A DNA stretch of 48,846 nt from a virus: the IMG/VR virus record IMGVR_UViG_3300035445_000156, positions 42,436 to 91,281 of that record. The stretch is one strand, 5' to 3'. The stretch's first letter is position 1, and every line of letters begins with the position of its first letter. The translations under genes and the position numbers were made by a program. Under the pieces are notes generated by a model. It had not been told where the DNA came from and did no database searches. It saw only the letters and a list, made by a program, of their open reading frames with translations. Shown piece after piece: positions 1 to 48,846 of this stretch.

Positions 1-447
1 TCGTTCGAGTGGGGCCGGGAGACGGCGCAGCCCGCGGCCGAGTGCGACGCGTGCGGCCTCCCGTTCCCCGCGAGCGCCAAGGTGAAGGAGTGCGCGTGCG
101 GTGCCGAGCGCGGCAGGCGGGTCGAGGACGGCCTGTGGGTCCGGTTATCGGACCGGTCAGGCGCGGCGGAGGACCTCGCCGGCTTCGAGCTCGGGGTCGC
201 GGCGGGCGAGTGGCTCCGGGAGGAGCGGGGCGCGGCGTGGGGGACGCTCTTCGCGGACGAGCCGTTCGGCGCGCTCGACGCGAGCCACCGGCGGGCGCTC
301 GCGGGGAGTCTCGGCCGGCTGCTCTCGCGCGAGCACGGGGGCTACGAGCAGGCGCTCGTCGTCGCGCACCACCCGGGACTGATGGACGGGCTCCCCGGGC
401 TCGTGCGCATCGTGAGCGACGGGCGGAGCAGCCGGTTTGAAGCTTGA
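1..447 (+). CDS. SbcC/Rad50-like ATPase, C-terminal part (5' truncated by window)
   Basis: The frame is open from base 1, so the start lies outside the window. The visible part carries a CDACG...CACG cysteine pair that looks like a zinc site, then AEDLAGFELGVAAGEWL, a Walker-B-like segment TLFADEPFGALDASH and a final ALVVAHHP strand. This order is that of the C-terminal lobe of Rad50/SbcC/RecF-type ABC ATPases, which act in DNA end processing. The ATPase half with Walker A would be upstream. The stop codon overlaps the -35 box of the next gene's promoter. Family assignment is good; the exact subfamily is not determined. Confidence 0.75.
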   Translation, partial: SFEWGRETAQPAAECDACGLPFPASAKVKECACGAERGRRVEDGLWVRLSDRSGAAEDLAGFELGVAAGEWLREERGAAWGTLFADEPFGALDASHRRALAGSLGRLLSREHGGYEQALVVAHHPGLMDGLPGLVRIVSDGRSSRFEA

Positions 448-472
448 CAGATAAGACAAGATGTCTTATCAA
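444..472 (+). promoter_or_regulatory. Sigma70-like promoter with dyad operator in its spacer
   Basis: TTGACA (444-449), a 17-bp spacer and TATCAA (467-472), followed after 6 nt by the ATG at 479. The spacer holds an inverted repeat GATAAGACA-aga-TGTCTTATC (450-470) that runs into the -10 box, as expected for a repressor operator. Three other promoters in the window have the same architecture. The short -10 to ATG distance implies a leaderless mRNA. Confidence 0.7.
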
Positions 473-478
473 TGACTC

Positions 479-970
479 ATGAAGAAGGTCTCACTCAAGG
501 ACGCGCGCGCTTCTCTCCTCTCGGTCCTCGCCCGCCGTGCGGAGGAGCAGGCGCGCTGGTCGCACCCCTTCCGCCGCGTGTCGTGGAGGACGATCGAGGC
601 GGGGCTCTTCGTCGTTCGGGCGCGGGAGAGGCGGCTCGCCGCGAGGCGGGTGACGGGCGCGGCGCCGGCCTGGATGCTCGACCTGGCGTTGGCGGCGGGT
701 CTCGGACGCGGGGTATCTCGCCCGATGCTCCGCGGGGCGCGGGGGCGACTGCGGCGGCTCCTCTCGGTCGCGCGTCACCTGCACGAGTGGGGCGGCGGGC
801 TCCGGTTCGGGGAGCTGCTCGCCCTGACGGGCATGGGAGAGCGGGAGCTGCACGGGACGCTCGCGTGGGCGAGCCGGCAGGGCGTGCTCGTCGACTGCGG
901 CGAGAGCGGCTGGTTCTTCGGCCCGTGGCGCGAGGAGTCGGTCGAGATCGAGCGCCTCGCGCGCGCATGA
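479..970 (+). CDS. Hypothetical basic protein with possible C-terminal winged helix
   Basis: 163 residues, rich in Arg. The last third (LRFGELLALTGMGERELHG, then a TLAWASRQGVLVD strand) reads like a winged-helix fold, so DNA binding is possible. I do not recognise a family. The ATG is chosen because it lies 6 nt after the -10 box of the operator-controlled promoter at 444-472. The stop overlaps the next start (ATGA). Being the first gene after a strong repressible promoter suggests an early or regulatory role, which is inference. Confidence 0.7.
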   Translation: MKKVSLKDARASLLSVLARRAEEQARWSHPFRRVSWRTIEAGLFVVRARERRLAARRVTGAAPAWMLDLALAAGLGRGVSRPMLRGARGRLRRLLSVARHLHEWGGGLRFGELLALTGMGERELHGTLAWASRQGVLVDCGESGWFFGPWREESVEIERLARA

Positions 971-1203
971 TCCCCCGCGTGAACCACGAACTGAGACTCG
1001 TGTGGCGGGATCGCGAGGACACGCGTCGCGTCTACGAGTGCGCGGGGTGCGGTCGCCGCCTGCGAGTCGTCGCGCCCGTCGTTTTCCCGGACTACGAGGC
1101 GCGGTACGAGAAGCTCCTGGGCGAGGCGGCGGCGGAGCCGTGTCCCGGCAGGGCCCCGCCGGTAGGCACGGACGACGGGGCCGCCTGCGACCGGGCGGCG
1201 TGA
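967..1203 (+). CDS. Small zinc-finger-like protein
   Basis: 78 residues. A CAGCGRRL knuckle near residue 26 and a later Cys suggest a small metal-binding domain, common among phage accessory proteins. The ATG overlaps the upstream stop (ATGA) and the stop overlaps the next start (GTGA), so it is probably translationally coupled. No function can be assigned. Confidence 0.65.
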   Translation: MIPRVNHELRLVWRDREDTRRVYECAGCGRRLRVVAPVVFPDYEARYEKLLGEAAAEPCPGRAPPVGTDDGAACDRAA

Positions 1204-1724
1204 GGGTCCGCCCCCCGCGGCTCGTGCTCGGGCTCGACGTCGCGCTGCGCACGTTCGGCTGGGCGCTCGCGCGCGTTGCCGGGTCGGGGATCGAGCCGGT
1301 CGCGATGGGGCTGATCGCGACCGAGGCGGGCGATGGGGCGAGGAGCGCGGACAACTTCCGGTGCGCGGGCGAGCTCGCCGTCGCGCTGGCCGGCGTGCTC
1401 CGCCGGTCGGCGGAGCCCGTGTCGCTCGTCTGCGCGGAGGCGATGAGCTACCCGCCCGGCGCGGTGGCGGCCGCGCAGATCTCGATCGCGTGGGGCGTCG
1501 TCGCGGCGGTGACCTACGGGGTCGAGGTCCGGGAGGCGAGCCCGCAGCGGATCAAGCGGGCGGTGGCCGGCGCGGCGGACGCGAGCAAGCGGGACGTGCA
1601 GGACGCGCTCGACGTTCGGTTCGGCCCGGACCGGATGCGCGAGCACCTCGCGCACCTGAAGCGCGGTTCGTGGGAGCACCCGTGCGACGCGCTCGCGGCG
1701 ATCGTCGCGCTTGCGCCCGCATGA
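1200..1724 (+). CDS. RuvC-like Holliday junction resolvase
   Basis: 174 residues from GTG. The N-terminus LVLGLDVALRTFGWAL is the first RNase H-fold strand with its catalytic Asp (about residue 13). CAEAMSYPPG supplies the middle Glu, and HPCDALAAIVAL carries a C-terminal Asp in the usual context. Size and motif order fit phage RuvC/RusA-type junction-cleaving enzymes of the RNase H fold, which resolve recombination or replication intermediates before packaging. The GTG overlaps the previous stop (GTGA). The Rad50-like gene upstream supports a recombination role. Confidence 0.7.
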   Translation: MRVRPPRLVLGLDVALRTFGWALARVAGSGIEPVAMGLIATEAGDGARSADNFRCAGELAVALAGVLRRSAEPVSLVCAEAMSYPPGAVAAAQISIAWGVVAAVTYGVEVREASPQRIKRAVAGAADASKRDVQDALDVRFGPDRMREHLAHLKRGSWEHPCDALAAIVALAPA

Positions 1725-1734
1725 TCTCCGTGCC

Positions 1735-1956
1735 ATGAGACGGCGCGTGAGGGCAGAGAAGAGGGAGCTCCGAGCGCCGCCGCACAAGCCGGTCGTGTGG
1801 CTCGTGAGGCGGCGGGACAGCGGGCGCGGGGCGCACGTCGTCGCGCAGACGGCCTACTTCGCGCTGCAGCAGGGCGCGGTCGTCCTGAAGGACTCGGCCG
1901 CCGCCCCGTGCCTCGACCTCGACCGGATGACGGCGACCGTGTGCGACGCGGCGTGA
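1735..1956 (+). CDS. Small hypothetical protein
   Basis: 73 residues with a basic N-terminus, then KPVVWLVRRRDSGRGAHVVA, which reads as two beta strands. Starts 10 nt after the resolvase stop; CATGAT lies 9 nt before the ATG and may be its -10 box. No recognisable family. Confidence 0.5.
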   Translation: MRRRVRAEKRELRAPPHKPVVWLVRRRDSGRGAHVVAQTAYFALQQGAVVLKDSAAAPCLDLDRMTATVCDAA

Positions 1957-1971
1957 CAACATCGCGCCCCG

Positions 1972-2568
1972 ATGCGGAAGGGAAAACCGGAGGCGAAGGG
2001 GAGCGGGGCGGGGCGGACGGAGAGGACGGCGGACGGGCTGCGCGGGAGCGCGCCGAGGGTCCTGCCGCTCTCGACGGTGCGCAAGAACCCGTGGAACCCG
2101 AACGGGATCACGGCGGCCGAGCGCGAGCGGATCAAGCACGGCTTCGAGGTGGACGGCTGGATCGTCTCGCAGGCGCTGCTCGTGTGGGGCCTCGACGAGA
2201 AGGGCGCCCGGCGCAACCTGATCATCGACGGGGAGCAGCGGCACACCGTCGCGCTCGAGCTCGGGATGGAGCGCGGGCCGATGGTCTTCCTCGACGGGAT
2301 CACGGAGGCGCAGGCGAGGGCGTTCACGATCAAGCTGCTCGCGCGCCGGTCGGGCGGCGAGTCGGCCTTCGACGTCTCGAAGCTCGCGGCGACGATCCCG
2401 GCGATCCGGGCAGAGAGCGCGGGGGTCGACGTCGCCCTCGACCTCGGGCTCGACGCGGCGTTCTTCCGGCGCGTGACCGAGCCGCCGGTCCGGGAGGAGT
2501 CGCGCGGCAAGACGCGCGTCGCGGTGACGATCGAGTGCCCCCACTGCCACCAGCACTTCACGCGATGA
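1972..2568 (+). CDS. ParB-like (ParB-N/Srx fold) protein, copy 1
   Basis: 198 residues. The core LSTVRKNPWNPN ... NLIIDGEQRHTVALELGM matches the ParB-N/sulfiredoxin-like fold, with the DGEQR motif where the family binds nucleotide. There is no HTH region as in plasmid or chromosomal ParB. The C-terminus ends in a CPHCHQHF half-knuckle. The next gene is a tandem paralogue, and an ABC-ATPase/GNAT fusion follows, so the trio is probably a functional unit. ParB-N proteins without HTH often sit in phage DNA-modification neighbourhoods, so partitioning should not be assumed. Confidence 0.75.
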   Translation: MRKGKPEAKGSGAGRTERTADGLRGSAPRVLPLSTVRKNPWNPNGITAAERERIKHGFEVDGWIVSQALLVWGLDEKGARRNLIIDGEQRHTVALELGMERGPMVFLDGITEAQARAFTIKLLARRSGGESAFDVSKLAATIPAIRAESAGVDVALDLGLDAAFFRRVTEPPVREESRGKTRVAVTIECPHCHQHFTR

Positions 2569-3209
2569 GGCGCGCGGAGAAGAGACGACGAGATAACACC
2601 GGTGTTATCTCCGGGACAAACCGACTCGTCGGCACGGTGCCGGAGATCGTCCCGATCGCCGGCCTGAGCAAGAACCCGTGGAACCCGACCGCGATCACGG
2701 GGGAGGAGCGCGACAGGATCCGACACGGGTTCAAGACGGACGGGTGGCTCGTCGCGCAGGCGCTGCTCGTGTGGCGCGCGGACGAGCGGGGGCGGGTCAG
2801 GAACGTCATCATTGACGGGGAGCAGCGCTTCACCGTCGCGGACGAGTTGGGGATGACCGAGGGGCCCGTCTCGTTCCTCGACGGGATCACGGAGGCCGCG
2901 GCGCGTCGACTCACAGTGAAGCTCAACGCGAGGCGAGCGGGCGGCGGTTCGTTCGATCCCGCGAAGTTCGCGGCGAACGTCGTTTCGATCGGGGAGGTCG
3001 ATCTCGGGGACGTCTCACACGCGCTCGACTTGGGACTCGACGATCGGGCGTTCGCCCGACTCACCGGCGCGGCGGAACGCGCGCCGGACCAGACCGAGCG
3101 CGCGCGGGTCGGGTTCGTCGTCCTCGTCGACTGCGACGACGAGACCCATCAGCTCGCTATTATCGAGGACCTGATGTCGAGGGGATACCGGTGCCGCGCG
3201 TTGACCTGA
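2565..3209 (+). CDS. ParB-like protein, copy 2, with palindromic element in its N-terminus
   Basis: 214 residues and clearly paralogous to the upstream gene (LSKNPWNPTAIT, NVIIDGEQRFTVADELGM). The C-terminus differs: a VLVDCDDETHQLAIIEDLMS tail replaces the Cys-rich end. Codons 9-19 are the 33-bp palindromic element read as RDNTGVISGTN, placed in the disordered N-terminal tail before the conserved core. The ATG overlaps the upstream stop (ATGA). An internal GTG after the element could give a shorter form. Overlaps the next gene by 19 bp. Confidence 0.75.
   Translation: MRRAEKRRRDNTGVISGTNRLVGTVPEIVPIAGLSKNPWNPTAITGEERDRIRHGFKTDGWLVAQALLVWRADERGRVRNVIIDGEQRFTVADELGMTEGPVSFLDGITEAAARRLTVKLNARRAGGGSFDPAKFAANVVSIGEVDLGDVSHALDLGLDDRAFARLTGAAERAPDQTERARVGFVVLVDCDDETHQLAIIEDLMSRGYRCRALT
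2590..2622 (+). repeat. 33-bp palindromic element, copy 1 (intragenic)
   Basis: GAGATAACACC followed by its exact reverse complement (22-bp palindrome, 2590-2611), then the tail CGGGACAAACC. Lies inside the second parB-like gene and is read in the DNTGVIS frame. Confidence 0.95.
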
Positions 3210-4381
3210 CGCTGGAGAACCCGGTCGAGCGGACGGCGCGAGTCGTCCAGCTCGAGGGGATGTTCGACGTGCCGGCGACTGAGCGCTCGCGGGTGTCGTT
3301 CTCGTTCGACGCGCCGTTCGACGAGCGACCGTGGAGTGTCGGGCTGATCGTCGGGCCGAGCGGCGCGGGCAAGACGAGCGTCGCTCGGCACCTGTTCGGC
3401 GACTGTCTCGTCTCCGGCTACGACTGGCACGAGACGAGGAGCATCGTCGATTCGTTTGAAGGGGGCATCCGCGACACGACCGCGGCGCTCTCGTCGGTCG
3501 GCTTCTCCAGCCCTCCCAATTGGCTGCGGCCGTTCCGGCTGCTCTCGTGCGGCGAGCAGTTCCGCGCGATGATGGCCCGCGCGCTCGTCGATCCGCGCCC
3601 TCGGATCTGCGTCGACGAGTTCACGAGTGTGGTCGACCGGACCGTCGCGCAGGTCGGCAGTCACGCGATCGCGAAGTCTGTCCGGAAGCGGGCCAAGCAG
3701 CTCGTCGCCGTGACGTGCCACTACGACGTCGAGGAGTGGCTGCAACCCGACTGGGTGATCGAGCCTCACCTGGGACGGTTTGCATGGAGGTCTCTTCGGC
3801 GACGACCGGACCTCGAGCTCGAGGTCGTTCGAGCCGAGTATTCGGCGTGGCGCTGGTTCGCTCCGTTTCACTATCTGAGCGCGGAGCTGCACAGGGCGGC
3901 GCGGTGCTTCGTCGGTCTTATCGCCGATCGACCGGTTGCGTTCGCGGCCTTCTTGCCGTTTCCTCACCCCAAGTGCAGAGATATACGACATATCAGTCGT
4001 CTGGTCGTACACCCTGACTACCAGGGATTGGGTCTCGGAATTTTGATGGCTTCTTTGACGGCTGGTATCTGCAAGGCGCGCGGATTTCGAGTGATGATTG
4101 TAACTTCTCACCCTTCGCTGATCGCCGCGATGGCGAGATCGCCCGAGTGGGAGTTAACTCGACGTTCGAGCTTCTCCGCCCGACAAGGCAGAACGACGAC
4201 GGTGCCCTGTTTAGTAAAGGACATAAGACGAACGGCGACCTTCTTGTTCGTGGGTTCAAGTGTCGATTCCCGTCTTTGGGAATCAGAACCGCAGCAGACA
4301 GCCGGGCATCCCGCGCAGGGGGACGGGCGCGACGGGCGCGGCGCCGTCGAGACACCACGCGAAGAGCGTCCTGCCCCGTGA
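3191..4381 (+). CDS. ABC-type ATPase fused to a GNAT acyltransferase
   Basis: 396 residues from GTG. Walker A GPSGAGKTS (about 55-63), an ABC signature-like LSCGEQ (118-123) and Walker B RICVDEF (138-144) form the N-terminal ATPase. The second half is a GNAT domain with the acyl-CoA loop VHPDYQGLGLG (273-283). No membrane segment is present, so this is not a transporter. GNAT folds include phage Mu Mom, which modifies adenine in DNA; with the two ParB-like genes upstream, a DNA or tRNA modification role is a reasonable inference. From about 3840 the sequence is less GC-rich than its neighbours, suggesting transfer or decay. The last ~33 codons overlap a convergent gene and may be non-native. 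Confidence 0.75.
   Translation: MPRVDLTLENPVERTARVVQLEGMFDVPATERSRVSFSFDAPFDERPWSVGLIVGPSGAGKTSVARHLFGDCLVSGYDWHETRSIVDSFEGGIRDTTAALSSVGFSSPPNWLRPFRLLSCGEQFRAMMARALVDPRPRICVDEFTSVVDRTVAQVGSHAIAKSVRKRAKQLVAVTCHYDVEEWLQPDWVIEPHLGRFAWRSLRRRPDLELEVVRAEYSAWRWFAPFHYLSAELHRAARCFVGLIADRPVAFAAFLPFPHPKCRDIRHISRLVVHPDYQGLGLGILMASLTAGICKARGFRVMIVTSHPSLIAAMARSPEWELTRRSSFSARQGRTTTVPCLVKDIRRTATFLFVGSSVDSRLWESEPQQTAGHPAQGDGRDGRGAVETPREERPAP
4265..4284. terminator. Hairpin between convergent genes
   Basis: GATTCCC-gtcttt-GGGAATC is a perfect 7-bp stem with a 6-nt loop. It abuts the stop codon of the minus-strand ASCH gene and lies near the end of the plus-strand ATPase/GNAT gene, so it may end both transcripts. 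No strong U tract follows. Confidence 0.45.
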
Positions 4382-4672
4382 CTCCGCGGCGGACATGAGG
4401 GCGCGCAGCTCGTCGACCGAGACGCACGCGGCGTCCGCGTCGTCGAGCGTCGCCGGTCGACAGCCGAGGAGGTCGACCCGACTCGTCACGTGACCGGCGA
4501 CGTCGTCGCCCGCGAGTTCGCCCAGCCACGGCTCGACCTCGTCTCGGCCCCTCGCCTGCTGCACGTGCAGCTCGCCGCGGTGGGTTGTCGCCCAGGTGCG
4601 CAGTTCGACCGTCTTCAGGCCGTGGCCGATGAGCGGCGCCCACGGCCACCGCACGGAGAGGGCTCGTTTCAC
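4283..4672 (-). CDS. ASCH-domain protein
   Basis: 129 residues from a GTG. KRALSVRWPWAPLIGHGLKTVELRTW is the hallmark N-terminus of ASCH/PUA-like domains (SxxxPwa...GxKtvElR), followed by HRGELHVQQA. ASCH proteins bind RNA or modified nucleosides; no substrate can be named here. The start overlaps the stop of the upstream minus-strand gene (GTGA), making it the third gene of a three-gene operon. Confidence 0.75.
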   Translation of the reverse strand: MKRALSVRWPWAPLIGHGLKTVELRTWATTHRGELHVQQARGRDEVEPWLGELAGDDVAGHVTSRVDLLGCRPATLDDADAACVSVDELRALMSAAESRGRTLFAWCLDGAAPVAPVPLRGMPGCLLRF

Positions 4673-5124
4673 TGAGTCGCTCTCCACGCCGCCCGGGAGC
4701 GGCGCCACGCCGGGAACGCGAGCTTCGCCCACGCGGCCCGCGCGAGGGTCGCGAAGAGGGCGGTCGCGGCGGGCCAGCCCCACGAGTCGGCCGCGACCAG
4801 CACGATCAGCGCGGGCCACGCCCACGTGACCAACTGCTCGCGCCAGGCGAGCGCGTCGATCAGCGCCTGTTTGCGCGGCGGGTACGGAGGAGCGGCGTGC
4901 CGCTCGCGGTGTCGTCCCTCGATGCTCGCCTTTTCCCGGGCCGTCTCCGCCTGGTAGAGGCGGAGCAGTCCGGTGACCGCGGCGATGGCGCCGGAGCGCA
5001 GATCGTGCACCGCGGGCAGGGCGCAGGCGATGAGCAGGGCCGTCTCCAGGGCGAGGGTCGCCGCACGCTCATAGCGCCACGTCTCGCCGGAGATCCGAGC
5101 GTGAATCAGGTCGACCGAGGTCAC
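4669..5124 (-). CDS. Putative membrane protein of minus-strand operon
   Basis: 151 residues from a GTG that overlaps the upstream stop. A hydrophobic segment ALETALLIACALPAV (about 24-38) and a second one, LVTWAWPALIVLVAADSWG (about 97-115), suggest two membrane passes separated by a charged loop (RREKASIEGRHRERH-like). Function unknown. Flanked by a Cys-rich protein and the ASCH protein in one operon. Confidence 0.6.
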   Translation of the reverse strand: MTSVDLIHARISGETWRYERAATLALETALLIACALPAVHDLRSGAIAAVTGLLRLYQAETAREKASIEGRHRERHAAPPYPPRKQALIDALAWREQLVTWAWPALIVLVAADSWGWPAATALFATLARAAWAKLAFPAWRRSRAAWRATQ

Positions 5125-5501
5125 GACGCCCTCGGCCGCGTGTCGATCGCGCCGCCGGCGATCCGCGGATCGCCGGGAGAGACGACGCCGAACCGGTCGT
5201 CCCACACGTGGCCGGGATACAGGGAATGATCCGGGCCGGACACGACCGCGGTCCACCGCCCGGCGTCAGCTTCGACCCATCGCAGATCGTCCGAGAGGAC
5301 CAGGACGTGTTTTGACGAGTAGTCCGTCTGCACGACGCGCCCCTCGCGCGCCGCGCGGAGGTAGTCGTCGGCGCGCGAGCAGCCGCCGGGGTAGTGGTGG
5401 AAGTCGGCCGAGTGCTTCGGGTCCACCTTGCCCGCCGCGAGACAGGCGGGGCAGCAAGCATCGACGAGGTACAGATTTTTCGTGTTCATGAGTCTTCGCA
5501 T
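5121..5501 (-). CDS. Cys/His-rich hypothetical protein, first gene of minus-strand operon
   Basis: About 126 residues. CCPACLAAGK...HSADFHHYPGGC near the N-terminus looks like a metal site (Cys and His); the rest is a beta-rich region (VQTDYSSKHVLVLSDDLRWV). The start at 5501 is chosen because it is 6 nt from the TATATC box of a strong promoter. An ATG 12 nt further in (5489) is an alternative. Ends in a GTGA overlap with the next gene. Confidence 0.6.
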   Translation of the reverse strand: MRRLMNTKNLYLVDACCPACLAAGKVDPKHSADFHHYPGGCSRADDYLRAAREGRVVQTDYSSKHVLVLSDDLRWVEADAGRWTAVVSGPDHSLYPGHVWDDRFGVVSPGDPRIAGGAIDTRPRAS

Positions 5502-5507
5502 GGGAGA

Positions 5508-5536
5508 GATATAGGTCAACATGTCTCACATGTCAA
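5508..5536 (-). promoter_or_regulatory. Sigma70-like promoter with ACATGT dyad, minus strand
   Basis: On the minus strand TTGACA (5531-5536), a 17-bp spacer and TATATC (5508-5513), 6 nt before the ATG at 5501. The spacer contains ACATGT-ctc-ACATGT, an inverted repeat that may bind a dimeric regulator. The plus-strand gene starting at 5521 begins inside this promoter, so the two are likely co-regulated. Confidence 0.65.
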
Positions 5537-5988
5537 GGATAAAGATCCGCGTCGCGCGCGCGATCGACCGGGTCGCCGCCCGGTTCTACGAGGGGCCGAC
5601 CCCGCCCGCCCGCCTCGCCGAGCAGGCGCGCCTGTTCCTTCTCTCCCGCCCCGACGCGACCTCCCTCGACTGGGAACTCTTCGCCAGCGAGCTCGCGGCC
5701 TCCGCCTACCGGGACGGCTTCACGCGCGGGGTCGAGGCGCTGCTCCGCAGGCGGGAGCCCGAGTCCTTCCCGCTCGACGACGCGGCGGACCGGGAGCGGC
5801 ACGAGTGGGCGCTGCAGGAGCAGTCCGAGGCGATGGCGCGCCACCTGGACGGCGACGGGGAGGGCGACCCGCTCGCGGGGGTGCCGCCGCACGAGCGGGC
5901 GGCCGCGTTCGACGAGATCGGCCGGGCCCTCGGCGGCTACCGGGTCGTCCTGGTCGCCTCGGACGCGGAGGCATCATCGCGGCCATGA
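5521..5988 (+). CDS. Hypothetical protein
   Basis: 155 residues, mostly helical and acidic toward the C-terminus (AAAFDEIGRALGGY). No family recognised. ATG at 5521 or 5530; both lie inside the divergent promoter region, and GATATA is 7 nt before the first. The 3' end encodes CATCAT and the stop overlaps the next start (ATGA). Confidence 0.6.
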   Translation: MSHMSRIKIRVARAIDRVAARFYEGPTPPARLAEQARLFLLSRPDATSLDWELFASELAASAYRDGFTRGVEALLRRREPESFPLDDAADRERHEWALQEQSEAMARHLDGDGEGDPLAGVPPHERAAAFDEIGRALGGYRVVLVASDAEASSRP

Positions 5989-6299
5989 GGGAGCAGGTGT
6001 CGATCAGGGTGAAGGCGGTCAACGCGATCGTGGCGGTCGTGGACTTCGCGGCCTCCTCGGCTGCAGCGTATGAGGGGGAGAGCGCGCAGAAGGACGCCGT
6101 GATCCGGCAGCTCACCGAGCAGCTCGCGCGCGTCGAGGCGGAGAAGAAGGCAGTTGAGGACCGGATACGGGAAGAGATGGCCGCGCCGATACGGGACCGC
6201 GTTGTCGCTCTCCTGTCGACGCGTGACCGGCTAGCAGACGACCGCGCGGTCTCGTTGCTCGATGGTGAGCTGAACGACCTGCGCGAGCTCTTGCGGTGA
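5985..6299 (+). CDS. Small coiled-coil protein
   Basis: 104 residues. A hydrophobic N-terminus (VNAIVAVVDFAASSAA) precedes a heptad-rich region QKDAVIRQLTEQLARVEAE and another short helix. CATCAT sits exactly 7 nt before the ATG. Function unknown. Confidence 0.6.
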   Translation: MREQVSIRVKAVNAIVAVVDFAASSAAAYEGESAQKDAVIRQLTEQLARVEAEKKAVEDRIREEMAAPIRDRVVALLSTRDRLADDRAVSLLDGELNDLRELLR

Positions 6300-6499
6300 T
6301 GTGGGTCGAGTGGTCCCCGCCCGGCTCATCCGTGACGGGGCGCTACGAGTCGCCGGAGTTCGAGGACGGGCGCCGGCTGCCGCAGGCCGTCGAGGCGCGG
6401 TGCGAGGCGTGCGGCGAGCAGTGGCGGGGGACCTGCGAGAGCGGGCGCGTGCGGGAGAAGATCGCGAGGTTCGCGACGCTTCACCGGCACGGGACCTAG
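6296..6499 (+). CDS. Small zinc-ribbon-like protein
   Basis: 67 residues. CEACGEQWRGTCESG resembles a half zinc ribbon and HRHGT closes the protein. GTG at 6296 overlaps the upstream stop; ATG at 6299 is also possible. Overlaps the convergent gene by 4 bp. Confidence 0.55.
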   Translation: MMWVEWSPPGSSVTGRYESPEFEDGRRLPQAVEARCEACGEQWRGTCESGRVREKIARFATLHRHGT

Positions 6500-7344
6500 G
6501 CGGCCTCCGCGTTTCGCACGACGAACTCGTGCAACTCGGTCCCGGAGCAGCCGCGGTACTCGGCGAGCCACTTCGCCGACCGCTCGGGCGTGAGCTTCAT
6601 CTGGGCGGCGAGCGCGGCCCACGAGCGCTCGACCGTCTCCCGGCTCGCGTACAGCCATGAGCGGTCGTCGTCGTAGCAGTGCCAGTGCTTTACGTAGACG
6701 ACCTCGCCGGTCGCGAGCACGTAGCGGTGCACGGTCGTCTCCTTCCCGATCTCGCCGACGAGCTCGGCCGGGGACGCGCCCTTCAGCACGTCGTACGAGA
6801 ACGAGTCGGCGCACGAGAGACCCACGAGCAGCGCCTCGATCCGCTCCGCCTCGGCCTGCTCGGCGCGCTTCGCGTCCTCGGCTCTCCGGGCCCGCTCCGC
6901 GCGCCTCTCGCGCTCGGCGAGCTCGTCCGCCTCGACCCGCGCGATCTCGTCCGCGGCGGCGAGGCGGCAGTAGAGGGTCAGCGACCAGCCCCGGTCGTCG
7001 GACAGGCCGAAGCTCAGGCCGTCCTCGGAGATCCACGTCCGTCGCTGCGCGACGACGGTCACGACCTTCTCGGCGTGCTCGCCCGCGCGCTTGCCGAGGC
7101 GGAACGACCGGCCCACCTCGGAGTCGAGGTCGGGCTTGGACGGTCCGCAGTCGCGGGTGAGGACGACCGGCGCCTCCTCCCTGCTCGGCTCTTTCCACGA
7201 CTTCTTCTCGGGGGCCGGCGACGGCTTCGCCGGGCACGCGACGTGCCGGCTGCCCTTGCCCTTCTCCCACTCGATGCTCGCTCCGGAGGCGAACCCTCCG
7301 CCGCACCTCTCGCACTTGCCCGCGTACTTCGCAACGATCCGCAT
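6496..7344 (-). CDS. Zinc-finger and coiled-coil protein under repressible promoter
   Basis: 282 residues. The N-terminal 40 residues (CERCGGGFASGASI...HVAC) form a zinc-finger-like unit that may bind nucleic acid. A charged helix (ARVEADELAERERRAERARR) follows at about 150-185, and the C-terminus is a separate globular part ending RGCSGTELHEFVVRN. A GGAAGGGAGAGAG ribosome-binding site precedes the ATG, so this mRNA has a leader, unlike most genes here. Controlled by the dyad promoter at 7367-7395. Family not recognised. Confidence 0.7.
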   Translation of the reverse strand: MRIVAKYAGKCERCGGGFASGASIEWEKGKGSRHVACPAKPSPAPEKKSWKEPSREEAPVVLTRDCGPSKPDLDSEVGRSFRLGKRAGEHAEKVVTVVAQRRTWISEDGLSFGLSDDRGWSLTLYCRLAAADEIARVEADELAERERRAERARRAEDAKRAEQAEAERIEALLVGLSCADSFSYDVLKGASPAELVGEIGKETTVHRYVLATGEVVYVKHWHCYDDDRSWLYASRETVERSWAALAAQMKLTPERSAKWLAEYRGCSGTELHEFVVRNAEAA

Positions 7345-7366
7345 GTCTCTCTCCCTTCCGACGAAC

Positions 7367-7395
7367 AGACTAGGACATGATGTCCTAGCCGTCAA
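7367..7395 (-). promoter_or_regulatory. Sigma70-like promoter with dyad operator, minus strand
   Basis: On the minus strand TTGACG (7390-7395), 17 bp and TAGTCT (7367-7372). The spacer and -10 box hold CTAGGACA-tga-TGTCCTAG (7370-7388), an 8-bp perfect dyad with a 3-nt centre. Its half-site resembles those at 450-470 and 45418-45436. Confidence 0.7.
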
Positions 7396-7412
7396 GGGAA
7401 ATTCGACCGGTC

Positions 7413-7446
7413 GAGATAACACCGGTGTTATCTCCCCGGACAAACC
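7413..7446 (+). repeat. 33-bp palindromic element, copy 2 (divergent intergenic)
   Basis: Same 22-bp palindrome (7413-7434) with a tail CCCGGACAAACC, one base longer. It lies between the minus-strand promoter at 7367-7395 and the helicase gene, with exactly 14 bp from palindrome end to the CATCCT box (7449-7454). Confidence 0.95.
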
Positions 7447-7461
7447 GGCATCCTCCGCGCG

Positions 7462-9417
7462 ATGGGCGACTACATCGACGAGGCGTTCGGGCCGGGCGGG
7501 CACCTGTCGCGGGCGCTGCCCGGCTACGAGCCGCGGAGGGGGCAGGTCGACCTCGCGCGCGCCGTCGACCGGGCGATCCGCGACTCCACCGTCCTGCTCG
7601 GCGAGGCCGGTACGGGCGTCGGCAAGTCCTTCGCCTACGCGGTGCCGGCGGTCTGGCACGCGGTCCACGAGGGCCGGCGCGTGCTCGTCGTGACGGCGAA
7701 CCTGAACCTGCAGGACCAGCTCGCGGGCAAGGACCTCCCGCTCCTCCGTGCCTGCCTCCCGTGGCCGTTCGACTTCGCGGTGATGAAGGGGCGGGCGAAC
7801 TACCTGTGCCTCGACCGGCACGCGGACTCGCTCTCCGAGTCCGTCTTCGGCTCGCTCTTCGGGCGGCGAGAGGAGGTCGAGCAGTGGGACCGCGTCAACT
7901 CGTGGGCCGCGGAGACGACGGGCGGCGACGTGGCGGAGCTGCCGTTCGAGCCGCTGCCGAGCCTGCGCCAGCGCTTCACGGTCGGCGCGGAGGACTGCCT
8001 CGGGCGGGCGTGCCCGAGGCACGGCGACTGCTTCGCGAACAGGGCGAAGGTCAGGGCCGAGTCGGCGCACGTGGTCGTCGCGAACTACCACCTGCTCTTC
8101 GCGCACCTGCAGGTCGTCCGGGGGAGCGGCGGCGAGGCGGCGGTGCTGCCGCCGTTCGACGCGATGGTCCTCGACGAGGCGAACAGGGCGGCGGACATCG
8201 CGCGCGACTTCTTCGGCGCGCGCGTCACGGCGGGCGCGTGCCGGTGGGCGGCGCGCCTGCTCGCCGGCAAGGAGGGCGACCTCGACCCGGAGCTCAAGGA
8301 GCGGATCTCGGGGGAGGCGGACCGGTTCTTCGAGGCACTCGGGGACCACGCCGCGTCGCCGGCCTACCGGTCCCGACTCCGACGCGCAGACTCAGTGCGG
8401 GACTGGGGTCGCTTGGTAGGGCTCATGCAGCGGGCCTCTTCCGTCTACCTGTCGGCGGCGGGGACCGAGGAGCCGAAGCGCAAGGAGCAGCTCAGGAAGT
8501 GCGCGAGCCGGTGCGAGGGGATCGTCTCGGCGGTGACGGCCGCCATGTCGGACCCGGCGGGGGACGACGACCGCGTCTACTTCGTCGACCGGCAGGGCGA
8601 CCGGGTCGCGCTCGCGAGCAAGGCGATCGACGTCTCCGGCCGGCTGCGCGCCGAGCTCTTCGAGGCGGAGTCGGTCGGGTCGGTCACGTGCACGAGCGCG
8701 ACCTTGCGCGTCGGCGCCTCCTTCGAGTTCTTCTCCGGCGAGGTCGGGGTCGCGGAGTCGCACGACGTCGAGGAGCTCGTCGCCGAGAGCCCGTTCGACT
8801 TCCGCGAGCAGTGCCTGCTCGTCGTCCCGCGCGACGCGCCGGACCCGAAGCTCGACGTCCAGCACCGCGAGGCCGCGCGCCTGTTCGTCGAGGCGTGCCG
8901 GCAGGCGGGCGGCAGGACGCTCGGGCTGTTCACGAGCTACCGGAGCTTGACGGTCGCGCACGAGCTCGCGTCGGCGAGGCTCCCCTACCGGGTGATGCGG
9001 CAGGGCGAGGCGCCGCGGCACGAGCTCGTCCGGCGTTTCCGGGAGGACAAGACGAGCGTGCTGCTCGGGGCGGAGTCGTTCTGGTCGGGCGTCGACGTGC
9101 CGGGCGAGGCGCTCTCGTGCGTCGTGATGGACCGGCTGCCGTTCCCGAACCCGTCCGACCCGGTGATGGACGCGCTCGCGGAGCGGGACGACGACTCGTT
9201 CCGGAACCAGTCGCTGCCGCGCGCGACGACCATGTTCCGGCAGGGGTTCGGCCGGCTGATCCGGGCGTCGACCGACCGGGGCGCCGTCGTGTGCCTGGAC
9301 TCCCGTCTCCTGGACAAACCGTACGGCAAGCTCTTCCTGAAGTGCCTGCCGGCGGGCGTGCGGATGTCGCGCGACCTCGCCGACGTCGGCCGCTTCCTCG
9401 CATCATCTGCGACATGA
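7462..9417 (+). CDS. DinG/XPD-type superfamily 2 helicase
   Basis: 651 residues. Walker A GEAGTGVGKS (47-56); four Cys at about 116, 179, 184 and 190 in the right place for the Fe-S cluster of XPD/DinG helicases; a DEAN motif II (238-241); a C-terminal motif VI QGFGRLIRAS. Such enzymes unwind DNA 5' to 3' and remove R-loops or other structures. CATCCT sits 7 nt before the ATG, behind a palindromic element. The stop overlaps the methyltransferase start. Confidence 0.9.
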   Translation: MGDYIDEAFGPGGHLSRALPGYEPRRGQVDLARAVDRAIRDSTVLLGEAGTGVGKSFAYAVPAVWHAVHEGRRVLVVTANLNLQDQLAGKDLPLLRACLPWPFDFAVMKGRANYLCLDRHADSLSESVFGSLFGRREEVEQWDRVNSWAAETTGGDVAELPFEPLPSLRQRFTVGAEDCLGRACPRHGDCFANRAKVRAESAHVVVANYHLLFAHLQVVRGSGGEAAVLPPFDAMVLDEANRAADIARDFFGARVTAGACRWAARLLAGKEGDLDPELKERISGEADRFFEALGDHAASPAYRSRLRRADSVRDWGRLVGLMQRASSVYLSAAGTEEPKRKEQLRKCASRCEGIVSAVTAAMSDPAGDDDRVYFVDRQGDRVALASKAIDVSGRLRAELFEAESVGSVTCTSATLRVGASFEFFSGEVGVAESHDVEELVAESPFDFREQCLLVVPRDAPDPKLDVQHREAARLFVEACRQAGGRTLGLFTSYRSLTVAHELASARLPYRVMRQGEAPRHELVRRFREDKTSVLLGAESFWSGVDVPGEALSCVVMDRLPFPNPSDPVMDALAERDDDSFRNQSLPRATTMFRQGFGRLIRASTDRGAVVCLDSRLLDKPYGKLFLKCLPAGVRMSRDLADVGRFLASSAT

Positions 9418-10016
9418 CCGAACCGTTCCGTGTCATCTCGGCCGACCCGCCTTGGCCGTTCAGGGACAAACTCCCGGGATCGGGCAGGGGCGCCGGGAAG
9501 CACTACAACCTGCTCTCGCTCGAAGGGATCAAGGACTTCCCCCTGCCGTCGATTGCGGACGACGCGGTCCTCTTCCTCTGGCGGGTCGCGTCGATGTCGG
9601 AGGAGGCGCACGCGGTCGAGCGCGCGTGGGGATTCACGCACAAGACGGAGATCGTGTGGGAGAAGCAGAGCGTCTGCTCGAAGTGCAAGGGGGGCGGAGA
9701 ACGCTTCAACCCGACGAGACCCTGTGAGCAGTGCGGCGGAGGCGGGCGCAACCGCTGGTTCGGCATGGGGCGGATCACGCGCGCGGCGCACGAGGTCTGC
9801 CTCGTCGCGACTCGCGGCCGGCCGAAGGTGCTCGACCGCTCGGTCCGGAGTCTCTTCTCGGCGGTCGTCCCCGGTGGCCGCCACAGCGCGAAGCCGCCCG
9901 AGTTCTACGCGATGGTCGAGCGGCTATTCGCGGGGCCCTACTGCGAGCTCTTCGCGGTCGAGCGGCGACCGGGCTGGCACCAGGAGGGCTTCCAGCTCGG
10001 GGAGGAGATCCGGTGA
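9414..10016 (+). CDS. MT-A70 family adenine methyltransferase
   Basis: 200 residues. DPPW at residues 11-14 is the catalytic motif of MT-A70-like N6-adenine methyltransferases, and VCLVATRGRP plus the final strand fit the family. A Cys4 insertion (C88, C91, C104, C107; CSKC...CEQC) is a probable zinc finger within the target-recognition part. Likely methylates phage DNA, perhaps against host restriction. CATCAT 7 nt before the ATG is coded in the end of the helicase gene; ATGA overlap. Confidence 0.85.
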   Translation: MTEPFRVISADPPWPFRDKLPGSGRGAGKHYNLLSLEGIKDFPLPSIADDAVLFLWRVASMSEEAHAVERAWGFTHKTEIVWEKQSVCSKCKGGGERFNPTRPCEQCGGGGRNRWFGMGRITRAAHEVCLVATRGRPKVLDRSVRSLFSAVVPGGRHSAKPPEFYAMVERLFAGPYCELFAVERRPGWHQEGFQLGEEIR

Positions 10017-10597
10017 GCGACGACTCGAACGTCCTGTCTCGTCCCCCTCCCGCGCTCGTCGAGCGAGTCGTCGACGACTTCGAGGCGATCCGGATCCTCG
10101 CGCTCCGGCTGGAACGGCGAGAGCAGAGCGACCTCGTGCGGTTCGACGTCGGTCAGGCCGACGGTTCGTCGTGGCGGGTCAAGGTCGAGTGCGTCGATCG
10201 GGACCGTCGAGGAGTTCGATACCCGGAGTTGCCTCCTCCCGGCGTCCTCGTCGAGTTCCGCGTCGACGGGCGAGGGACGTCTGAGGTCGCGCTCGAGGTC
10301 ATGAGCGACGTCGGCGCGCTCGAGCTGGCCGGTCACTCGATCGCGGACCCTCCCCTACGGCCGAGCTGGGCGTCGAATGAACCCTTCGTCGCGAAAGAGT
10401 CGACGGTCGCCGGGTGCACCGGTCGCATCCGGCAACGCATCGCCAGGGCGCTGCAGTCTCGGGTGCGGGACAACGCCGCCCGGCTCAAGGCGGACGGCTT
10501 CGACTTCTCGGCGGATGGTTGGGATCTAGTCACACGTTTCGTCTGGCCGGGCCCGTCTCCCTCGGAGGCATCGGTCCGGGGGTACTTTCCCGGGTGA
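10013..10597 (+). CDS. Hypothetical protein
   Basis: 194 residues from a GTG overlapping the methyltransferase stop. The first half is beta-rich (VRFDVGQADGSSWRVKVECV); the second is helical and basic (IRQRIARALQSRVRDNAARL). Not recognised. Confidence 0.6.
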   Translation: MSDDSNVLSRPPPALVERVVDDFEAIRILALRLERREQSDLVRFDVGQADGSSWRVKVECVDRDRRGVRYPELPPPGVLVEFRVDGRGTSEVALEVMSDVGALELAGHSIADPPLRPSWASNEPFVAKESTVAGCTGRIRQRIARALQSRVRDNAARLKADGFDFSADGWDLVTRFVWPGPSPSEASVRGYFPG

Positions 10598-10836
10598 TGC
10601 GAAAGAAGAAGGATAGGCCGGAGGAGGTGCCCCGGCTGCTCGTCGTGACGGTCCCGCTCGCGCGGGGGTCGGACGAGGCGACGGCGGCGCGCTTCGCCGG
10701 GATGGTCGGCGCGGTGCTCGACGACTTCTTCGAGTCGATGCGACGCGAGGGCGTGGCGCACCCGGCGGTCGGGAGCAACGTCGCGGTCGAGCGGGGGACC
10801 GGTCGGAGCGACCTCGACGTCCGGGCCCTGCACTGA
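10597..10836 (+). CDS. Small hypothetical protein
   Basis: 79 residues with a basic N-terminus. TACTTT is 8 nt before the ATG. The GTG directly before it (10594) overlaps the upstream stop and is an alternative start. No family recognised. Confidence 0.5.
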   Translation: MRKKKDRPEEVPRLLVVTVPLARGSDEATAARFAGMVGAVLDDFFESMRREGVAHPAVGSNVAVERGTGRSDLDVRALH

Positions 10837-10857
10837 GCCCCGCATCATCGTCCTCTG

Positions 10858-11328
10858 ATGCGCGTGCGAGAGCGGGTCAGGGGTCCGAAGGCCAGGGTCT
10901 TGGGCGCCCGCGCGCTCTCGGAGGAGGTCATACGGGAAGGCGACGGTCGGCGGAGACTCAGGGTCTCCCGACCCGAGATGCGTGCCGACTGCGAGCCGGG
11001 CGGGCGGTTCGCCGCGCGGCCGTGCCCGTTCGTCTCGTGCCGGCACCACCTGATGCTCGAGGCGGACGGGGCGAGCATCAGGTTCAACTTCGAGTCGCTC
11101 GAGGAGATGGACGACACGTGCCTGCTCGACGCAGTCGACCGAGCGCGGGAGCGCGCGGACGACTCGCCGCTCTTCGACCGCGCGACCGGCGGGCTCAAGG
11201 TGCAGCACGTCTCGCGGCTGATGAACCTCGCGCCGGAGCGGGTGCGCGAGATCGAGGCGGCGGGGCTCGACCTGCTCAAGCAGGCGGCGGCGAGACTCCG
11301 CCGGAGCGACGAGTTCGAGGGGGACTAG
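10858..11328 (+). CDS. Sigma-factor-like protein (region 4-type HTH)
   Basis: 156 residues. RPCPFVSCRHHLMLEADG, then TCLLDAVDR, then a helix-turn-helix VSRLMNLAPERVREIEAAGL follows the layout of small sigma-70-like proteins, with the HTH in the place of sigma region 4. This family is common in Myxococcota and some phages. It could direct RNA polymerase to phage promoters; a link to the CATCAT boxes is speculation. CATCAT lies 9 nt before the ATG. The stop codon TAG is also the start of the next gene's TAGACT box. Confidence 0.65.
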   Translation: MRVRERVRGPKARVLGARALSEEVIREGDGRRRLRVSRPEMRADCEPGGRFAARPCPFVSCRHHLMLEADGASIRFNFESLEEMDDTCLLDAVDRARERADDSPLFDRATGGLKVQHVSRLMNLAPERVREIEAAGLDLLKQAAARLRRSDEFEGD

Positions 11329-11338
11329 ACTGGGGCGG

Positions 11339-11929
11339 GTGAGAGGGAGACGAGTCGGCCGGCCGCCGGTCGAGGGCGAGGCGATGCGACCGCCGCCGCC
11401 GAAGACGAGCCCGGAGACCATGCGGGCGAGGCGGGACCTCGTGACGCGCCTGCGCGCCTTCGGCCTGACGCTGCCGATGGTGCGCGAGTCGATCCGGGAC
11501 CAGACGACGCCGGCCCCGGGCGACACGGAGGTCGAGGCCGCGAAGAAGCTCCTGCTCGCGGAGCAGATCGGCGCGCCGCTCTCGGACGCGCAGGTCGCGT
11601 ACGCGTGGGACGTGGCCGAAAAGGAGGCGCTCGAGCGGTTCGAGCAGGACCGGGCGAGCGCGCGCGCCTTCCAGGCGGAGCGGCTCTCGCGGGACCTCGT
11701 CGCGCTCCGGCAGCACGCCCGGGGCGCGAAGGGGACGGCGCCCTACCGGGAGGTGGCCAAGCACGAGGAGCTGCTCGGGCGCGTCTACGGCACGTTCGCC
11801 CCCGAGCGCGTCGCAGTCGACGTGGACGCGACGGTGCGCCGGTCGCTCCTGATGGTCGTGATGGGCATGTCCCCGGAGGAGCAGGACCAGCTCGTCGAGG
11901 AGGAGCGAGCGCGCGAGCTCGACTCGTAG
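11339..11929 (+). CDS. Putative small terminase subunit
   Basis: 196 residues from GTG, 7 nt after TAGACT (11326-11331). Helical, with a basic N-terminus that could bind DNA and a C-terminal stretch REVAKHEELLGRVYGTFAPERV, which resembles the ends of phage small terminases. The assignment rests on that resemblance; TerL is 10 kb downstream, so proximity does not help. Confidence 0.5.
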   Translation: MRGRRVGRPPVEGEAMRPPPPKTSPETMRARRDLVTRLRAFGLTLPMVRESIRDQTTPAPGDTEVEAAKKLLLAEQIGAPLSDAQVAYAWDVAEKEALERFEQDRASARAFQAERLSRDLVALRQHARGAKGTAPYREVAKHEELLGRVYGTFAPERVAVDVDATVRRSLLMVVMGMSPEEQDQLVEEERARELDS

Positions 11930-11942
11930 CGGGCATCATCCG

Positions 11943-11975
11943 GAGATAACACCGGTGTTATCTCCGGGACAAACC
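11943..11975 (+). repeat. 33-bp palindromic element, copy 3 (leader)
   Basis: Perfect 22-bp palindrome plus CGGGACAAACC. A CATCAT box at 11935-11940 would place the transcription start 7 nt later, inside the left arm of the palindrome. A bound protein would then block initiation. A GAGGGAGAAGG ribosome-binding site and the ATG at 11990 follow. Confidence 0.95.
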
Positions 11976-11989
11976 AGAGGGAGAAGGAC

Positions 11990-12247
11990 ATGAGCGACAA
12001 GAACGGTTGGGCGTCCATCCGCGCGGTCGAGATCACGGTCGAGCCGGGCGACGGGGTGGACATGGCGAAGACGGTCGCCGCGGCGCTCTCGTCGCTCGGC
12101 TGGGGACCGAGCGAGCAGGAGTTCAACCTGACGGCGACCGTCGACCTGCAGGGGTCCACCGACCCGCAGCCGGTCGCCGGGCCGACCGGACCGCCGCCGC
12201 TCCGGGACGAGCGGCCGTCTCGCCCGGGGATCGCGAGGGCGGAGTGA
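11990..12247 (+). CDS. Small hypothetical protein behind palindromic operator
   Basis: 85 residues. IRAVEITVEPGDGVDMAKTV and a second strand EFNLTATVDLQG suggest a small alpha/beta fold, with a Pro-rich tail. Clear ribosome-binding site. The stop overlaps the next GTG. Function unknown. Confidence 0.65.
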   Translation: MSDKNGWASIRAVEITVEPGDGVDMAKTVAAALSSLGWGPSEQEFNLTATVDLQGSTDPQPVAGPTGPPPLRDERPSRPGIARAE

Positions 12248-12879
12248 ACGAGGTCGCCCGAGCCCTGCTCGTCGCCGTGCTCGCGCTCGCGTATCTCCTG
12301 ACGCGGGAGCGGCGCGCGCACCTCTCCTTCGTCGCGGCCCTGTGCGCCTTCAGCGTGACGGACGCGATCCGGAGCCTCGTCTCGGCGTCGCTCGCGACCG
12401 AGGCGGCGCTCTACCTCGCGTGGCCGGCGACCGTCGCCTTCCTCGCGGGCCTGGTCCGGCCGCGCTCCGCGCGCTGGTTCGTGTGCGTGGTCGTCGCGCA
12501 CGCGGCGCTCACGTCCGCGGCCGCCTCGTGCTCGGCCGACTACGGGGCGCGGCGGGCCGTCTACGCCTGCGCGCACTCGCTCGCGGCCCTCTCGTTCGCC
12601 CCGCTCGTCGTCGACCTCCTGAGGCGGCGTCGGGCGCCGACGGAGACGGAGTCCGCCTCGCTCTACCTGGCGGGCGGGGAGCTCGCGTGGGTCGTGCCTG
12701 TAGTCTTCGTCCCGGCGGGACACTGGGCGTGGGCGTCCGGTCTCCAGTCGACGGTCCTCTACCTCTTGCTCGCGGGGGCTCACGTCCGATGGATCTGGCG
12801 CGCTCGGTCTTCCTCTCGCTCGGCTCGGTCGCCGGGTGCCTCGGGGCGGTCGCCGGTCTCCTCGCTCTCGCGCGCGTGA
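12244..12879 (+). CDS. Multi-pass membrane protein
   Basis: 211 residues from a GTG overlapping the upstream stop. Several hydrophobic segments (ALLVAVLALAYLL, LYLAWPATVAFLAGLV, FVCVVVAHAALTSAAA, ELAWVVPVVFVPAGHW) give about five or six membrane passes. The C-terminal 30 residues (Ser/Arg-rich) overlap the next gene. No family recognised; holin-like function is possible but unsupported. Confidence 0.6.
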   Translation: MNEVARALLVAVLALAYLLTRERRAHLSFVAALCAFSVTDAIRSLVSASLATEAALYLAWPATVAFLAGLVRPRSARWFVCVVVAHAALTSAAASCSADYGARRAVYACAHSLAALSFAPLVVDLLRRRRAPTETESASLYLAGGELAWVVPVVFVPAGHWAWASGLQSTVLYLLLAGAHVRWIWRARSSSRSARSPGASGRSPVSSLSRA

Positions 12880-13031
12880 GGGCGATAGAGCCGCGGCTGG
12901 CGGTCGTCGAGGAGCGCGCCGAGCTGCTCGAGCCGCTCGGGCACCTGGCGACGGTCCTCGCGCCGCCGCGCTTCGACCCGGACGAGCCGCCGAAGAGCGT
13001 CAGGGTCGCGCCGGCATCATCGGGGGAGTGA
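12789..13031 (+). CDS. Small membrane-anchored coiled-coil protein
   Basis: 80 residues. One transmembrane helix (FLSLGSVAGCLGAVAGLLAL), then AIEPRLAVVEERAELLEPL, a likely coiled coil. Overlaps the preceding gene by 91 bp in another frame, as lysis-related genes often do, but nothing else supports lysis. Ends in the PASSGE codons that also spell a CATCAT box. Confidence 0.5.
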   Translation: MDLARSVFLSLGSVAGCLGAVAGLLALARVRAIEPRLAVVEERAELLEPLGHLATVLAPPRFDPDEPPKSVRVAPASSGE

Positions 13032-13192
13032 AAGTTCTGGCGGGGCGCGTCCCCCGGAGGGCATCCGGCCCGGATACCGGGGCGGGTTTCTCGATATCCG
13101 CAATCCGCAATCCGCGCGCAAGGCGACGAAAGGGGCCGAGTTCCCGGCATCGGGGCCGGGCCGGCTCGCTCGCGCCTCTCCCCCTCGCGTGA
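13028..13192 (+). CDS. Small basic ORF predicted from leaderless start box
   Basis: 54 residues, Arg-rich (NPRARRRKGPSSRHRGR). The GTG lies exactly 7 nt after CATCAT (13015-13020) and overlaps the upstream stop, the same junction used by real genes here. Composition alone is not convincing; it could be a leader for the ndk gene. Confidence 0.35.
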   Translation: MKVLAGRVPRRASGPDTGAGFSISAIRNPRARRRKGPSSRHRGRAGSLAPLPLA

Positions 13193-13248
13193 AAGACATT
13201 GCGCGCGGGGACCGGAGCCGCCGAGAGTCTCGGAGAAGGGAGCGGGCG

Positions 13249-13722
13249 ATGGGTTTCACGGTAGGGATCGTCAAGCCGCGCGCGACGCGGCACCTCGGGA
13301 GAATCCTCGAGGTGCTGACGCGCGGCGGATTCGTCATCGACGAGGTGCGGGTGCTGGAGTTGACGGACGAGGAAGCGCGCGAGTTCTACGCGGAGCACGC
13401 GGGGAAGCCGTTCTTCGACGAGCACGTCGCGTTCATGACGAGCGAGCCCGTCGTTTTCCTCGTGCTCTCGATGCCAGCGCTCGACAACTCAGGCGAGCTG
13501 TCCGTCAAGACGCTGCGGAAGTTGCTCGGGGACACGGACCCGAAGAAGGCGGCCCCGTTCACGATCAGGTGCCGGTTCGGCAGCAACGAGCTCCCGGACA
13601 ACGCGATGCACGGCTCCTCGGACCCGGACGCGGCGGTCCGGGAATTCAAGTTGTTCCGTCGCTTCTGCGAATCGCGCGGTGACCGTTCTCTAGGAGTCCT
13701 CCGAGACGGGGAATCCGGGTGA
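13249..13722 (+). CDS. ndk: Nucleoside diphosphate kinase
   Basis: 157 residues. FTVGIVKPRATRHLG opens the ferredoxin-like fold; the phosphohistidine lies in NAMHGSSDPDAA (His at about 121). Transfers the terminal phosphate between (d)NTPs and (d)NDPs. Some insertions (NSGELSVKTLRKLLGDTDPKKA) match the family's Kpn-loop region. A GGAGAAGGGAG ribosome-binding site precedes the ATG. First gene of a nucleotide cluster with dcd, thyX and a pyrophosphohydrolase; the stop overlaps the dcd GTG. Confidence 0.9.
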   Translation: MGFTVGIVKPRATRHLGRILEVLTRGGFVIDEVRVLELTDEEAREFYAEHAGKPFFDEHVAFMTSEPVVFLVLSMPALDNSGELSVKTLRKLLGDTDPKKAAPFTIRCRFGSNELPDNAMHGSSDPDAAVREFKLFRRFCESRGDRSLGVLRDGESG

Positions 13723-14393
13723 TCCTCGGGGACGCGGAGATCCGGCGGGCGCTCGACGCGGGCGAGATCGCGGTCGATCCCATGGCGCCGTGGGCGCTCG
13801 GGACGAACTCGATCGACCTCCACCTGGCGCCGTCGCTGCGCGTCTACGCCGACGTCGTGCTCCGGACCGACCGGGACTGCCCGACGCGCGAGGTCCCGAT
13901 CCCGCCCGGCGTCGGCGTGTGCCTGAGCCCGGGCGAGCTCTACCTCGCCTCGACCGTCGAGCGCACGAGGAGCGGGCCCTACCTGCCGGTCATCGACGGG
14001 ACGAGCGGCGCGGGCCGGCTCGGGATCAGCGTGCACCAGACGGCGGGGATCGGCGATGTCGGCTTCGAGGGGCACTGGACTCTCGAGCTCGCGGTCGTGC
14101 GACCGGTGCGCGTGTTCGGGGGAGAGCCGATCGCGCAGCTCCGGTTCTTCGAGGTCGCGGGTCGCGTGCTCGTGCCGTACGGGGAGAAGGAGACGGCGAG
14201 CTACGCGGACGCGAGGGAGAGCGGGCCGGTCCCGCGCGGCTCGCGGATGTGGCGCAAGAGGCGGTGGACGGGTGCCCCGAAGTGCGACTCGTGCGGCGGG
14301 ACGAGCTTCCGTCAGTCGGACACGAGCGACCCGGGGTCGCCCGGTGCGTCGGGTGCGGGACGGTTCGGTGCGTGTGGAAGGGAGAAGATGTGA
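13719..14393 (+). CDS. dcd: dCTP deaminase-like protein with zinc-ribbon tail
   Basis: 224 residues from GTG. LGTNSIDLHLAPSLRVY and the core VIDGTSGAGRLGISVHQTAG with GDVGFEGHWTLEL are Dcd/dUTPase-family signatures. The enzyme makes dUTP (or dUMP) for thymidylate synthesis. The tail starts a zinc ribbon (CDSCGGTSF) whose second CxxC (RCVGCG) is only present in the -1 frame, which then runs into thyX. The shift point has a heptamer C-CCG-GGG in the zero frame. Either a real -1 frameshift or one missing base. Confidence 0.8.
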   Translation: MILGDAEIRRALDAGEIAVDPMAPWALGTNSIDLHLAPSLRVYADVVLRTDRDCPTREVPIPPGVGVCLSPGELYLASTVERTRSGPYLPVIDGTSGAGRLGISVHQTAGIGDVGFEGHWTLELAVVRPVRVFGGEPIAQLRFFEVAGRVLVPYGEKETASYADARESGPVPRGSRMWRKRRWTGAPKCDSCGGTSFRQSDTSDPGSPGASGAGRFGACGREKM

Positions 14394-15211
14394 ACAAGGA
14401 AGAAGCGAACACAGCCTACGGACGCGCGGGAGAGGTGAGCAGGGTTGAGCTGCTCGATCACGGGTACGTCGAGCTCGTCGAGACATGGGGGAGCGACGAG
14501 CGGATCGTCGAGGCGGCGCGGATGTCGACGGGGAAGAGGTTCCTCGGTTGGGGCGAACGCTGCCGATCTTGCGGTTACCCGAAAGAGTGCGGCGACCATG
14601 AGGTGGGTTGCGCGGCGGATCCCGGACTCGCCGCGTCGTGGGTGCCCGGAGACGAACGGCTCCTCCGATTCCTGTGGGAGAACAAGCACGCGACCCCGTT
14701 CGAGATGGCGGGCGCGACGATCGAAGTGCAGGCGCCGATCATGGTGTTCCGCGAGTGGCACCGACACCGCACGCAGAGCTACAACGAGATGAGCGCGCGG
14801 TACGCGCCGTTGCCGGCTGTCGACTACCTGCCGACGGTCGAACGGGTCCTGATGGTCGACCCGAAAAATCATCAGGCGCAGGCGCTCGCGGGCAGTGAGA
14901 AGATCACGATGGAGTCGGCGCTGGAGTGGCTCGCTGAACTCGCCGACCTCTACGAGCACTGCGAGCGCGTTTATCAGAGCGGGCTGCGCCGCGGCGTGCC
15001 GAAGGAGCTTGCGCGACTCGCTGTGACGGTCGGGCGCTATTCGCGCATGCGCGCGAGCGGCAACCTGCGGAACTGGCTCGGCTTTCTGTCGCTCCGCATG
15101 CCGTCGAACGCCCAATTGGAGATCCGCTCGTACGCGACGGCCGCGCATGACCGCTTTTTCGTGCCCGCGTTCCCCCGGACGCTCGCGCTCTTCGACGAGA
15201 GGCGGGCGTGA
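14390..15211 (+). CDS. thyX: Flavin-dependent thymidylate synthase ThyX
   Basis: 273 residues from GTG. RHRTQSYNEMSARY (about 125-138) is the ThyX motif; FLWENKHATPFE and RRGVPKELARLAVTVGRYS also fit. Makes dTMP from dUMP using FAD and folate. An insertion with four Cys (about 58, 61, 67, 74) suggests a zinc knuckle before the first conserved helix. A GGAAGGGAGAAG ribosome-binding site lies just upstream. The stop overlaps the next GTG. Confidence 0.93.
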   Translation: MNKEEANTAYGRAGEVSRVELLDHGYVELVETWGSDERIVEAARMSTGKRFLGWGERCRSCGYPKECGDHEVGCAADPGLAASWVPGDERLLRFLWENKHATPFEMAGATIEVQAPIMVFREWHRHRTQSYNEMSARYAPLPAVDYLPTVERVLMVDPKNHQAQALAGSEKITMESALEWLAELADLYEHCERVYQSGLRRGVPKELARLAVTVGRYSRMRASGNLRNWLGFLSLRMPSNAQLEIRSYATAAHDRFFVPAFPRTLALFDERRA

Positions 15212-15537
15212 GCGGGCAGAAGAAGGACGGCGGCAAGGAACGCTGGGACCTGCTGCCGCACGACGCGCTCCGGGAGGTCGCGCGGGTGATGTCCTCGGTC
15301 CTCGTCGAGAACGGCGGCAAGTACGAGCCGCGCAATTGGGAGAAGGGGATCGCGGCGAGTCGCCTCTACGCGGCGGCCATGCAGCACCTGACCTCGTGGT
15401 GGACGGGTGAGGACCTCGACCCGGAGACCGGTCTGCACCACCTCGCGCACGCTGCGTGCTGCGTCCTGTTCATGCTGGCGCTGGCCAGGCGCAGTCACAA
15501 GCACGACGACCGACCGATGAGCGAGCGGCTCCCCTGA
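15208..15537 (+). CDS. dATP/dGTP pyrophosphohydrolase-like protein
   Basis: 109 residues from GTG. GKERWDLLPHDALREVARVM followed by GGKYEPRNWEKG is the signature of the phage family annotated as dATP/dGTP diphosphohydrolase N-terminal domain (MazG-like all-alpha fold). Likely adjusts dNTP pools or supports DNA with modified purines; no PurZ-like gene is seen in the window, so a 2-aminoadenine genome is not supported. Last gene of the nucleotide cluster. Confidence 0.75.
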   Translation: MSGQKKDGGKERWDLLPHDALREVARVMSSVLVENGGKYEPRNWEKGIAASRLYAAAMQHLTSWWTGEDLDPETGLHHLAHAACCVLFMLALARRSHKHDDRPMSERLP

Positions 15538-15551
15538 TACCGTCGCCGCCC

Positions 15552-16517
15552 ATGGCGACGCGGATCCTGGTCAACTCTGTCCTCCTAGGCACCTCTCAGC
15601 TCTGGCCCGGCTCGACCTTCGACACGGTGAAGGACGCGACGGACATCGCGGACATCACCGCGGCCGGCGGGCTCCTCTGGGACGGCGCCGACCCGATCGT
15701 CGCCGCCTACGCGGTCCTCGCCCGGGCGGTCAGGCAGCGGGCGGGCGACCTGTCGGCGGCCGAGAGCCTGATGCAGAGCGGCGTGCAGGACTCGCAGAGC
15801 GCGAGCATCGCGTCGGTCGCGGGGAGCATCCCGACGGCCACGTCGTCGGTCGCGCAGGCGGTCGCGAGCGCGACGACCGGCCTGACGGTCGACTCCGCCG
15901 TGACCGGGGCGACTGTCGACTCCGCGTCGCTCGTCGCGCACGAGACGCTCTTCAGCGTCGAGGCCGCCGCGGTCGCCCTCGGGACGATCGCGGAGAGCGC
16001 GGCGACTGCCAACCCGACCGCGCAGCCGGGGCACCCGCGCGTGCTCGACGTCGTGTTCGCGGCGGGCTGGGAGGGCGGCGACGTCACGGTGACGGGTGTC
16101 AAGCCGGACGGGTCGGCCCAGACGGAGACCTTCACGAGCCCCGGAATAGGCGGCGGGACGGTGAGCGGCACGAAGCCGTTCGCGCTGATCGACGACCCCG
16201 GCGGCATCACGAACTCGGCGACCGGCGGCGCCGCGGACCTGGCGACCGTGCAGACGGCGGCCGGGATCGGCGTCGCGACCGTGCCGTTCCTCGCGCTCGT
16301 CAAGCTCTCCGTCGACGGGGCGGACGAGGCGGCGACTTCGGTGAGCCTCGCGAACGGCTACTTCGTGCCGACGACCTCGCCCGACGGCACGAAGACGTAC
16401 GAGGTCTGGTACACGGCCGGCCACGCGCACGCGGTCACCGACGCGGGCCACGCGCACGCGGTCACCGACGCGGGCCACGCGCACGCCGGGGTCGCGCACT
16501 CTCACGCGCTCGTCTGA
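15552..16517 (+). CDS. Virion protein with His-rich tandem-repeat C-terminus
   Basis: 321 residues. Ala/Ser/Thr/Val-rich central region typical of fibrous virion proteins, then a beta-rich segment (VLDVVFAAGWEGGDVTVTG). It ends in GHAHAVTDA repeats and HSHALV, resembling metal-binding His clusters at the tips of phage tail spikes or needles. The TACCGT box is 8 nt before the ATG, and CGTCGCC/GGCGACG arms flank the start codon. Confidence 0.7.
   Translation: MATRILVNSVLLGTSQLWPGSTFDTVKDATDIADITAAGGLLWDGADPIVAAYAVLARAVRQRAGDLSAAESLMQSGVQDSQSASIASVAGSIPTATSSVAQAVASATTGLTVDSAVTGATVDSASLVAHETLFSVEAAAVALGTIAESAATANPTAQPGHPRVLDVVFAAGWEGGDVTVTGVKPDGSAQTETFTSPGIGGGTVSGTKPFALIDDPGGITNSATGGAADLATVQTAAGIGVATVPFLALVKLSVDGADEAATSVSLANGYFVPTTSPDGTKTYEVWYTAGHAHAVTDAGHAHAVTDAGHAHAGVAHSHALV
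16419..16486 (+). repeat. 27-bp tandem repeat coding His-rich units
   Basis: A 27-bp unit (starting GGCCACGCGCACGCG) occurs twice perfectly (16419-16445, 16446-16472) and then as a partial third copy. Each unit codes GHAHAVTDA. Copy number could vary by slippage. Confidence 0.9.
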
Positions 16518-16539
16518 CGCTGGTACCCTCGCGCCGGAC

Positions 16540-17706
16540 ATGTTCGGCGACATCTATGCTCTCCCCCTCACGTCCGCGGGGACGATCCCGAACGCGGCCC
16601 CCAACATCTCGGAGCCGGCCGAGGACCGCCGGTTCAGGACGCTGCCCGATCAGGCGGGGCCGAGGTCCCTGGTAGCGTGGGTCGACGGGACCGGGACCCT
16701 GACCGCGGAGATCTGGATCTACACCGGCCGCGGGTGGCTCGCGGTCGACTCGATCGACGTCGCGGCCGGGGTGCTGTCGGGCGAGCTCCCGGTCCCGAAC
16801 GACGCGGTCCTCTTCGCGCGGATCGTCGCGTCGACCGCGTCGGGGACCCTGTTCCTCGGGAGCCGCCTGACGACCCCGAGTGCCGTCTCGACGCTCCCCC
16901 TGCCGGGGGGCGCGGCGACCGAGGCGAAGCAGAACGTCGGGAACGTCAGCCTCGCGAGCCTCGACAGCAAGTCGCCCGCGTTGGTCGCCGGCAGGGTCCC
17001 GGTCGACGGGTCGGGCGTGACGCAGCCCGTGTCGGCGGCTTCTCTTCCCCTGCCGGCCGGCGCTTCGACGTCGGCGTTGCAGACGACCGGGAACACCTTC
17101 CTCGGGAGCATTGCGTCGAATTTTCCAGAAATTCAGGACGGCCTGTTGCCTGCCGTGGTGACGCAGGGGACGGCCGCGGCCGTGGCGGGCGCGTGGCCTG
17201 TGATCCCGACCGACGGGTCCGGCGGTCACATCACGCCCGCGGGAGACGTGGCGAGCCGGGCCCCGTTCGCCCGCGTGACCGACGGGACGAACACAACGGC
17301 GGTGAAGGCGGCGAGCACGGCGCCGGTCGCGACCGATCCTGCGGCAGTCGTCGCGCTGTCGCCGAACACGCCGCAGCTCCCGGCGACGCTCGGGCCGAAG
17401 GCGCCGGCGAGCTCGTTCTCGACCGTTCCTTTTGTTGGTAGTGCGCTCACGACGCCTGCCGCATTCAGCGTGACGACCTCTGCTCAGCTCGGCTCCAACT
17501 CGTTTCCCGACGGCTTCACACTGCAAGCGCCGAGCACGAACACCGCCTCGATCTACCTGGCCGGTGCAAGCGCGGCGACCGTCGGCAAGGGCATCGAGCT
17601 CGCGCCGGGAGATGCGGTCACCCTGCAGCTCTCGAACACGAACGCGGTCTGGGCGGTTGCTGCTTCGGGCACGCAGGCGCTCATGGCCTCGGGAGTTACG
17701 TCATGA
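16540..17706 (+). CDS. Virion structural protein with LPLP-GAAT repeats
   Basis: 388 residues. STLPLPGGAATEAKQNVGN and ASLPLPAGASTSALQTTGN are repeats of a motif common in phage tail or baseplate proteins. The N-terminus (TLPDQAGPRSLVAWVDG) and C-terminus (IELAPGDAVTLQLSNTNAVW) are beta-rich. TACCCT lies 10 nt before the ATG. The stop overlaps the next ATG (ATGA). Confidence 0.7.
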   Translation: MFGDIYALPLTSAGTIPNAAPNISEPAEDRRFRTLPDQAGPRSLVAWVDGTGTLTAEIWIYTGRGWLAVDSIDVAAGVLSGELPVPNDAVLFARIVASTASGTLFLGSRLTTPSAVSTLPLPGGAATEAKQNVGNVSLASLDSKSPALVAGRVPVDGSGVTQPVSAASLPLPAGASTSALQTTGNTFLGSIASNFPEIQDGLLPAVVTQGTAAAVAGAWPVIPTDGSGGHITPAGDVASRAPFARVTDGTNTTAVKAASTAPVATDPAAVVALSPNTPQLPATLGPKAPASSFSTVPFVGSALTTPAAFSVTTSAQLGSNSFPDGFTLQAPSTNTASIYLAGASAATVGKGIELAPGDAVTLQLSNTNAVWAVAASGTQALMASGVTS

Positions 17707-18128
17707 GCGGGGTGACACTGAAGAAGTCCCCGTCCCGGATCAAGAACGCCGCGACGTTCGGGGCCGGTAACCTGACAACCGGCACGACCACGCGGTACCT
17801 GCCGTACGGCTACGTGTCTGGAAACGCTCCAACAACGCCGCAGGACGTAAAGCTCGTCGCTCCCGAAGTGATCGACACGATCGGCGTCCACATAAATAGC
17901 GCAGGCGCTGATGCGACCGACTCAGTGACATTCACGCTCCGCAAGAACGGTGCGCCCACAGCTCTCGCGCTCGTGATCAGTCCCCTGAACGGCACTGTCG
18001 ACGCGTCTACGACGGGCGCACCGGTGACCTTTGCGCCGGGCGATACCTGGGGTATGCAGAACGACAAGAGCGGCACCCTCACAACCGCGCCGATGGACGT
18101 CTACGTCACGATAGGGAGAACGACATGA
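17703..18128 (+). CDS. Small virion-like beta protein
   Basis: 141 residues, Thr/Ala-rich and beta-predicted (DSVTFTLRKNGAPTALALVI). Lower GC than neighbours. Coupled to the flanking structural genes by ATGA overlaps on both sides, so probably a minor tail component. Confidence 0.55.
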   Translation: MSGVTLKKSPSRIKNAATFGAGNLTTGTTTRYLPYGYVSGNAPTTPQDVKLVAPEVIDTIGVHINSAGADATDSVTFTLRKNGAPTALALVISPLNGTVDASTTGAPVTFAPGDTWGMQNDKSGTLTTAPMDVYVTIGRTT

Positions 18129-18517
18129 GTCTGAGCGTCGAACAATTCCAACACAGTGCTCTTACCGAGGACGCGTCGGCCATCAGCCCGACCGCGTGGA
18201 CCGACGTGCTCGTCGTCGAGGTCGACAGCTTCGGTGACACGAGGCTCGACATCGTCGGCACGCCGATCTTGGGGTGCACGATCGGCGGCGGCTACAGGTT
18301 GTTGATCGACGGTGGCGGATTCTCGAGCGAGATCCTCGTCGATGAGATCTCGCTCGAGCTCCTCTCCCGCAAGGCGTACCGCACCCAGGCGGTCGTCGTG
18401 CTGCCGGGCAGCGACGAGGTGACCTACACGGTGAAGCTGCAGGCACGAGCGACCATTCTCGGAAGCGTCACGCCGCGCGCGGGCTCCGTGCTGCGCGTCC
18501 TCGAAGTTTCCAACTAG
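18125..18517 (+). CDS. Small virion-like beta protein
   Basis: 130 residues, beta-rich (WTDVLVVEVDSFGDTRLDIV), no motif recognised. Last of four consecutive genes of virion type. Follows a GGGAGAACG ribosome-binding site in the end of the previous gene. Confidence 0.55.
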   Translation: MSLSVEQFQHSALTEDASAISPTAWTDVLVVEVDSFGDTRLDIVGTPILGCTIGGGYRLLIDGGGFSSEILVDEISLELLSRKAYRTQAVVVLPGSDEVTYTVKLQARATILGSVTPRAGSVLRVLEVSN

Positions 18518-18577
18518 CTCTTCGTCTTCGAGTTCGCCGGATAATCCCGGACGTCGACCCGCATCATCGCGGGCGAC

Positions 18578-19225
18578 ATGGCGAGCGAGAACCGAGATCG
18601 ACGACAGGCCGAGGTCGCGAGGTGGGCGGCCGAGTGCTTCGGGCGAGAGCAGGCGACGTCCCTGCCGCAGCGGGGGATTCGTCTCCTCGAGGAGGCGGTC
18701 GAGCTCGCGCAGGCGGCGGGCTGCGAACGGGCGATGGCGCTCGCGTTGGTCGACTATGTGTTCTCGCGGCCCGTCGGGGAGCTCGGCCGCGAGATCGGCG
18801 GGGTGAGCACGACGTTGCTCGCGCTCGCCGAGGCCGCCGGGACGAGCGCGGACGAAGAGGAGGCGCGCGAGGTCGCTCGCGTCCTGGCCGCGCCCCGGGA
18901 GCACTTCGCGGCCCGCAACGCCGCGAAGAACGCGGCCGGCTTCCTGGCGGCCGGGGGAGATAACATCTCCCGGGACGCGAGGGACGGCGAAGCGAGAGAC
19001 CTGACTTTCTGCGCGAACGCGGTCGAGAGCGTCGCGGGTGAGCTGGAGTCGCAGGCGCGGGAGATCGACCGGGTACCCCACCTCTACGCCCGCGAGGCGG
19101 CAGCGGCGCTGAAGATACAGGCGGGGTTGCTACGGGCGCTCGTGCCGTCGATCCGCGAAGTGAACGCCGAGATCGAGGACTTCTTCGCTCGTTGGGGGCG
19201 CTCGATCGCATCATCGGGCGCATGA
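18578..19225 (+). CDS. MazG-like NTP pyrophosphohydrolase family protein
   Basis: 215 residues. RLLEEAVELAQAAG and EIGGVSTTLLALAEAAG carry the acidic metal-binding pattern of the MazG fold found in many phages. A C-terminal helical extension (about 140-215) is unassigned. Codons 127-134 (GDNISRDA) are a decayed copy of the palindromic element, just between the two parts. CATCAT lies 10 nt before the ATG; the 3' end codes the next CATCAT box. Confidence 0.7.
   Translation: MASENRDRRQAEVARWAAECFGREQATSLPQRGIRLLEEAVELAQAAGCERAMALALVDYVFSRPVGELGREIGGVSTTLLALAEAAGTSADEEEAREVARVLAAPREHFAARNAAKNAAGFLAAGGDNISRDARDGEARDLTFCANAVESVAGELESQAREIDRVPHLYAREAAAALKIQAGLLRALVPSIREVNAEIEDFFARWGRSIASSGA
18957..18976 (+). 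repeat. Decayed palindromic element (9-bp core lost)
   Basis: GAGATAAC-ATCTCC-CGGGAC matches the 33-bp element with the central ACCGGTGTT removed, one extra C, and the tail end mutated. The host gene remains in frame. Confidence 0.7.
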
Positions 19226-19683
19226 GCGAGGACGGAACTACGGCGGAGGCGGGCGAGGACCTCGTTCTGCAGCTCGCGCAGGACGCAAAGCGGGCGCAGA
19301 AGAGGCGCGAGACTCCGGGGTTCAAGGCGGACATGGCGCTCCGCGTCGGCGACCGGGACGCACTCCGGCTCGCGGACATGGCGCTCCTGCGCGACCTGCT
19401 CGACGACTCGGAGATCACTGCCGGCGAGGGGGGCGCGTTCGACGAGATGCTCCGCGAGCTCCGGCGGGGGCGGTTCCCGCTCTCCAAGCGGCAGCGGGCA
19501 TGGGCGGAGCGGGTGGCGAGGCGGGTCGGCGTGACCGTCGGCGACCCGGCCAAGAGGAACGAGCGGGTGCCGAGGGGCGCGGACGTCGAGCCGCCGCCGG
19601 TCCTCTCGGCGGGCAGCGTGCGGGGCGCGCTGGAGGCCCGGGAGCGGGCGAGGCGGCGGGCGGCGGAGAAGGCGAGGGCGTGA
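19222..19683 (+). CDS. Hypothetical charged helical protein
   Basis: 153 residues, rich in Arg, Glu and Ala. LSKRQRAWAERVARRVGV may bind nucleic acid. CATCAT is exactly 7 nt before the ATG, which overlaps the upstream stop. Function unknown. Confidence 0.6.
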   Translation: MSEDGTTAEAGEDLVLQLAQDAKRAQKRRETPGFKADMALRVGDRDALRLADMALLRDLLDDSEITAGEGGAFDEMLRELRRGRFPLSKRQRAWAERVARRVGVTVGDPAKRNERVPRGADVEPPPVLSAGSVRGALEARERARRRAAEKARA

Positions 19684-20360
19684 TGGAGCGAGAAAGCCAG
19701 AAGAAGTTCACGTACGTCGACCTGGTCGACCGGGCGCGCGTGATGATCCTGATGCTCGTCGACGCGGCGGCGTTCGGCGAGTTGGTCGAGGCCGACCTGG
19801 TCGGGGACGCGGTGAGGGACGCGATCGCCGAGCTGCGAGACGCGGGCGAGATCGAGCAGGCGTCGGGGCCGAGCGACCGGCAGGCGGGCTACGGTTTCGG
19901 GCAGCACCGCGCGACGCGCGCTCGGTGGGCGCGCAGGTTGGCCGAGTACGCGCTGGAGTTCGAGGAGAGCTCGCCGGGGCCGGACGTCGACGCGCTCGCG
20001 GAGCGATTCGACGAGTTGCTGGGCGGGCGACCGGTCGCCGGGGGTGAGCGGCACCCGTGCACTCGGCGCGACCGAGACGGGCCGCCTCTACCGCCGACGA
20101 CCCGCGACAGCGCGCCCGCCGACATCGACCGCGAGCTCGCCGATGAACTCTCGTTGCTCGTGCGCGACTGCTTCTCCCCCGTCAAGGGATGGGATTCGCG
20201 GCGCGTGTCGATCCGCGAGAGGGCGATCCACATCTACCGGCGCTTTCGGGCTCTCGGCCGACTCCCTCCCGAGGCGGTCGCGCTGCTCGACTTCGTGCAC
20301 GCGGAGTTGTTGAAGGAGGCCGTCCCGCCCCGCGGCGGGCAGCCGGTCCCGCACGCGTGA
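19683..20360 (+). CDS. Hypothetical protein
   Basis: 225 residues. An N-terminal helical part (VDRARVMILMLVDAAAFGEL) and a C-terminal helical part (SIRERAIHIYRRFRALGRLP) are linked by a proline/arginine-rich segment. Not recognised. Start ATG 19683 or GTG 19680, the latter overlapping the upstream stop. Confidence 0.6.
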   Translation: MERESQKKFTYVDLVDRARVMILMLVDAAAFGELVEADLVGDAVRDAIAELRDAGEIEQASGPSDRQAGYGFGQHRATRARWARRLAEYALEFEESSPGPDVDALAERFDELLGGRPVAGGERHPCTRRDRDGPPLPPTTRDSAPADIDRELADELSLLVRDCFSPVKGWDSRRVSIRERAIHIYRRFRALGRLPPEAVALLDFVHAELLKEAVPPRGGQPVPHA

Positions 20361-20578
20361 GGGTCCGCCCCTTCGCCGCGCGCTGCTTCCGGCTCGATCA
20401 CGTCCAGGCGATCGTCCGGCTGCCGTGCTCGGGCTGCGGCGTGGGGACTGAGGTGCTCGTGCACCTGGCGGACTGCCGGGACGACGACGAGCGGGAGGCG
20501 AGGCTGGAGGGGGCATTCGAGAACCCGAGGTGCGCCGCGTGCGCCGGGAGAGGAGCGTTCCGTGAGGGTCAGGTCTGA
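20357..20578 (+). CDS. Small zinc-ribbon-like protein
   Basis: 73 residues from GTG. CSGCG and CAACAGRG are spaced like a zinc ribbon (DnaJ-like second knuckle). N-terminus VRVRP recurs in other genes of the window. Overlaps the next gene by 17 bp. Confidence 0.6.
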   Translation: MRVRPFAARCFRLDHVQAIVRLPCSGCGVGTEVLVHLADCRDDDEREARLEGAFENPRCAACAGRGAFREGQV

Positions 20579-21161
20579 GGTCAGGCGGGCGGCGGCCGTG
20601 CCGGTCGTCCCTCCGTCGGAGGTGACGGGGGCGCGGGCCGACCGACTGCTGGAGGTCGCGGGGGTCAGGGACGAGCACCTCGTCCTGCTCGTGGACGGCG
20701 GGGAGGCGCTCGCGGGCGCGTTCCTCCGGGCGCATCGCCTCCGGATCGACCGGCGCCGGAGGAGTCCCCCGAACACGGGCCCGGGGCTGCACGTCATCGA
20801 GACCTCCGAGGGGCCGCGCGCCGCCGTGTGGCGGATGTTCGACGAGGCGTGGCCCCCCGGGGCGATGGAGGGGCGCGTGCTCGGCGACCCGCCCGAGCGG
20901 TTCCCGGCGGTCGTCTCTGGCGGCTTCGACCGGGTGGTCGTCTGCGCCGGTCACCTCGACCCGGAGCGGGCCGCGAGGCGGGTCCTCTGCTGCTACTTCC
21001 TGCTCGGGCCGGGCGGCCGGCTCGTCGCGTCGCTCGACCGGGTCGCGCTCGACGCGGATGGCGGCCGGCTCGCGCGCTGGGTCGACATGCAGGGCGGCGA
21101 GTACCACGCGCCGGACGGGACGCTCGACTCGCCCGCCCGGGTCGTCGCGGTCGACCGGTGA
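20562..21161 (+). CDS. Hypothetical protein
   Basis: 199 residues from GTG (VRVRS start). The middle part (FDRVVVCAGHLDPERAARRV, then CCYFLLGPGGRLV) resembles a Rossmann-like or alpha/beta domain, but I cannot place it. Ends in a GTGA overlap with the next gene. Confidence 0.55.
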   Translation: MRVRSEVRRAAAVPVVPPSEVTGARADRLLEVAGVRDEHLVLLVDGGEALAGAFLRAHRLRIDRRRRSPPNTGPGLHVIETSEGPRAAVWRMFDEAWPPGAMEGRVLGDPPERFPAVVSGGFDRVVVCAGHLDPERAARRVLCCYFLLGPGGRLVASLDRVALDADGGRLARWVDMQGGEYHAPDGTLDSPARVVAVDR

Positions 21162-21390
21162 TACCGGGACAGGACGTGCGGCCCCGGGGGTCGTCGAGTA
21201 CGACGTCCCGGATCGGGACACGGGCGAGCCGACGACGATCCGCTTCATGGCGTGCTTCCCCCTCCCTGCCGTCGAGGTCGCGGCCGCTCGCCCCGACCTG
21301 TTCGTCGCGTTCGTCCGTCGCGCGCTGCACGTCGGCGGGGTCAGGGTCTTCGACCCGCACGCGTGCGAGCCGGCATCATCCGGGGCATGA
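21158..21390 (+). pseudogene. Frameshifted small gene (one base missing in a G run)
   Basis: GTG 21158 overlaps the upstream stop in the usual GTGA way and reads VIPGQDVRPRG. The protein-like continuation VVEYDVPDRDTGEPTTIRFM to EPASSGA is in the -1 frame and has no start codon of its own nearby. One extra G in CCCCGGGGG (21180-21189) would join both into about 77 residues. No canonical slippery site, so a sequencing or true deletion is likeliest. Confidence 0.55.
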
Positions 21391-21878
21391 GCGAGGGTGA
21401 ATCGCGGTTCGTGCGGCTGATCCGGGAGATCCGGGAGACGGACTCGGTCGAGGGCGCGGCGCGGGAGATCGCGTCGCTGTCGGGGCCGGAGGCGGCCCGA
21501 CTGACCTGCGACCTGTGCGCGCTGCTGGCCCCGTACCTGGTCGGCAGACTGCACGCGGAGATCGTCGCGGTCGCGTCGCGGTCGACCGGCGCTCAGGGCC
21601 CCGCGACGGACCTGACCCCGCTCTCTCCCTGGACGGCCGTCGACGCGGGTCCGGACAAGCCGGACTGCCAGGTCGTCCTCGACGCGCGCGGGCGAGTCGT
21701 CGCCCGCGTCTGGCAGGACCACTCGGCGGTCGGGTGCCTGCCCTGGCGCTACCAGGTGTTCGGCCTCGAGCCCTTCGCCGCGCCCCGAGCGCAGATGGCC
21801 CGCGCCGGCGCGACCGAGCTCCTCTCCGGCGCGCTCTCGTGGCTCAAGGGGCGGCCGTTCCCGGATGACCGAGCGTAA
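21387..21878 (+). CDS. Hypothetical protein
   Basis: 163 residues. Acidic N-terminal helix, then CQVVLDARGRVVARVW and LPWRYQVFGLEPFA. No family recognised. CATCAT is exactly 7 nt before the ATG, which overlaps the upstream stop. Confidence 0.6.
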   Translation: MSEGESRFVRLIREIRETDSVEGAAREIASLSGPEAARLTCDLCALLAPYLVGRLHAEIVAVASRSTGAQGPATDLTPLSPWTAVDAGPDKPDCQVVLDARGRVVARVWQDHSAVGCLPWRYQVFGLEPFAAPRAQMARAGATELLSGALSWLKGRPFPDDRA

Positions 21879-21975
21879 GGCGCTCGGCAACGCGGTCCCG
21901 TACGAGATGGGCCGCGCCCTCGCGAGGACCGTCCGGCGCGCGATCGGGCTGCCGATCGTCTCGAGGGGCGCGTGA
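21865..21975 (+). pseudogene. C-terminal remnant of a C5-cytosine methyltransferase
   Basis: A 36-residue ORF: ALGNAVPYEMGRALARTVRR is the motif X region (GNAVP...A...) that ends DNA cytosine methyltransferases. The catalytic part is absent, so it is probably a deletion remnant or a swapped C-terminus. Overlaps the terL GTG (GTGA). Could be a translated small ORF, but no independent function is evident. Confidence 0.5.
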
Positions 21976-23855
21976 GGGTCCGCGAGCAGAGCCCCGACAT
22001 GGGTCAAGATGACGGAGCCGTATCGCGCGCCGAGTTGGCCAGGGACAGGGCGCTCGTGGACGCCGTCCTGCGCCGCGCGGCGCTCGCCCGGACGAGCCCG
22101 AAGGTCGGCTTCTCGTTCGTCATGCGGGAGGAGCACGGCGAGCGCAGGCGCATCACGACGCTGCCCCACCAGCGGGTGATGATCGACTTCCTGGCACAGC
22201 ACGACCGGGCCAACCTGCGCGCCTTCGTCGGCAGCTCCAAGACGTTCGTCCTGACCTACCTCGTCTTGACCCTGCTCGGCGCCGACCCGACCGCTCGCGG
22301 CGCGATCCTGAGCGCGACGCAGGACCAGGCGAAGAAGCCCCTGCGGCTCGTCTCGCAGTTCATCGAGAACCCCGACAACGCCTTCCCGGAGCTCGCGCTC
22401 GTCTACCCGCGCCTCCGGCCGACGCGGCGCAAGAGCGAGCCGTGGACGCAGGCGGAGATCGTGGTCGACCGGCCGGCGGGCATCCGCGACCCGAGCCTCG
22501 TCGCGGTCGGGATGGACACGGGCTCGCTCCCCGGGTCGCGCCTGTCATTCATCGTCCTCGACGACGTCCTGAACGAGGCGAACACGCGGACGCCCGAGGC
22601 GCGGAAGAAGGTCCTCTCGTTCCTGCTCTCGACCGTGTTCACGCGCGAGGACATCCGGAACACGAAGATCTGGAACGCGACGCAGCCGTGGCACCCGGAG
22701 GACGTGACCTACGTGCTGCAGAAGTCGGGCTGGCCGACGCTGGAGATGGACGTGTGGGGCAACGTCGGGATCTGGGGCGCGCCCGACTTCGACACGGACG
22801 ACATCCGGCCGGCGGCGCGGCGCGAGGGCCCGTATCACCGGCTCACCGCGCACGACTCGGCCGAGCACGGCGCGCCGCTCACGGTCGCCTACCCGGACGG
22901 GACGCGCGAGCTCGCGCGCGTCGGGCCGGTCGAGATAACACCGGTGTTATCTCCGGGACAAACCGCCGCGGGCGCCCGCCTCGAGCACTTCGACCTGGAG
23001 GAGGTCGTCCCGCTCTGGCCCGGGAAGTTCGGGCACGCGGAGATCCCGGGCATCCGGCAGAAGTTCGCGGCGCTGCCCGGCAAGTTCGCGCAGGCGTACG
23101 AGATGAACCCGCGCGATGACGAGCAGGCCGCGTGCAAGCAGGCGTGGGTGGACGCCTGCAAGGCGAACGGGCTCGCCATGGGACACCGGCGGATGGTCTC
23201 CCGCTACGACGGGCCGAACCTCACGGTGACGGGCGTCGACCTCGCGGTCGGCAAGAAGGCCGGCAGCGGCAAGACGAGCCTCTTCACGTACGAACTCCTG
23301 CCGACAGGCAAACGGAAGATCCTCAACATCCAGATCGGGCGCTGGTCGGGCCGGGAGATCGTGACGCGCGTCCGAAACACGGAGCGCGACTTCAAGTCGA
23401 TTGAACGGGTCGAATCCAACGCGGCTCAGGACTACCTGCGGCAGTGGGCGCTCGACGAGGAGGACCTGCAGCGGGAGGAGCGGCGCGAGGCGCGCCGGCG
23501 CGCGGGGCAGGCGGCCAACACCGCTCCCCCCGAGCCCGCGTCGCTCCCGCTCATCCGCGCGCACTTCACGGGCCGGGAGAAGCACGACCCGACCTACGGC
23601 GTGCAGGGCGTCTTCATCGCGATGGAGAACGCGGTCTGGGTCATCCCCTGCGAGGACGACGGCAGCGTGCAGCCCGAGGTCCAGCAGTGGGTAGAGGACT
23701 GCCTCTACTTCCGGCCCGGCGCGCACACGGGCGACGTGCTCATGAGCTGCTGGCTCGCCTGCGAGCAGGAGCGCGAGGTCACGCGCGGGCGGGGCAGGCC
23801 GGACCCGGACGGCGAGCAGCAGCAGAGCGTCGCGGCCGCGCTGCTCTCCCGCTGA
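21972..23855 (+). CDS. terL: Terminase large subunit
   Basis: 627 residues from GTG. The N-terminal ATPase has RAFVGSSKTFVLTYL as a divergent P-loop and SFIVLDDVLNEAN as Walker B. The C-terminal nuclease begins VTGVDLAVGKKAGSG and ends with DVLMSCWLACEQ. Packages DNA into proheads and cuts concatemers. Codons 321-331 are the palindromic element, read EITPVLSPGQT, inserted in the region linking the two domains. Nothing else looks broken, so the enzyme is probably active with an 11-residue insertion. Confidence 0.9.
   Translation: MRVREQSPDMGQDDGAVSRAELARDRALVDAVLRRAALARTSPKVGFSFVMREEHGERRRITTLPHQRVMIDFLAQHDRANLRAFVGSSKTFVLTYLVLTLLGADPTARGAILSATQDQAKKPLRLVSQFIENPDNAFPELALVYPRLRPTRRKSEPWTQAEIVVDRPAGIRDPSLVAVGMDTGSLPGSRLSFIVLDDVLNEANTRTPEARKKVLSFLLSTVFTREDIRNTKIWNATQPWHPEDVTYVLQKSGWPTLEMDVWGNVGIWGAPDFDTDDIRPAARREGPYHRLTAHDSAEHGAPLTVAYPDGTRELARVGPVEITPVLSPGQTAAGARLEHFDLEEVVPLWPGKFGHAEIPGIRQKFAALPGKFAQAYEMNPRDDEQAACKQAWVDACKANGLAMGHRRMVSRYDGPNLTVTGVDLAVGKKAGSGKTSLFTYELLPTGKRKILNIQIGRWSGREIVTRVRNTERDFKSIERVESNAAQDYLRQWALDEEDLQREERREARRRAGQAANTAPPEPASLPLIRAHFTGREKHDPTYGVQGVFIAMENAVWVIPCEDDGSVQPEVQQWVEDCLYFRPGAHTGDVLMSCWLACEQEREVTRGRGRPDPDGEQQQSVAAALLSR
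22932..22964 (+). repeat. 33-bp palindromic element, copy 4 (inside terL)
   Basis: Full perfect copy, in frame, with no -10-like hexamer at the +14 position seen in the promoter-proximal copies. Confidence 0.95.
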
Positions 23856-23872
23856 GCATCATCCGACGACGA

Positions 23873-24100
23873 ATGAATCCCTATCGCACATCGCCGTGTC
23901 CGATCGAACGACGCGGACATGCACGCGGTCTTGGCTTGTTCGCGCTCTTCTTCGCGGCAATGGGCGTCCAGATGGTTGACTCCTATCCTGCAGAAGCGTG
24001 GACGCTGAGCGGCGGAGCGGGCTGCCTGATCGGGAGCTGCATCAGCGCGGCGTACTTGTGGTTTGCATGGGTGCTCCTCCGGGGGACGGTGCGATCATGA
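23873..24100 (+). CDS. Small membrane protein
   Basis: 75 residues with two hydrophobic segments (GLFALFFAAMGVQMV and SCISAAYLWFAWVLL). Basic ends, less GC-rich than surroundings. CATCAT lies 10 nt before the ATG. Topology would suit a holin, but nothing more specific is visible. Confidence 0.5.
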   Translation: MNPYRTSPCPIERRGHARGLGLFALFFAAMGVQMVDSYPAEAWTLSGGAGCLIGSCISAAYLWFAWVLLRGTVRS

Positions 24101-24128
24101 GCGTCACCTGCTGAGCATCATCCGGGGC

Positions 24129-24575
24129 ATGCGCGTCCGAGAGGAGAAGTCGATCACGGTGACGATGGTGCGACCGAAAGGTAAGGAGCTGCGGATCGAG
24201 ATCCCGGCGCTCGCCGTCTTCGGCGACTTCGCGGCGACCGAGCGTCTGCGATTGGACGGTGAGACCTATTCCGTACTCTCGCGGGAACCGGACGCGCGCG
24301 AGTGTCGGATCCTGCCTTCTGGCCGGCGCTCGTCGGTCCCCGAAGGGCATGTCCGGGCGGCGACCTACGCGGTGACGCACGTGCCGACGGGCCTGCGGGC
24401 GATCGACCGGATCCGGACCCGCAAGGCGGCCGTCGAGGCGGCGGAGGCGTGCTCGAAGACGGGCTTCGACTACTCGCTCCGGGACGACCCGAACCGGAGC
24501 GACGAGTGGTCCTCGATGGTCGCGGCGATCGTCGCGGTCAAGCGCGACCTCGAGGCGCGGCGGGCGACGTTCTGA
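24129..24575 (+). CDS. Hypothetical protein
   Basis: 148 residues with the MRVREEK N-terminus found again at 35337. The rest is beta-rich then helical. Convergent with the STAS gene (3 bp apart). CATCAT exactly 7 nt before ATG. Confidence 0.6.
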   Translation: MRVREEKSITVTMVRPKGKELRIEIPALAVFGDFAATERLRLDGETYSVLSREPDARECRILPSGRRSSVPEGHVRAATYAVTHVPTGLRAIDRIRTRKAAVEAAEACSKTGFDYSLRDDPNRSDEWSSMVAAIVAVKRDLEARRATF

Positions 24576-24578
24576 CCC

Positions 24579-25637
24579 CTAGCGGCGCGCGGCCGCGGCC
24601 ATCGCCCGCGCCTCCCTGATCCCCGCCTTGAGCGTCGCCCGCGTCACGAAGCCCTCGATCGCGACGTCCTGCTCGACCATCGTCTGCGCGACCGCGCCCC
24701 GGATGCCGGTGAGGACGCAGCGCGCCCCGAGCAGCGCGAGGACCCGCGCGAGCTTGACGAAGGCGTCGACGACGCCGCTGTCCATGACGGGCACGCCGGT
24801 CACGTCGACGATGACGACCTCGACGCCCCTCGCCGTCACGGTCGCCGACGCCTGCTCGACTATCTGCAGCGACCGGGCGCTGTCGAACACGCCGACGATC
24901 GGGAGCAGGAGCACCCCTTCGTCGATCTCGATCGCGGGCGTCGACAGTTCGGCTATCGCCCGCTCCTGCGCGCGGGTCTTGTCGACCAGCGTCTCGAGCC
25001 GTTCGTTCGCCTCGACGAGTTCGGTCTCCCTCGCCGCGAGTCGCTCGTTCGTCTCCTGCAGCTCGGCGACGAGCGCGAGCAGTCGCTCGTTCGCGACCCT
25101 CGACGACTCCGCCTCCCGCTCCGCGCTCTCGGCCGACACGCGCGCATCTTCCGCCAGTCGCTCGGCCCGCGCGGTCTGCTCCCGCAGCTCGACTCCCTGC
25201 CGGCCGAGCGCGAGCAGGTCCGGCCGGCGCTTGTGCAGCACGTAGGCGGTCGCGACCGAGACCGCGCCCCCCGCCGCGTAGAGCTTCACCGCGAGCCAGT
25301 AGTAGGGCCAGTAGAGCAGCAGGACGCTCGCGGCGTGCGTCGCGCCGCAGAGGACGATGAACAGGCCGAAGAGGGTCAGGAGCCGGCCGCCGGGCCGCAC
25401 GGCAAGCCCGAGATAGACCGCGACGAGCACCACCGGGATCCACGTGTAGGCGGCGGAGAAGGAGCCGTTCCAGAGGACCCACAATCCCCGGAGCGACTCG
25501 TCCTCGGTCGTGCGCAGGCACTCGACGCGCTCGAACCACGGGAACGCGAACCACGTCCAGAGCACGAGGGCGGAGAGGACGACCGAGCCGGCGATCTCGA
25601 GGCCGAGGGTCGCCGCGGGACGGATGCGCTGCTTCAT
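24579..25637 (-). CDS. Membrane signalling protein: ethylene-receptor-like sensor, coiled coil, STAS domain
   Basis: 352 residues. Several N-terminal membrane helices include GLFIVLCGATHAASVLLLYW (Cys about 97, His about 101), which closely resembles the copper/ethylene-binding helix FIVLCGATH of plant ETR1 and bacterial relatives; the following YVLHKRRPDLLALGRQGVEL also matches. A coiled coil (about 150-240) links to a STAS domain (TPAIEIDEGVLLLPIVG ... GVPVMDSGVVDAFVK ... CVLTGI) of the RsbR/stressosome type. Such proteins regulate general-stress or signalling pathways; presence in a phage is unusual. Minus strand, isolated, with GATGAT 8 nt before its ATG. Confidence 0.8.
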   Translation of the reverse strand: MKQRIRPAATLGLEIAGSVVLSALVLWTWFAFPWFERVECLRTTEDESLRGLWVLWNGSFSAAYTWIPVVLVAVYLGLAVRPGGRLLTLFGLFIVLCGATHAASVLLLYWPYYWLAVKLYAAGGAVSVATAYVLHKRRPDLLALGRQGVELREQTARAERLAEDARVSAESAEREAESSRVANERLLALVAELQETNERLAARETELVEANERLETLVDKTRAQERAIAELSTPAIEIDEGVLLLPIVGVFDSARSLQIVEQASATVTARGVEVVIVDVTGVPVMDSGVVDAFVKLARVLALLGARCVLTGIRGAVAQTMVEQDVAIEGFVTRATLKAGIREARAMAAAARR

Positions 25638-25640
25638 GGC

Positions 25641-25657
25641 CGCGCATCATCCGGCGT
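25641..25657. promoter_or_regulatory. Bidirectional leaderless start box
   Basis: CATCAT (25645-25650) is 7 nt before the plus-strand ATG at 25658. On the other strand the same bases give GATGAT 8 nt before the STAS-gene ATG. One short segment seems to serve both genes. Confidence 0.45.
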
Positions 25658-26218
25658 ATGAGCCAACGACCGATCGACCCGGAAGCAGAAGGATTCATCG
25701 ATTCGATACCGGCGGAGACGGCGAGATACGTGTCCGCGGCGAAGAAGATCGATCTGACGTGCGGGGGCTTGCTCCTGCAGGACTCCCGGGAGCTCCTCCG
25801 CGGGGACGCGGGCGGCGAGATAACACCGGTGTTATCTCCGGGACAAACCGAACGGCCGAACGATCTGCTCGGCAAAACGGTCCTGCACGGACCGAGCGGT
25901 GTCGTCGGATCCGTACGTCGGATCTACGGGCCGGGCGAGTACCTGGTCAAGCCGAAAGGCGTCGAGACGAGCGGCCGGCCGGTGAGCGAGTCGGTCGTCG
26001 AGCTCGAGGACGGCAACGCCTTCCTCTTCCGGTCGGGCGCGTTCACGGTGCTGGAGGCGCCGGAGCTGCGACTCTGGAAGCTCGCCGGCCTGGCAGTCCG
26101 GGAGGCAGCGGAGAACATTGTCGGGGCCGGCGCCGCCTTCAGGGTCACCCCCGAGACGACGACCGCGATCTTGAAGGCGGCGCTCTCCGCGCAGCTCCGG
26201 ACTCTCTCGCTCGACTGA
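25658..26218 (+). CDS. Hypothetical protein carrying palindromic element
   Basis: 186 residues. N-terminal helical part, then codons 54-64 are the element (EITPVLSPGQT), then a beta-rich domain (GKTVLHGPSGVVGSVRRIYG; VVELEDGNAFLFRSGAF). The element sits at a domain junction, as in terL. Not recognised; place between STAS and virion genes gives no clue. Confidence 0.6.
   Translation: MSQRPIDPEAEGFIDSIPAETARYVSAAKKIDLTCGGLLLQDSRELLRGDAGGEITPVLSPGQTERPNDLLGKTVLHGPSGVVGSVRRIYGPGEYLVKPKGVETSGRPVSESVVELEDGNAFLFRSGAFTVLEAPELRLWKLAGLAVREAAENIVGAGAAFRVTPETTTAILKAALSAQLRTLSLD
25817..25849 (+). repeat. 33-bp palindromic element, copy 5 (intragenic)
   Basis: Full perfect copy inside the hypothetical gene 25658-26218, same EITPVLS frame as in terL. 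Confidence 0.95.
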
Positions 26219-26246
26219 GGCGTTCGGGCGCTGATACCGTCCCGCC

Positions 26247-27869
26247 ATGGCGGGATCCGGCGACCGGGTGATGGTGCTGAACACGCGCGAGCGGCTGGTC
26301 AGCACGGACCACAACAGGCTGCAGCAGTTCAAGGGGGCGGACACCGCGAGCGTGCTCGCGCGGCTCCTGCTCTCCTCCGACGACGAGGACATCGGTTCCG
26401 GCGAGGAGGCGCTCGTCTCGAGCGTGACCGACCCGCTCACGGCGGCGGTCCTCGACGGGATCCGGTTCATGCCGCTGAACGGCACGGTCGACGCGCTCGT
26501 GTCCTCGGGCGTCGTCGCGCTGGCCGACCCGGACGGCGCCCCCTCCGCGGACGACGTGCCGTGGAAGTGGGTCGTCGACCCCGGGATCACCGCGACCGGG
26601 ACGCTCGTCATGACGCCCGGCGCGGGCGCGACCCGGGTAGACGTGGTCGAGTTCTCCCGCACGGTCGAGGACCAGGAGTTCGACAACCGGGACGTCTTCG
26701 ACCCGAGCACCGGCCTGTTCACGCCGGTCAACGTCGTCAAGGTCCGGCGCGGCCGGCTCGCCTACCGGATCAGGACGGGCACGCCGGCCGCAGGCTTCCC
26801 GGGCACGGCGTCGGGGTGGTGCCCGATCGCGGTCTGCTCGGTCCCCGCCGCCGCCGCGAGCTGGGACGTCGTCCAGATCTGGGACGTGCGCCCCCTCGCG
26901 CGCGACCGGGTGAACTCGCCCTTCGCCTCGAGCGCGCGCTGGGCGCGCCGGCGCTCGGGCCACCTGTCGACCGACATCAGCGTGCCGCTGAACGTCAAGG
27001 TCTCGGGCAAGGTCGACACGAGCCTCGGGCCGTGGCGCGCGGGCGGGCGGGTCGGCGTGACCGCGCTCGGGGCGGAGCCGACCGGGTTCTTCGACGTCCG
27101 GTCGCCCGCGAACCAGGAGGTCGGCTTCACGGGGTTCGGCGCGAACGGGCCGAACGGCTACTACTCCGTCTACTTCGTCTTCCCCTTCGGCCTGCCGCGG
27201 TGGATGCGCTACTCGGACTTCACCTCGGGCGCCCGGGTGCCGGTCGGCACGCGCGGGATCATGAGCGTGTCGATGAGCCTGCCGAACTTCAACGGCCGGC
27301 CGGTAGCAGCGGTCACGACGCCCGCCTCGACGGGACTGCTCGACCCCGGGACGAACGTGTACGCGACGCTCGCCTGGACCGCGAGGACGGCGGTCGGCGT
27401 CCCGTTCGGCGTCGTCGAGGACGGCGACTGGACGAGTCAGGTCAACTTCAACCTGCCCCCTGTCGCACCGTCGACCGTCTCCGACCCGTCCTACATCGAG
27501 TGGACGGTCACGACGACGAACGACTTCCCCGGCAACGCCCGGGCGGTACACCTCTACTTGTCGGCCGACTTCACGGTCGTCGCCGCGGCGGATAAGGCGG
27601 CCGGGCTGATCACGGTCTCGGAGGTGGGCGACGGCAGGACGCCCCTCGCGGGCGCCGTCCTGAACGCCTCGTTCACGCCGCTCGTGACGGGCGTGAACCA
27701 GTCGACGGTGATCTCGGTCATGATCCCGTTGACTTTCGCGACGGTCGCGGGGAACGAGTTCGCGGGCGGCAACCGGACCTACCTGGTCCGGTGGCAGTAT
27801 CTCGGCGCGGTCGGCACGACGAGCGCGAACCAAGGGCTGCTCGTGCTGGCGTGGCGGCTCGGCCCGTGA
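26247..27869 (+). CDS. Large virion (tail/baseplate) protein
   Basis: 540 residues, beta-rich throughout, with few charged helices: typical of tail-fibre, baseplate or decoration proteins. Starts 6 nt after TACCGT; the ATG is at the centre of a CCATGG-containing palindrome (26240-26255). The stop overlaps the GTG of the next gene. No specific family recognised. Confidence 0.65.
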   Translation: MAGSGDRVMVLNTRERLVSTDHNRLQQFKGADTASVLARLLLSSDDEDIGSGEEALVSSVTDPLTAAVLDGIRFMPLNGTVDALVSSGVVALADPDGAPSADDVPWKWVVDPGITATGTLVMTPGAGATRVDVVEFSRTVEDQEFDNRDVFDPSTGLFTPVNVVKVRRGRLAYRIRTGTPAAGFPGTASGWCPIAVCSVPAAAASWDVVQIWDVRPLARDRVNSPFASSARWARRRSGHLSTDISVPLNVKVSGKVDTSLGPWRAGGRVGVTALGAEPTGFFDVRSPANQEVGFTGFGANGPNGYYSVYFVFPFGLPRWMRYSDFTSGARVPVGTRGIMSVSMSLPNFNGRPVAAVTTPASTGLLDPGTNVYATLAWTARTAVGVPFGVVEDGDWTSQVNFNLPPVAPSTVSDPSYIEWTVTTTNDFPGNARAVHLYLSADFTVVAAADKAAGLITVSEVGDGRTPLAGAVLNASFTPLVTGVNQSTVISVMIPLTFATVAGNEFAGGNRTYLVRWQYLGAVGTTSANQGLLVLAWRLGP

Positions 27870-29164
27870 CCCTCGCCTCCCTCTTTGCCGCGCACGACGT
27901 TCGGCAGGAAGACGTTGCAGCCGCGGCGGGTGTAGACCCGCGCCTCTTCGACCGCATCGACGCCGGCCTGCAGCCGATCCCCGCCGACGTCGCCGCGTCG
28001 GTCGCCCTGTCCCTCTCCGTCTCCCCCGCCGAGGTCTACCGGGAGGCCGGCGAGTGGACGCTCGACGTGTCCGCCGCCTCCAAGAGGCCGGTGCCGGTCG
28101 ACCCCGACCTCTACGGCGGGCGGGTCGACTACGCGCCGCTCTCCCCGCTGTCGACCGCGCCGATCGTCCCCCCGCCCGCTCCCCCGTCGGGCTGGGTCGT
28201 CTACGACCGGGCCGTCAACGACAGCGTGCTCGTGCGGTTCCACCGCGACTCGGGCGCGCTCCTGTCCGCGACGCCGCTCTCCGGGGTCCTGATCGGCGCG
28301 CGCTCCGTGCTCGACCTGGCGGCCGGCGGCGGGGAGCTCTTCGCGGTCGCCTCCGCGGGCAACGGGGCGGCCTATCGGGTCGACGCGAAGACGGCGGCGG
28401 TCGAGGCGCGGAGCGCGCTCTCCTACGCTGGCGCGCGGGCGATCGAGCACGAGCCGGTCACCGGCACGCTCTGGGTCGCGGACACGGCGGCCGAGCGGCT
28501 GCGTCGGCTCAGGCTCGACGACATGGAGCCGGCCGCGAGCCTGACGCTCACCGACTCGGGGACGGACTACGACCCGGCCGACCTCGTCGCGCTCGGGGGC
28601 TACCTCTACGTGCTCGCGACCGACCCGAGCGGGGACGCCTTCGTCTGGCAGGTCGACCCGGTGACGGACTCGGTCGTCGCGCAGAGCGGGCTCCTGCCGG
28701 ACGCGGCGTGCCTCGCGGCGAGCACGGCGGAGCAGACCGGCGCGCCGTTCCTGTGGGTCGTCACGTCGACCTCGATCGTCCACCGCCTCGACCCGACGAC
28801 GCTCGCGGGCGGGAACGCGTCGATCCCGGGCGCGCCGCTGGAGAACCCGTCGGCCGTCGTGTTCTTCTCCTCGCGCCTGTGGGTCTCGGAGCGGACGGTC
28901 GTCGGGGACGACCCGAAGTGGTCCGCCGTCGAGCTCGCCGGCTTCACGGTCACCGCGACCCAGACCTACCCCGCGAGCCCCGTGACCGGGCTAGGGCGCA
29001 TGGCGACCGACGGCGTGTTCGCGTGGGCGCCGCACGCGGGGAGCCTGCTCGTCCCCGACGGCCTGGAACGGCTCAACCCGAACGACTACGCGAGCGTGCT
29101 CTCCGCGCGGCCGGCGTCCCCCGCTGACGCGGCGCGCGTCCCGTCGGCGATGCTCTTCCTCTGA
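27866..29164 (+). CDS. Beta-propeller virion protein with HTH-like N-terminus
   Basis: 432 residues from GTG. Residues 1-60 (DVRQEDVAAAAGVDPRLFDR ... ADVAASVALSLSVSPAEVYR) read like an XRE-type helix-turn-helix. The rest has repeated blade-like segments (GWVVYDRAVNDSVLVRF, GTLWVADTAAERLRRL, GYLYVLATDPS) that suggest a seven-bladed propeller, as in some receptor-binding proteins. A DNA-binding head on a tail protein is unusual. A chance resemblance of the N-terminal helices is possible. Confidence 0.65.
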   Translation: MTLASLFAAHDVRQEDVAAAAGVDPRLFDRIDAGLQPIPADVAASVALSLSVSPAEVYREAGEWTLDVSAASKRPVPVDPDLYGGRVDYAPLSPLSTAPIVPPPAPPSGWVVYDRAVNDSVLVRFHRDSGALLSATPLSGVLIGARSVLDLAAGGGELFAVASAGNGAAYRVDAKTAAVEARSALSYAGARAIEHEPVTGTLWVADTAAERLRRLRLDDMEPAASLTLTDSGTDYDPADLVALGGYLYVLATDPSGDAFVWQVDPVTDSVVAQSGLLPDAACLAASTAEQTGAPFLWVVTSTSIVHRLDPTTLAGGNASIPGAPLENPSAVVFFSSRLWVSERTVVGDDPKWSAVELAGFTVTATQTYPASPVTGLGRMATDGVFAWAPHAGSLLVPDGLERLNPNDYASVLSARPASPADAARVPSAMLFL

Positions 29165-29182
29165 GCGAATAGTCTTCCCCGC

Positions 29183-29518
29183 ATGCCCGACCCGACGCGA
29201 GTTCCCGCCGGCGCGCTCACCCCGATCGAGCTCGTCTACGTGCTCCGGAGCGAGACGGTCGACCTGAGCAAGGCGACGAGCGCGCGGTTCGTGCTGCGCC
29301 GGAACCGCGGGCAGGCGGCAGACGAGTCATGGACCGCGACGATCCGGAGCAAGTCGCCGCGGTGCCTCACGCTCGCGCGCCCGTTCGAGGCGGGCGACGT
29401 GCCGGTGCCGGACGACATCGTGTTCGAGCCGCGCGTCCTGACCTCGCTCGGGCCCGGCGAGGTCGTCGGCCGGACCCGGACGCTCGTCGTCTTCGATCAC
29501 CCCGCGGTGCATCGGTGA
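29183..29518 (+). CDS. Baseplate-type N-terminal-domain protein
   Basis: 111 residues. TPIELVYVLRSETVDLSKAT...FVLRRNRG resembles the beta-sandwich domain at the N-terminus of baseplate upper proteins (BppU-like) and other receptor-binding modules. TAGTCT is 7 nt before the ATG. Assignment is tentative. Confidence 0.55.
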   Translation: MPDPTRVPAGALTPIELVYVLRSETVDLSKATSARFVLRRNRGQAADESWTATIRSKSPRCLTLARPFEAGDVPVPDDIVFEPRVLTSLGPGEVVGRTRTLVVFDHPAVHR

Positions 29519-29521
29519 TTC

Positions 29522-29626
29522 GTGTTTGAGGGTGAGGCGTCCGAGTCGCCCGCATTCGATGGCGAGGTCATCGAGCCGGTCTCGGAGGGCGAGGCGTCCG
29601 AGTCGCCCTCCTTCGACTCGGCATGA
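29522..29626 (+). CDS. Tiny acidic ORF with internal duplication
   Basis: 34 residues from GTG, starting just after the previous stop. GEASESP occurs twice (GEASESPAFDG and GEASESPSFDS) because the DNA is an imperfect 57-bp direct repeat. Very acidic; could be a linker relic or a real small peptide. Confidence 0.3.
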   Translation: MFEGEASESPAFDGEVIEPVSEGEASESPSFDSA

Positions 29627-29649
29627 TTCGCCCGCGAAGGGAGCAGATA

Positions 29650-30237
29650 ATGCAGACGAAGAGAGTCGTCGTGTGGGACCCGAGTCTCGGCCCGGAACGA
29701 CTGCCGGACGGCTACGTGGTCCAGGGGCCGCGCGCCGCGCTCGCCCTGGAGAGCCGGGGGATCGTCCTCCTCCCCGCGGACGCGGAGCTGCTCGACCGGC
29801 CGCCGAACGGGATCTCCGGCTGGGCGAAGCGGTCCTTCGGCGCGGGCCTGCCGACCGGCAACGACGGCGCGAGCGTGATCGGCCGGAGGTTTGCCCCGGT
29901 CACCTTCTGGGTTGACCGGGACCGCGGCAGCCTGCTGCACTGGGCAGTCCGGGTCGTCGTCGCGCTGCGGAGATCAGGCAGCGCCGACGAGCTGAGCGGG
30001 ACCTTCCGGCTCTCCGCCGACCCGGGGCAGGCGGGCTGCGCGGCGGGCGGGCTCGGGTCGGAGGGCGCGTCGGTCGACGTCGCCGCGCTCGGCCCGGCGG
30101 ACCGGTGGGGCGGCTGGACGGTCGCCGGCAGGCAGTCGCTCGCGTCGTTCTCGGGCGGCCTGTTCGGGCTCTCCCTCTACGGGACGGCTCGCGGGATCGC
30201 GGTCGCGTGGGTCGCCGTCTCGCAGGCGCGCGAGTGA
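29650..30237 (+). CDS. Hypothetical virion-region protein
   Basis: 195 residues, beta-rich (ASVIGRRFAPVTFWVDRDRG). GAAGGGAGCAG ribosome-binding site before the ATG. Lies between baseplate-like and portal genes, so probably structural; not recognised. Confidence 0.6.
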   Translation: MQTKRVVVWDPSLGPERLPDGYVVQGPRAALALESRGIVLLPADAELLDRPPNGISGWAKRSFGAGLPTGNDGASVIGRRFAPVTFWVDRDRGSLLHWAVRVVVALRRSGSADELSGTFRLSADPGQAGCAAGGLGSEGASVDVAALGPADRWGGWTVAGRQSLASFSGGLFGLSLYGTARGIAVAWVAVSQARE

Positions 30238-30259
30238 TTCTCGGGGCATCCTGTCCCCC

Positions 30260-30922
30260 ATGACGATCAAGATCGAAGAGGCGGGACGGCAGGCGCGCCG
30301 CGAGGCGTTCGCCGCCCTATTGCTGTGGTGCGCGGGTCTCGCCGCCTATGCTGGCTGCGGCCCGGGCGCCGGAGCTCAGGTCGACGGGCCGACCGACCCG
30401 CCGCCGTCGAACCCGACCGGGTTCGGGACCGCGGACTGCGTCCCGTACACGTGCGAGTACTTGCGCGCGGCTTGCGGCAGGCCGGGCGACGGCTGCGGGG
30501 GCGAGCCGCTCGACTGCGGCGAGTGCCCCGCCGGCTCCGCCTGCGAGCACCCGCCGGACCTGGGCGCCGCGTTCTCGGCCGGCGAGTCGCTCGCTTGGTG
30601 TTCGCCGGGCACGAGCGCCGCGTCCCTCGTCGGTCCGCCAGACGTTCGTCTCTCCGACTGGTGCGCGGACAACGGCGTCGAGTGCGGCCCGGTCATCGAC
30701 GCGCAGGGCGACGTGACCGACTGCGGGGCGTGCGCCCCGGGCTTCGCCTGCGGCAACTGGCCCGGCCGCTGCTGCGGCGAGCGCTCGGCGGCGGAGAGCG
30801 CGGTCGCGTGCGCGGACTCGTCCCTGCCGCGGCTCATCTCGTGGTGCTACGCGCAGCCGGAACCCGGCTGCGTCGAGACCCCCCTGCCCGGCGACAGCAT
30901 CGGCGCGTGGTGCTGTCCCTGA
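30260..30922 (+). CDS. Secreted Cys-rich protein with myxobacterial-type repeats
   Basis: 220 residues. A signal-like N-terminus (AFAALLLWCAGLAAYAGC) ends in a lipobox-like AGC. The mature part has some 20 Cys; CEYLRAACGRPGDGCGG then DCGECPAGSAC, and later CADNGVECG...DCGACAPGFAC, repeat a pattern widespread in secreted Myxococcota proteins. Probably exported or displayed; function unknown. CATCCT is 7 nt before the ATG. Suggests acquisition from the host. Confidence 0.7.
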   Translation: MTIKIEEAGRQARREAFAALLLWCAGLAAYAGCGPGAGAQVDGPTDPPPSNPTGFGTADCVPYTCEYLRAACGRPGDGCGGEPLDCGECPAGSACEHPPDLGAAFSAGESLAWCSPGTSAASLVGPPDVRLSDWCADNGVECGPVIDAQGDVTDCGACAPGFACGNWPGRCCGERSAAESAVACADSSLPRLISWCYAQPEPGCVETPLPGDSIGAWCCP

Positions 30923-30941
30923 GCGGGCTAGCCTCGCGGGC

Positions 30942-31274
30942 ATGCTCGTCAACAGACTGATTTCCGGCTCGGCCGCTCTCCTGCGATGGGCGGCCGAGGT
31001 CCTGGAGAGCCGGATCGGAGATAACACCGGTGTTATCTCCGGGACAAGCCAGGAAGCGGAGAACGACTACGTCCCCGCGCAGGACCCGGTGACGCCCGAG
31101 GCCCGCGCGCTGCTGCGCGGCGAGTGCGCGCACGGGATGACGAAGGACTGCGCGACGTGCTCGTACGAGGGGAAGCACGGGCCGGGCGCCCAGTCCCCGC
31201 CGCCCCCTGACGACGCGGTCCCGGCAGACAGGTACTTCTCCGCGAAGCCGGCCCGCAGGGTGTTCCGGCCGTGA
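30942..31274 (+). CDS. Small protein carrying palindromic element
   Basis: 110 residues. A hydrophobic N-terminal helix, then GDNTGVISGTS from the element at codons 26-36, then a Cys/His segment CAHGMTKDCATCSYEGKH that may bind zinc. TAGCCT lies 7 nt before the ATG. The stop overlaps the portal GTG. Confidence 0.6.
   Translation: MLVNRLISGSAALLRWAAEVLESRIGDNTGVISGTSQEAENDYVPAQDPVTPEARALLRGECAHGMTKDCATCSYEGKHGPGAQSPPPPDDAVPADRYFSAKPARRVFRP
31018..31050 (+). repeat. 33-bp palindromic element, copy 6 (intragenic)
   Basis: Perfect 22-bp palindrome; the tail is CGGGACAAGCC (one A-to-G change). Read in the DNTGVIS frame, as in the second parB-like gene. Confidence 0.95.
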
Positions 31275-33082
31275 GCGCCCTCGCGCGCGTCCTGTCGGTC
31301 GTCGCTCCCGGGCCCGCGATGGGCGCCGCGAGGGCGGGCCCCTCCCCGACGTTCCCGCGCGGCGCGACGGTCCTCCCCTCCTCGTTCGGCGTGGACCCGG
31401 CGATGCTCGGGCAGGGCTTCCGCGCGGCCGAGTTCTTCCACTCGCCGCGATCGAAGGAGCTCGCGTTCCGGGAGTCCTTCTTCCGGTGCGAGCAGCACGA
31501 CCGGAAGATCTACGACTTCGACGGGCGCGTGATCCGGCCCGGGTCGCTCTCGACGCAGCCGTTCATCGGCAAGAGCCTGCCGACCTTCTACGTCCCGCTC
31601 GACGACCGGCGCCCCTCCGACCCGCAGCGGCTCGCCCGGAAGATCACGCGCGACTTCACCGCGATGCTCTACGGCGAGGGCACGGCCCCGCGCGTCGTCG
31701 TGCGCGGCGACCCGAAGACGGAGGACTTCGCGCTCGCGCTCGCGGAGGCGCAGGGGCTGACGAGCGTCATGGCGCGCGCGCGGAACATCGGCGGCGCGAC
31801 GGGCACGGCGGTCGTCTCGTGGCGCTTCGTCGCCGGCAGGCCGCAGGCGACGCCGCACCGGCCGCAGTTCGTGCACGTGCACGAGTGGGAGGACCGGGGC
31901 CGGCACGTCGTCCGGCACGCGACGCAGCTCTACCAGGTAAGCCGCGCGGTGTGCGACCCGGGCGGCGGCAAGCCCCGGGCGGCGCTCTTCTGGTACCGGC
32001 GCGACTGGACGCCGGAGGCCGACGTCTTCTTCTACGAGGCGCCGGTCGGGAAGGACGACCCGCTCTGGGTGGTCGACGAGGAGCAGACGCACGAGCACGG
32101 CGACGGCTTCGCGCACCTGGTCTGGGTGCCGAACGTCGCGGACACGGACGAGACGGCCGTCGACGGGCTGCCCGACTACGACGGGCTCTACGAGAACCTG
32201 CTCTCGCTCGACAAGGTCGCGAGCGTCACGACGCGCGGCGCGACGGTGAACCTCGACCCGACGCTCAAGCTCCGGATGGACCCGGAGGTGGTCCAGCGCT
32301 TCGGGGTGAAGAAGGGCAGCGACAACGCGATCGTCACGGGCAAGGACGGGGACGCCGACTACATGGAGCTGTCGGGCTCGTCGATCGAGGTCGGGCACCG
32401 GCTCACCGCCGAGCGCCGGCAGCACGCCCTGGAGATCTCCGGCTGCGTCTCGCCGGACCCGAACGTCGTCGCGGCCGCCGGCACGAGCGGCCTGGCGATC
32501 CGGCTCCTCTACCGGCCGATGACGAGCGCCTGCAACGACATGCGCGTCGCGTACGGCGCGGGGCAGGTGCGCCTGCTCGAGCAGCAGCTCGCGAGCGCGC
32601 GGCGGGTCTACGGCAGGCGGGGCGCGGAGGTGGACGACGAGGGGCGGCTCCGGCCGGCGCGCGAGTTCGTCGACCTGCCCTACCGCGTCGACACGGAGGA
32701 CGTGCTCGACCCGGAGACGGGCGAGCCGACGGGCGAGACGACGACCACGCTCGTCGAACGCGAGCCGGGAGAGGGCGGGCAGGTCGCGCTCGTGTGGCCC
32801 GACTACTTCGAGCGGACGCCCGCGGAGAAGCAGGTCGAGCTCGCCGCGATCCAGGCGGCGGCCGGCGGCAAGGCGCTGATCAGCCACGAGACGGCGGTCG
32901 AGATGGCCTGCGACGTGCTCGGGGTCGACCCGAAGCGCGAGTGGGGGCGGGTCGTCGAGGAGCAGCGGCGCGCGAGTGAGCGAGAGGCAGAGATGACCCC
33001 CGGGATCGGCGGGGGAGTGTCGGCGGAGGACGAGCTGCCGCTCGGAGCGGAACCGGACGCGCCCGCATCATCGGGCGCATGA
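31271..33082 (+). CDS. Portal protein
   Basis: 603 residues from GTG. Length, the ENLLSLDKVASVTTRGATVNL segment, long helices (VRLLEQQLASARRVYG), and the position between TerL and the Mu-F-like gene indicate a portal, the dodecameric ring at the head vertex. The C-terminus (EREAEMTPGIGGGVSAEDEL) is a disordered tail. The last codons (PASSGA) also code the CATCAT box of the next gene. Confidence 0.75.
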   Translation: MSALARVLSVVAPGPAMGAARAGPSPTFPRGATVLPSSFGVDPAMLGQGFRAAEFFHSPRSKELAFRESFFRCEQHDRKIYDFDGRVIRPGSLSTQPFIGKSLPTFYVPLDDRRPSDPQRLARKITRDFTAMLYGEGTAPRVVVRGDPKTEDFALALAEAQGLTSVMARARNIGGATGTAVVSWRFVAGRPQATPHRPQFVHVHEWEDRGRHVVRHATQLYQVSRAVCDPGGGKPRAALFWYRRDWTPEADVFFYEAPVGKDDPLWVVDEEQTHEHGDGFAHLVWVPNVADTDETAVDGLPDYDGLYENLLSLDKVASVTTRGATVNLDPTLKLRMDPEVVQRFGVKKGSDNAIVTGKDGDADYMELSGSSIEVGHRLTAERRQHALEISGCVSPDPNVVAAAGTSGLAIRLLYRPMTSACNDMRVAYGAGQVRLLEQQLASARRVYGRRGAEVDDEGRLRPAREFVDLPYRVDTEDVLDPETGEPTGETTTTLVEREPGEGGQVALVWPDYFERTPAEKQVELAAIQAAAGGKALISHETAVEMACDVLGVDPKREWGRVVEEQRRASEREAEMTPGIGGGVSAEDELPLGAEPDAPASSGA

Positions 33083-33360
33083 ACGGGACGACATCGATCG
33101 ACGAAGCATCGCCCCCCGCGGTCGGGATTAAACTCAGGGAATCCGCGCTCTTCCTGAGCGACGCGCAGCACAGGCGGGCGAGAGCCGCGTTCCGACGCTT
33201 CTGGGTCGAGAGCGGGTCGCAGACAAACGCCGCGCGACTGCTCGGCGTCTCGCAGCAGCAGTTCTCGGCCGTCTTCACGGGACGGGTGAGCCTCGGGATG
33301 GTCGCCCTCCTGTCGGTGCGGCTCGGCGTCCTCGTGCGGGACATCATCAGCGATCGATGA
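33079..33360 (+). CDS. HTH DNA-binding protein (Cro/CI-like)
   Basis: 93 residues. A helix-turn-helix GSQTNAARLLGVSQQQFSAV with a following helix fits XRE/Cro-like proteins. It is the clearest small DNA-binding protein in the window and a candidate to bind one of the operator families, but its place among head genes makes other roles possible. CATCAT is exactly 7 nt before the ATG; the stop overlaps the next ATG. Confidence 0.65.
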   Translation: MNGTTSIDEASPPAVGIKLRESALFLSDAQHRRARAAFRRFWVESGSQTNAARLLGVSQQQFSAVFTGRVSLGMVALLSVRLGVLVRDIISDR

Positions 33361-33755
33361 AGCTCGTCGTCGTCGAGAGCCCGTACGCGGGCGATACGCC
33401 GGAGCAGGTCGAGCGGCACGTCGAGTACGCCCGGGAGGCGATGACCGACTCGTTCCTGCGCGGCGAGGCGCCGTTCCTGAGTCACCTGCTCTACCCGCGG
33501 GTGCTCGACGACTCGAACCCGAAGCAGCGCGAGGCGGGGATCGCGGCCGGGCTCGCGTGGGGCGACCGGGCCGAGCTGCGCGTCGTCTACTGCGACCTCG
33601 GGGTCTCGTCGGGGATGAAGCGAGGGATCGATCGGGCGCGGCAGATCGGACAGCCCGTCGAATACCGGAGTACCCGGGGAAACGACTACGTCGCGATCGA
33701 CGAGGCGGAGAACGAACTGCTGCGCGTCATCGAGGCGCCAGACTCGTCCGGGTGA
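33357..33755 (+). CDS. DUF7768/deoxyribosyltransferase-like protein
   Basis: 132 residues. VVVESPYAGDTPEQVERHVEYARE, the GEAPFLSHLLYP segment, GIAAGLAWGDRAELRVVYCD and SSGMKRGIDRA match a family of phage and bacterial proteins related to nucleoside 2-deoxyribosyltransferases. Might act on nucleotides; activity unproven. ATGA and GTGA overlaps on either side. Confidence 0.7.
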   Translation: MKLVVVESPYAGDTPEQVERHVEYAREAMTDSFLRGEAPFLSHLLYPRVLDDSNPKQREAGIAAGLAWGDRAELRVVYCDLGVSSGMKRGIDRARQIGQPVEYRSTRGNDYVAIDEAENELLRVIEAPDSSG

Positions 33756-34747
33756 AGCGACCGTCGCCCGCCGATGTCCTGAAGACGAACCAGAAGCGCG
33801 CGCTCGCGCTGGCGGAGAGGACCGGGCCCGCCCGCGTCCGGCGGATGCTCCTCCGCGCGCAGGCCGACCTCGTGCGTCGGCTGCGGGAGACCGAGGGGCT
33901 TGCCGCGCCGGGGGAGGAGCCCTTCACGCAGGCGCGGCTCCGGGTCACGCTCGAGCAGGTCCGCGCCGTGCTGCGCGACCTGCTGCCGGGAATGCGCGGG
34001 GCGATCGTCGACGCCTCCCGCGAGGCGGCCGAGCGCCGCGCGCAGGACACGCTCCGGTACCTGAACCGGGCAGAGAAGCGCTTCACGGGGATCGCGGGGC
34101 CGCTGCCGATCGACGAGGCGGGGATGCTCGACGCGGCGGCGCGGGGGACCGAGGCGAGCGTGCTCCGCCGGATCGCCTCCGACCCGGCGCACCCGGGCAG
34201 GCCGGGCGTGCTCGACCGGTACGGGGAGAGCGTGGTCGGGGACTTCGAGGAGCGACTGCAGACCCGGTTCCTCGCGCGGCAGTCGTGGGGCGAGGTGCGG
34301 GACGCGGTCGTCGGCGCGAGCGACTTCCTGCAGGCGAAACCCGCGCACTGGGCGGAGCGGATCGTCCGGACCGAGCTCATGGGCGCGCAGAATCGGGCCG
34401 GGTGGGAGTCGATCCGGTTCGCGCAACGCGAGCTCGGGGACGTCGTGAAGGTCGTCTCGTGCGTCTTCGACTCGCGGACGGGCGCGGACAGCTACGCGGT
34501 GCACGGGCAGATACGCCGACCGGAGGAGGCGTTCGCGTCCTGGTTCGGGCTGTTCCAGCACCCGCCCGACCGGCCGAACGACCGGGGGGTCGTCGTGCCG
34601 CACCGGGTCGCGTGGCCGATTCCGCCCGAGCTCCAGCCGAGGAGCGACGGGGAGGTCGCCACGCGCTGGTCGGCCGAGGGCCGGAAGGGGAGCCCGCCCG
34701 CGCGGCCGAAGATGACGACCGTCGACCGGCGCATCTTCGGGAAATGA
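33752..34747 (+). CDS. Mu gpF-like minor head protein
   Basis: 331 residues from GTG. RIVRTELMGAQNRAGWESIR and the Cys/His-containing CVFDSRTGADSYAVHGQ fit the Mu-F domain that follows portals in many phages and helps head assembly. Position next to the portal agrees. Confidence 0.8.
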   Translation: MKRPSPADVLKTNQKRALALAERTGPARVRRMLLRAQADLVRRLRETEGLAAPGEEPFTQARLRVTLEQVRAVLRDLLPGMRGAIVDASREAAERRAQDTLRYLNRAEKRFTGIAGPLPIDEAGMLDAAARGTEASVLRRIASDPAHPGRPGVLDRYGESVVGDFEERLQTRFLARQSWGEVRDAVVGASDFLQAKPAHWAERIVRTELMGAQNRAGWESIRFAQRELGDVVKVVSCVFDSRTGADSYAVHGQIRRPEEAFASWFGLFQHPPDRPNDRGVVVPHRVAWPIPPELQPRSDGEVATRWSAEGRKGSPPARPKMTTVDRRIFGK

Positions 34748-34850
34748 ACACGCGACTGTCGACGGGTCAGAAGCCACGCACTTGTGAGACAAACGATCTC
34801 GTGTTGCGGTCACCGTCGCCGACTACGCATCATCGGCGCCGGAGGGCGAG

Positions 34851-35330
34851 ATGGTCAACGAGGTCAACAGGGTCAACAAGGTTCTATGTCGTGTCGTGTC
34901 TGTCGGGTACGAACTCGAGCCCGGGCAGGCGCGGTTCGATAACGACGGCGACGAGCACCTCTATCGGGTGCGACTCCTCGCGGACGCGGACGACCCCGAG
35001 GGCGCGGACGTCTCGATCCTCATCGGGGAGGAGTCGTTGCCCGCGTTTCCGCTGGGTGGGCGCGTTTGCGTGACGGTCGAGCCGCTCGACGAGGCGAATC
35101 CGGTCGAGCGGGAGAAGGTCAAGTTCCGTCGCGCGAGAGAGGAAGCGGACGAGCGGGAATCCGCCCGCGTCGACGCCGCCTATAAGGCATGGCGCGAGAT
35201 CGGCCGGCCGCCCGGGGGTCCCGAGGCACGCGATCTGCTCGGGCTCCTGCGCGACCCGGAGAACGAGGTGCTCCTCCTCTCCGCGTTTCACCTGGCCGAG
35301 GAGACGGCGGGCGGCAGGCCGATCGGCTGA
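34851..35330 (+). CDS. Hypothetical protein
   Basis: 159 residues. Beta-rich N-terminal half (CRVVSVGYELEPGQ; LYRVRLLADADDPEG), helical C-terminal half. A GGAGGG ribosome-binding site precedes the ATG and CATCAT is 17 nt upstream, so this transcript probably has a leader. The 103 bp between the Mu-F gene and this start is less GC-rich and otherwise empty. Confidence 0.6.
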   Translation: MVNEVNRVNKVLCRVVSVGYELEPGQARFDNDGDEHLYRVRLLADADDPEGADVSILIGEESLPAFPLGGRVCVTVEPLDEANPVEREKVKFRRAREEADERESARVDAAYKAWREIGRPPGGPEARDLLGLLRDPENEVLLLSAFHLAEETAGGRPIG

Positions 35331-35336
35331 ATTCCG

Positions 35337-36113
35337 ATGCGCGTCCGGGAGGAGAAGACGCGGGAGGAGATCCTTGCGGAAGTGATCGACCGCTGCTCGC
35401 GTCCTCGCGAGGGCGTGACGTGCGCCCGGTGCGGGCAGAAGACGGCGACGATCTACCCGTGGCCCGAGCCGACCGGCACGTGCGTCTGCCCGTGCGTGAC
35501 GCCCGCGTGGTTCATTGACTTCGTCAAGTTCTCGTCCGACCCGGCACGGATGGCCGAGGAGAGGGCGCGCAAGAAGGCTGAGCGGAGACGGAGACCGATA
35601 GGCAAGGAGGCACTCGCGATCTCCGTCACCGCCGGGACCCGCACGCCGAAGATGACTCGGTCGAGCTCTGACGGTCGACTTCGGGCTGCCGCGATGGATG
35701 CGCCAAGCATCCGACTTCACCCGCCGGAAGAGCCGACGTTGCCGGCGCCGCTCGGCGCGTTCACGAGTCCGGGCGGTCGCGCGTTCGATGTCTCGCCGGG
35801 CACGCGCTCGGAGCGGTGGGCGGGCGATTCGCTCTGGTCGGAGTGCTGGCCTATCTGTCACGGCGGCGTCGTTGCCGGCAAGCTCTTCCGGGACCTCAAT
35901 TACGGCAAGACGTCGGCCGGGGAACCGCGCTGGCACGCGACGATCCGTGAGCTGTACTGGGACACGGCGAACGGTCTCGGCAGGCTCGACCTCGGGCGGG
36001 GTATCGGCTACGACGTAGCCGCGTTCGACACGGCCGGGGAAGCGGTCGCGGCGTGGGCCCGCAGCGCGGACCAGATCCTCGACCGGGCCGAGAGCCTCGT
36101 CGCGCCGGGCTGA
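35337..36113 (+). CDS. Hypothetical protein with Cys cluster
   Basis: 258 residues starting MRVREEK. CARCGQKTATIYPWPEP and CVCPC form a zinc-site-like cluster near residues 30-55. The C-terminal half (SLWSECWPICHGGVVAGKLF; IRELYWDTANGLGRLDLG) appears to be a separate domain. Its last 10 codons (RAESLVAPG and stop) are repeated 1.67 kb downstream at the end of the patchwork insertion. Confidence 0.6.
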   Translation: MRVREEKTREEILAEVIDRCSRPREGVTCARCGQKTATIYPWPEPTGTCVCPCVTPAWFIDFVKFSSDPARMAEERARKKAERRRRPIGKEALAISVTAGTRTPKMTRSSSDGRLRAAAMDAPSIRLHPPEEPTLPAPLGAFTSPGGRAFDVSPGTRSERWAGDSLWSECWPICHGGVVAGKLFRDLNYGKTSAGEPRWHATIRELYWDTANGLGRLDLGRGIGYDVAAFDTAGEAVAAWARSADQILDRAESLVAPG

Positions 36114-36121
36114 CAGACTCC
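36084..36121 (+). repeat. 38-bp direct repeat, left copy
   Basis: The 3' end of gene 35337-36113 and following bases recur at 37757-37794 with one mismatch (position 36116). The two copies bracket the minus-strand insertion. Confidence 0.9.
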
Positions 36122-36147
36122 CGCGACACGACCCCGGGAGAGGTCAG

Positions 36148-36180
36148 GAAGCGCTCGGTGTGGCCAGCACCGGGCGCTTC
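36148..36180. terminator. Bidirectional stem-loop terminator
   Basis: GAAGCGCTCGGTG / CACCGGGCGCTTC form a 13-bp stem with one G-U pair around tggccag. It lies between the convergent ends of gene 35337-36113 and the minus-strand cupin gene, the right place for a shared terminator, with a short T run on the plus side. Confidence 0.65.
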
Positions 36181-36185
36181 GGCTT

Positions 36186-36767
36186 TCATGCCGCGGTCCG
36201 AACTAGGTGCGGGTTCAGTGCCCGCAGTTGAACCATGAACGCCGGGTCAGGCTCCGTGAGGTGGTAGCAGCCGCCGATCAGATGGCCCCACTCTCCTGGC
36301 TTGCTGCGTGGGGTGAGCTCCGTCGCTTGTGCCAGCGGCCCGCAAACCATGTGCGTGACGGTCCCGGGCTCGACTGCATCGACCGTGTGAAATACATCGG
36401 CAGGCAGCTTGTATGTCGTGCCCGCGCCATAAGTCACGACCTCTCGCGACCACTCGAGCGCCAACCAGCCGAAACGCCAGAGCGTCATCGTCAGAGCGCC
36501 GGCCAGGATCGTGCTCTCGAAGTCCCAAGGGTGGTTATGCGGGTGGCGCCTCGGGTCCGGCCCGTGCCACCAGTTGATCTTCTCTGTGCGCCCAGGCGAT
36601 CGGAAGATGACGAGCTCTGTCTTGTAGGCGCCGCCGTGTCCGTCTGGGATGTGCAGCGGGGGCGCGGTCAGATGTGCATGGGCCAACGCGAGCCCGGCAG
36701 TCGTTTTCCGCTCGGGCGTCTCCGTCACCTCGTACACACCGCCGCCGATATGCTTCTCTTCCCTCAT
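36186..36767 (-). CDS. Cupin-like protein
   Basis: 193 residues. HPHNHPWDFESTILAGALTM and VTYGAGTTYKLPADVFHTVD carry the His and strand pattern of cupins (HxHxxPW is a likely metal site). Enzymatic role unknown. The ATG overlaps the stop of the Cys-rich gene upstream. 193 bp of this gene are duplicated at 36988-37180. Confidence 0.65.
   Translation of the reverse strand: MREEKHIGGGVYEVTETPERKTTAGLALAHAHLTAPPLHIPDGHGGAYKTELVIFRSPGRTEKINWWHGPDPRRHPHNHPWDFESTILAGALTMTLWRFGWLALEWSREVVTYGAGTTYKLPADVFHTVDAVEPGTVTHMVCGPLAQATELTPRSKPGEWGHLIGGCYHLTEPDPAFMVQLRALNPHLVRTAA
36411..36603. repeat. 193-bp direct duplication, copy A
   Basis: Identical to 36988-37180 apart from one base (position 36414). Copy A is inside the intact cupin-like gene. 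Confidence 0.9.
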
Positions 36768-36958
36768 GCCGCATTCTCCTTGCCGCAGCTCTCGTCCTCG
36801 CAGCCCCATGCGCCGCACCGCTTGCAGACATCCGGATCTTCCGGAGCCTTGCAGCGGCAGCATGCTTTGCCGTCCCACCAGCAGGAGCAGTGCCCGTCAT
36901 CATCGGCTGGGCAGACCTGCATTGCCTCAAATTCGGCCTCGGTTCTCTCGGTCGTCAT
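36764..36958 (-). CDS. Small Cys-rich zinc-binding protein
   Basis: 64 residues with about ten Cys: CSCWWDGKACCRCKAPEDPD, CKRCGAWGC, ESCG. Two or more zinc sites are likely. A strong GGAGGAAGGG ribosome-binding site precedes the ATG, which also overlaps the stop of the truncated cupin copy. Confidence 0.65.
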   Translation of the reverse strand: MTTERTEAEFEAMQVCPADDDGHCSCWWDGKACCRCKAPEDPDVCKRCGAWGCEDESCGKENAA

Positions 36959-37180
36959 TCGCCCTTCCTCCAATCGGCGGTGAGTTCGTACGTCGTGCCC
37001 GCGCCATAAGTCACGACCTCTCGCGACCACTCGAGCGCCAACCAGCCGAAACGCCAGAGCGTCATCGTCAGAGCGCCGGCCAGGATCGTGCTCTCGAAGT
37101 CCCAAGGGTGGTTATGCGGGTGGCGCCTCGGGTCCGGCCCGTGCCACCAGTTGATCTTCTCTGTGCGCCCAGGCGATCGG
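36955..37180 (-). pseudogene. Truncated second copy of the cupin gene
   Basis: Reads RSPGRTEKINWWHGPDP through VTYGAGTT in the cupin frame, then diverges to YELTADWRKGE and stops (ATGA overlap with the Cys-rich gene). The N-terminal part is missing: upstream the frame enters unrelated sequence. Either a C-terminal duplicate or the relic of a longer paralogue. Confidence 0.65.
36988..37180. repeat. 193-bp direct duplication, copy B
   Basis: Copy of 36411-36603 at an offset of 577 bp. It also forms the out-of-frame 3' end of the minus-strand gene 37112-37717. Confidence 0.9.
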
Positions 37181-37717
37181 GCTCCTTTCCGCCAGGCGCC
37201 TCTTCGCCCGGCGGATGATGCTCTGCAGATCGACCTCGAAGCTCACGATGAGCGCGAGGAATTCGCGGGGCGCCCGGCGGCGCAGCATGTGCGGGATGAA
37301 TTCGCTCGGCTTCACCCACCTCGACACGGCGGCGGCTGCGATCCGAGCGAGCCGGATCGCAAAGTCGTACTTGCCAGCGTCAAAGCAGCACTGCGCCGCC
37401 CAGCGGCAGACGATCGCCACCTCGGTCGGCTCACCGGGGAGCAGCGCGGCCATGAGGGCGGCTTTCATCGCCGCAGTCGCCGCGAGGTCGACGAGGATGC
37501 TTGCCGCCATCGGTTTCGCGGCCATGGCGAGGCCATATAGGTGGCGCGACGAGTCCACGAGGCGCCACCGCTCCAGGTCCCATTCCTCGCGCGACAGAAT
37601 CGGCGGCGTCGCGGTAGCTTGGTAGACCACCCCTTCGGCGACGGGCGCGGCGGCAACGGCGTCTCCGTCGGCGCCGGCAACGACTTGGATCTCATTGCGG
37701 ATCCGCTCGTCGCTCAT
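37112..37717 (-). CDS. Chimeric hypothetical protein on patchwork insertion
   Basis: 201 residues. Central helical region (MAASILVDLAATAAMKAALM; YDFAIRLARIAAAAVSRWV). Codons about 11-29 are the antisense of a 57-bp segment duplicated from the virion gene at 38664. The last 23 codons are read out of frame through the duplicated cupin segment. So both ends look acquired by rearrangement; the native C-terminus is probably lost. Confidence 0.5.
   Translation of the reverse strand: MSDERIRNEIQVVAGADGDAVAAAPVAEGVVYQATATPPILSREEWDLERWRLVDSSRHLYGLAMAAKPMAASILVDLAATAAMKAALMAALLPGEPTEVAIVCRWAAQCCFDAGKYDFAIRLARIAAAAVSRWVKPSEFIPHMLRRRAPREFLALIVSFEVDLQSIIRRAKRRLAERSPIAWAHREDQLVARAGPEAPPA
37631..37687 (+). 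repeat. 57-bp perfect direct repeat, copy A
   Basis: Identical to 38702-38758. In copy B it codes GDGRGGNGVSVGAGND in a virion gene; here it is antisense to the minus-strand gene 37112-37717. Confidence 0.92.
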
Positions 37718-37756
37718 CCCGAGGTCGAGCGCACGAGGGCGATGCGGACGAGCGAG

Positions 37757-37794
37757 CGGGCCGAGAGCCTCGTCGCGCCGGGCTGACATACTCC
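37757..37794 (+). repeat. 38-bp direct repeat, right copy
   Basis: Copy of 36084-36121; contains the CATACT box 7 nt before the ATG at 37800. This looks like the ancestral junction between gene 35337-36113 and gene 37800-38078, split by the insertion. Confidence 0.9.
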
Positions 37795-37799
37795 GGGGC

Positions 37800-38078
37800 A
37801 TGGCTCCCCCGTTCAAGCTGAACCCCGCGCCGCGAGACTCCGGGATCGTCCGCCTGCCGGACGGGAAGTTCGCCGCCCGGGTCGTCCCCCTCTCGCCCCC
37901 CGAGGTCGTCCGCCGGTCGTCCGACCGCGGGGTCGACGTGCGCGAAGTCATCGAGGAGAACAGGGCGACCGAGCACGACCGACCGGTCGGCTCGCCGCCC
38001 ACGTCCTCCGAGATCCCGTGGGGGCCCGCTGGCCCGTTCAACGACGCCGGCAAACCCCCCTTCCGCCTGAAGCCCTGA
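37800..38078 (+). CDS. Small Pro-rich virion-region protein
   Basis: 92 residues, Pro/Arg-rich and probably disordered. Begins MAPPFKLNPAP and ends GKPPFRLKP, nearly the same end as the protein at 38664-38981. CATACT is 7 nt before the ATG, and CGGGG/CCCCG arms flank the start. Confidence 0.6.
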   Translation: MAPPFKLNPAPRDSGIVRLPDGKFAARVVPLSPPEVVRRSSDRGVDVREVIEENRATEHDRPVGSPPTSSEIPWGPAGPFNDAGKPPFRLKP

Positions 38079-38081
38079 GCC

Positions 38082-38420
38082 GTGGACGCCGCGCAGGCGG
38101 TCCTCGTCGTGGTCGCGCCGGTGGGCGCGGCGATCGTCGCGTTCGCGAAGATCCTGCTCGACCGACACCTGCGCGTGCTCGACCAGATCGCCGGGACGAT
38201 CGCGGCGGAGATGCGCGCGGAGCGCGAGTCGCGGGAGGCGTCGCTCCGGCTGCTCGCCGAGTCGATCGAGTCCTTCCGCGCGGCGACGAGCAAGGACTTC
38301 GATGAGTTGAAGTCCCTCGTCCGGGAGCAACAGATCTCCGACCTCGTCCGGGCGGTCCGGGACAGGCTCGACACGATCCCGGACGACCACGGACCGCGCC
38401 GTCGCCGCCCCCCGGAATGA
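38082..38420 (+). CDS. Membrane-anchored coiled-coil protein
   Basis: 112 residues from GTG. One hydrophobic helix (AVLVVVAPVGAAIVAFAKIL), then a long charged coiled coil (AEMRAERESREASLRLLAES). Holin- or spanin-like topology, but without other support. Confidence 0.6.
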   Translation: MDAAQAVLVVVAPVGAAIVAFAKILLDRHLRVLDQIAGTIAAEMRAERESREASLRLLAESIESFRAATSKDFDELKSLVREQQISDLVRAVRDRLDTIPDDHGPRRRRPPE

Positions 38421-38436
38421 CTGCATCCTCTGTCCC

Positions 38437-38652
38437 GTGAACGACCGGATCGTCGAGGCGCTGGAGGAGCTGTTGCGGATGGCCAGGCGCGGCGAGGTCG
38501 ACCTGCTCGCGTTCGGCGTCAAGCACCGCGGCGGCGACGTTCACGGCACGCTCTGGTCGTCCGTGCTGCCCGGCGACTCCCCCGCGCCCGCCGAACACCG
38601 GGAGGCGCTCGCGGGCGTGATCGAGTCCGTCTGCCGGGTGCTCCGGGAGTAG
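38437..38652 (+). CDS. Small hypothetical protein
   Basis: 71 residues from GTG. CATCCT is exactly 7 nt before the start. Acidic helical N-terminus then a strand (VDLLAFGVKHRGG). Not recognised. Confidence 0.55.
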   Translation: MNDRIVEALEELLRMARRGEVDLLAFGVKHRGGDVHGTLWSSVLPGDSPAPAEHREALAGVIESVCRVLRE

Positions 38653-38663
38653 TCTCTCGGCCC

Positions 38664-38981
38664 ATGGCGAGCCCCACTTCGAGCGGCACAGGCAAGGTCT
38701 CCCCCTTCGGCGACGGGCGCGGCGGCAACGGCGTCTCCGTCGGCGCCGGCAACGACTTCGTCACGAACCCACGCGGCACGTCTGCGCCCGGGCCGACCCC
38801 GCGCGACCTCACGCGCCCGGTCCACCCGAACGTCCAGAAGTCGGGCGGCGACCCCGCGCTCGACGGCGGGAGCGTGCCCGACGGCGGGCCGCTCCCGTTC
38901 AAGGCGCCGACGGAGAAGTACGGCAACCCGCTCGGCGCGGGCACGCCCGGCAAGCCCCCGCCCTTCCGCCTGAAGGGCTGA
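38664..38981 (+). CDS. Small Gly/Pro-rich virion-region protein
   Basis: 105 residues, Gly/Pro-rich, low complexity. Contains GDGRGGNGVSVGAGND (in the 57-bp duplicated segment) and ends GKPPPFRLKG, shared with 37800-38078. TAGTCT lies 8 nt before the ATG. Confidence 0.6.
   Translation: MASPTSSGTGKVSPFGDGRGGNGVSVGAGNDFVTNPRGTSAPGPTPRDLTRPVHPNVQKSGGDPALDGGSVPDGGPLPFKAPTEKYGNPLGAGTPGKPPPFRLKG
38702..38758 (+). repeat. 57-bp perfect direct repeat, copy B
   Basis: Probable source of the copy at 37631-37687, since here it lies in sense within a gene. Confidence 0.92.
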
Positions 38982-39003
38982 TCGGCCGCGCATCATCCGC
39001 GGC

Positions 39004-39302
39004 ATGCAGAGCAAGAACGACCCCATCCTCGACGCGCAGCAGATCTGCGCCGGGCGCGTGATGACCCGGGAGGCCTCCCCGAGTTCGAGCGCCTCGGGTG
39101 GCACGTGGGCATGCTCGACTCCGTGCTCCGGATGGCGACCGGCGTGTTCGTCACGGAGGCGGACGGGTGCTACCTCGCCGTCGAGACGGGGCGACGTGAA
39201 GGGACAGAGCGAGTCGTCGCGGCGGAGATCGGCGAGGCGATCGCCGCCGGGACGAAGGTCAAGGACGCCTACGAGCGCGCCCGGAAGATCTTGAGGGGCT
39301 GA
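39004..39302 (+). pseudogene. Small gene with frameshift (one C missing)
   Basis: CATCAT is 7 nt before ATG 39004, which reads MQSKNDPILDAQQICAGRV, then MTREAS. Coherent coding then continues in the -1 frame as PEFERLGWHVGMLDSVLRMA to the stop at 39302. One extra C in TCCCC (about 39075) restores a 99-residue protein. No canonical slippery site, so an indel is likeliest. Confidence 0.6.
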
Positions 39303-39321
39303 CGCGCGCTACCGTCCGCGC

Positions 39322-39741
39322 ATGGCAGGCGGACAGGTCACGTTCGACGGCTCGCTCCACGCGGGCCCCTCGGTCGTCTCGGAGACGATCTTCCCGAGCA
39401 GCTCGGCCGACGCCCACGTCGGCCTGCTCCCGTGCAAGAAGCCGTACACGGTCGCGACGGGCCTGCTCAGCTACCCGCTCGCGAGCCCGAGCGCGTTCGT
39501 GACCCTCTCCGGGGTATCCCCCTCGCTCGCGGGCGCGGTCTCTCGCGCGACGTTCTTCTACTTCCGCTGCGAGAGCGCGATGCGCCTGCGCCTGACGATC
39601 GACGGCGCGGCGGACCCGGACTACACGAGCGTGCTCGACGTGCGCGGGATCCTCGCGCTCGAGTTCCCGGACGAGAACGCGCTCCTGCTCGTCGAGGCCG
39701 AGGGCGAGGGGACGATCGAGTACTTCGCCTCTGGGACCTGA
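39322..39741 (+). CDS. Virion-like beta protein
   Basis: 139 residues, beta-rich (AMRLRLTIDGAADPDYTSVL; ENALLLVEAEGEGTIEYFAS), likely a structural component by context. TACCGT is 6 nt before the ATG; GTCCGC/GCGGAC arms surround the start codon. Confidence 0.6.
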   Translation: MAGGQVTFDGSLHAGPSVVSETIFPSSSADAHVGLLPCKKPYTVATGLLSYPLASPSAFVTLSGVSPSLAGAVSRATFFYFRCESAMRLRLTIDGAADPDYTSVLDVRGILALEFPDENALLLVEAEGEGTIEYFASGT

Positions 39742-39827
39742 TGGGTCTGGACCCGGGGAGTCGAACGCCCGGCGAGTGACGTCTCCAGCGACGCCCCCGT
39801 GCAGCCATGGCCTACCGGCCGCCCAGT
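39741..39827 (-). ncRNA. tRNA-like RNA (degenerate tRNA, or attachment-site relic)
   Basis: On the minus strand CUGGGC pairs with GUCCAG at the ends, and GCGTTCGACTCC matches a T-loop (TTCGACT) in a helix with one bulged C. CTGGAGA resembles a Ser(GGA) anticodon loop but its stem has two mismatches and the D arm is not canonical. A CATCAT box on the minus strand (39835-39840) would start transcription 7 nt later, at the base before the acceptor. A phage attP carrying part of a tRNA is an alternative. Confidence 0.35.
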
Positions 39828-39844
39828 CGGCAGGATGATGCGCT

Positions 39845-39886
39845 TATCCTCGCTCCTCGCGTCCGCCTCCTGCGAGACGCGAGGAG
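39845..39886 (+). promoter_or_regulatory. Promoter with RBS-masking hairpin
   Basis: TATCCT (39845-39850) as -10; CTCCTCGCGTC (39853-39863) and GACGCGAGGAG (39876-39886) form an 11-bp perfect stem with a 12-nt loop. The 3' arm contains the GAGGAG ribosome-binding site of the gene at 39896. A transcript begun near 39858 lacks the CTCCT bases that mask it. Confidence 0.6.
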
Positions 39887-39895
39887 GCAAGCCCC

Positions 39896-40561
39896 GTGAA
39901 GCTCGACGAACATCTCTCGAAGGCGGACCCGAACGTCCTCGCCGACATCTTCCGCAAGATCAACCTCGCGCAGGTCCTGCGCGGGCAGGTCCCGCAGTTC
40001 CTCCGGCGCAAGGTCCCGGCGGCCGGCGTCCAGCTCGCGACGCTCGAGACGCTCGTGCTCGCCGACAACGCGAAGGCGTCGGTCGTCATCCGCGCGACCG
40101 TCCGGGCGGGCGGCGTGACCGGCGAGCTCGACCCGCAGACGTACGGGACGACTCCCGCGACAACGCAGATCGCAGTCGCCCCGAACGGGGACATCGTCGT
40201 GCTCGCCGCCGACGCGATCACGGACATCGACGTGCACTACCTGCCCGAGCGCGGGGACGTCTACGAGACGACGATGCCCGTCATCTCCGACGTGCTCACC
40301 CCCTCGACCACATTCACTGCCTCGCCGCGCGGCATCGTGCTGCTCCTCGAGGCGGAGGCGGTCGAGGCGACGAGCACGGGGGACAAGGTCGTCCTCGTGC
40401 CCGGGTCGGTGCCGGCAGCGGGTCAGGCGGCCCTCACGGACGACGAGAAGCTCTCGGTCACGTTCGCCGCGGCCGACGCGGTGACGCGCGCCCGGGTCAA
40501 GTTCCTGCTCGTCGCGCTGCAGGACCTCGACGCGCTGCTCGAGTCGGAGGCGACCGTCTGA
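39896..40561 (+). CDS. Hypothetical structural/decoration-type protein
   Basis: 221 residues from GTG. A helical N-terminus (LADIFRKINLAQVLRGQVPQ) followed by beta-rich sequence (DIVVLAADAITDIDVHYLPE). Lies just before scaffold and capsid genes. Its ribosome-binding site lies in the hairpin at 39853-39886, so expression is likely tuned. Not recognised. Confidence 0.65.
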   Translation: MKLDEHLSKADPNVLADIFRKINLAQVLRGQVPQFLRRKVPAAGVQLATLETLVLADNAKASVVIRATVRAGGVTGELDPQTYGTTPATTQIAVAPNGDIVVLAADAITDIDVHYLPERGDVYETTMPVISDVLTPSTTFTASPRGIVLLLEAEAVEATSTGDKVVLVPGSVPAAGQAALTDDEKLSVTFAAADAVTRARVKFLLVALQDLDALLESEATV

Positions 40562-40592
40562 GATAACACCGGTGTTATCTCCGGGACAAACC
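40560..40592 (+). repeat. 33-bp palindromic element, copy 7 (leader of scaffold)
   Basis: Full perfect copy; its first base overlaps the preceding stop codon. Followed by an AAAGGGAGAAGGG ribosome-binding site and the ATG at 40610, the same arrangement as copy 3. Confidence 0.95.
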
Positions 40593-40609
40593 AGAAAGGG
40601 AGAAGGGCG

Positions 40610-41524
40610 ATGACGACAGCAGCAGCAGAGGCGGCGGGGGCGAACCCCGCGGGGAACGAACAGCAGGCGCCGGTCACGGGTTTCCGGGGGAGCTCGACCG
40701 GCGCGTCGCTCGCGAGGCCGGCGGAGCCCGCCGCGACGGAGGAGCGACCGCGCAACCCGGTCCCGGCAGCCGCGCTCGGGGATGAAGGGCTCAGGTCGAA
40801 GCTCCGGCGAACAGAAGAGGCCGCCCGGAGGAAGCTCCTGTCCGACCTCGGGGTCGACGACCCGAACACGTTCAAGACGCGCATCGAGCAGGAGCGCGCG
40901 GAGCTCGCGCGGCTGAAGAAGGCCGAGGAGGACGCGAAGCGGTCGCAGATGACGGAGGTCGAGCGGTACCGGGCCGACCTCGAGGCCGCGCGAGCCGAGA
41001 CGGCGAAGCGGGACGCCCGGATCGCCGAGCTGGAGGAGACGATCTACGCGGGGCAGGGCGACGCGATGGCCAGGGCCGCGGCCGCGCCGCACGTCGACCC
41101 GGAGTTCGCTGACTACGCGCTCGTGCTCCTGAAGCGGAGCCTGCACGGGATGAGCGACGAGCAGATCGCAGAGGCGACGACCGAGGGGGCGATGCGCCGC
41201 TTCTTCCGGCGCCTCGTCGCCGAGCGGCCGAAGCTCGCGCGCGCGGCCGAGCCGGAGGCGCCGACGAACCCGCCGCGGTCAGTCGCCGCGGCCGCGCCCC
41301 GCAGGCCGGCGCAGCAGCCGGTCCCGAAGCGGCAGGTCGCGCCCCCGAGCGCTCTCCGCCGAGCGGCGGGCGCCCCGGCGCAGCGCCCGGCTCCCTCGCC
41401 GGCCAAGCAGGACGCGAGGGGCGGCGAGCTCAACGGCAAGACGGTCAAGCCGGGACAGCCCAACAGCATGACGAAGGCCGAGCTCGGGCACTACCTCGCG
41501 CAGACCGGCCGCAAGATGTACTGA
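40610..41524 (+). CDS. Capsid scaffold-like protein
   Basis: 304 residues. Disordered Ala/Pro-rich N-terminus, a coiled coil (TRIEQERAELARLKKAEEDA to about residue 145), a helical middle and a disordered basic Ala/Pro-rich tail ending in LGHYLAQTGRKMY. Composition and position directly before the capsid gene fit an internal scaffold. Confidence 0.75.
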   Translation: MTTAAAEAAGANPAGNEQQAPVTGFRGSSTGASLARPAEPAATEERPRNPVPAAALGDEGLRSKLRRTEEAARRKLLSDLGVDDPNTFKTRIEQERAELARLKKAEEDAKRSQMTEVERYRADLEAARAETAKRDARIAELEETIYAGQGDAMARAAAAPHVDPEFADYALVLLKRSLHGMSDEQIAEATTEGAMRRFFRRLVAERPKLARAAEPEAPTNPPRSVAAAAPRRPAQQPVPKRQVAPPSALRRAAGAPAQRPAPSPAKQDARGGELNGKTVKPGQPNSMTKAELGHYLAQTGRKMY

Positions 41525-41735
41525 GCCGGTGGTACGAGGAGTTGCACCGGCCGTTCTCGATCACGCCCGGCGACGTGCGCCGGCTCTTCTGACTCCCGCG
41601 CGCGTGTTACTCCTGTCCGGGATCTAGGTCTCGACGCGACTCCACACGCGGGCACGCCCGGCGGTCATCCAGGGTGGTCAATCCGGCGTCGCAGGGGCCC
41701 GAAGCGCAACCCCTCGCGAAGGAAAGCCCGCACCA
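41525..41735 (+). other. Leader region of major capsid gene
   Basis: 211 bp without a convincing gene. A 20-codon stretch reading RWYEELHRPFSITPGDVRRL to a stop at 41592 looks protein-like but has no start codon. The rest is untranslated leader with a GAAGGAAAG ribosome-binding site 9 nt before the ATG. No palindromic element. Confidence 0.5.
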
Positions 41736-43136
41736 ATGACCGTCTCATCCCTGTTCTTGGGACTGCCGCCGTCCCTCTTGTCGCTCGTCCAGGAGGGCCT
41801 GATCGAGCGCGCGTTCCACGACGGCCTCTTCCCCGCCCTCCAGTACCGATCGGAGGCGATGGAGGAGGAGTGGGAGGCGAACACCGGCACCGAGATCTTC
41901 ATGACCCGGCCCGGCCTGCTCGACCCGATCGTCAAGCCGCTCGTCGCCGACGCCGACCCGGTCCCGCAGGTCGTGCCCTACGAGCAGTGGGTCGCGATCC
42001 TCCGCCGCTACGCCGGGACGATCGACACGCACATGCCGTCATCCGCGGTCGCGTCCGCGAACTTGTTCATGCGGAACATCCACCAGCTCGGCCTGCAGGC
42101 GGGGCAGTCGCTCAACCGCATCCCGCGCAACGAGATGTTCAAGGCGTACACGAGCGGTCAGACGCTCACGATCGCCGCCGCGCTCGCGGGCGACACGACG
42201 ATCCGCGTCGCGGCCCTCAACGGCTTCACCGACGTCATCGTCCGCGGCCTCAACGTCCGGCCGTCGGTCGTCTCCCCGACGATCCCGCTGCCGGTCCAGA
42301 TCTCGGGCGTAACCGGGACGCGGAACGTGATCGCGTTCTTCCCGGACAACCCGGACGACCCGTTCGGCCCCGGCACGCTGCAGCTCTCGGCCGCGCTCGG
42401 GGTCGGCGTCGCCGCCCGCACGCCGGTGATCAGCGCCTACGCGCCGCGGATCATCCGCTCCGGCGGCGGCCTCTCGGTCGACGCGATCGGCACCTCCGAC
42501 ATCCTCACGCTGCAGGACGTGATCCGCGCCGTCTCCCGGCTGCGGAAGAACAACGTCTCGCCGCACGAGGACGGCTACTACCACTGCCATATCCCGACCG
42601 ACGGCAACGAGCAGGTGTTCGCCGACCCCGCCTTCCAGCGGCTCAACACTGCCCTGCCGGACCACGTGTACTACCGGGAGGCGTTCCTCGGGACGATCGC
42701 GGGCTGCGCGTTTTTCTTGAACAACGAGTCGCCCGACTTCTCGAACTCGGGCGCGCGCACGGCGACCGGGACGAACGCGACCTACTCGGAGGACATCGGC
42801 GCCGAGACCGTGAACGACTCGGGCGTGCCGGTCGCGCGCACGGTCATCACGGGCCGGGGCGTGATCTACGAGAAGCGCCTCGACGAGGAGAAGAACTACG
42901 TCTCCGAGGCCGGGATCACCGGCAAGACGGGCGAGTTCCAGACGGTCAACGCGGGCATCGAGGTCGAGACGCGCGGCATCCGGCTGATCCTCCGCTCCCC
43001 GCAGAACCGCCTGCAGGACAAGGTCGCCGCGACGTGGTCCATCACGACCGCGTTCCCGGTCCCGAGCGACGCCTCGTCCGGCCTGGCCGAGCGATTCAAG
43101 CGCGCCATCACGATCGAGCACGCCTTCGAGGCGTGA
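41736..43136 (+). CDS. Major capsid protein
   Basis: 466 residues. GYYHCHIPTDGNEQVFADPAF followed by the E-loop-like and beta segments resembles HK97-fold capsid proteins of the N4 gp56/P22-like type, and the gene follows the scaffold. Length fits. Strong leader; probably the most abundant virion protein. A small minus-strand gene overlaps its last 29 bp. Confidence 0.8.
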   Translation: MTVSSLFLGLPPSLLSLVQEGLIERAFHDGLFPALQYRSEAMEEEWEANTGTEIFMTRPGLLDPIVKPLVADADPVPQVVPYEQWVAILRRYAGTIDTHMPSSAVASANLFMRNIHQLGLQAGQSLNRIPRNEMFKAYTSGQTLTIAAALAGDTTIRVAALNGFTDVIVRGLNVRPSVVSPTIPLPVQISGVTGTRNVIAFFPDNPDDPFGPGTLQLSAALGVGVAARTPVISAYAPRIIRSGGGLSVDAIGTSDILTLQDVIRAVSRLRKNNVSPHEDGYYHCHIPTDGNEQVFADPAFQRLNTALPDHVYYREAFLGTIAGCAFFLNNESPDFSNSGARTATGTNATYSEDIGAETVNDSGVPVARTVITGRGVIYEKRLDEEKNYVSEAGITGKTGEFQTVNAGIEVETRGIRLILRSPQNRLQDKVAATWSITTAFPVPSDASSGLAERFKRAITIEHAFEA

Positions 43137-43257
43137 CGTCGTCATCGACGACGAGCGAGGTCATGCCGCCGACCGTCGTTCTTCCCGGATAGCGCTTCGG
43201 TTTCAGCGCGACCGCTCCGACGCCTTCGACGTATCCGCCCTGCGTGAAGATTCCCAT
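43108..43257 (-). CDS. Small minus-strand gene opposite the capsid 3' end
   Basis: 49 residues, MGIFTQGGYVEGVGAVALKP through TSLVVDDD, with a plausible amphipathic strand pattern. The ATG lies 9 nt after a CATCAT box on the minus strand (43267-43272), divergent from the promoter of the next plus-strand gene. Not recognised; the promoter is the main support. Confidence 0.5.
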   Translation of the reverse strand: MGIFTQGGYVEGVGAVALKPKRYPGRTTVGGMTSLVVDDDVTPRRRARS

Positions 43258-43289
43258 CGTCTCGGGATGATGCGTTCTTTGTCCGCGCT

Positions 43290-43314
43290 TATCCTCTCCC
43301 CCGGAAGGGAGAGG
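43290..43314 (+). promoter_or_regulatory. Promoter with RBS-masking hairpin
   Basis: TATCCT (43290-43295) overlaps the 5' arm CCTCTCCC (43293-43300); GGGAGAGG (43307-43314) is the 3' arm and the ribosome-binding site of the gene at 43320. A transcript begun about 7 nt after the -10 box starts in the loop and keeps the ribosome-binding site free. Confidence 0.6.
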
Positions 43315-43319
43315 AATCA

Positions 43320-43940
43320 ATGGCACGCAAGGCAGTCCCCGAAGAGACAGGATCCGACAGGCTCATAGGAGCGCCCGACGGCAGGCGCGAGCGGGAACCA
43401 GGACGCGAGCACGTCAGCGTGCTCGACCCGACGCCCCCGAGCGCCCTCGCCGGGGACCTGGAGGGCTTCCGGTACGCGCAGGACAGGGCCTCCGGCGCGC
43501 TCGTCCCGCCGCCCCGCCCGAACGCGGTCACCCGGAGCGCGGTCTCGCGGCAGCCGGCGCCCGCCGCGTCGAGCGAGGACCAGGAGCTCGCGGCGAGCCT
43601 GCGGGAGGAGCTCGAGGAGGCAGTGCAGGTGGTCGGCGAGCGGCAGGCCGACCTGCTCGCGGCCAAGGGCCAGGAGGTCGTCGAGAAGAAGGCGGCCTAC
43701 GACGAGGCGGTCGAGAAGCGGGACGAGGTCGCCCGCCGGCTCGAGGAGGTCCAGGAGCGCCTGTCGCCGGACGCGCTCGTCCGCTTCTACGTCGTCGAGG
43801 GCGAGAAGGAGAAGCGGGTCGGGGGCGACGTGCTCCGACCCGGCAAGGTCATCGACACGCGCAACTACGACCCGAGGGCGCTCCGGCGCGGCGGCGTGCG
43901 GCTCAAGGAGATCCGGGCCGAGGAGCGCGACCAGTACTGA
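43320..43940 (+). CDS. Coiled-coil head-region protein
   Basis: 206 residues. Disordered N-terminus; long coiled coil (EDQELAASLREELEEAVQVV to about residue 145); a compact end (RFYVVEGEKEKRVGGDVLRP). Found between capsid and connector genes. Exact role unknown. Confidence 0.65.
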   Translation: MARKAVPEETGSDRLIGAPDGRREREPGREHVSVLDPTPPSALAGDLEGFRYAQDRASGALVPPPRPNAVTRSAVSRQPAPAASSEDQELAASLREELEEAVQVVGERQADLLAAKGQEVVEKKAAYDEAVEKRDEVARRLEEVQERLSPDALVRFYVVEGEKEKRVGGDVLRPGKVIDTRNYDPRALRRGGVRLKEIRAEERDQY

Positions 43941-43941
43941 G

Positions 43942-44010
43942 CCTTCTCCATCGCCGTGATCCCGTAGGCTCGCCCCGTGAGCGGCAACGGGATCACGGCG
44001 ATGGAGAAGG
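43942..44010 (+). promoter_or_regulatory. 24-bp perfect inverted repeat enclosing a leaderless start
   Basis: The arms 43942-43965 and 43987-44010 are exact reverse complements around a 21-nt loop. The loop holds the rest of the TAGGCT box (43965-43970) and the GTG start (43977). A local transcript would start at the GTG and contain only the 3' arm; a read-through transcript would fold the full hairpin over the start. Confidence 0.85.
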
Positions 44011-44387
44011 TCGACATCCGCCGGCACATGGGCTACCTGAACGTCTCCGAGGTCCAGACGTTCGTGCTCGGCACGCCCGCCGCGACCGAGACGCAGTTCC
44101 TGATCGAGGGCGCGATGAACCGCGTCCTCGTCGAGGCGGTCCCCCGGCTGCGCGAGTACGTCGCCGAGTTGAACTCGATCGAGAGAGAGAAGAGCGCCGC
44201 CCGGAAGCGGCTGAAGGCGCGGAAGATCGGCAACCTCGAGACGAACCCGGAGGAGCAGCGGGACCTGGACAGGGAGTACCTCCTCTGGCAGGGCAAGCTC
44301 GCGGACCTGCTCGGCTGCCCGCCCAACCCGTTCAGCAAGGCGTTTGACGGCGGCGGCTCGTTCACGAACGTGCCGGTCGTGCACTGA
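43977..44387 (+). CDS. Head-tail connector-type protein
   Basis: 136 residues from GTG. Mostly helical (FLIEGAMNRVLVEAVPRLRE) with a short C-terminal Gly/Phe segment; size and place after the capsid gene suit an adaptor, but no family is certain. Codons 4-11 (NGITAMEK) form the 3' arm of the 24-bp hairpin. Confidence 0.6.
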   Translation: MSGNGITAMEKVDIRRHMGYLNVSEVQTFVLGTPAATETQFLIEGAMNRVLVEAVPRLREYVAELNSIEREKSAARKRLKARKIGNLETNPEEQRDLDREYLLWQGKLADLLGCPPNPFSKAFDGGGSFTNVPVVH

Positions 44388-44402
44388 TCTCGCATGTGAG
44401 GA

Positions 44403-45074
44403 ATGCCCTCCCTCGCGGGTTACCGCCCGGGCCAGGCGTTCGGGGATGATGCTGACATGACCCGCCAGGCACTCACCCCGCGACAGGCCGAGGACTCGTT
44501 CGCGCACGAGATGGGCGACGTGGCCGACGACATCCGGCAGGACATCGCCGTCGACCTGGGCGCCCGCCCCCTGCGCGTCTTCCTCGTGTGGGTCGGGACG
44601 AGCGGGGAGGAGCGCGGCTCGGGGGAGGAGCGGGAGGTCGCCAGGCGCGAGATCGTCCCGTCCCCCGCCGTGACGGACCTGTCCGCCGCGCTCCTGAACC
44701 CCTTCACCGCCGGCCGCTACCCGGTCGGCACCGTGCGGCTCACGGAGGTGAGCGTGCGACTCACGCGCGACGAGCTGCGGGGGGAGAGGGTCCCGACAGC
44801 GCCCCCGCCGCCGGGAAAGAAGCAGCAGGACGACTACCCGCGGGAGCTCGGGCGGAGGGTCGACCCGGAGCTCGTCGACTTCTTCTACGAGGTCGTCGAC
44901 GACGGGCGGGGCGACGACCCGGCGCGTCGGCAGCGCTACCACCTGGCCGCGGAGCCCGACCTGCAGGCCGAGAACGCGCAGTGGACGGTGCTGCTCGAGC
45001 GCGCGCACGAGGACCGCACGCGGCAGGCGCGGAGCCGGCTCGGGGACGACCCGGACCGGCCCGAGTTCCCCTAG
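44403..45074 (+). CDS. Hypothetical connector-region protein
   Basis: 223 residues. SFAHEMGDVADDIRQDIAVD then LGARPLRVFLVWVG and RYPVGTVRLTEVSV: alpha then beta. GATGAT is 6 nt before a second ATG at 44457, giving an alternative start 18 codons in. Likely neck or tail-completion component by position. Converges with the minus-strand gene by a 4-bp overlap. Confidence 0.6.
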   Translation: MPSLAGYRPGQAFGDDADMTRQALTPRQAEDSFAHEMGDVADDIRQDIAVDLGARPLRVFLVWVGTSGEERGSGEEREVARREIVPSPAVTDLSAALLNPFTAGRYPVGTVRLTEVSVRLTRDELRGERVPTAPPPPGKKQQDDYPRELGRRVDPELVDFFYEVVDDGRGDDPARRQRYHLAAEPDLQAENAQWTVLLERAHEDRTRQARSRLGDDPDRPEFP

Positions 45075-45406
45075 GCGTCGAGCGCTTCTCGGACCTTGGA
45101 CTTCGACCGGACGAGGTGCCCGCGGTCGTCGAGCACGAGCGGCGCGCCGAAGAGCGGCCGGCCGACCCACACGGCGTTTCCGTCAGCGCAATCGACCCGC
45201 CTGATCTCCTTGAAGCGCGACTGACCCACCCGCTCGATGACCGGGCGCGGTGGCACGTGCTCTCCCTCGCGCGGCAGCCGCAGGCGTCCGGACGCGAGCC
45301 AGTCGGCGACGTATGCGAGGGAGCCGACCGGGTCGTTCCCGTCGCCGACGGGCAGCTCGTGCCCGAGGCAGTCGGCGACCGAGGCGATAAGGTGGTTGTC
45401 GCTCAT
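45071..45406 (-). CDS. Minus-strand protein under operator promoter
   Basis: 111 residues. HLIASVADCLGHELPVGDGN and VIERVGQSRFKEIRRVDCAD; no family recognised. Isolated on the minus strand in a structural operon and driven by its own dyad promoter, as are the early minus-strand genes, so it is probably an accessory (moron-type) gene. Confidence 0.65.
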   Translation of the reverse strand: MSDNHLIASVADCLGHELPVGDGNDPVGSLAYVADWLASGRLRLPREGEHVPPRPVIERVGQSRFKEIRRVDCADGNAVWVGRPLFGAPLVLDDRGHLVRSKSKVREALDA

Positions 45407-45414
45407 GGGTCGAG

Positions 45415-45443
45415 ACTCTAAGACATGATGCCCTATACGTCAA
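45415..45443 (-). promoter_or_regulatory. Sigma70-like promoter with imperfect dyad, minus strand
   Basis: TTGACG (45438-45443), 17 bp, TAGAGT (45415-45420), then 8 nt to the ATG at 45406. The spacer has CTAAGACA-tga-TGCCCTAT (plus strand), an imperfect version of the operators at 450-470 and 7370-7388. Confidence 0.65.
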
Positions 45444-45456
45444 GGAGTTTGTCCGG

Positions 45457-45969
45457 GTGGCCTCGATCGACCTGAAGGACGCGGCCGCGGGGGTCGACGA
45501 GCTCGGCGAGGAGGTCGAGCGGGCGGCGCTCCGCGGGCTCTACTCGGCGGCCTTGCGCGGCGTGCAGACGATCCAGACGCTCATCGTCCCGAGCCGGACG
45601 CCGCAGCCGGTCGACCGCGGGCTCTTCCGCGCGGGCTGGCGCGCCTACTTGGATATCCCGCACAAGACGGTGAGCGTCGAGAACAACGAGCCGCACGCCG
45701 TCTTCGTCGAGCACGGCGTCGCCGGCTCGCGCGTCCGGGTAGGGCGGCAGATGATCGAGGCGCTCGCGTCGTGGGTCGCGCGGAAGGGGCTCGCGTCGCA
45801 GTCGGAGGCGCGCTCCGTCGCGTGGGCGATCGCGAAGCGCATGCAGGCGCGGGGGATCTTCTGGCGCGCGGGCGCGCCCGGCTTCCGAATCCTCGAGGAG
45901 CTCGTCGAGAAGTACCTGCCGCGTTTCATCGAGGATGAAGTGCAGCGGGAGATCGGGCGGATCAGGTGA
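45457..45969 (+). CDS. HK97 gp10-like tail-completion protein
   Basis: 170 residues from GTG. FRAGWRAYLDIPHKTVSVEN then EPHAVFVEHGVAGSRVRVGR (HAVFVEHG) is the signature of the gp10-like head-tail joining family. AAGGAG ribosome-binding site 7 nt upstream. Position after connectors and before the sheath agrees. Confidence 0.75.
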   Translation: MASIDLKDAAAGVDELGEEVERAALRGLYSAALRGVQTIQTLIVPSRTPQPVDRGLFRAGWRAYLDIPHKTVSVENNEPHAVFVEHGVAGSRVRVGRQMIEALASWVARKGLASQSEARSVAWAIAKRMQARGIFWRAGAPGFRILEELVEKYLPRFIEDEVQREIGRIR

Positions 45970-46018
45970 ACTACTGAGCGAAATCGAAGGCGCCGCTCGC
46001 GCGGATAATGCTCGGGCG

Positions 46019-46696
46019 ATGACACCCGAAGAGCTCGTCACCGGCGCCCTGCCGCTCGAGCCGCTCCCGACGACCGACGCGCGCTCGGCCGCGCTGTCGC
46101 GGCTGAAGCTCTACGTCTCGCTGCTCCGGTTCCGCCGGACGGGCGACAAGGGCGGCGCCCCGGTCGAGTTCCGCGTCCGGCCGGAGGACGTCCTGACCGA
46201 GTGGCCCGACAACAACCACGAGCTGCACCTGCCGAGCGTCGCCTTCCTGCCGGCGCCGGGCGAGCTGCAGGCGCCCGCGCTCGGGCCGCCGCGCGAGCTC
46301 GAGGAGACGGTCGACGAGTTCGGCGAGGGCACCGTGCTCGTCTACGAGAGCGACTACGTCGAGACCTTCACTGTCGAGGTGTGGGGGGCGAGCCGGGCGG
46401 AACGGCGCGCGCTCGTCGCCGGGCTCAAGGCGGCGCTCGTCGGCGAGGCGAGCCAGGCACTCGCGGTGGTCCTGCCCGACTACTACGGGCAGGTCGCGAC
46501 CTTCCTCCTGCTCGGCGCGCAGAACTTCGACGACCCCGACGTCGCGCGCAACCGCAGGCGCGCCGGCCTGAGCGTGCAGCTCACGGTTCCCGAGGTGCGG
46601 CTCGCGCGCTACCCGGTGCTCCGGCCCGCCGAGTCCGTGCTCGTCCTCGAGCCCTCCTACTGCGCGACCGTCGAGCGGCCGCCCGAGTGCGCCTAG
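46019..46696 (+). CDS. Tail-region hypothetical protein
   Basis: 225 residues. A middle VYESDYVETFTVEVWGASRA is typical of tail-terminator-like alpha/beta folds, and VVLPDYYGQVATFLLLGAQN fits. GATAAT is 9 nt before the ATG. Tail-terminator assignment is a guess from context. Confidence 0.6.
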   Translation: MTPEELVTGALPLEPLPTTDARSAALSRLKLYVSLLRFRRTGDKGGAPVEFRVRPEDVLTEWPDNNHELHLPSVAFLPAPGELQAPALGPPRELEETVDEFGEGTVLVYESDYVETFTVEVWGASRAERRALVAGLKAALVGEASQALAVVLPDYYGQVATFLLLGAQNFDDPDVARNRRRAGLSVQLTVPEVRLARYPVLRPAESVLVLEPSYCATVERPPECA

Positions 46697-46854
46697 AAGA
46701 GGACCCGCGCCTCGCGTCGGCGGAGCAGGCGCTCGCGCTCGGTCGGGGTCGACGGGTACCGGACGATCTCCCGCCCCGCCTTGCACCGGAAGGCTACCGC
46801 GCCGACCTCGCCCCTCGCCTTGCGGTTCTGTCGCCTCGTGAGTATTCGCTTCAT
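46693..46854 (-). CDS. Small minus-strand gene with leaderless start
   Basis: 53 residues: MKRILTRRQNRKARGEVGAV through TERERLLRRREARVLF. Basic. The ATG is exactly 7 nt after a CATCAT box on the minus strand (46862-46867); the stop overlaps the upstream gene's stop. Lies opposite the palindromic element, which is shared with the divergent plus-strand gene. Confidence 0.6.
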   Translation of the reverse strand: MKRILTRRQNRKARGEVGAVAFRCKAGREIVRYPSTPTERERLLRRREARVLF

Positions 46855-46872
46855 GACCCGGATGATGCGCCG

Positions 46873-46905
46873 GAGATAACACCGGTGTTATCTCAAGGAC
46901 AAACC
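46873..46905 (+). repeat. 33-bp palindromic element, copy 8 (divergent intergenic)
   Basis: Perfect 22-bp palindrome with tail AAGGACAAACC. It is 5 bp from the minus-strand CATCAT box and 14 bp from the plus-strand CATCAT box (46909-46914), so it can affect both genes. The 14-bp distance equals that of copy 2. Confidence 0.95.
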
Positions 46906-46921
46906 GAGCATCATCGCGCCC

Positions 46922-47158
46922 ATGGCCACGAAGAGAAACCCGGGCAAGTACGACTGCTATGAGAACGCCGAGCCGGACGAGCCGCTGTTCGTGCTGCTCG
47001 CGTCGTCTCGCGTGTCGCTCCTTGCCATGTGCGCCGCGTTCCTCGGACTCCTCTGGCACGCGCTGTTCAGGCGACCCTCCGACCCGGCCAAGGTGAGCGA
47101 GGCGGCGGACTGCGCGCGGGGGATGCGCGGGTGGCGCGCGACGTACCGCCCCGAGTGA
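46922..47158 (+). CDS. Small membrane protein
   Basis: 78 residues with one hydrophobic helix (VSLLAMCAAFLGLLWHALF) and a charged N-terminus. CATCAT is exactly 7 nt before the ATG. Function unknown. Confidence 0.6.
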   Translation: MATKRNPGKYDCYENAEPDEPLFVLLASSRVSLLAMCAAFLGLLWHALFRRPSDPAKVSEAADCARGMRGWRATYRPE

Positions 47159-47268
47159 CGAGGCGGAGCAGGGGGATGCGGCTCCGGTGCGCCGCGTGCG
47201 GGTGGCGCGGGCCCTGCGTATTCTGCGGCTTCTGCGCGCGGTGGTACTGCTCGCTCTGCGCGTGCTGA
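47155..47268 (+). CDS. Very small Cys-rich protein
   Basis: 37 residues from GTG, overlapping the upstream stop. Seven Cys in CAACGWRGPCVFCGFCARWY and CSLCAC suggest zinc binding. An ATG at 47176 could start a 30-residue form. Confidence 0.5.
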   Translation: MTRRSRGMRLRCAACGWRGPCVFCGFCARWYCSLCAC

Positions 47269-47284
47269 CCGGCGTCCGGCGACC

Positions 47285-47305
47285 GCGCGGGATACCCTCC
47301 CGCGC
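47285..47305 (+). promoter_or_regulatory. Hairpin and -10 box before sheath gene
   Basis: GCGCGGGA-taccc-TCCCGCGC is a perfect 8-bp stem with a 5-nt loop. TACCCT (47293-47298) lies in it, 7 nt before the ATG at 47306. The hairpin exists only in read-through RNA. Confidence 0.55.
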
Positions 47306-48846
47306 ATGGGCGTAGGGTTCATCCGCAGGTACGGGTTCGACCCCGGAGTCGAGGAGCTCGCCAAGATCGAGGGCGTCGCGGTCATCGACCGCGAGCCGCC
47401 GCAGATCGTGACGGGGATCGGCACCGGGACGGTGTGCGTCGTGGGCGAGTTCGAGAACGGCCCCTTCGCGTTCGACGAGTCTCCCGGGGCGAGTCAGGGG
47501 CCGGTCGAGGTGTTCGGCTCGGGCGACGTGCTGAGCCGCTTCGGCGACCTCGGCTACGAGTACGCGGGCGTACCGAGCAACAACCCGTGCGCGCGCTCCC
47601 GGCTCGCGGACGGGGCGGTCGTCCCGGAGTACTGGAACGGCAACGGCGCTGTCGCGCTCGCGCGCAAGGCGTTCCGGCGCCTGCTGCTCGCGCGCGTCGA
47701 CACGAGCGTCGGCGAGGTGACCTTCACGCGCCTGGCCTCGATCGTCGGCGGCGACGACTTCACGTTCGACCTGGAACCGGCTCAGGCGCTCGTCTTCGAC
47801 GTCGGCGCCGGCAACGTGACGGCGACCTTCACGGCCGCGGCGGCGACGCTGAACAGCGCGGCCGGCACCTACCCGTCGACCTTCGCGGGCGGCGAGTCGA
47901 TCACGTTCGCGCTCGACGGGACCGAGTACACGGCCGTCTTCCTCGCGGCCGACCAGACGCAGGCGCAGGTGATCGCCCGGATGAACCTCGCGGCCGGCTA
48001 CGCCGCGTTCGTGGACGAGGGCGGCGCGGTCACGTCGATCAACGGCCGGATTCGGGGCACGGACGGGAGCGTGCAGGTCGTCGCCGTGTCTGCGCTCATC
48101 GTCACGACGGCGACCGGCTTCGCGGCCGGCGCGGCGGTCCCCGGGACCGGCAACGTCGCGGATATTGACGCGGTGACCGTCGCGGAGGCGAACGCGATCG
48201 TCAACGCGGCCGACCCCGACACGTTCGTCGACCGCACCTCGTCGGGCAACGCGCGGATCTACACGGCGCAGCCCACGATCGTCCTCGACGCGACGACCGA
48301 CGCGGACGCCTTCGGTTTCGCGGAGGGCGTGACCGCGGACGCGGAGGTCGGGACCGCCGGCTCCATCCCCGCCGGCACGCGCGTCTCGACGGGCGCGATC
48401 GACTTCGTGACGATGCGGGACCTCGCAGTCGCGGCCGACTCGTCGGGGCCCTACGCGGTCAAGGTCCGGCACGCGCTCGACGACGGGACGGGGCTCGGGG
48501 CGGGCGTCGCGACGGTGGACGTCGTCGGCGACTCGACCGGCGCGTTCCCGATCGCGCTCGGCGCCTTCTCCGTGACGAACCTCCTGCCGATCTCCGCGGC
48601 CCTGTCGGAGGCCGCGATCGACGCGCGGTACGTGCAGGCGGTCGGCAAGACGAAGAGCGTCCGCAACGTCGGCAAGGAGATCACGATCATCGCGAGCGCC
48701 CGGCAGAGCAACGTCGTCCGGAACGAGCTCCGGAGCAACGCGCTCGACGCCTCCGCGAACGGCTGCTTCGGTCGGGTCGCGACGATCCGCCCGCCGCTCG
48801 GGACGACGACGCGCGCGCTCGCGCTCTCGACGACCTCGCAGCCGGG
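47306..48846 (+). CDS. Contractile tail sheath protein (3' truncated by window)
   Basis: At least 513 residues, open to the end of the window. FDPGVEELAKIEGVAVIDRE then PPQIVTGIGTGTVCVVGEFE and NGPF is the conserved N-terminus of myovirus sheath proteins. A long Ala/Thr-rich variable insertion domain follows (about 140-380). Establishes the virion as contractile-tailed. TACCCT is 7 nt before the ATG. Confidence 0.8.
   Translation, partial: MGVGFIRRYGFDPGVEELAKIEGVAVIDREPPQIVTGIGTGTVCVVGEFENGPFAFDESPGASQGPVEVFGSGDVLSRFGDLGYEYAGVPSNNPCARSRLADGAVVPEYWNGNGAVALARKAFRRLLLARVDTSVGEVTFTRLASIVGGDDFTFDLEPAQALVFDVGAGNVTATFTAAAATLNSAAGTYPSTFAGGESITFALDGTEYTAVFLAADQTQAQVIARMNLAAGYAAFVDEGGAVTSINGRIRGTDGSVQVVAVSALIVTTATGFAAGAAVPGTGNVADIDAVTVAEANAIVNAADPDTFVDRTSSGNARIYTAQPTIVLDATTDADAFGFAEGVTADAEVGTAGSIPAGTRVSTGAIDFVTMRDLAVAADSSGPYAVKVRHALDDGTGLGAGVATVDVVGDSTGAFPIALGAFSVTNLLPISAALSEAAIDARYVQAVGKTKSVRNVGKEITIIASARQSNVVRNELRSNALDASANGCFGRVATIRPPLGTTTRALALSTTSQP

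Follow-up and report, generated by a model that had tools for sequence, protein, structure and literature searches.

Dispersed perfect palindromes in an uncultivated myovirus genome and its relatives as putative binding sites of a phage-encoded protein

Results

A set of perfect 22-bp palindromes is dispersed through the genome of an uncultivated myovirus, and ∼20 of its relatives carry sets of their own with different sequences. We lean toward the view that these palindromes are putative binding sites of a phage-encoded homodimeric helix-turn-helix protein, forming a stoperator-like or genome-organizing network.

Palindrome Copies in the Window and in the Complete Genome

The window, i.e., the whole stretch of 48,846 nt analyzed (from IMG/VR record IMGVR_UViG_3300035445_000156), makes up one half of a myovirus genome map (G000) that is complete at 88,394 bp. 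The original prediction placed eight perfect 22-bp palindromes in the window, and all eight were confirmed, against 0 expected in 100 dinucleotide shuffles. A decayed copy had been claimed at 18957; it indeed reads GAGATAACATCTCC, which is the palindrome less an internal, in-frame 9 bp. The copies are:

2590..2622 (+): perfect palindrome, exact tail; between the ParB-like genes g54 and g55, palindrome end 26 nt before the g55 GTG
7413..7446 (+): perfect palindrome, tail with 1-nt insertion (34 bp); divergent junction of g63 (-) and g64 (+, helicase), 28 nt before the g64 ATG
11943..11975 (+): perfect palindrome, exact tail; 26 nt before the g70 ATG
18957..18976 (+): relic with internal in-frame 9-bp deletion, GAGATAAC-ATCTCC; inside g80, peptide GGDNISRDA
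22932..22964 (+): perfect palindrome, exact tail; inside the terminase large subunit gene g88 (TerL), frame EITPVLSPGQT, matching a 10-aa gap in the homologue of the relative G001
25817..25849 (+): perfect palindrome, exact tail; inside g92 near the N terminus, frame EITPVLSPGQT
31018..31050 (+): perfect palindrome, tail with 1 mismatch; within g99, a small gene that sits just before portal, frame DNTGVISGTS
40560..40592 (+): perfect palindrome, exact tail; runs into the stop codon of g115, and the g116 ATG follows 29 nt on
46873..46905 (+): perfect palindrome, tail with 2 mismatches; junction of g123 and the sheath gene, 28 nt before a small ORF, in the 2,887-bp terminal overlap

By gene calls, five copies in the window are intergenic (2590, 7413, 11943, 40560, and 46873) and three intragenic (22932 in TerL, 25817, and 31018), not four and four as first claimed. 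The element had been described as a 33-bp unit of palindrome plus tail, with all copies co-oriented (the palindrome itself is symmetric and hence without orientation). The palindrome part of this description stood in 8/8 copies, whereas the 11-bp tail CGGGACAAACC (T1) is exact in 5/8, at 2590, 11943, 22932, 25817, and 40560. It has one mismatch at 31018, two at 46873, and an insertion at 7413 that gives a 34-bp unit. Co-orientation holds for the tails within the window but not genome-wide: ∼9/15 copies in G000 carry T1, one of these reversed, and five are without it, two of which have a different 16-bp tail in common. The tail is only a sub-feature, and neither tail nor orientation defines the element.

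As the ends of the record overlap exactly over 2,887 bp, its 16 palindrome matches represent 15 distinct copies. All 15 are perfect, against zero expected by chance; none was seen at 1–4 mismatches, and two further imperfect copies lie at G000 8951 and 23459. The palindrome set is real and larger than first claimed. The flanks are unique around nearly every copy in G000; a 38-bp identity is common to the copies in g29 and in an SbcC-like gene.

Private Palindromes in Related Phages

Near-sequence and protein searches found no close relative among named phages. Exact searches of IMG/VR with palindrome and tail had a fold-back artefact in the distant record L011 as their sole match. GTDB genomes were searched by 18-mer, with 8 matches, near chance level, of which 0 had the tail. 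Of the dozens of uncultivated relatives found, ∼20 carry a private palindrome of 12–30 bp. These palindromes are unrelated in overall sequence and occur in 6–26 copies per genome (larger contigs), often all perfect; near-complete genomes whose palindromes are perfect have 15–26 dispersed copies each. Perfect copies number 24 in G006, 7 in G007, 26 in G017, 26 in G018, and 21 in G019, with 0 one-mismatch copies in each.

A half-site pattern, GAAMMNC (G-AA-M-M-N-C|), is shared between the sets. Across 21 palindromes, position -1 is C in 20/21, -3 is A or C in 20/21, -5 is A in 15/21, and -7 is G in 14/21; the center is C|G in all palindromes except one. The enriched motifs of L178 (CCGGCCCCGGA) and L179 (CCAAGGCCCCC) were rejected as sites, being low-complexity repeats. 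An RNA hairpin or cruciform stem was also rejected, since the flanks do not covary and no Rfam match was obtained.

Spacing and Placement of the Copies

In 7/7 near-complete genomes tested, the copies are more evenly spaced than chance (p 0.012 to <0.0002), with a spacing CV of 0.43–0.60 vs. about 0.93 for random placement, and with small maximum gaps. Intergenic copies exceed expectation in five genomes (8/15 vs. 1.7, 14/22 vs. 2.8, 17/20 vs. 4.0, 13/24 vs. 3.0, and 7/7 vs. 0.9), and start codons ≤45 nt downstream of the palindrome are enriched in 4/5 genomes.

Positions were compared between related genomes, and several gene junctions proved to be shared despite differing palindromes. The junction of g123 and the sheath gene bears own palindromes in four phages (G000, G001, G006, and L125), the position upstream of MCP in three, and the g7/g8 and g25/g26 junctions in two each. 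G001 also has its own palindrome in a small gene upstream of portal, at the place matching the g99 copy.

Genic copies fall in parts of the protein that are variable or permissive (variable loops), and some lie mid-gene, away from any operon boundary, in the genes for DNA polymerase, terminase, and an SbcC-like protein. Two reading frames are used and other copies are intergenic; the constraint is therefore on DNA, not protein. In comparisons of genes with and without the element, the TerL copy and one primase copy in G006 look like small in-frame insertions, whereas no 33-bp insertion is seen in the alignments of the DNA polymerase and SbcC-like copies.

Candidate Binding Proteins

The leading, as yet unproven, candidate reader of the palindromes is g36, predicted to be a small Fis/HTH_8-like protein:

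G000 29293-29481: g36, between primase and helicase, outside the window

A syntenic g36-like HTH gene is present in 5/5 of the largest genomes first examined. Against Pfam HTH_8 (cut-off 22), G006_121 (24.9) and G008_23 (25.5) score above and G000_36 (19.7) below. An HTH fold with four helices is predicted for g36 (AlphaFold2 pLDDT 84), and Foldseek comparison of this model with HTH domains gave probabilities up to 0.97, but E-values above 0.3. In the HTH of the family, the base-contact positions 11, 12, 16, and 20 are the most variable, T14, R17, and W18 are nearly fixed, and the proteins carry basic GRP-type tails. HTH divergence did not correlate significantly with palindrome divergence (Mantel r 0.11, p 0.17, n = 14). 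A g36-like gene also occurs in some phages without a detectable palindrome, and none was detected in L186 and L220, where palindromes are present.

The binders named originally were the HTH protein at 33079, the sigma-like protein at 10858, and the ParB-like proteins; our comparison favors others. The ParB-like g54/g55 resemble the ParB N-domain only, sub-threshold in Pfam, and have homologues in G001, G008, and G010, while none was detected in G005 or G006, both palindrome-bearing. A sigma-70 region-2-like protein, g38, is found in G000 and G008. The first candidate reader, g39 (zinc-ribbon plus HTH-like, adjoining the polymerase), was dropped, as it is equally present in phages without palindromes.

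No match to integrase (PF00589), resolvase (PF00239), or ParA (PF13614, six genomes) was obtained in the genomes searched, and there is thus no sign of lysogeny for a repressor to maintain. Y1 transposase (PF01797) gave no match in 8 genomes, with control matches in 5/14 known genomes.

Discussion

Sites that are dispersed, evenly spaced, partly conserved in position, and built on a half-site grammar have the expected look of the site set of a dimeric trans factor. One orthologous protein would read all the private site sets, its specificity drifting together with a fast-evolving, genome-wide set of sites. From sites where operons begin and end, and from those set regularly along long genes, the reader might act as an operator and as a stoperator-like elongation roadblock, and possibly also as a genome organizer. 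Of the two original proposals, the stoperator-like network is the better one, carried by the dispersed private palindromes, the shared junctions, the even spacing, and the half-site grammar, although its premises of tail and orientation and of the named proteins are weak. Operators are not usually so strict as to lack one-mismatch copies completely, which counts against this explanation.

A possible, more tentative extension is that the palindrome is a private "address" borne by many genomes of a phage family: perfect, set at regular intervals, the same throughout one genome but exchanged as a whole from relative to relative. A phage protein would thereby recognize, organize, or silence the genome it belongs to and not that of a rival.

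Genome-architecture or segregation sites, like dispersed parS, Noc, MatP, or Fis-type nucleoid sites, with spacing that serves condensation, replication, or packaging and not gene control, are an unlikely alternative. The even spacing with small maximum gaps in seven genomes would fit, as would the copies in the DNA polymerase, terminase, and SbcC-like genes away from operon boundaries, the Fis-family likeness and basic tails of the candidate g36, and the central C|G and arms, which we take to resemble parS/NBS-type palindromes. Against this, ParA was not found, g54/g55 homologues were undetected in G005 and G006, and regulation better explains the strong preference for positions shortly before start codons.

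We consider it improbable that the palindrome is a mobile, self-copying element (RPE-, REP-, or MITE-like) that spreads within each phage without function for it. The T1 tail in ∼9 copies, the 38-bp identity, the insertion-like TerL and G006 primase copies, and the absence of near-copies, as after recent spread, are in line with such copying. Yet searches for a Y1 transposase, a resolvase, and an integrase were negative, the DNA polymerase and SbcC-like copies lack the 33-bp insertion, and the even spacing, the positions common to unrelated palindromes, and the half-site grammar need extra assumptions. The selfish in-frame palindrome proposed originally may be a route by which copies arise; otherwise it explains little.

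Less probable still is a promoter element in which the palindrome replaces the -35 box and is read by an activator together with the sigma-like g38. The palindrome end lies 17–29 nt before start codons in several phages, -10-like hexamers (TAACAT, TAGGGT, and TAGCCT) follow some sites, and g38 occurs in G000 and G008. However, the hexamer is only weakly enriched after start-adjacent sites (9/29 vs. about 3.2 expected), many copies are mid-gene or just past stop codons, tails are reversed in some G000 and G005 copies, and the long conserved tail is absent in G001 and G006. An origin of the repeat in chance, base composition, or faulty assembly has nothing in its favor, L011 showing only that assembly artefacts exist, and is refuted by the shuffles, the unique flanks, and the independent parallels in ∼20 relatives.

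Phages with known genome-wide site networks are mainly temperate (L5-type, SPbeta). Here, ∼20 uncultivated, seemingly virulent myoviruses have private, mostly perfect palindrome sets, with even spacing in every genome covered well enough for a test. This makes it testable how a whole site set and its reader switch specificity together, and whether regular protein-site spacing functions in phage chromosomes; many orthogonal protein-site pairs would also be possible tools. The private address, if true, would be a genome-wide self-mark of a kind so far undescribed in apparently virulent phages.

Comparison With Known Systems

Sites of the parS/Noc/MatP type are palindromes with a central C|G, present in several copies and serving genome organization. 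The palindromes here are likewise multi-copy with a central C|G, but differ completely between related phages, occur in genomes where ParA was not found, and are not accompanied by detectable ParB-like genes in all palindrome-bearing phages. The start-associated sequences of cluster K phages (SAS/ESAS) are repeats just upstream of start codons at a fairly constant distance; here, only a subset of the repeats is start-associated and the sequence differs per relative. Unlike REP/RAYT, no associated Y1 transposase was found in 8 genomes. Rickettsia palindromic elements, about 150 bp long and encoding a conserved peptide, also lie in frame inside unrelated genes (PMC10969869). As anticipated, they differ from the present units, which are 22–33 bp, use two frames, are mostly in-place or very short, and are constrained at the DNA level.

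The stoperators of cluster A phages (L5 and Bxb1) are 20–30 dispersed sites, few at promoters and most elsewhere, each 13–14 bp, monomer-bound, and oriented with transcription; they lack dyad symmetry, in agreement with their original description as short and asymmetric (PMC6550527, PMC9283540). These phages are temperate, with integrase or parABS, and the distinct sites of related phages are read by cognate proteins (PMC6550527, PMC9283540). The cognate protein of a stoperator blocks elongation of transcription. The present sites share the genome-wide dispersal (15–26 copies) and the distinct sequences in related phages, but they are perfect 12–30 bp dyads, evenly spaced, also genic, with tails partly absent or reversed. 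Their symmetry, and the lack of any integrase, resolvase, or ParA match in the genomes searched, set them apart from the known stoperators, to which they do not belong.

The SPBRE of the temperate phage SPbeta, a 15-bp motif in about ten intergenic promoter regions, was first seen in silico and later proven to be the binding site of the tyrosine-recombinase-like repressor MrpR (PMC10516654). The palindromes described here differ in being perfect dyads with genic copies, in genomes where no integrase was found; like SPBRE, they are repeated elements specific to each phage.

Genome map and gene content

The record containing the window (G000; 91,281 bp, of which the window is bases 42,436–91,281) shows an exact 2,887-bp identity between both termini. 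It is therefore a complete genome map; the genome is 88,394 bp long and either circularly permuted or terminally repetitive. Homologues of tail sheath, baseplate, terminase, portal and family-B DNA polymerase, together with a DnaB-like helicase, a UvsX-like recombinase and an SbcC-like protein, mark it as a myovirus. No close relative was found among 50,697 named phage records, and all genomes compared here are metagenomic. Genes were called with a home-made codon-usage caller. By eye, we assigned putative nucleoside diphosphate kinase, dCTP deaminase-like, ThyX-like, MT-A70-type methyltransferase and RuvC-like genes to window 13249–15211, 9414–10016 and 1200–1724; so assigned, they are in keeping with a lytic nucleotide-metabolism set. 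Two tandem ParB-N-domain-like paralogues (g54 and g55) occupy window 1972–3209, with a palindrome copy between them.

The palindrome is the repeated unit

The palindrome GAGATAACACCGGTGTTATCTC is present in 15 copies, all perfect. No copies with 1–4 mismatches were seen in G000, and shuffled sequence gave zero occurrences. Three decayed forms are recognisable (G000 8951, G000 23459 and window 18957); the last, already listed as a relic in the original prediction, is borne out and has lost 9 internal bp in frame. The same prediction described a co-oriented 33-bp element, of which the palindrome stands and the fixed tail and orientation do not. The CGGGACAAACC tail accompanies ten copies, exact or slightly changed, and is inverted at one of these (G000 17762). 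The other five lack it, two of them having a common 16-bp tail instead; the copy in g29 thus matches that in the SbcC-like gene over 38 bp (22-bp palindrome plus this tail). Thus, the defining unit is the palindrome, not palindrome plus tail; the tails resemble flanking sequence that was copied or selected locally. Half-palindrome-plus-tail look-alikes at window 9306–9320 (TCTCCTGGACAAACC) and 21154–21171 (ACCGGTGATACCGGGACA) may be extra relics, near chance level. A match to the 18-bp core at L011:1–60, a distant IMG/VR hit, was rejected as chance, caused by a fold-back (inverted) artefact at the contig end.

Of the 15 copies, eight are intergenic (1.7 expected); for six, a start codon follows at most 45 nt downstream (0.8 expected). 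In the five intergenic window copies the palindrome end lies 26–29 nt upstream of the start codon. Genic copies are read in either of two open frames (EITPVLS or DNTGVIS), and the constraint therefore acts on DNA. The DNA polymerase copy falls within the hypervariable loop that follows motif A, where length differs by about one residue from G001, an 88.8-kb relative. In the terminase, the copy lies at a 10-aa gap in the G001 homologue, and in the primase of G006, another relative, a copy is clearly a loop insertion of 7 aa. The SbcC-like copy aligns gap-free to one homologue, an alignment that the coiled coil makes loose.

A second dispersed motif, GGATGATGC / GCATCATCC, occurs 19 times across the G000 record (in the window, for example, at 11933, 24115, 25644, 38990 and 39833). 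The two forms are halves of an 18-bp palindrome, each found on its own; many lie a few nt ahead of a start codon or directly after a stop. One adjoins the palindrome at window 11943.

Relatives carry private palindromes

G001 was found by a helicase-profile scan and carries 22 copies of another palindrome, GAACCCGGGTTC; capsid- and polymerase-profile scans added dozens more relatives. Private dispersed palindromes recur in about 20 relatives (a few supported by just two copies at one locus), each with a different sequence.

Private palindromes of six relatives (genome, palindrome, copies)
G005, AAATCCAATTGGATCGATCCAATTGGATTT, 19 perfect copies
G006, TGGAACTCGAGTTCCA, 24 copies
G007, GATCGAACATCGATGTTCGATC, 7 copies in 15 kb
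G017, CCGCACGGCGCCGTGCGG, 26 copies
G018, CAAACCCGGGTTTG, 26 copies
G019, GTTCACCCGGGTGAAC, 21 copies

The palindromes of G008 and G014 are imperfect. None was detected in G009, G010, G013, L194 and L197–L200, some of which are incomplete contigs, by a selection on repeated perfect palindromes that misses imperfect networks. Another relative, L187 (IMGVR_UViG_3300032893_000018), has a CRISPR-like array at 21082–21951, with 13 repeats of CATCAACAGCCGCGCGAGGCTTCGAGTATCGCGAC at a period of about 72 bp.

Copies are evenly spaced in seven genomes (coefficient of variation 0.43–0.60, versus about 0.93 for random placement; p = 0.0012, 0.0086, <0.0002, 0.0002, 0.00035, 0.0001 and 0.012); the 15-kb G007 fragment gave p = 0.07. 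Intergenic enrichment was seen in 5/5 genomes tested. Positions common to phages with different palindromes, tallied by eye from one table, include the junction before the sheath gene (G000, G001, G006 and L125), the position before the capsid gene (G001, G005, G007), the g7|g8 (G000, G005) and g25|g26 (G001, G005) junctions, the small gene upstream of portal (G000, G001) and the region upstream of helicase g28, with two copies in both G000 and G001. Across 21 palindromes the half-sites share an axis-adjacent C (20/21), A or C at −3 (20/21), A at −5 (15/21) and G at −7 (14/21). The flanks showed no covariation, so a longer stem is not being maintained.

A predicted dimer-binding network

We predict that the palindromes are very probably bound by a dimer; a regulatory role is an even prospect. 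Each palindrome would be occupied by one dimer, which at operon junctions could repress or tune initiation and elsewhere could stop elongation or bridge the genome. That the copies are regularly spaced and also lie in mid-gene is an argument that whole-genome coverage matters.

A possible reader is g36 (62 aa in G000; gene at L013:9793–9978), a tentative candidate and not an identification. All five of the largest genomes first examined encode a small Fis/HTH_8-type HTH protein between the primase and helicase/sigma genes; the G006 and G008 proteins pass the Pfam cut-off, and the G000 protein falls below it. AlphaFold2 predicts a four-helix HTH domain (pLDDT 84), for which Foldseek returned only generic HTH matches. 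In classical HTH proteins, positions 11, 12, 16 and 20 contact bases. No other motif positions vary as much as these four across 18 type-A HTH domains, in which T14, R17 and W18 are nearly invariant; a second paralogue (type-B; G000 about 28809–28962) varies less at the contact positions. On its own, this variability is weak evidence for g36, because contact positions are also surface positions. Gene and palindrome presence agree imperfectly across relatives, and HTH distance showed no correlation with palindrome distance. An acidic ORF of 49–52 aa precedes the syntenic small HTH genes in G000, G005 and G008, and several of the type-A proteins carry basic GRP/AT-hook-like tails. The nearby g38 (L013:11621–12313) is a sigma-70 region-2-like phage protein; only its G008 counterpart scores above the Pfam cut-off.

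Comparison with known systems

REP systems require a Y1 transposase, which was absent from the genomes searched. Among the open-licence papers searched, we found no earlier account of palindromes that are private, perfect and evenly spaced. The palindromic elements of Rickettsia measure about 150 bp and carry a coding peptide (PMC10969869), whereas the G000 constraint is at the DNA level, in two frames. SPBRE of SPbeta is confined to promoters (PMC10516654), a promoter-limited parallel. Known stoperators, those of L5/Bxb1 included, are asymmetric, oriented and from temperate phages (PMC6550527). The stoperator-like network of the original prediction holds as a likeness to L5/Bxb1 in proposed working, but not as membership: the sites described here have dyad symmetry, and the genomes searched yielded no integrase, resolvase or ParA.
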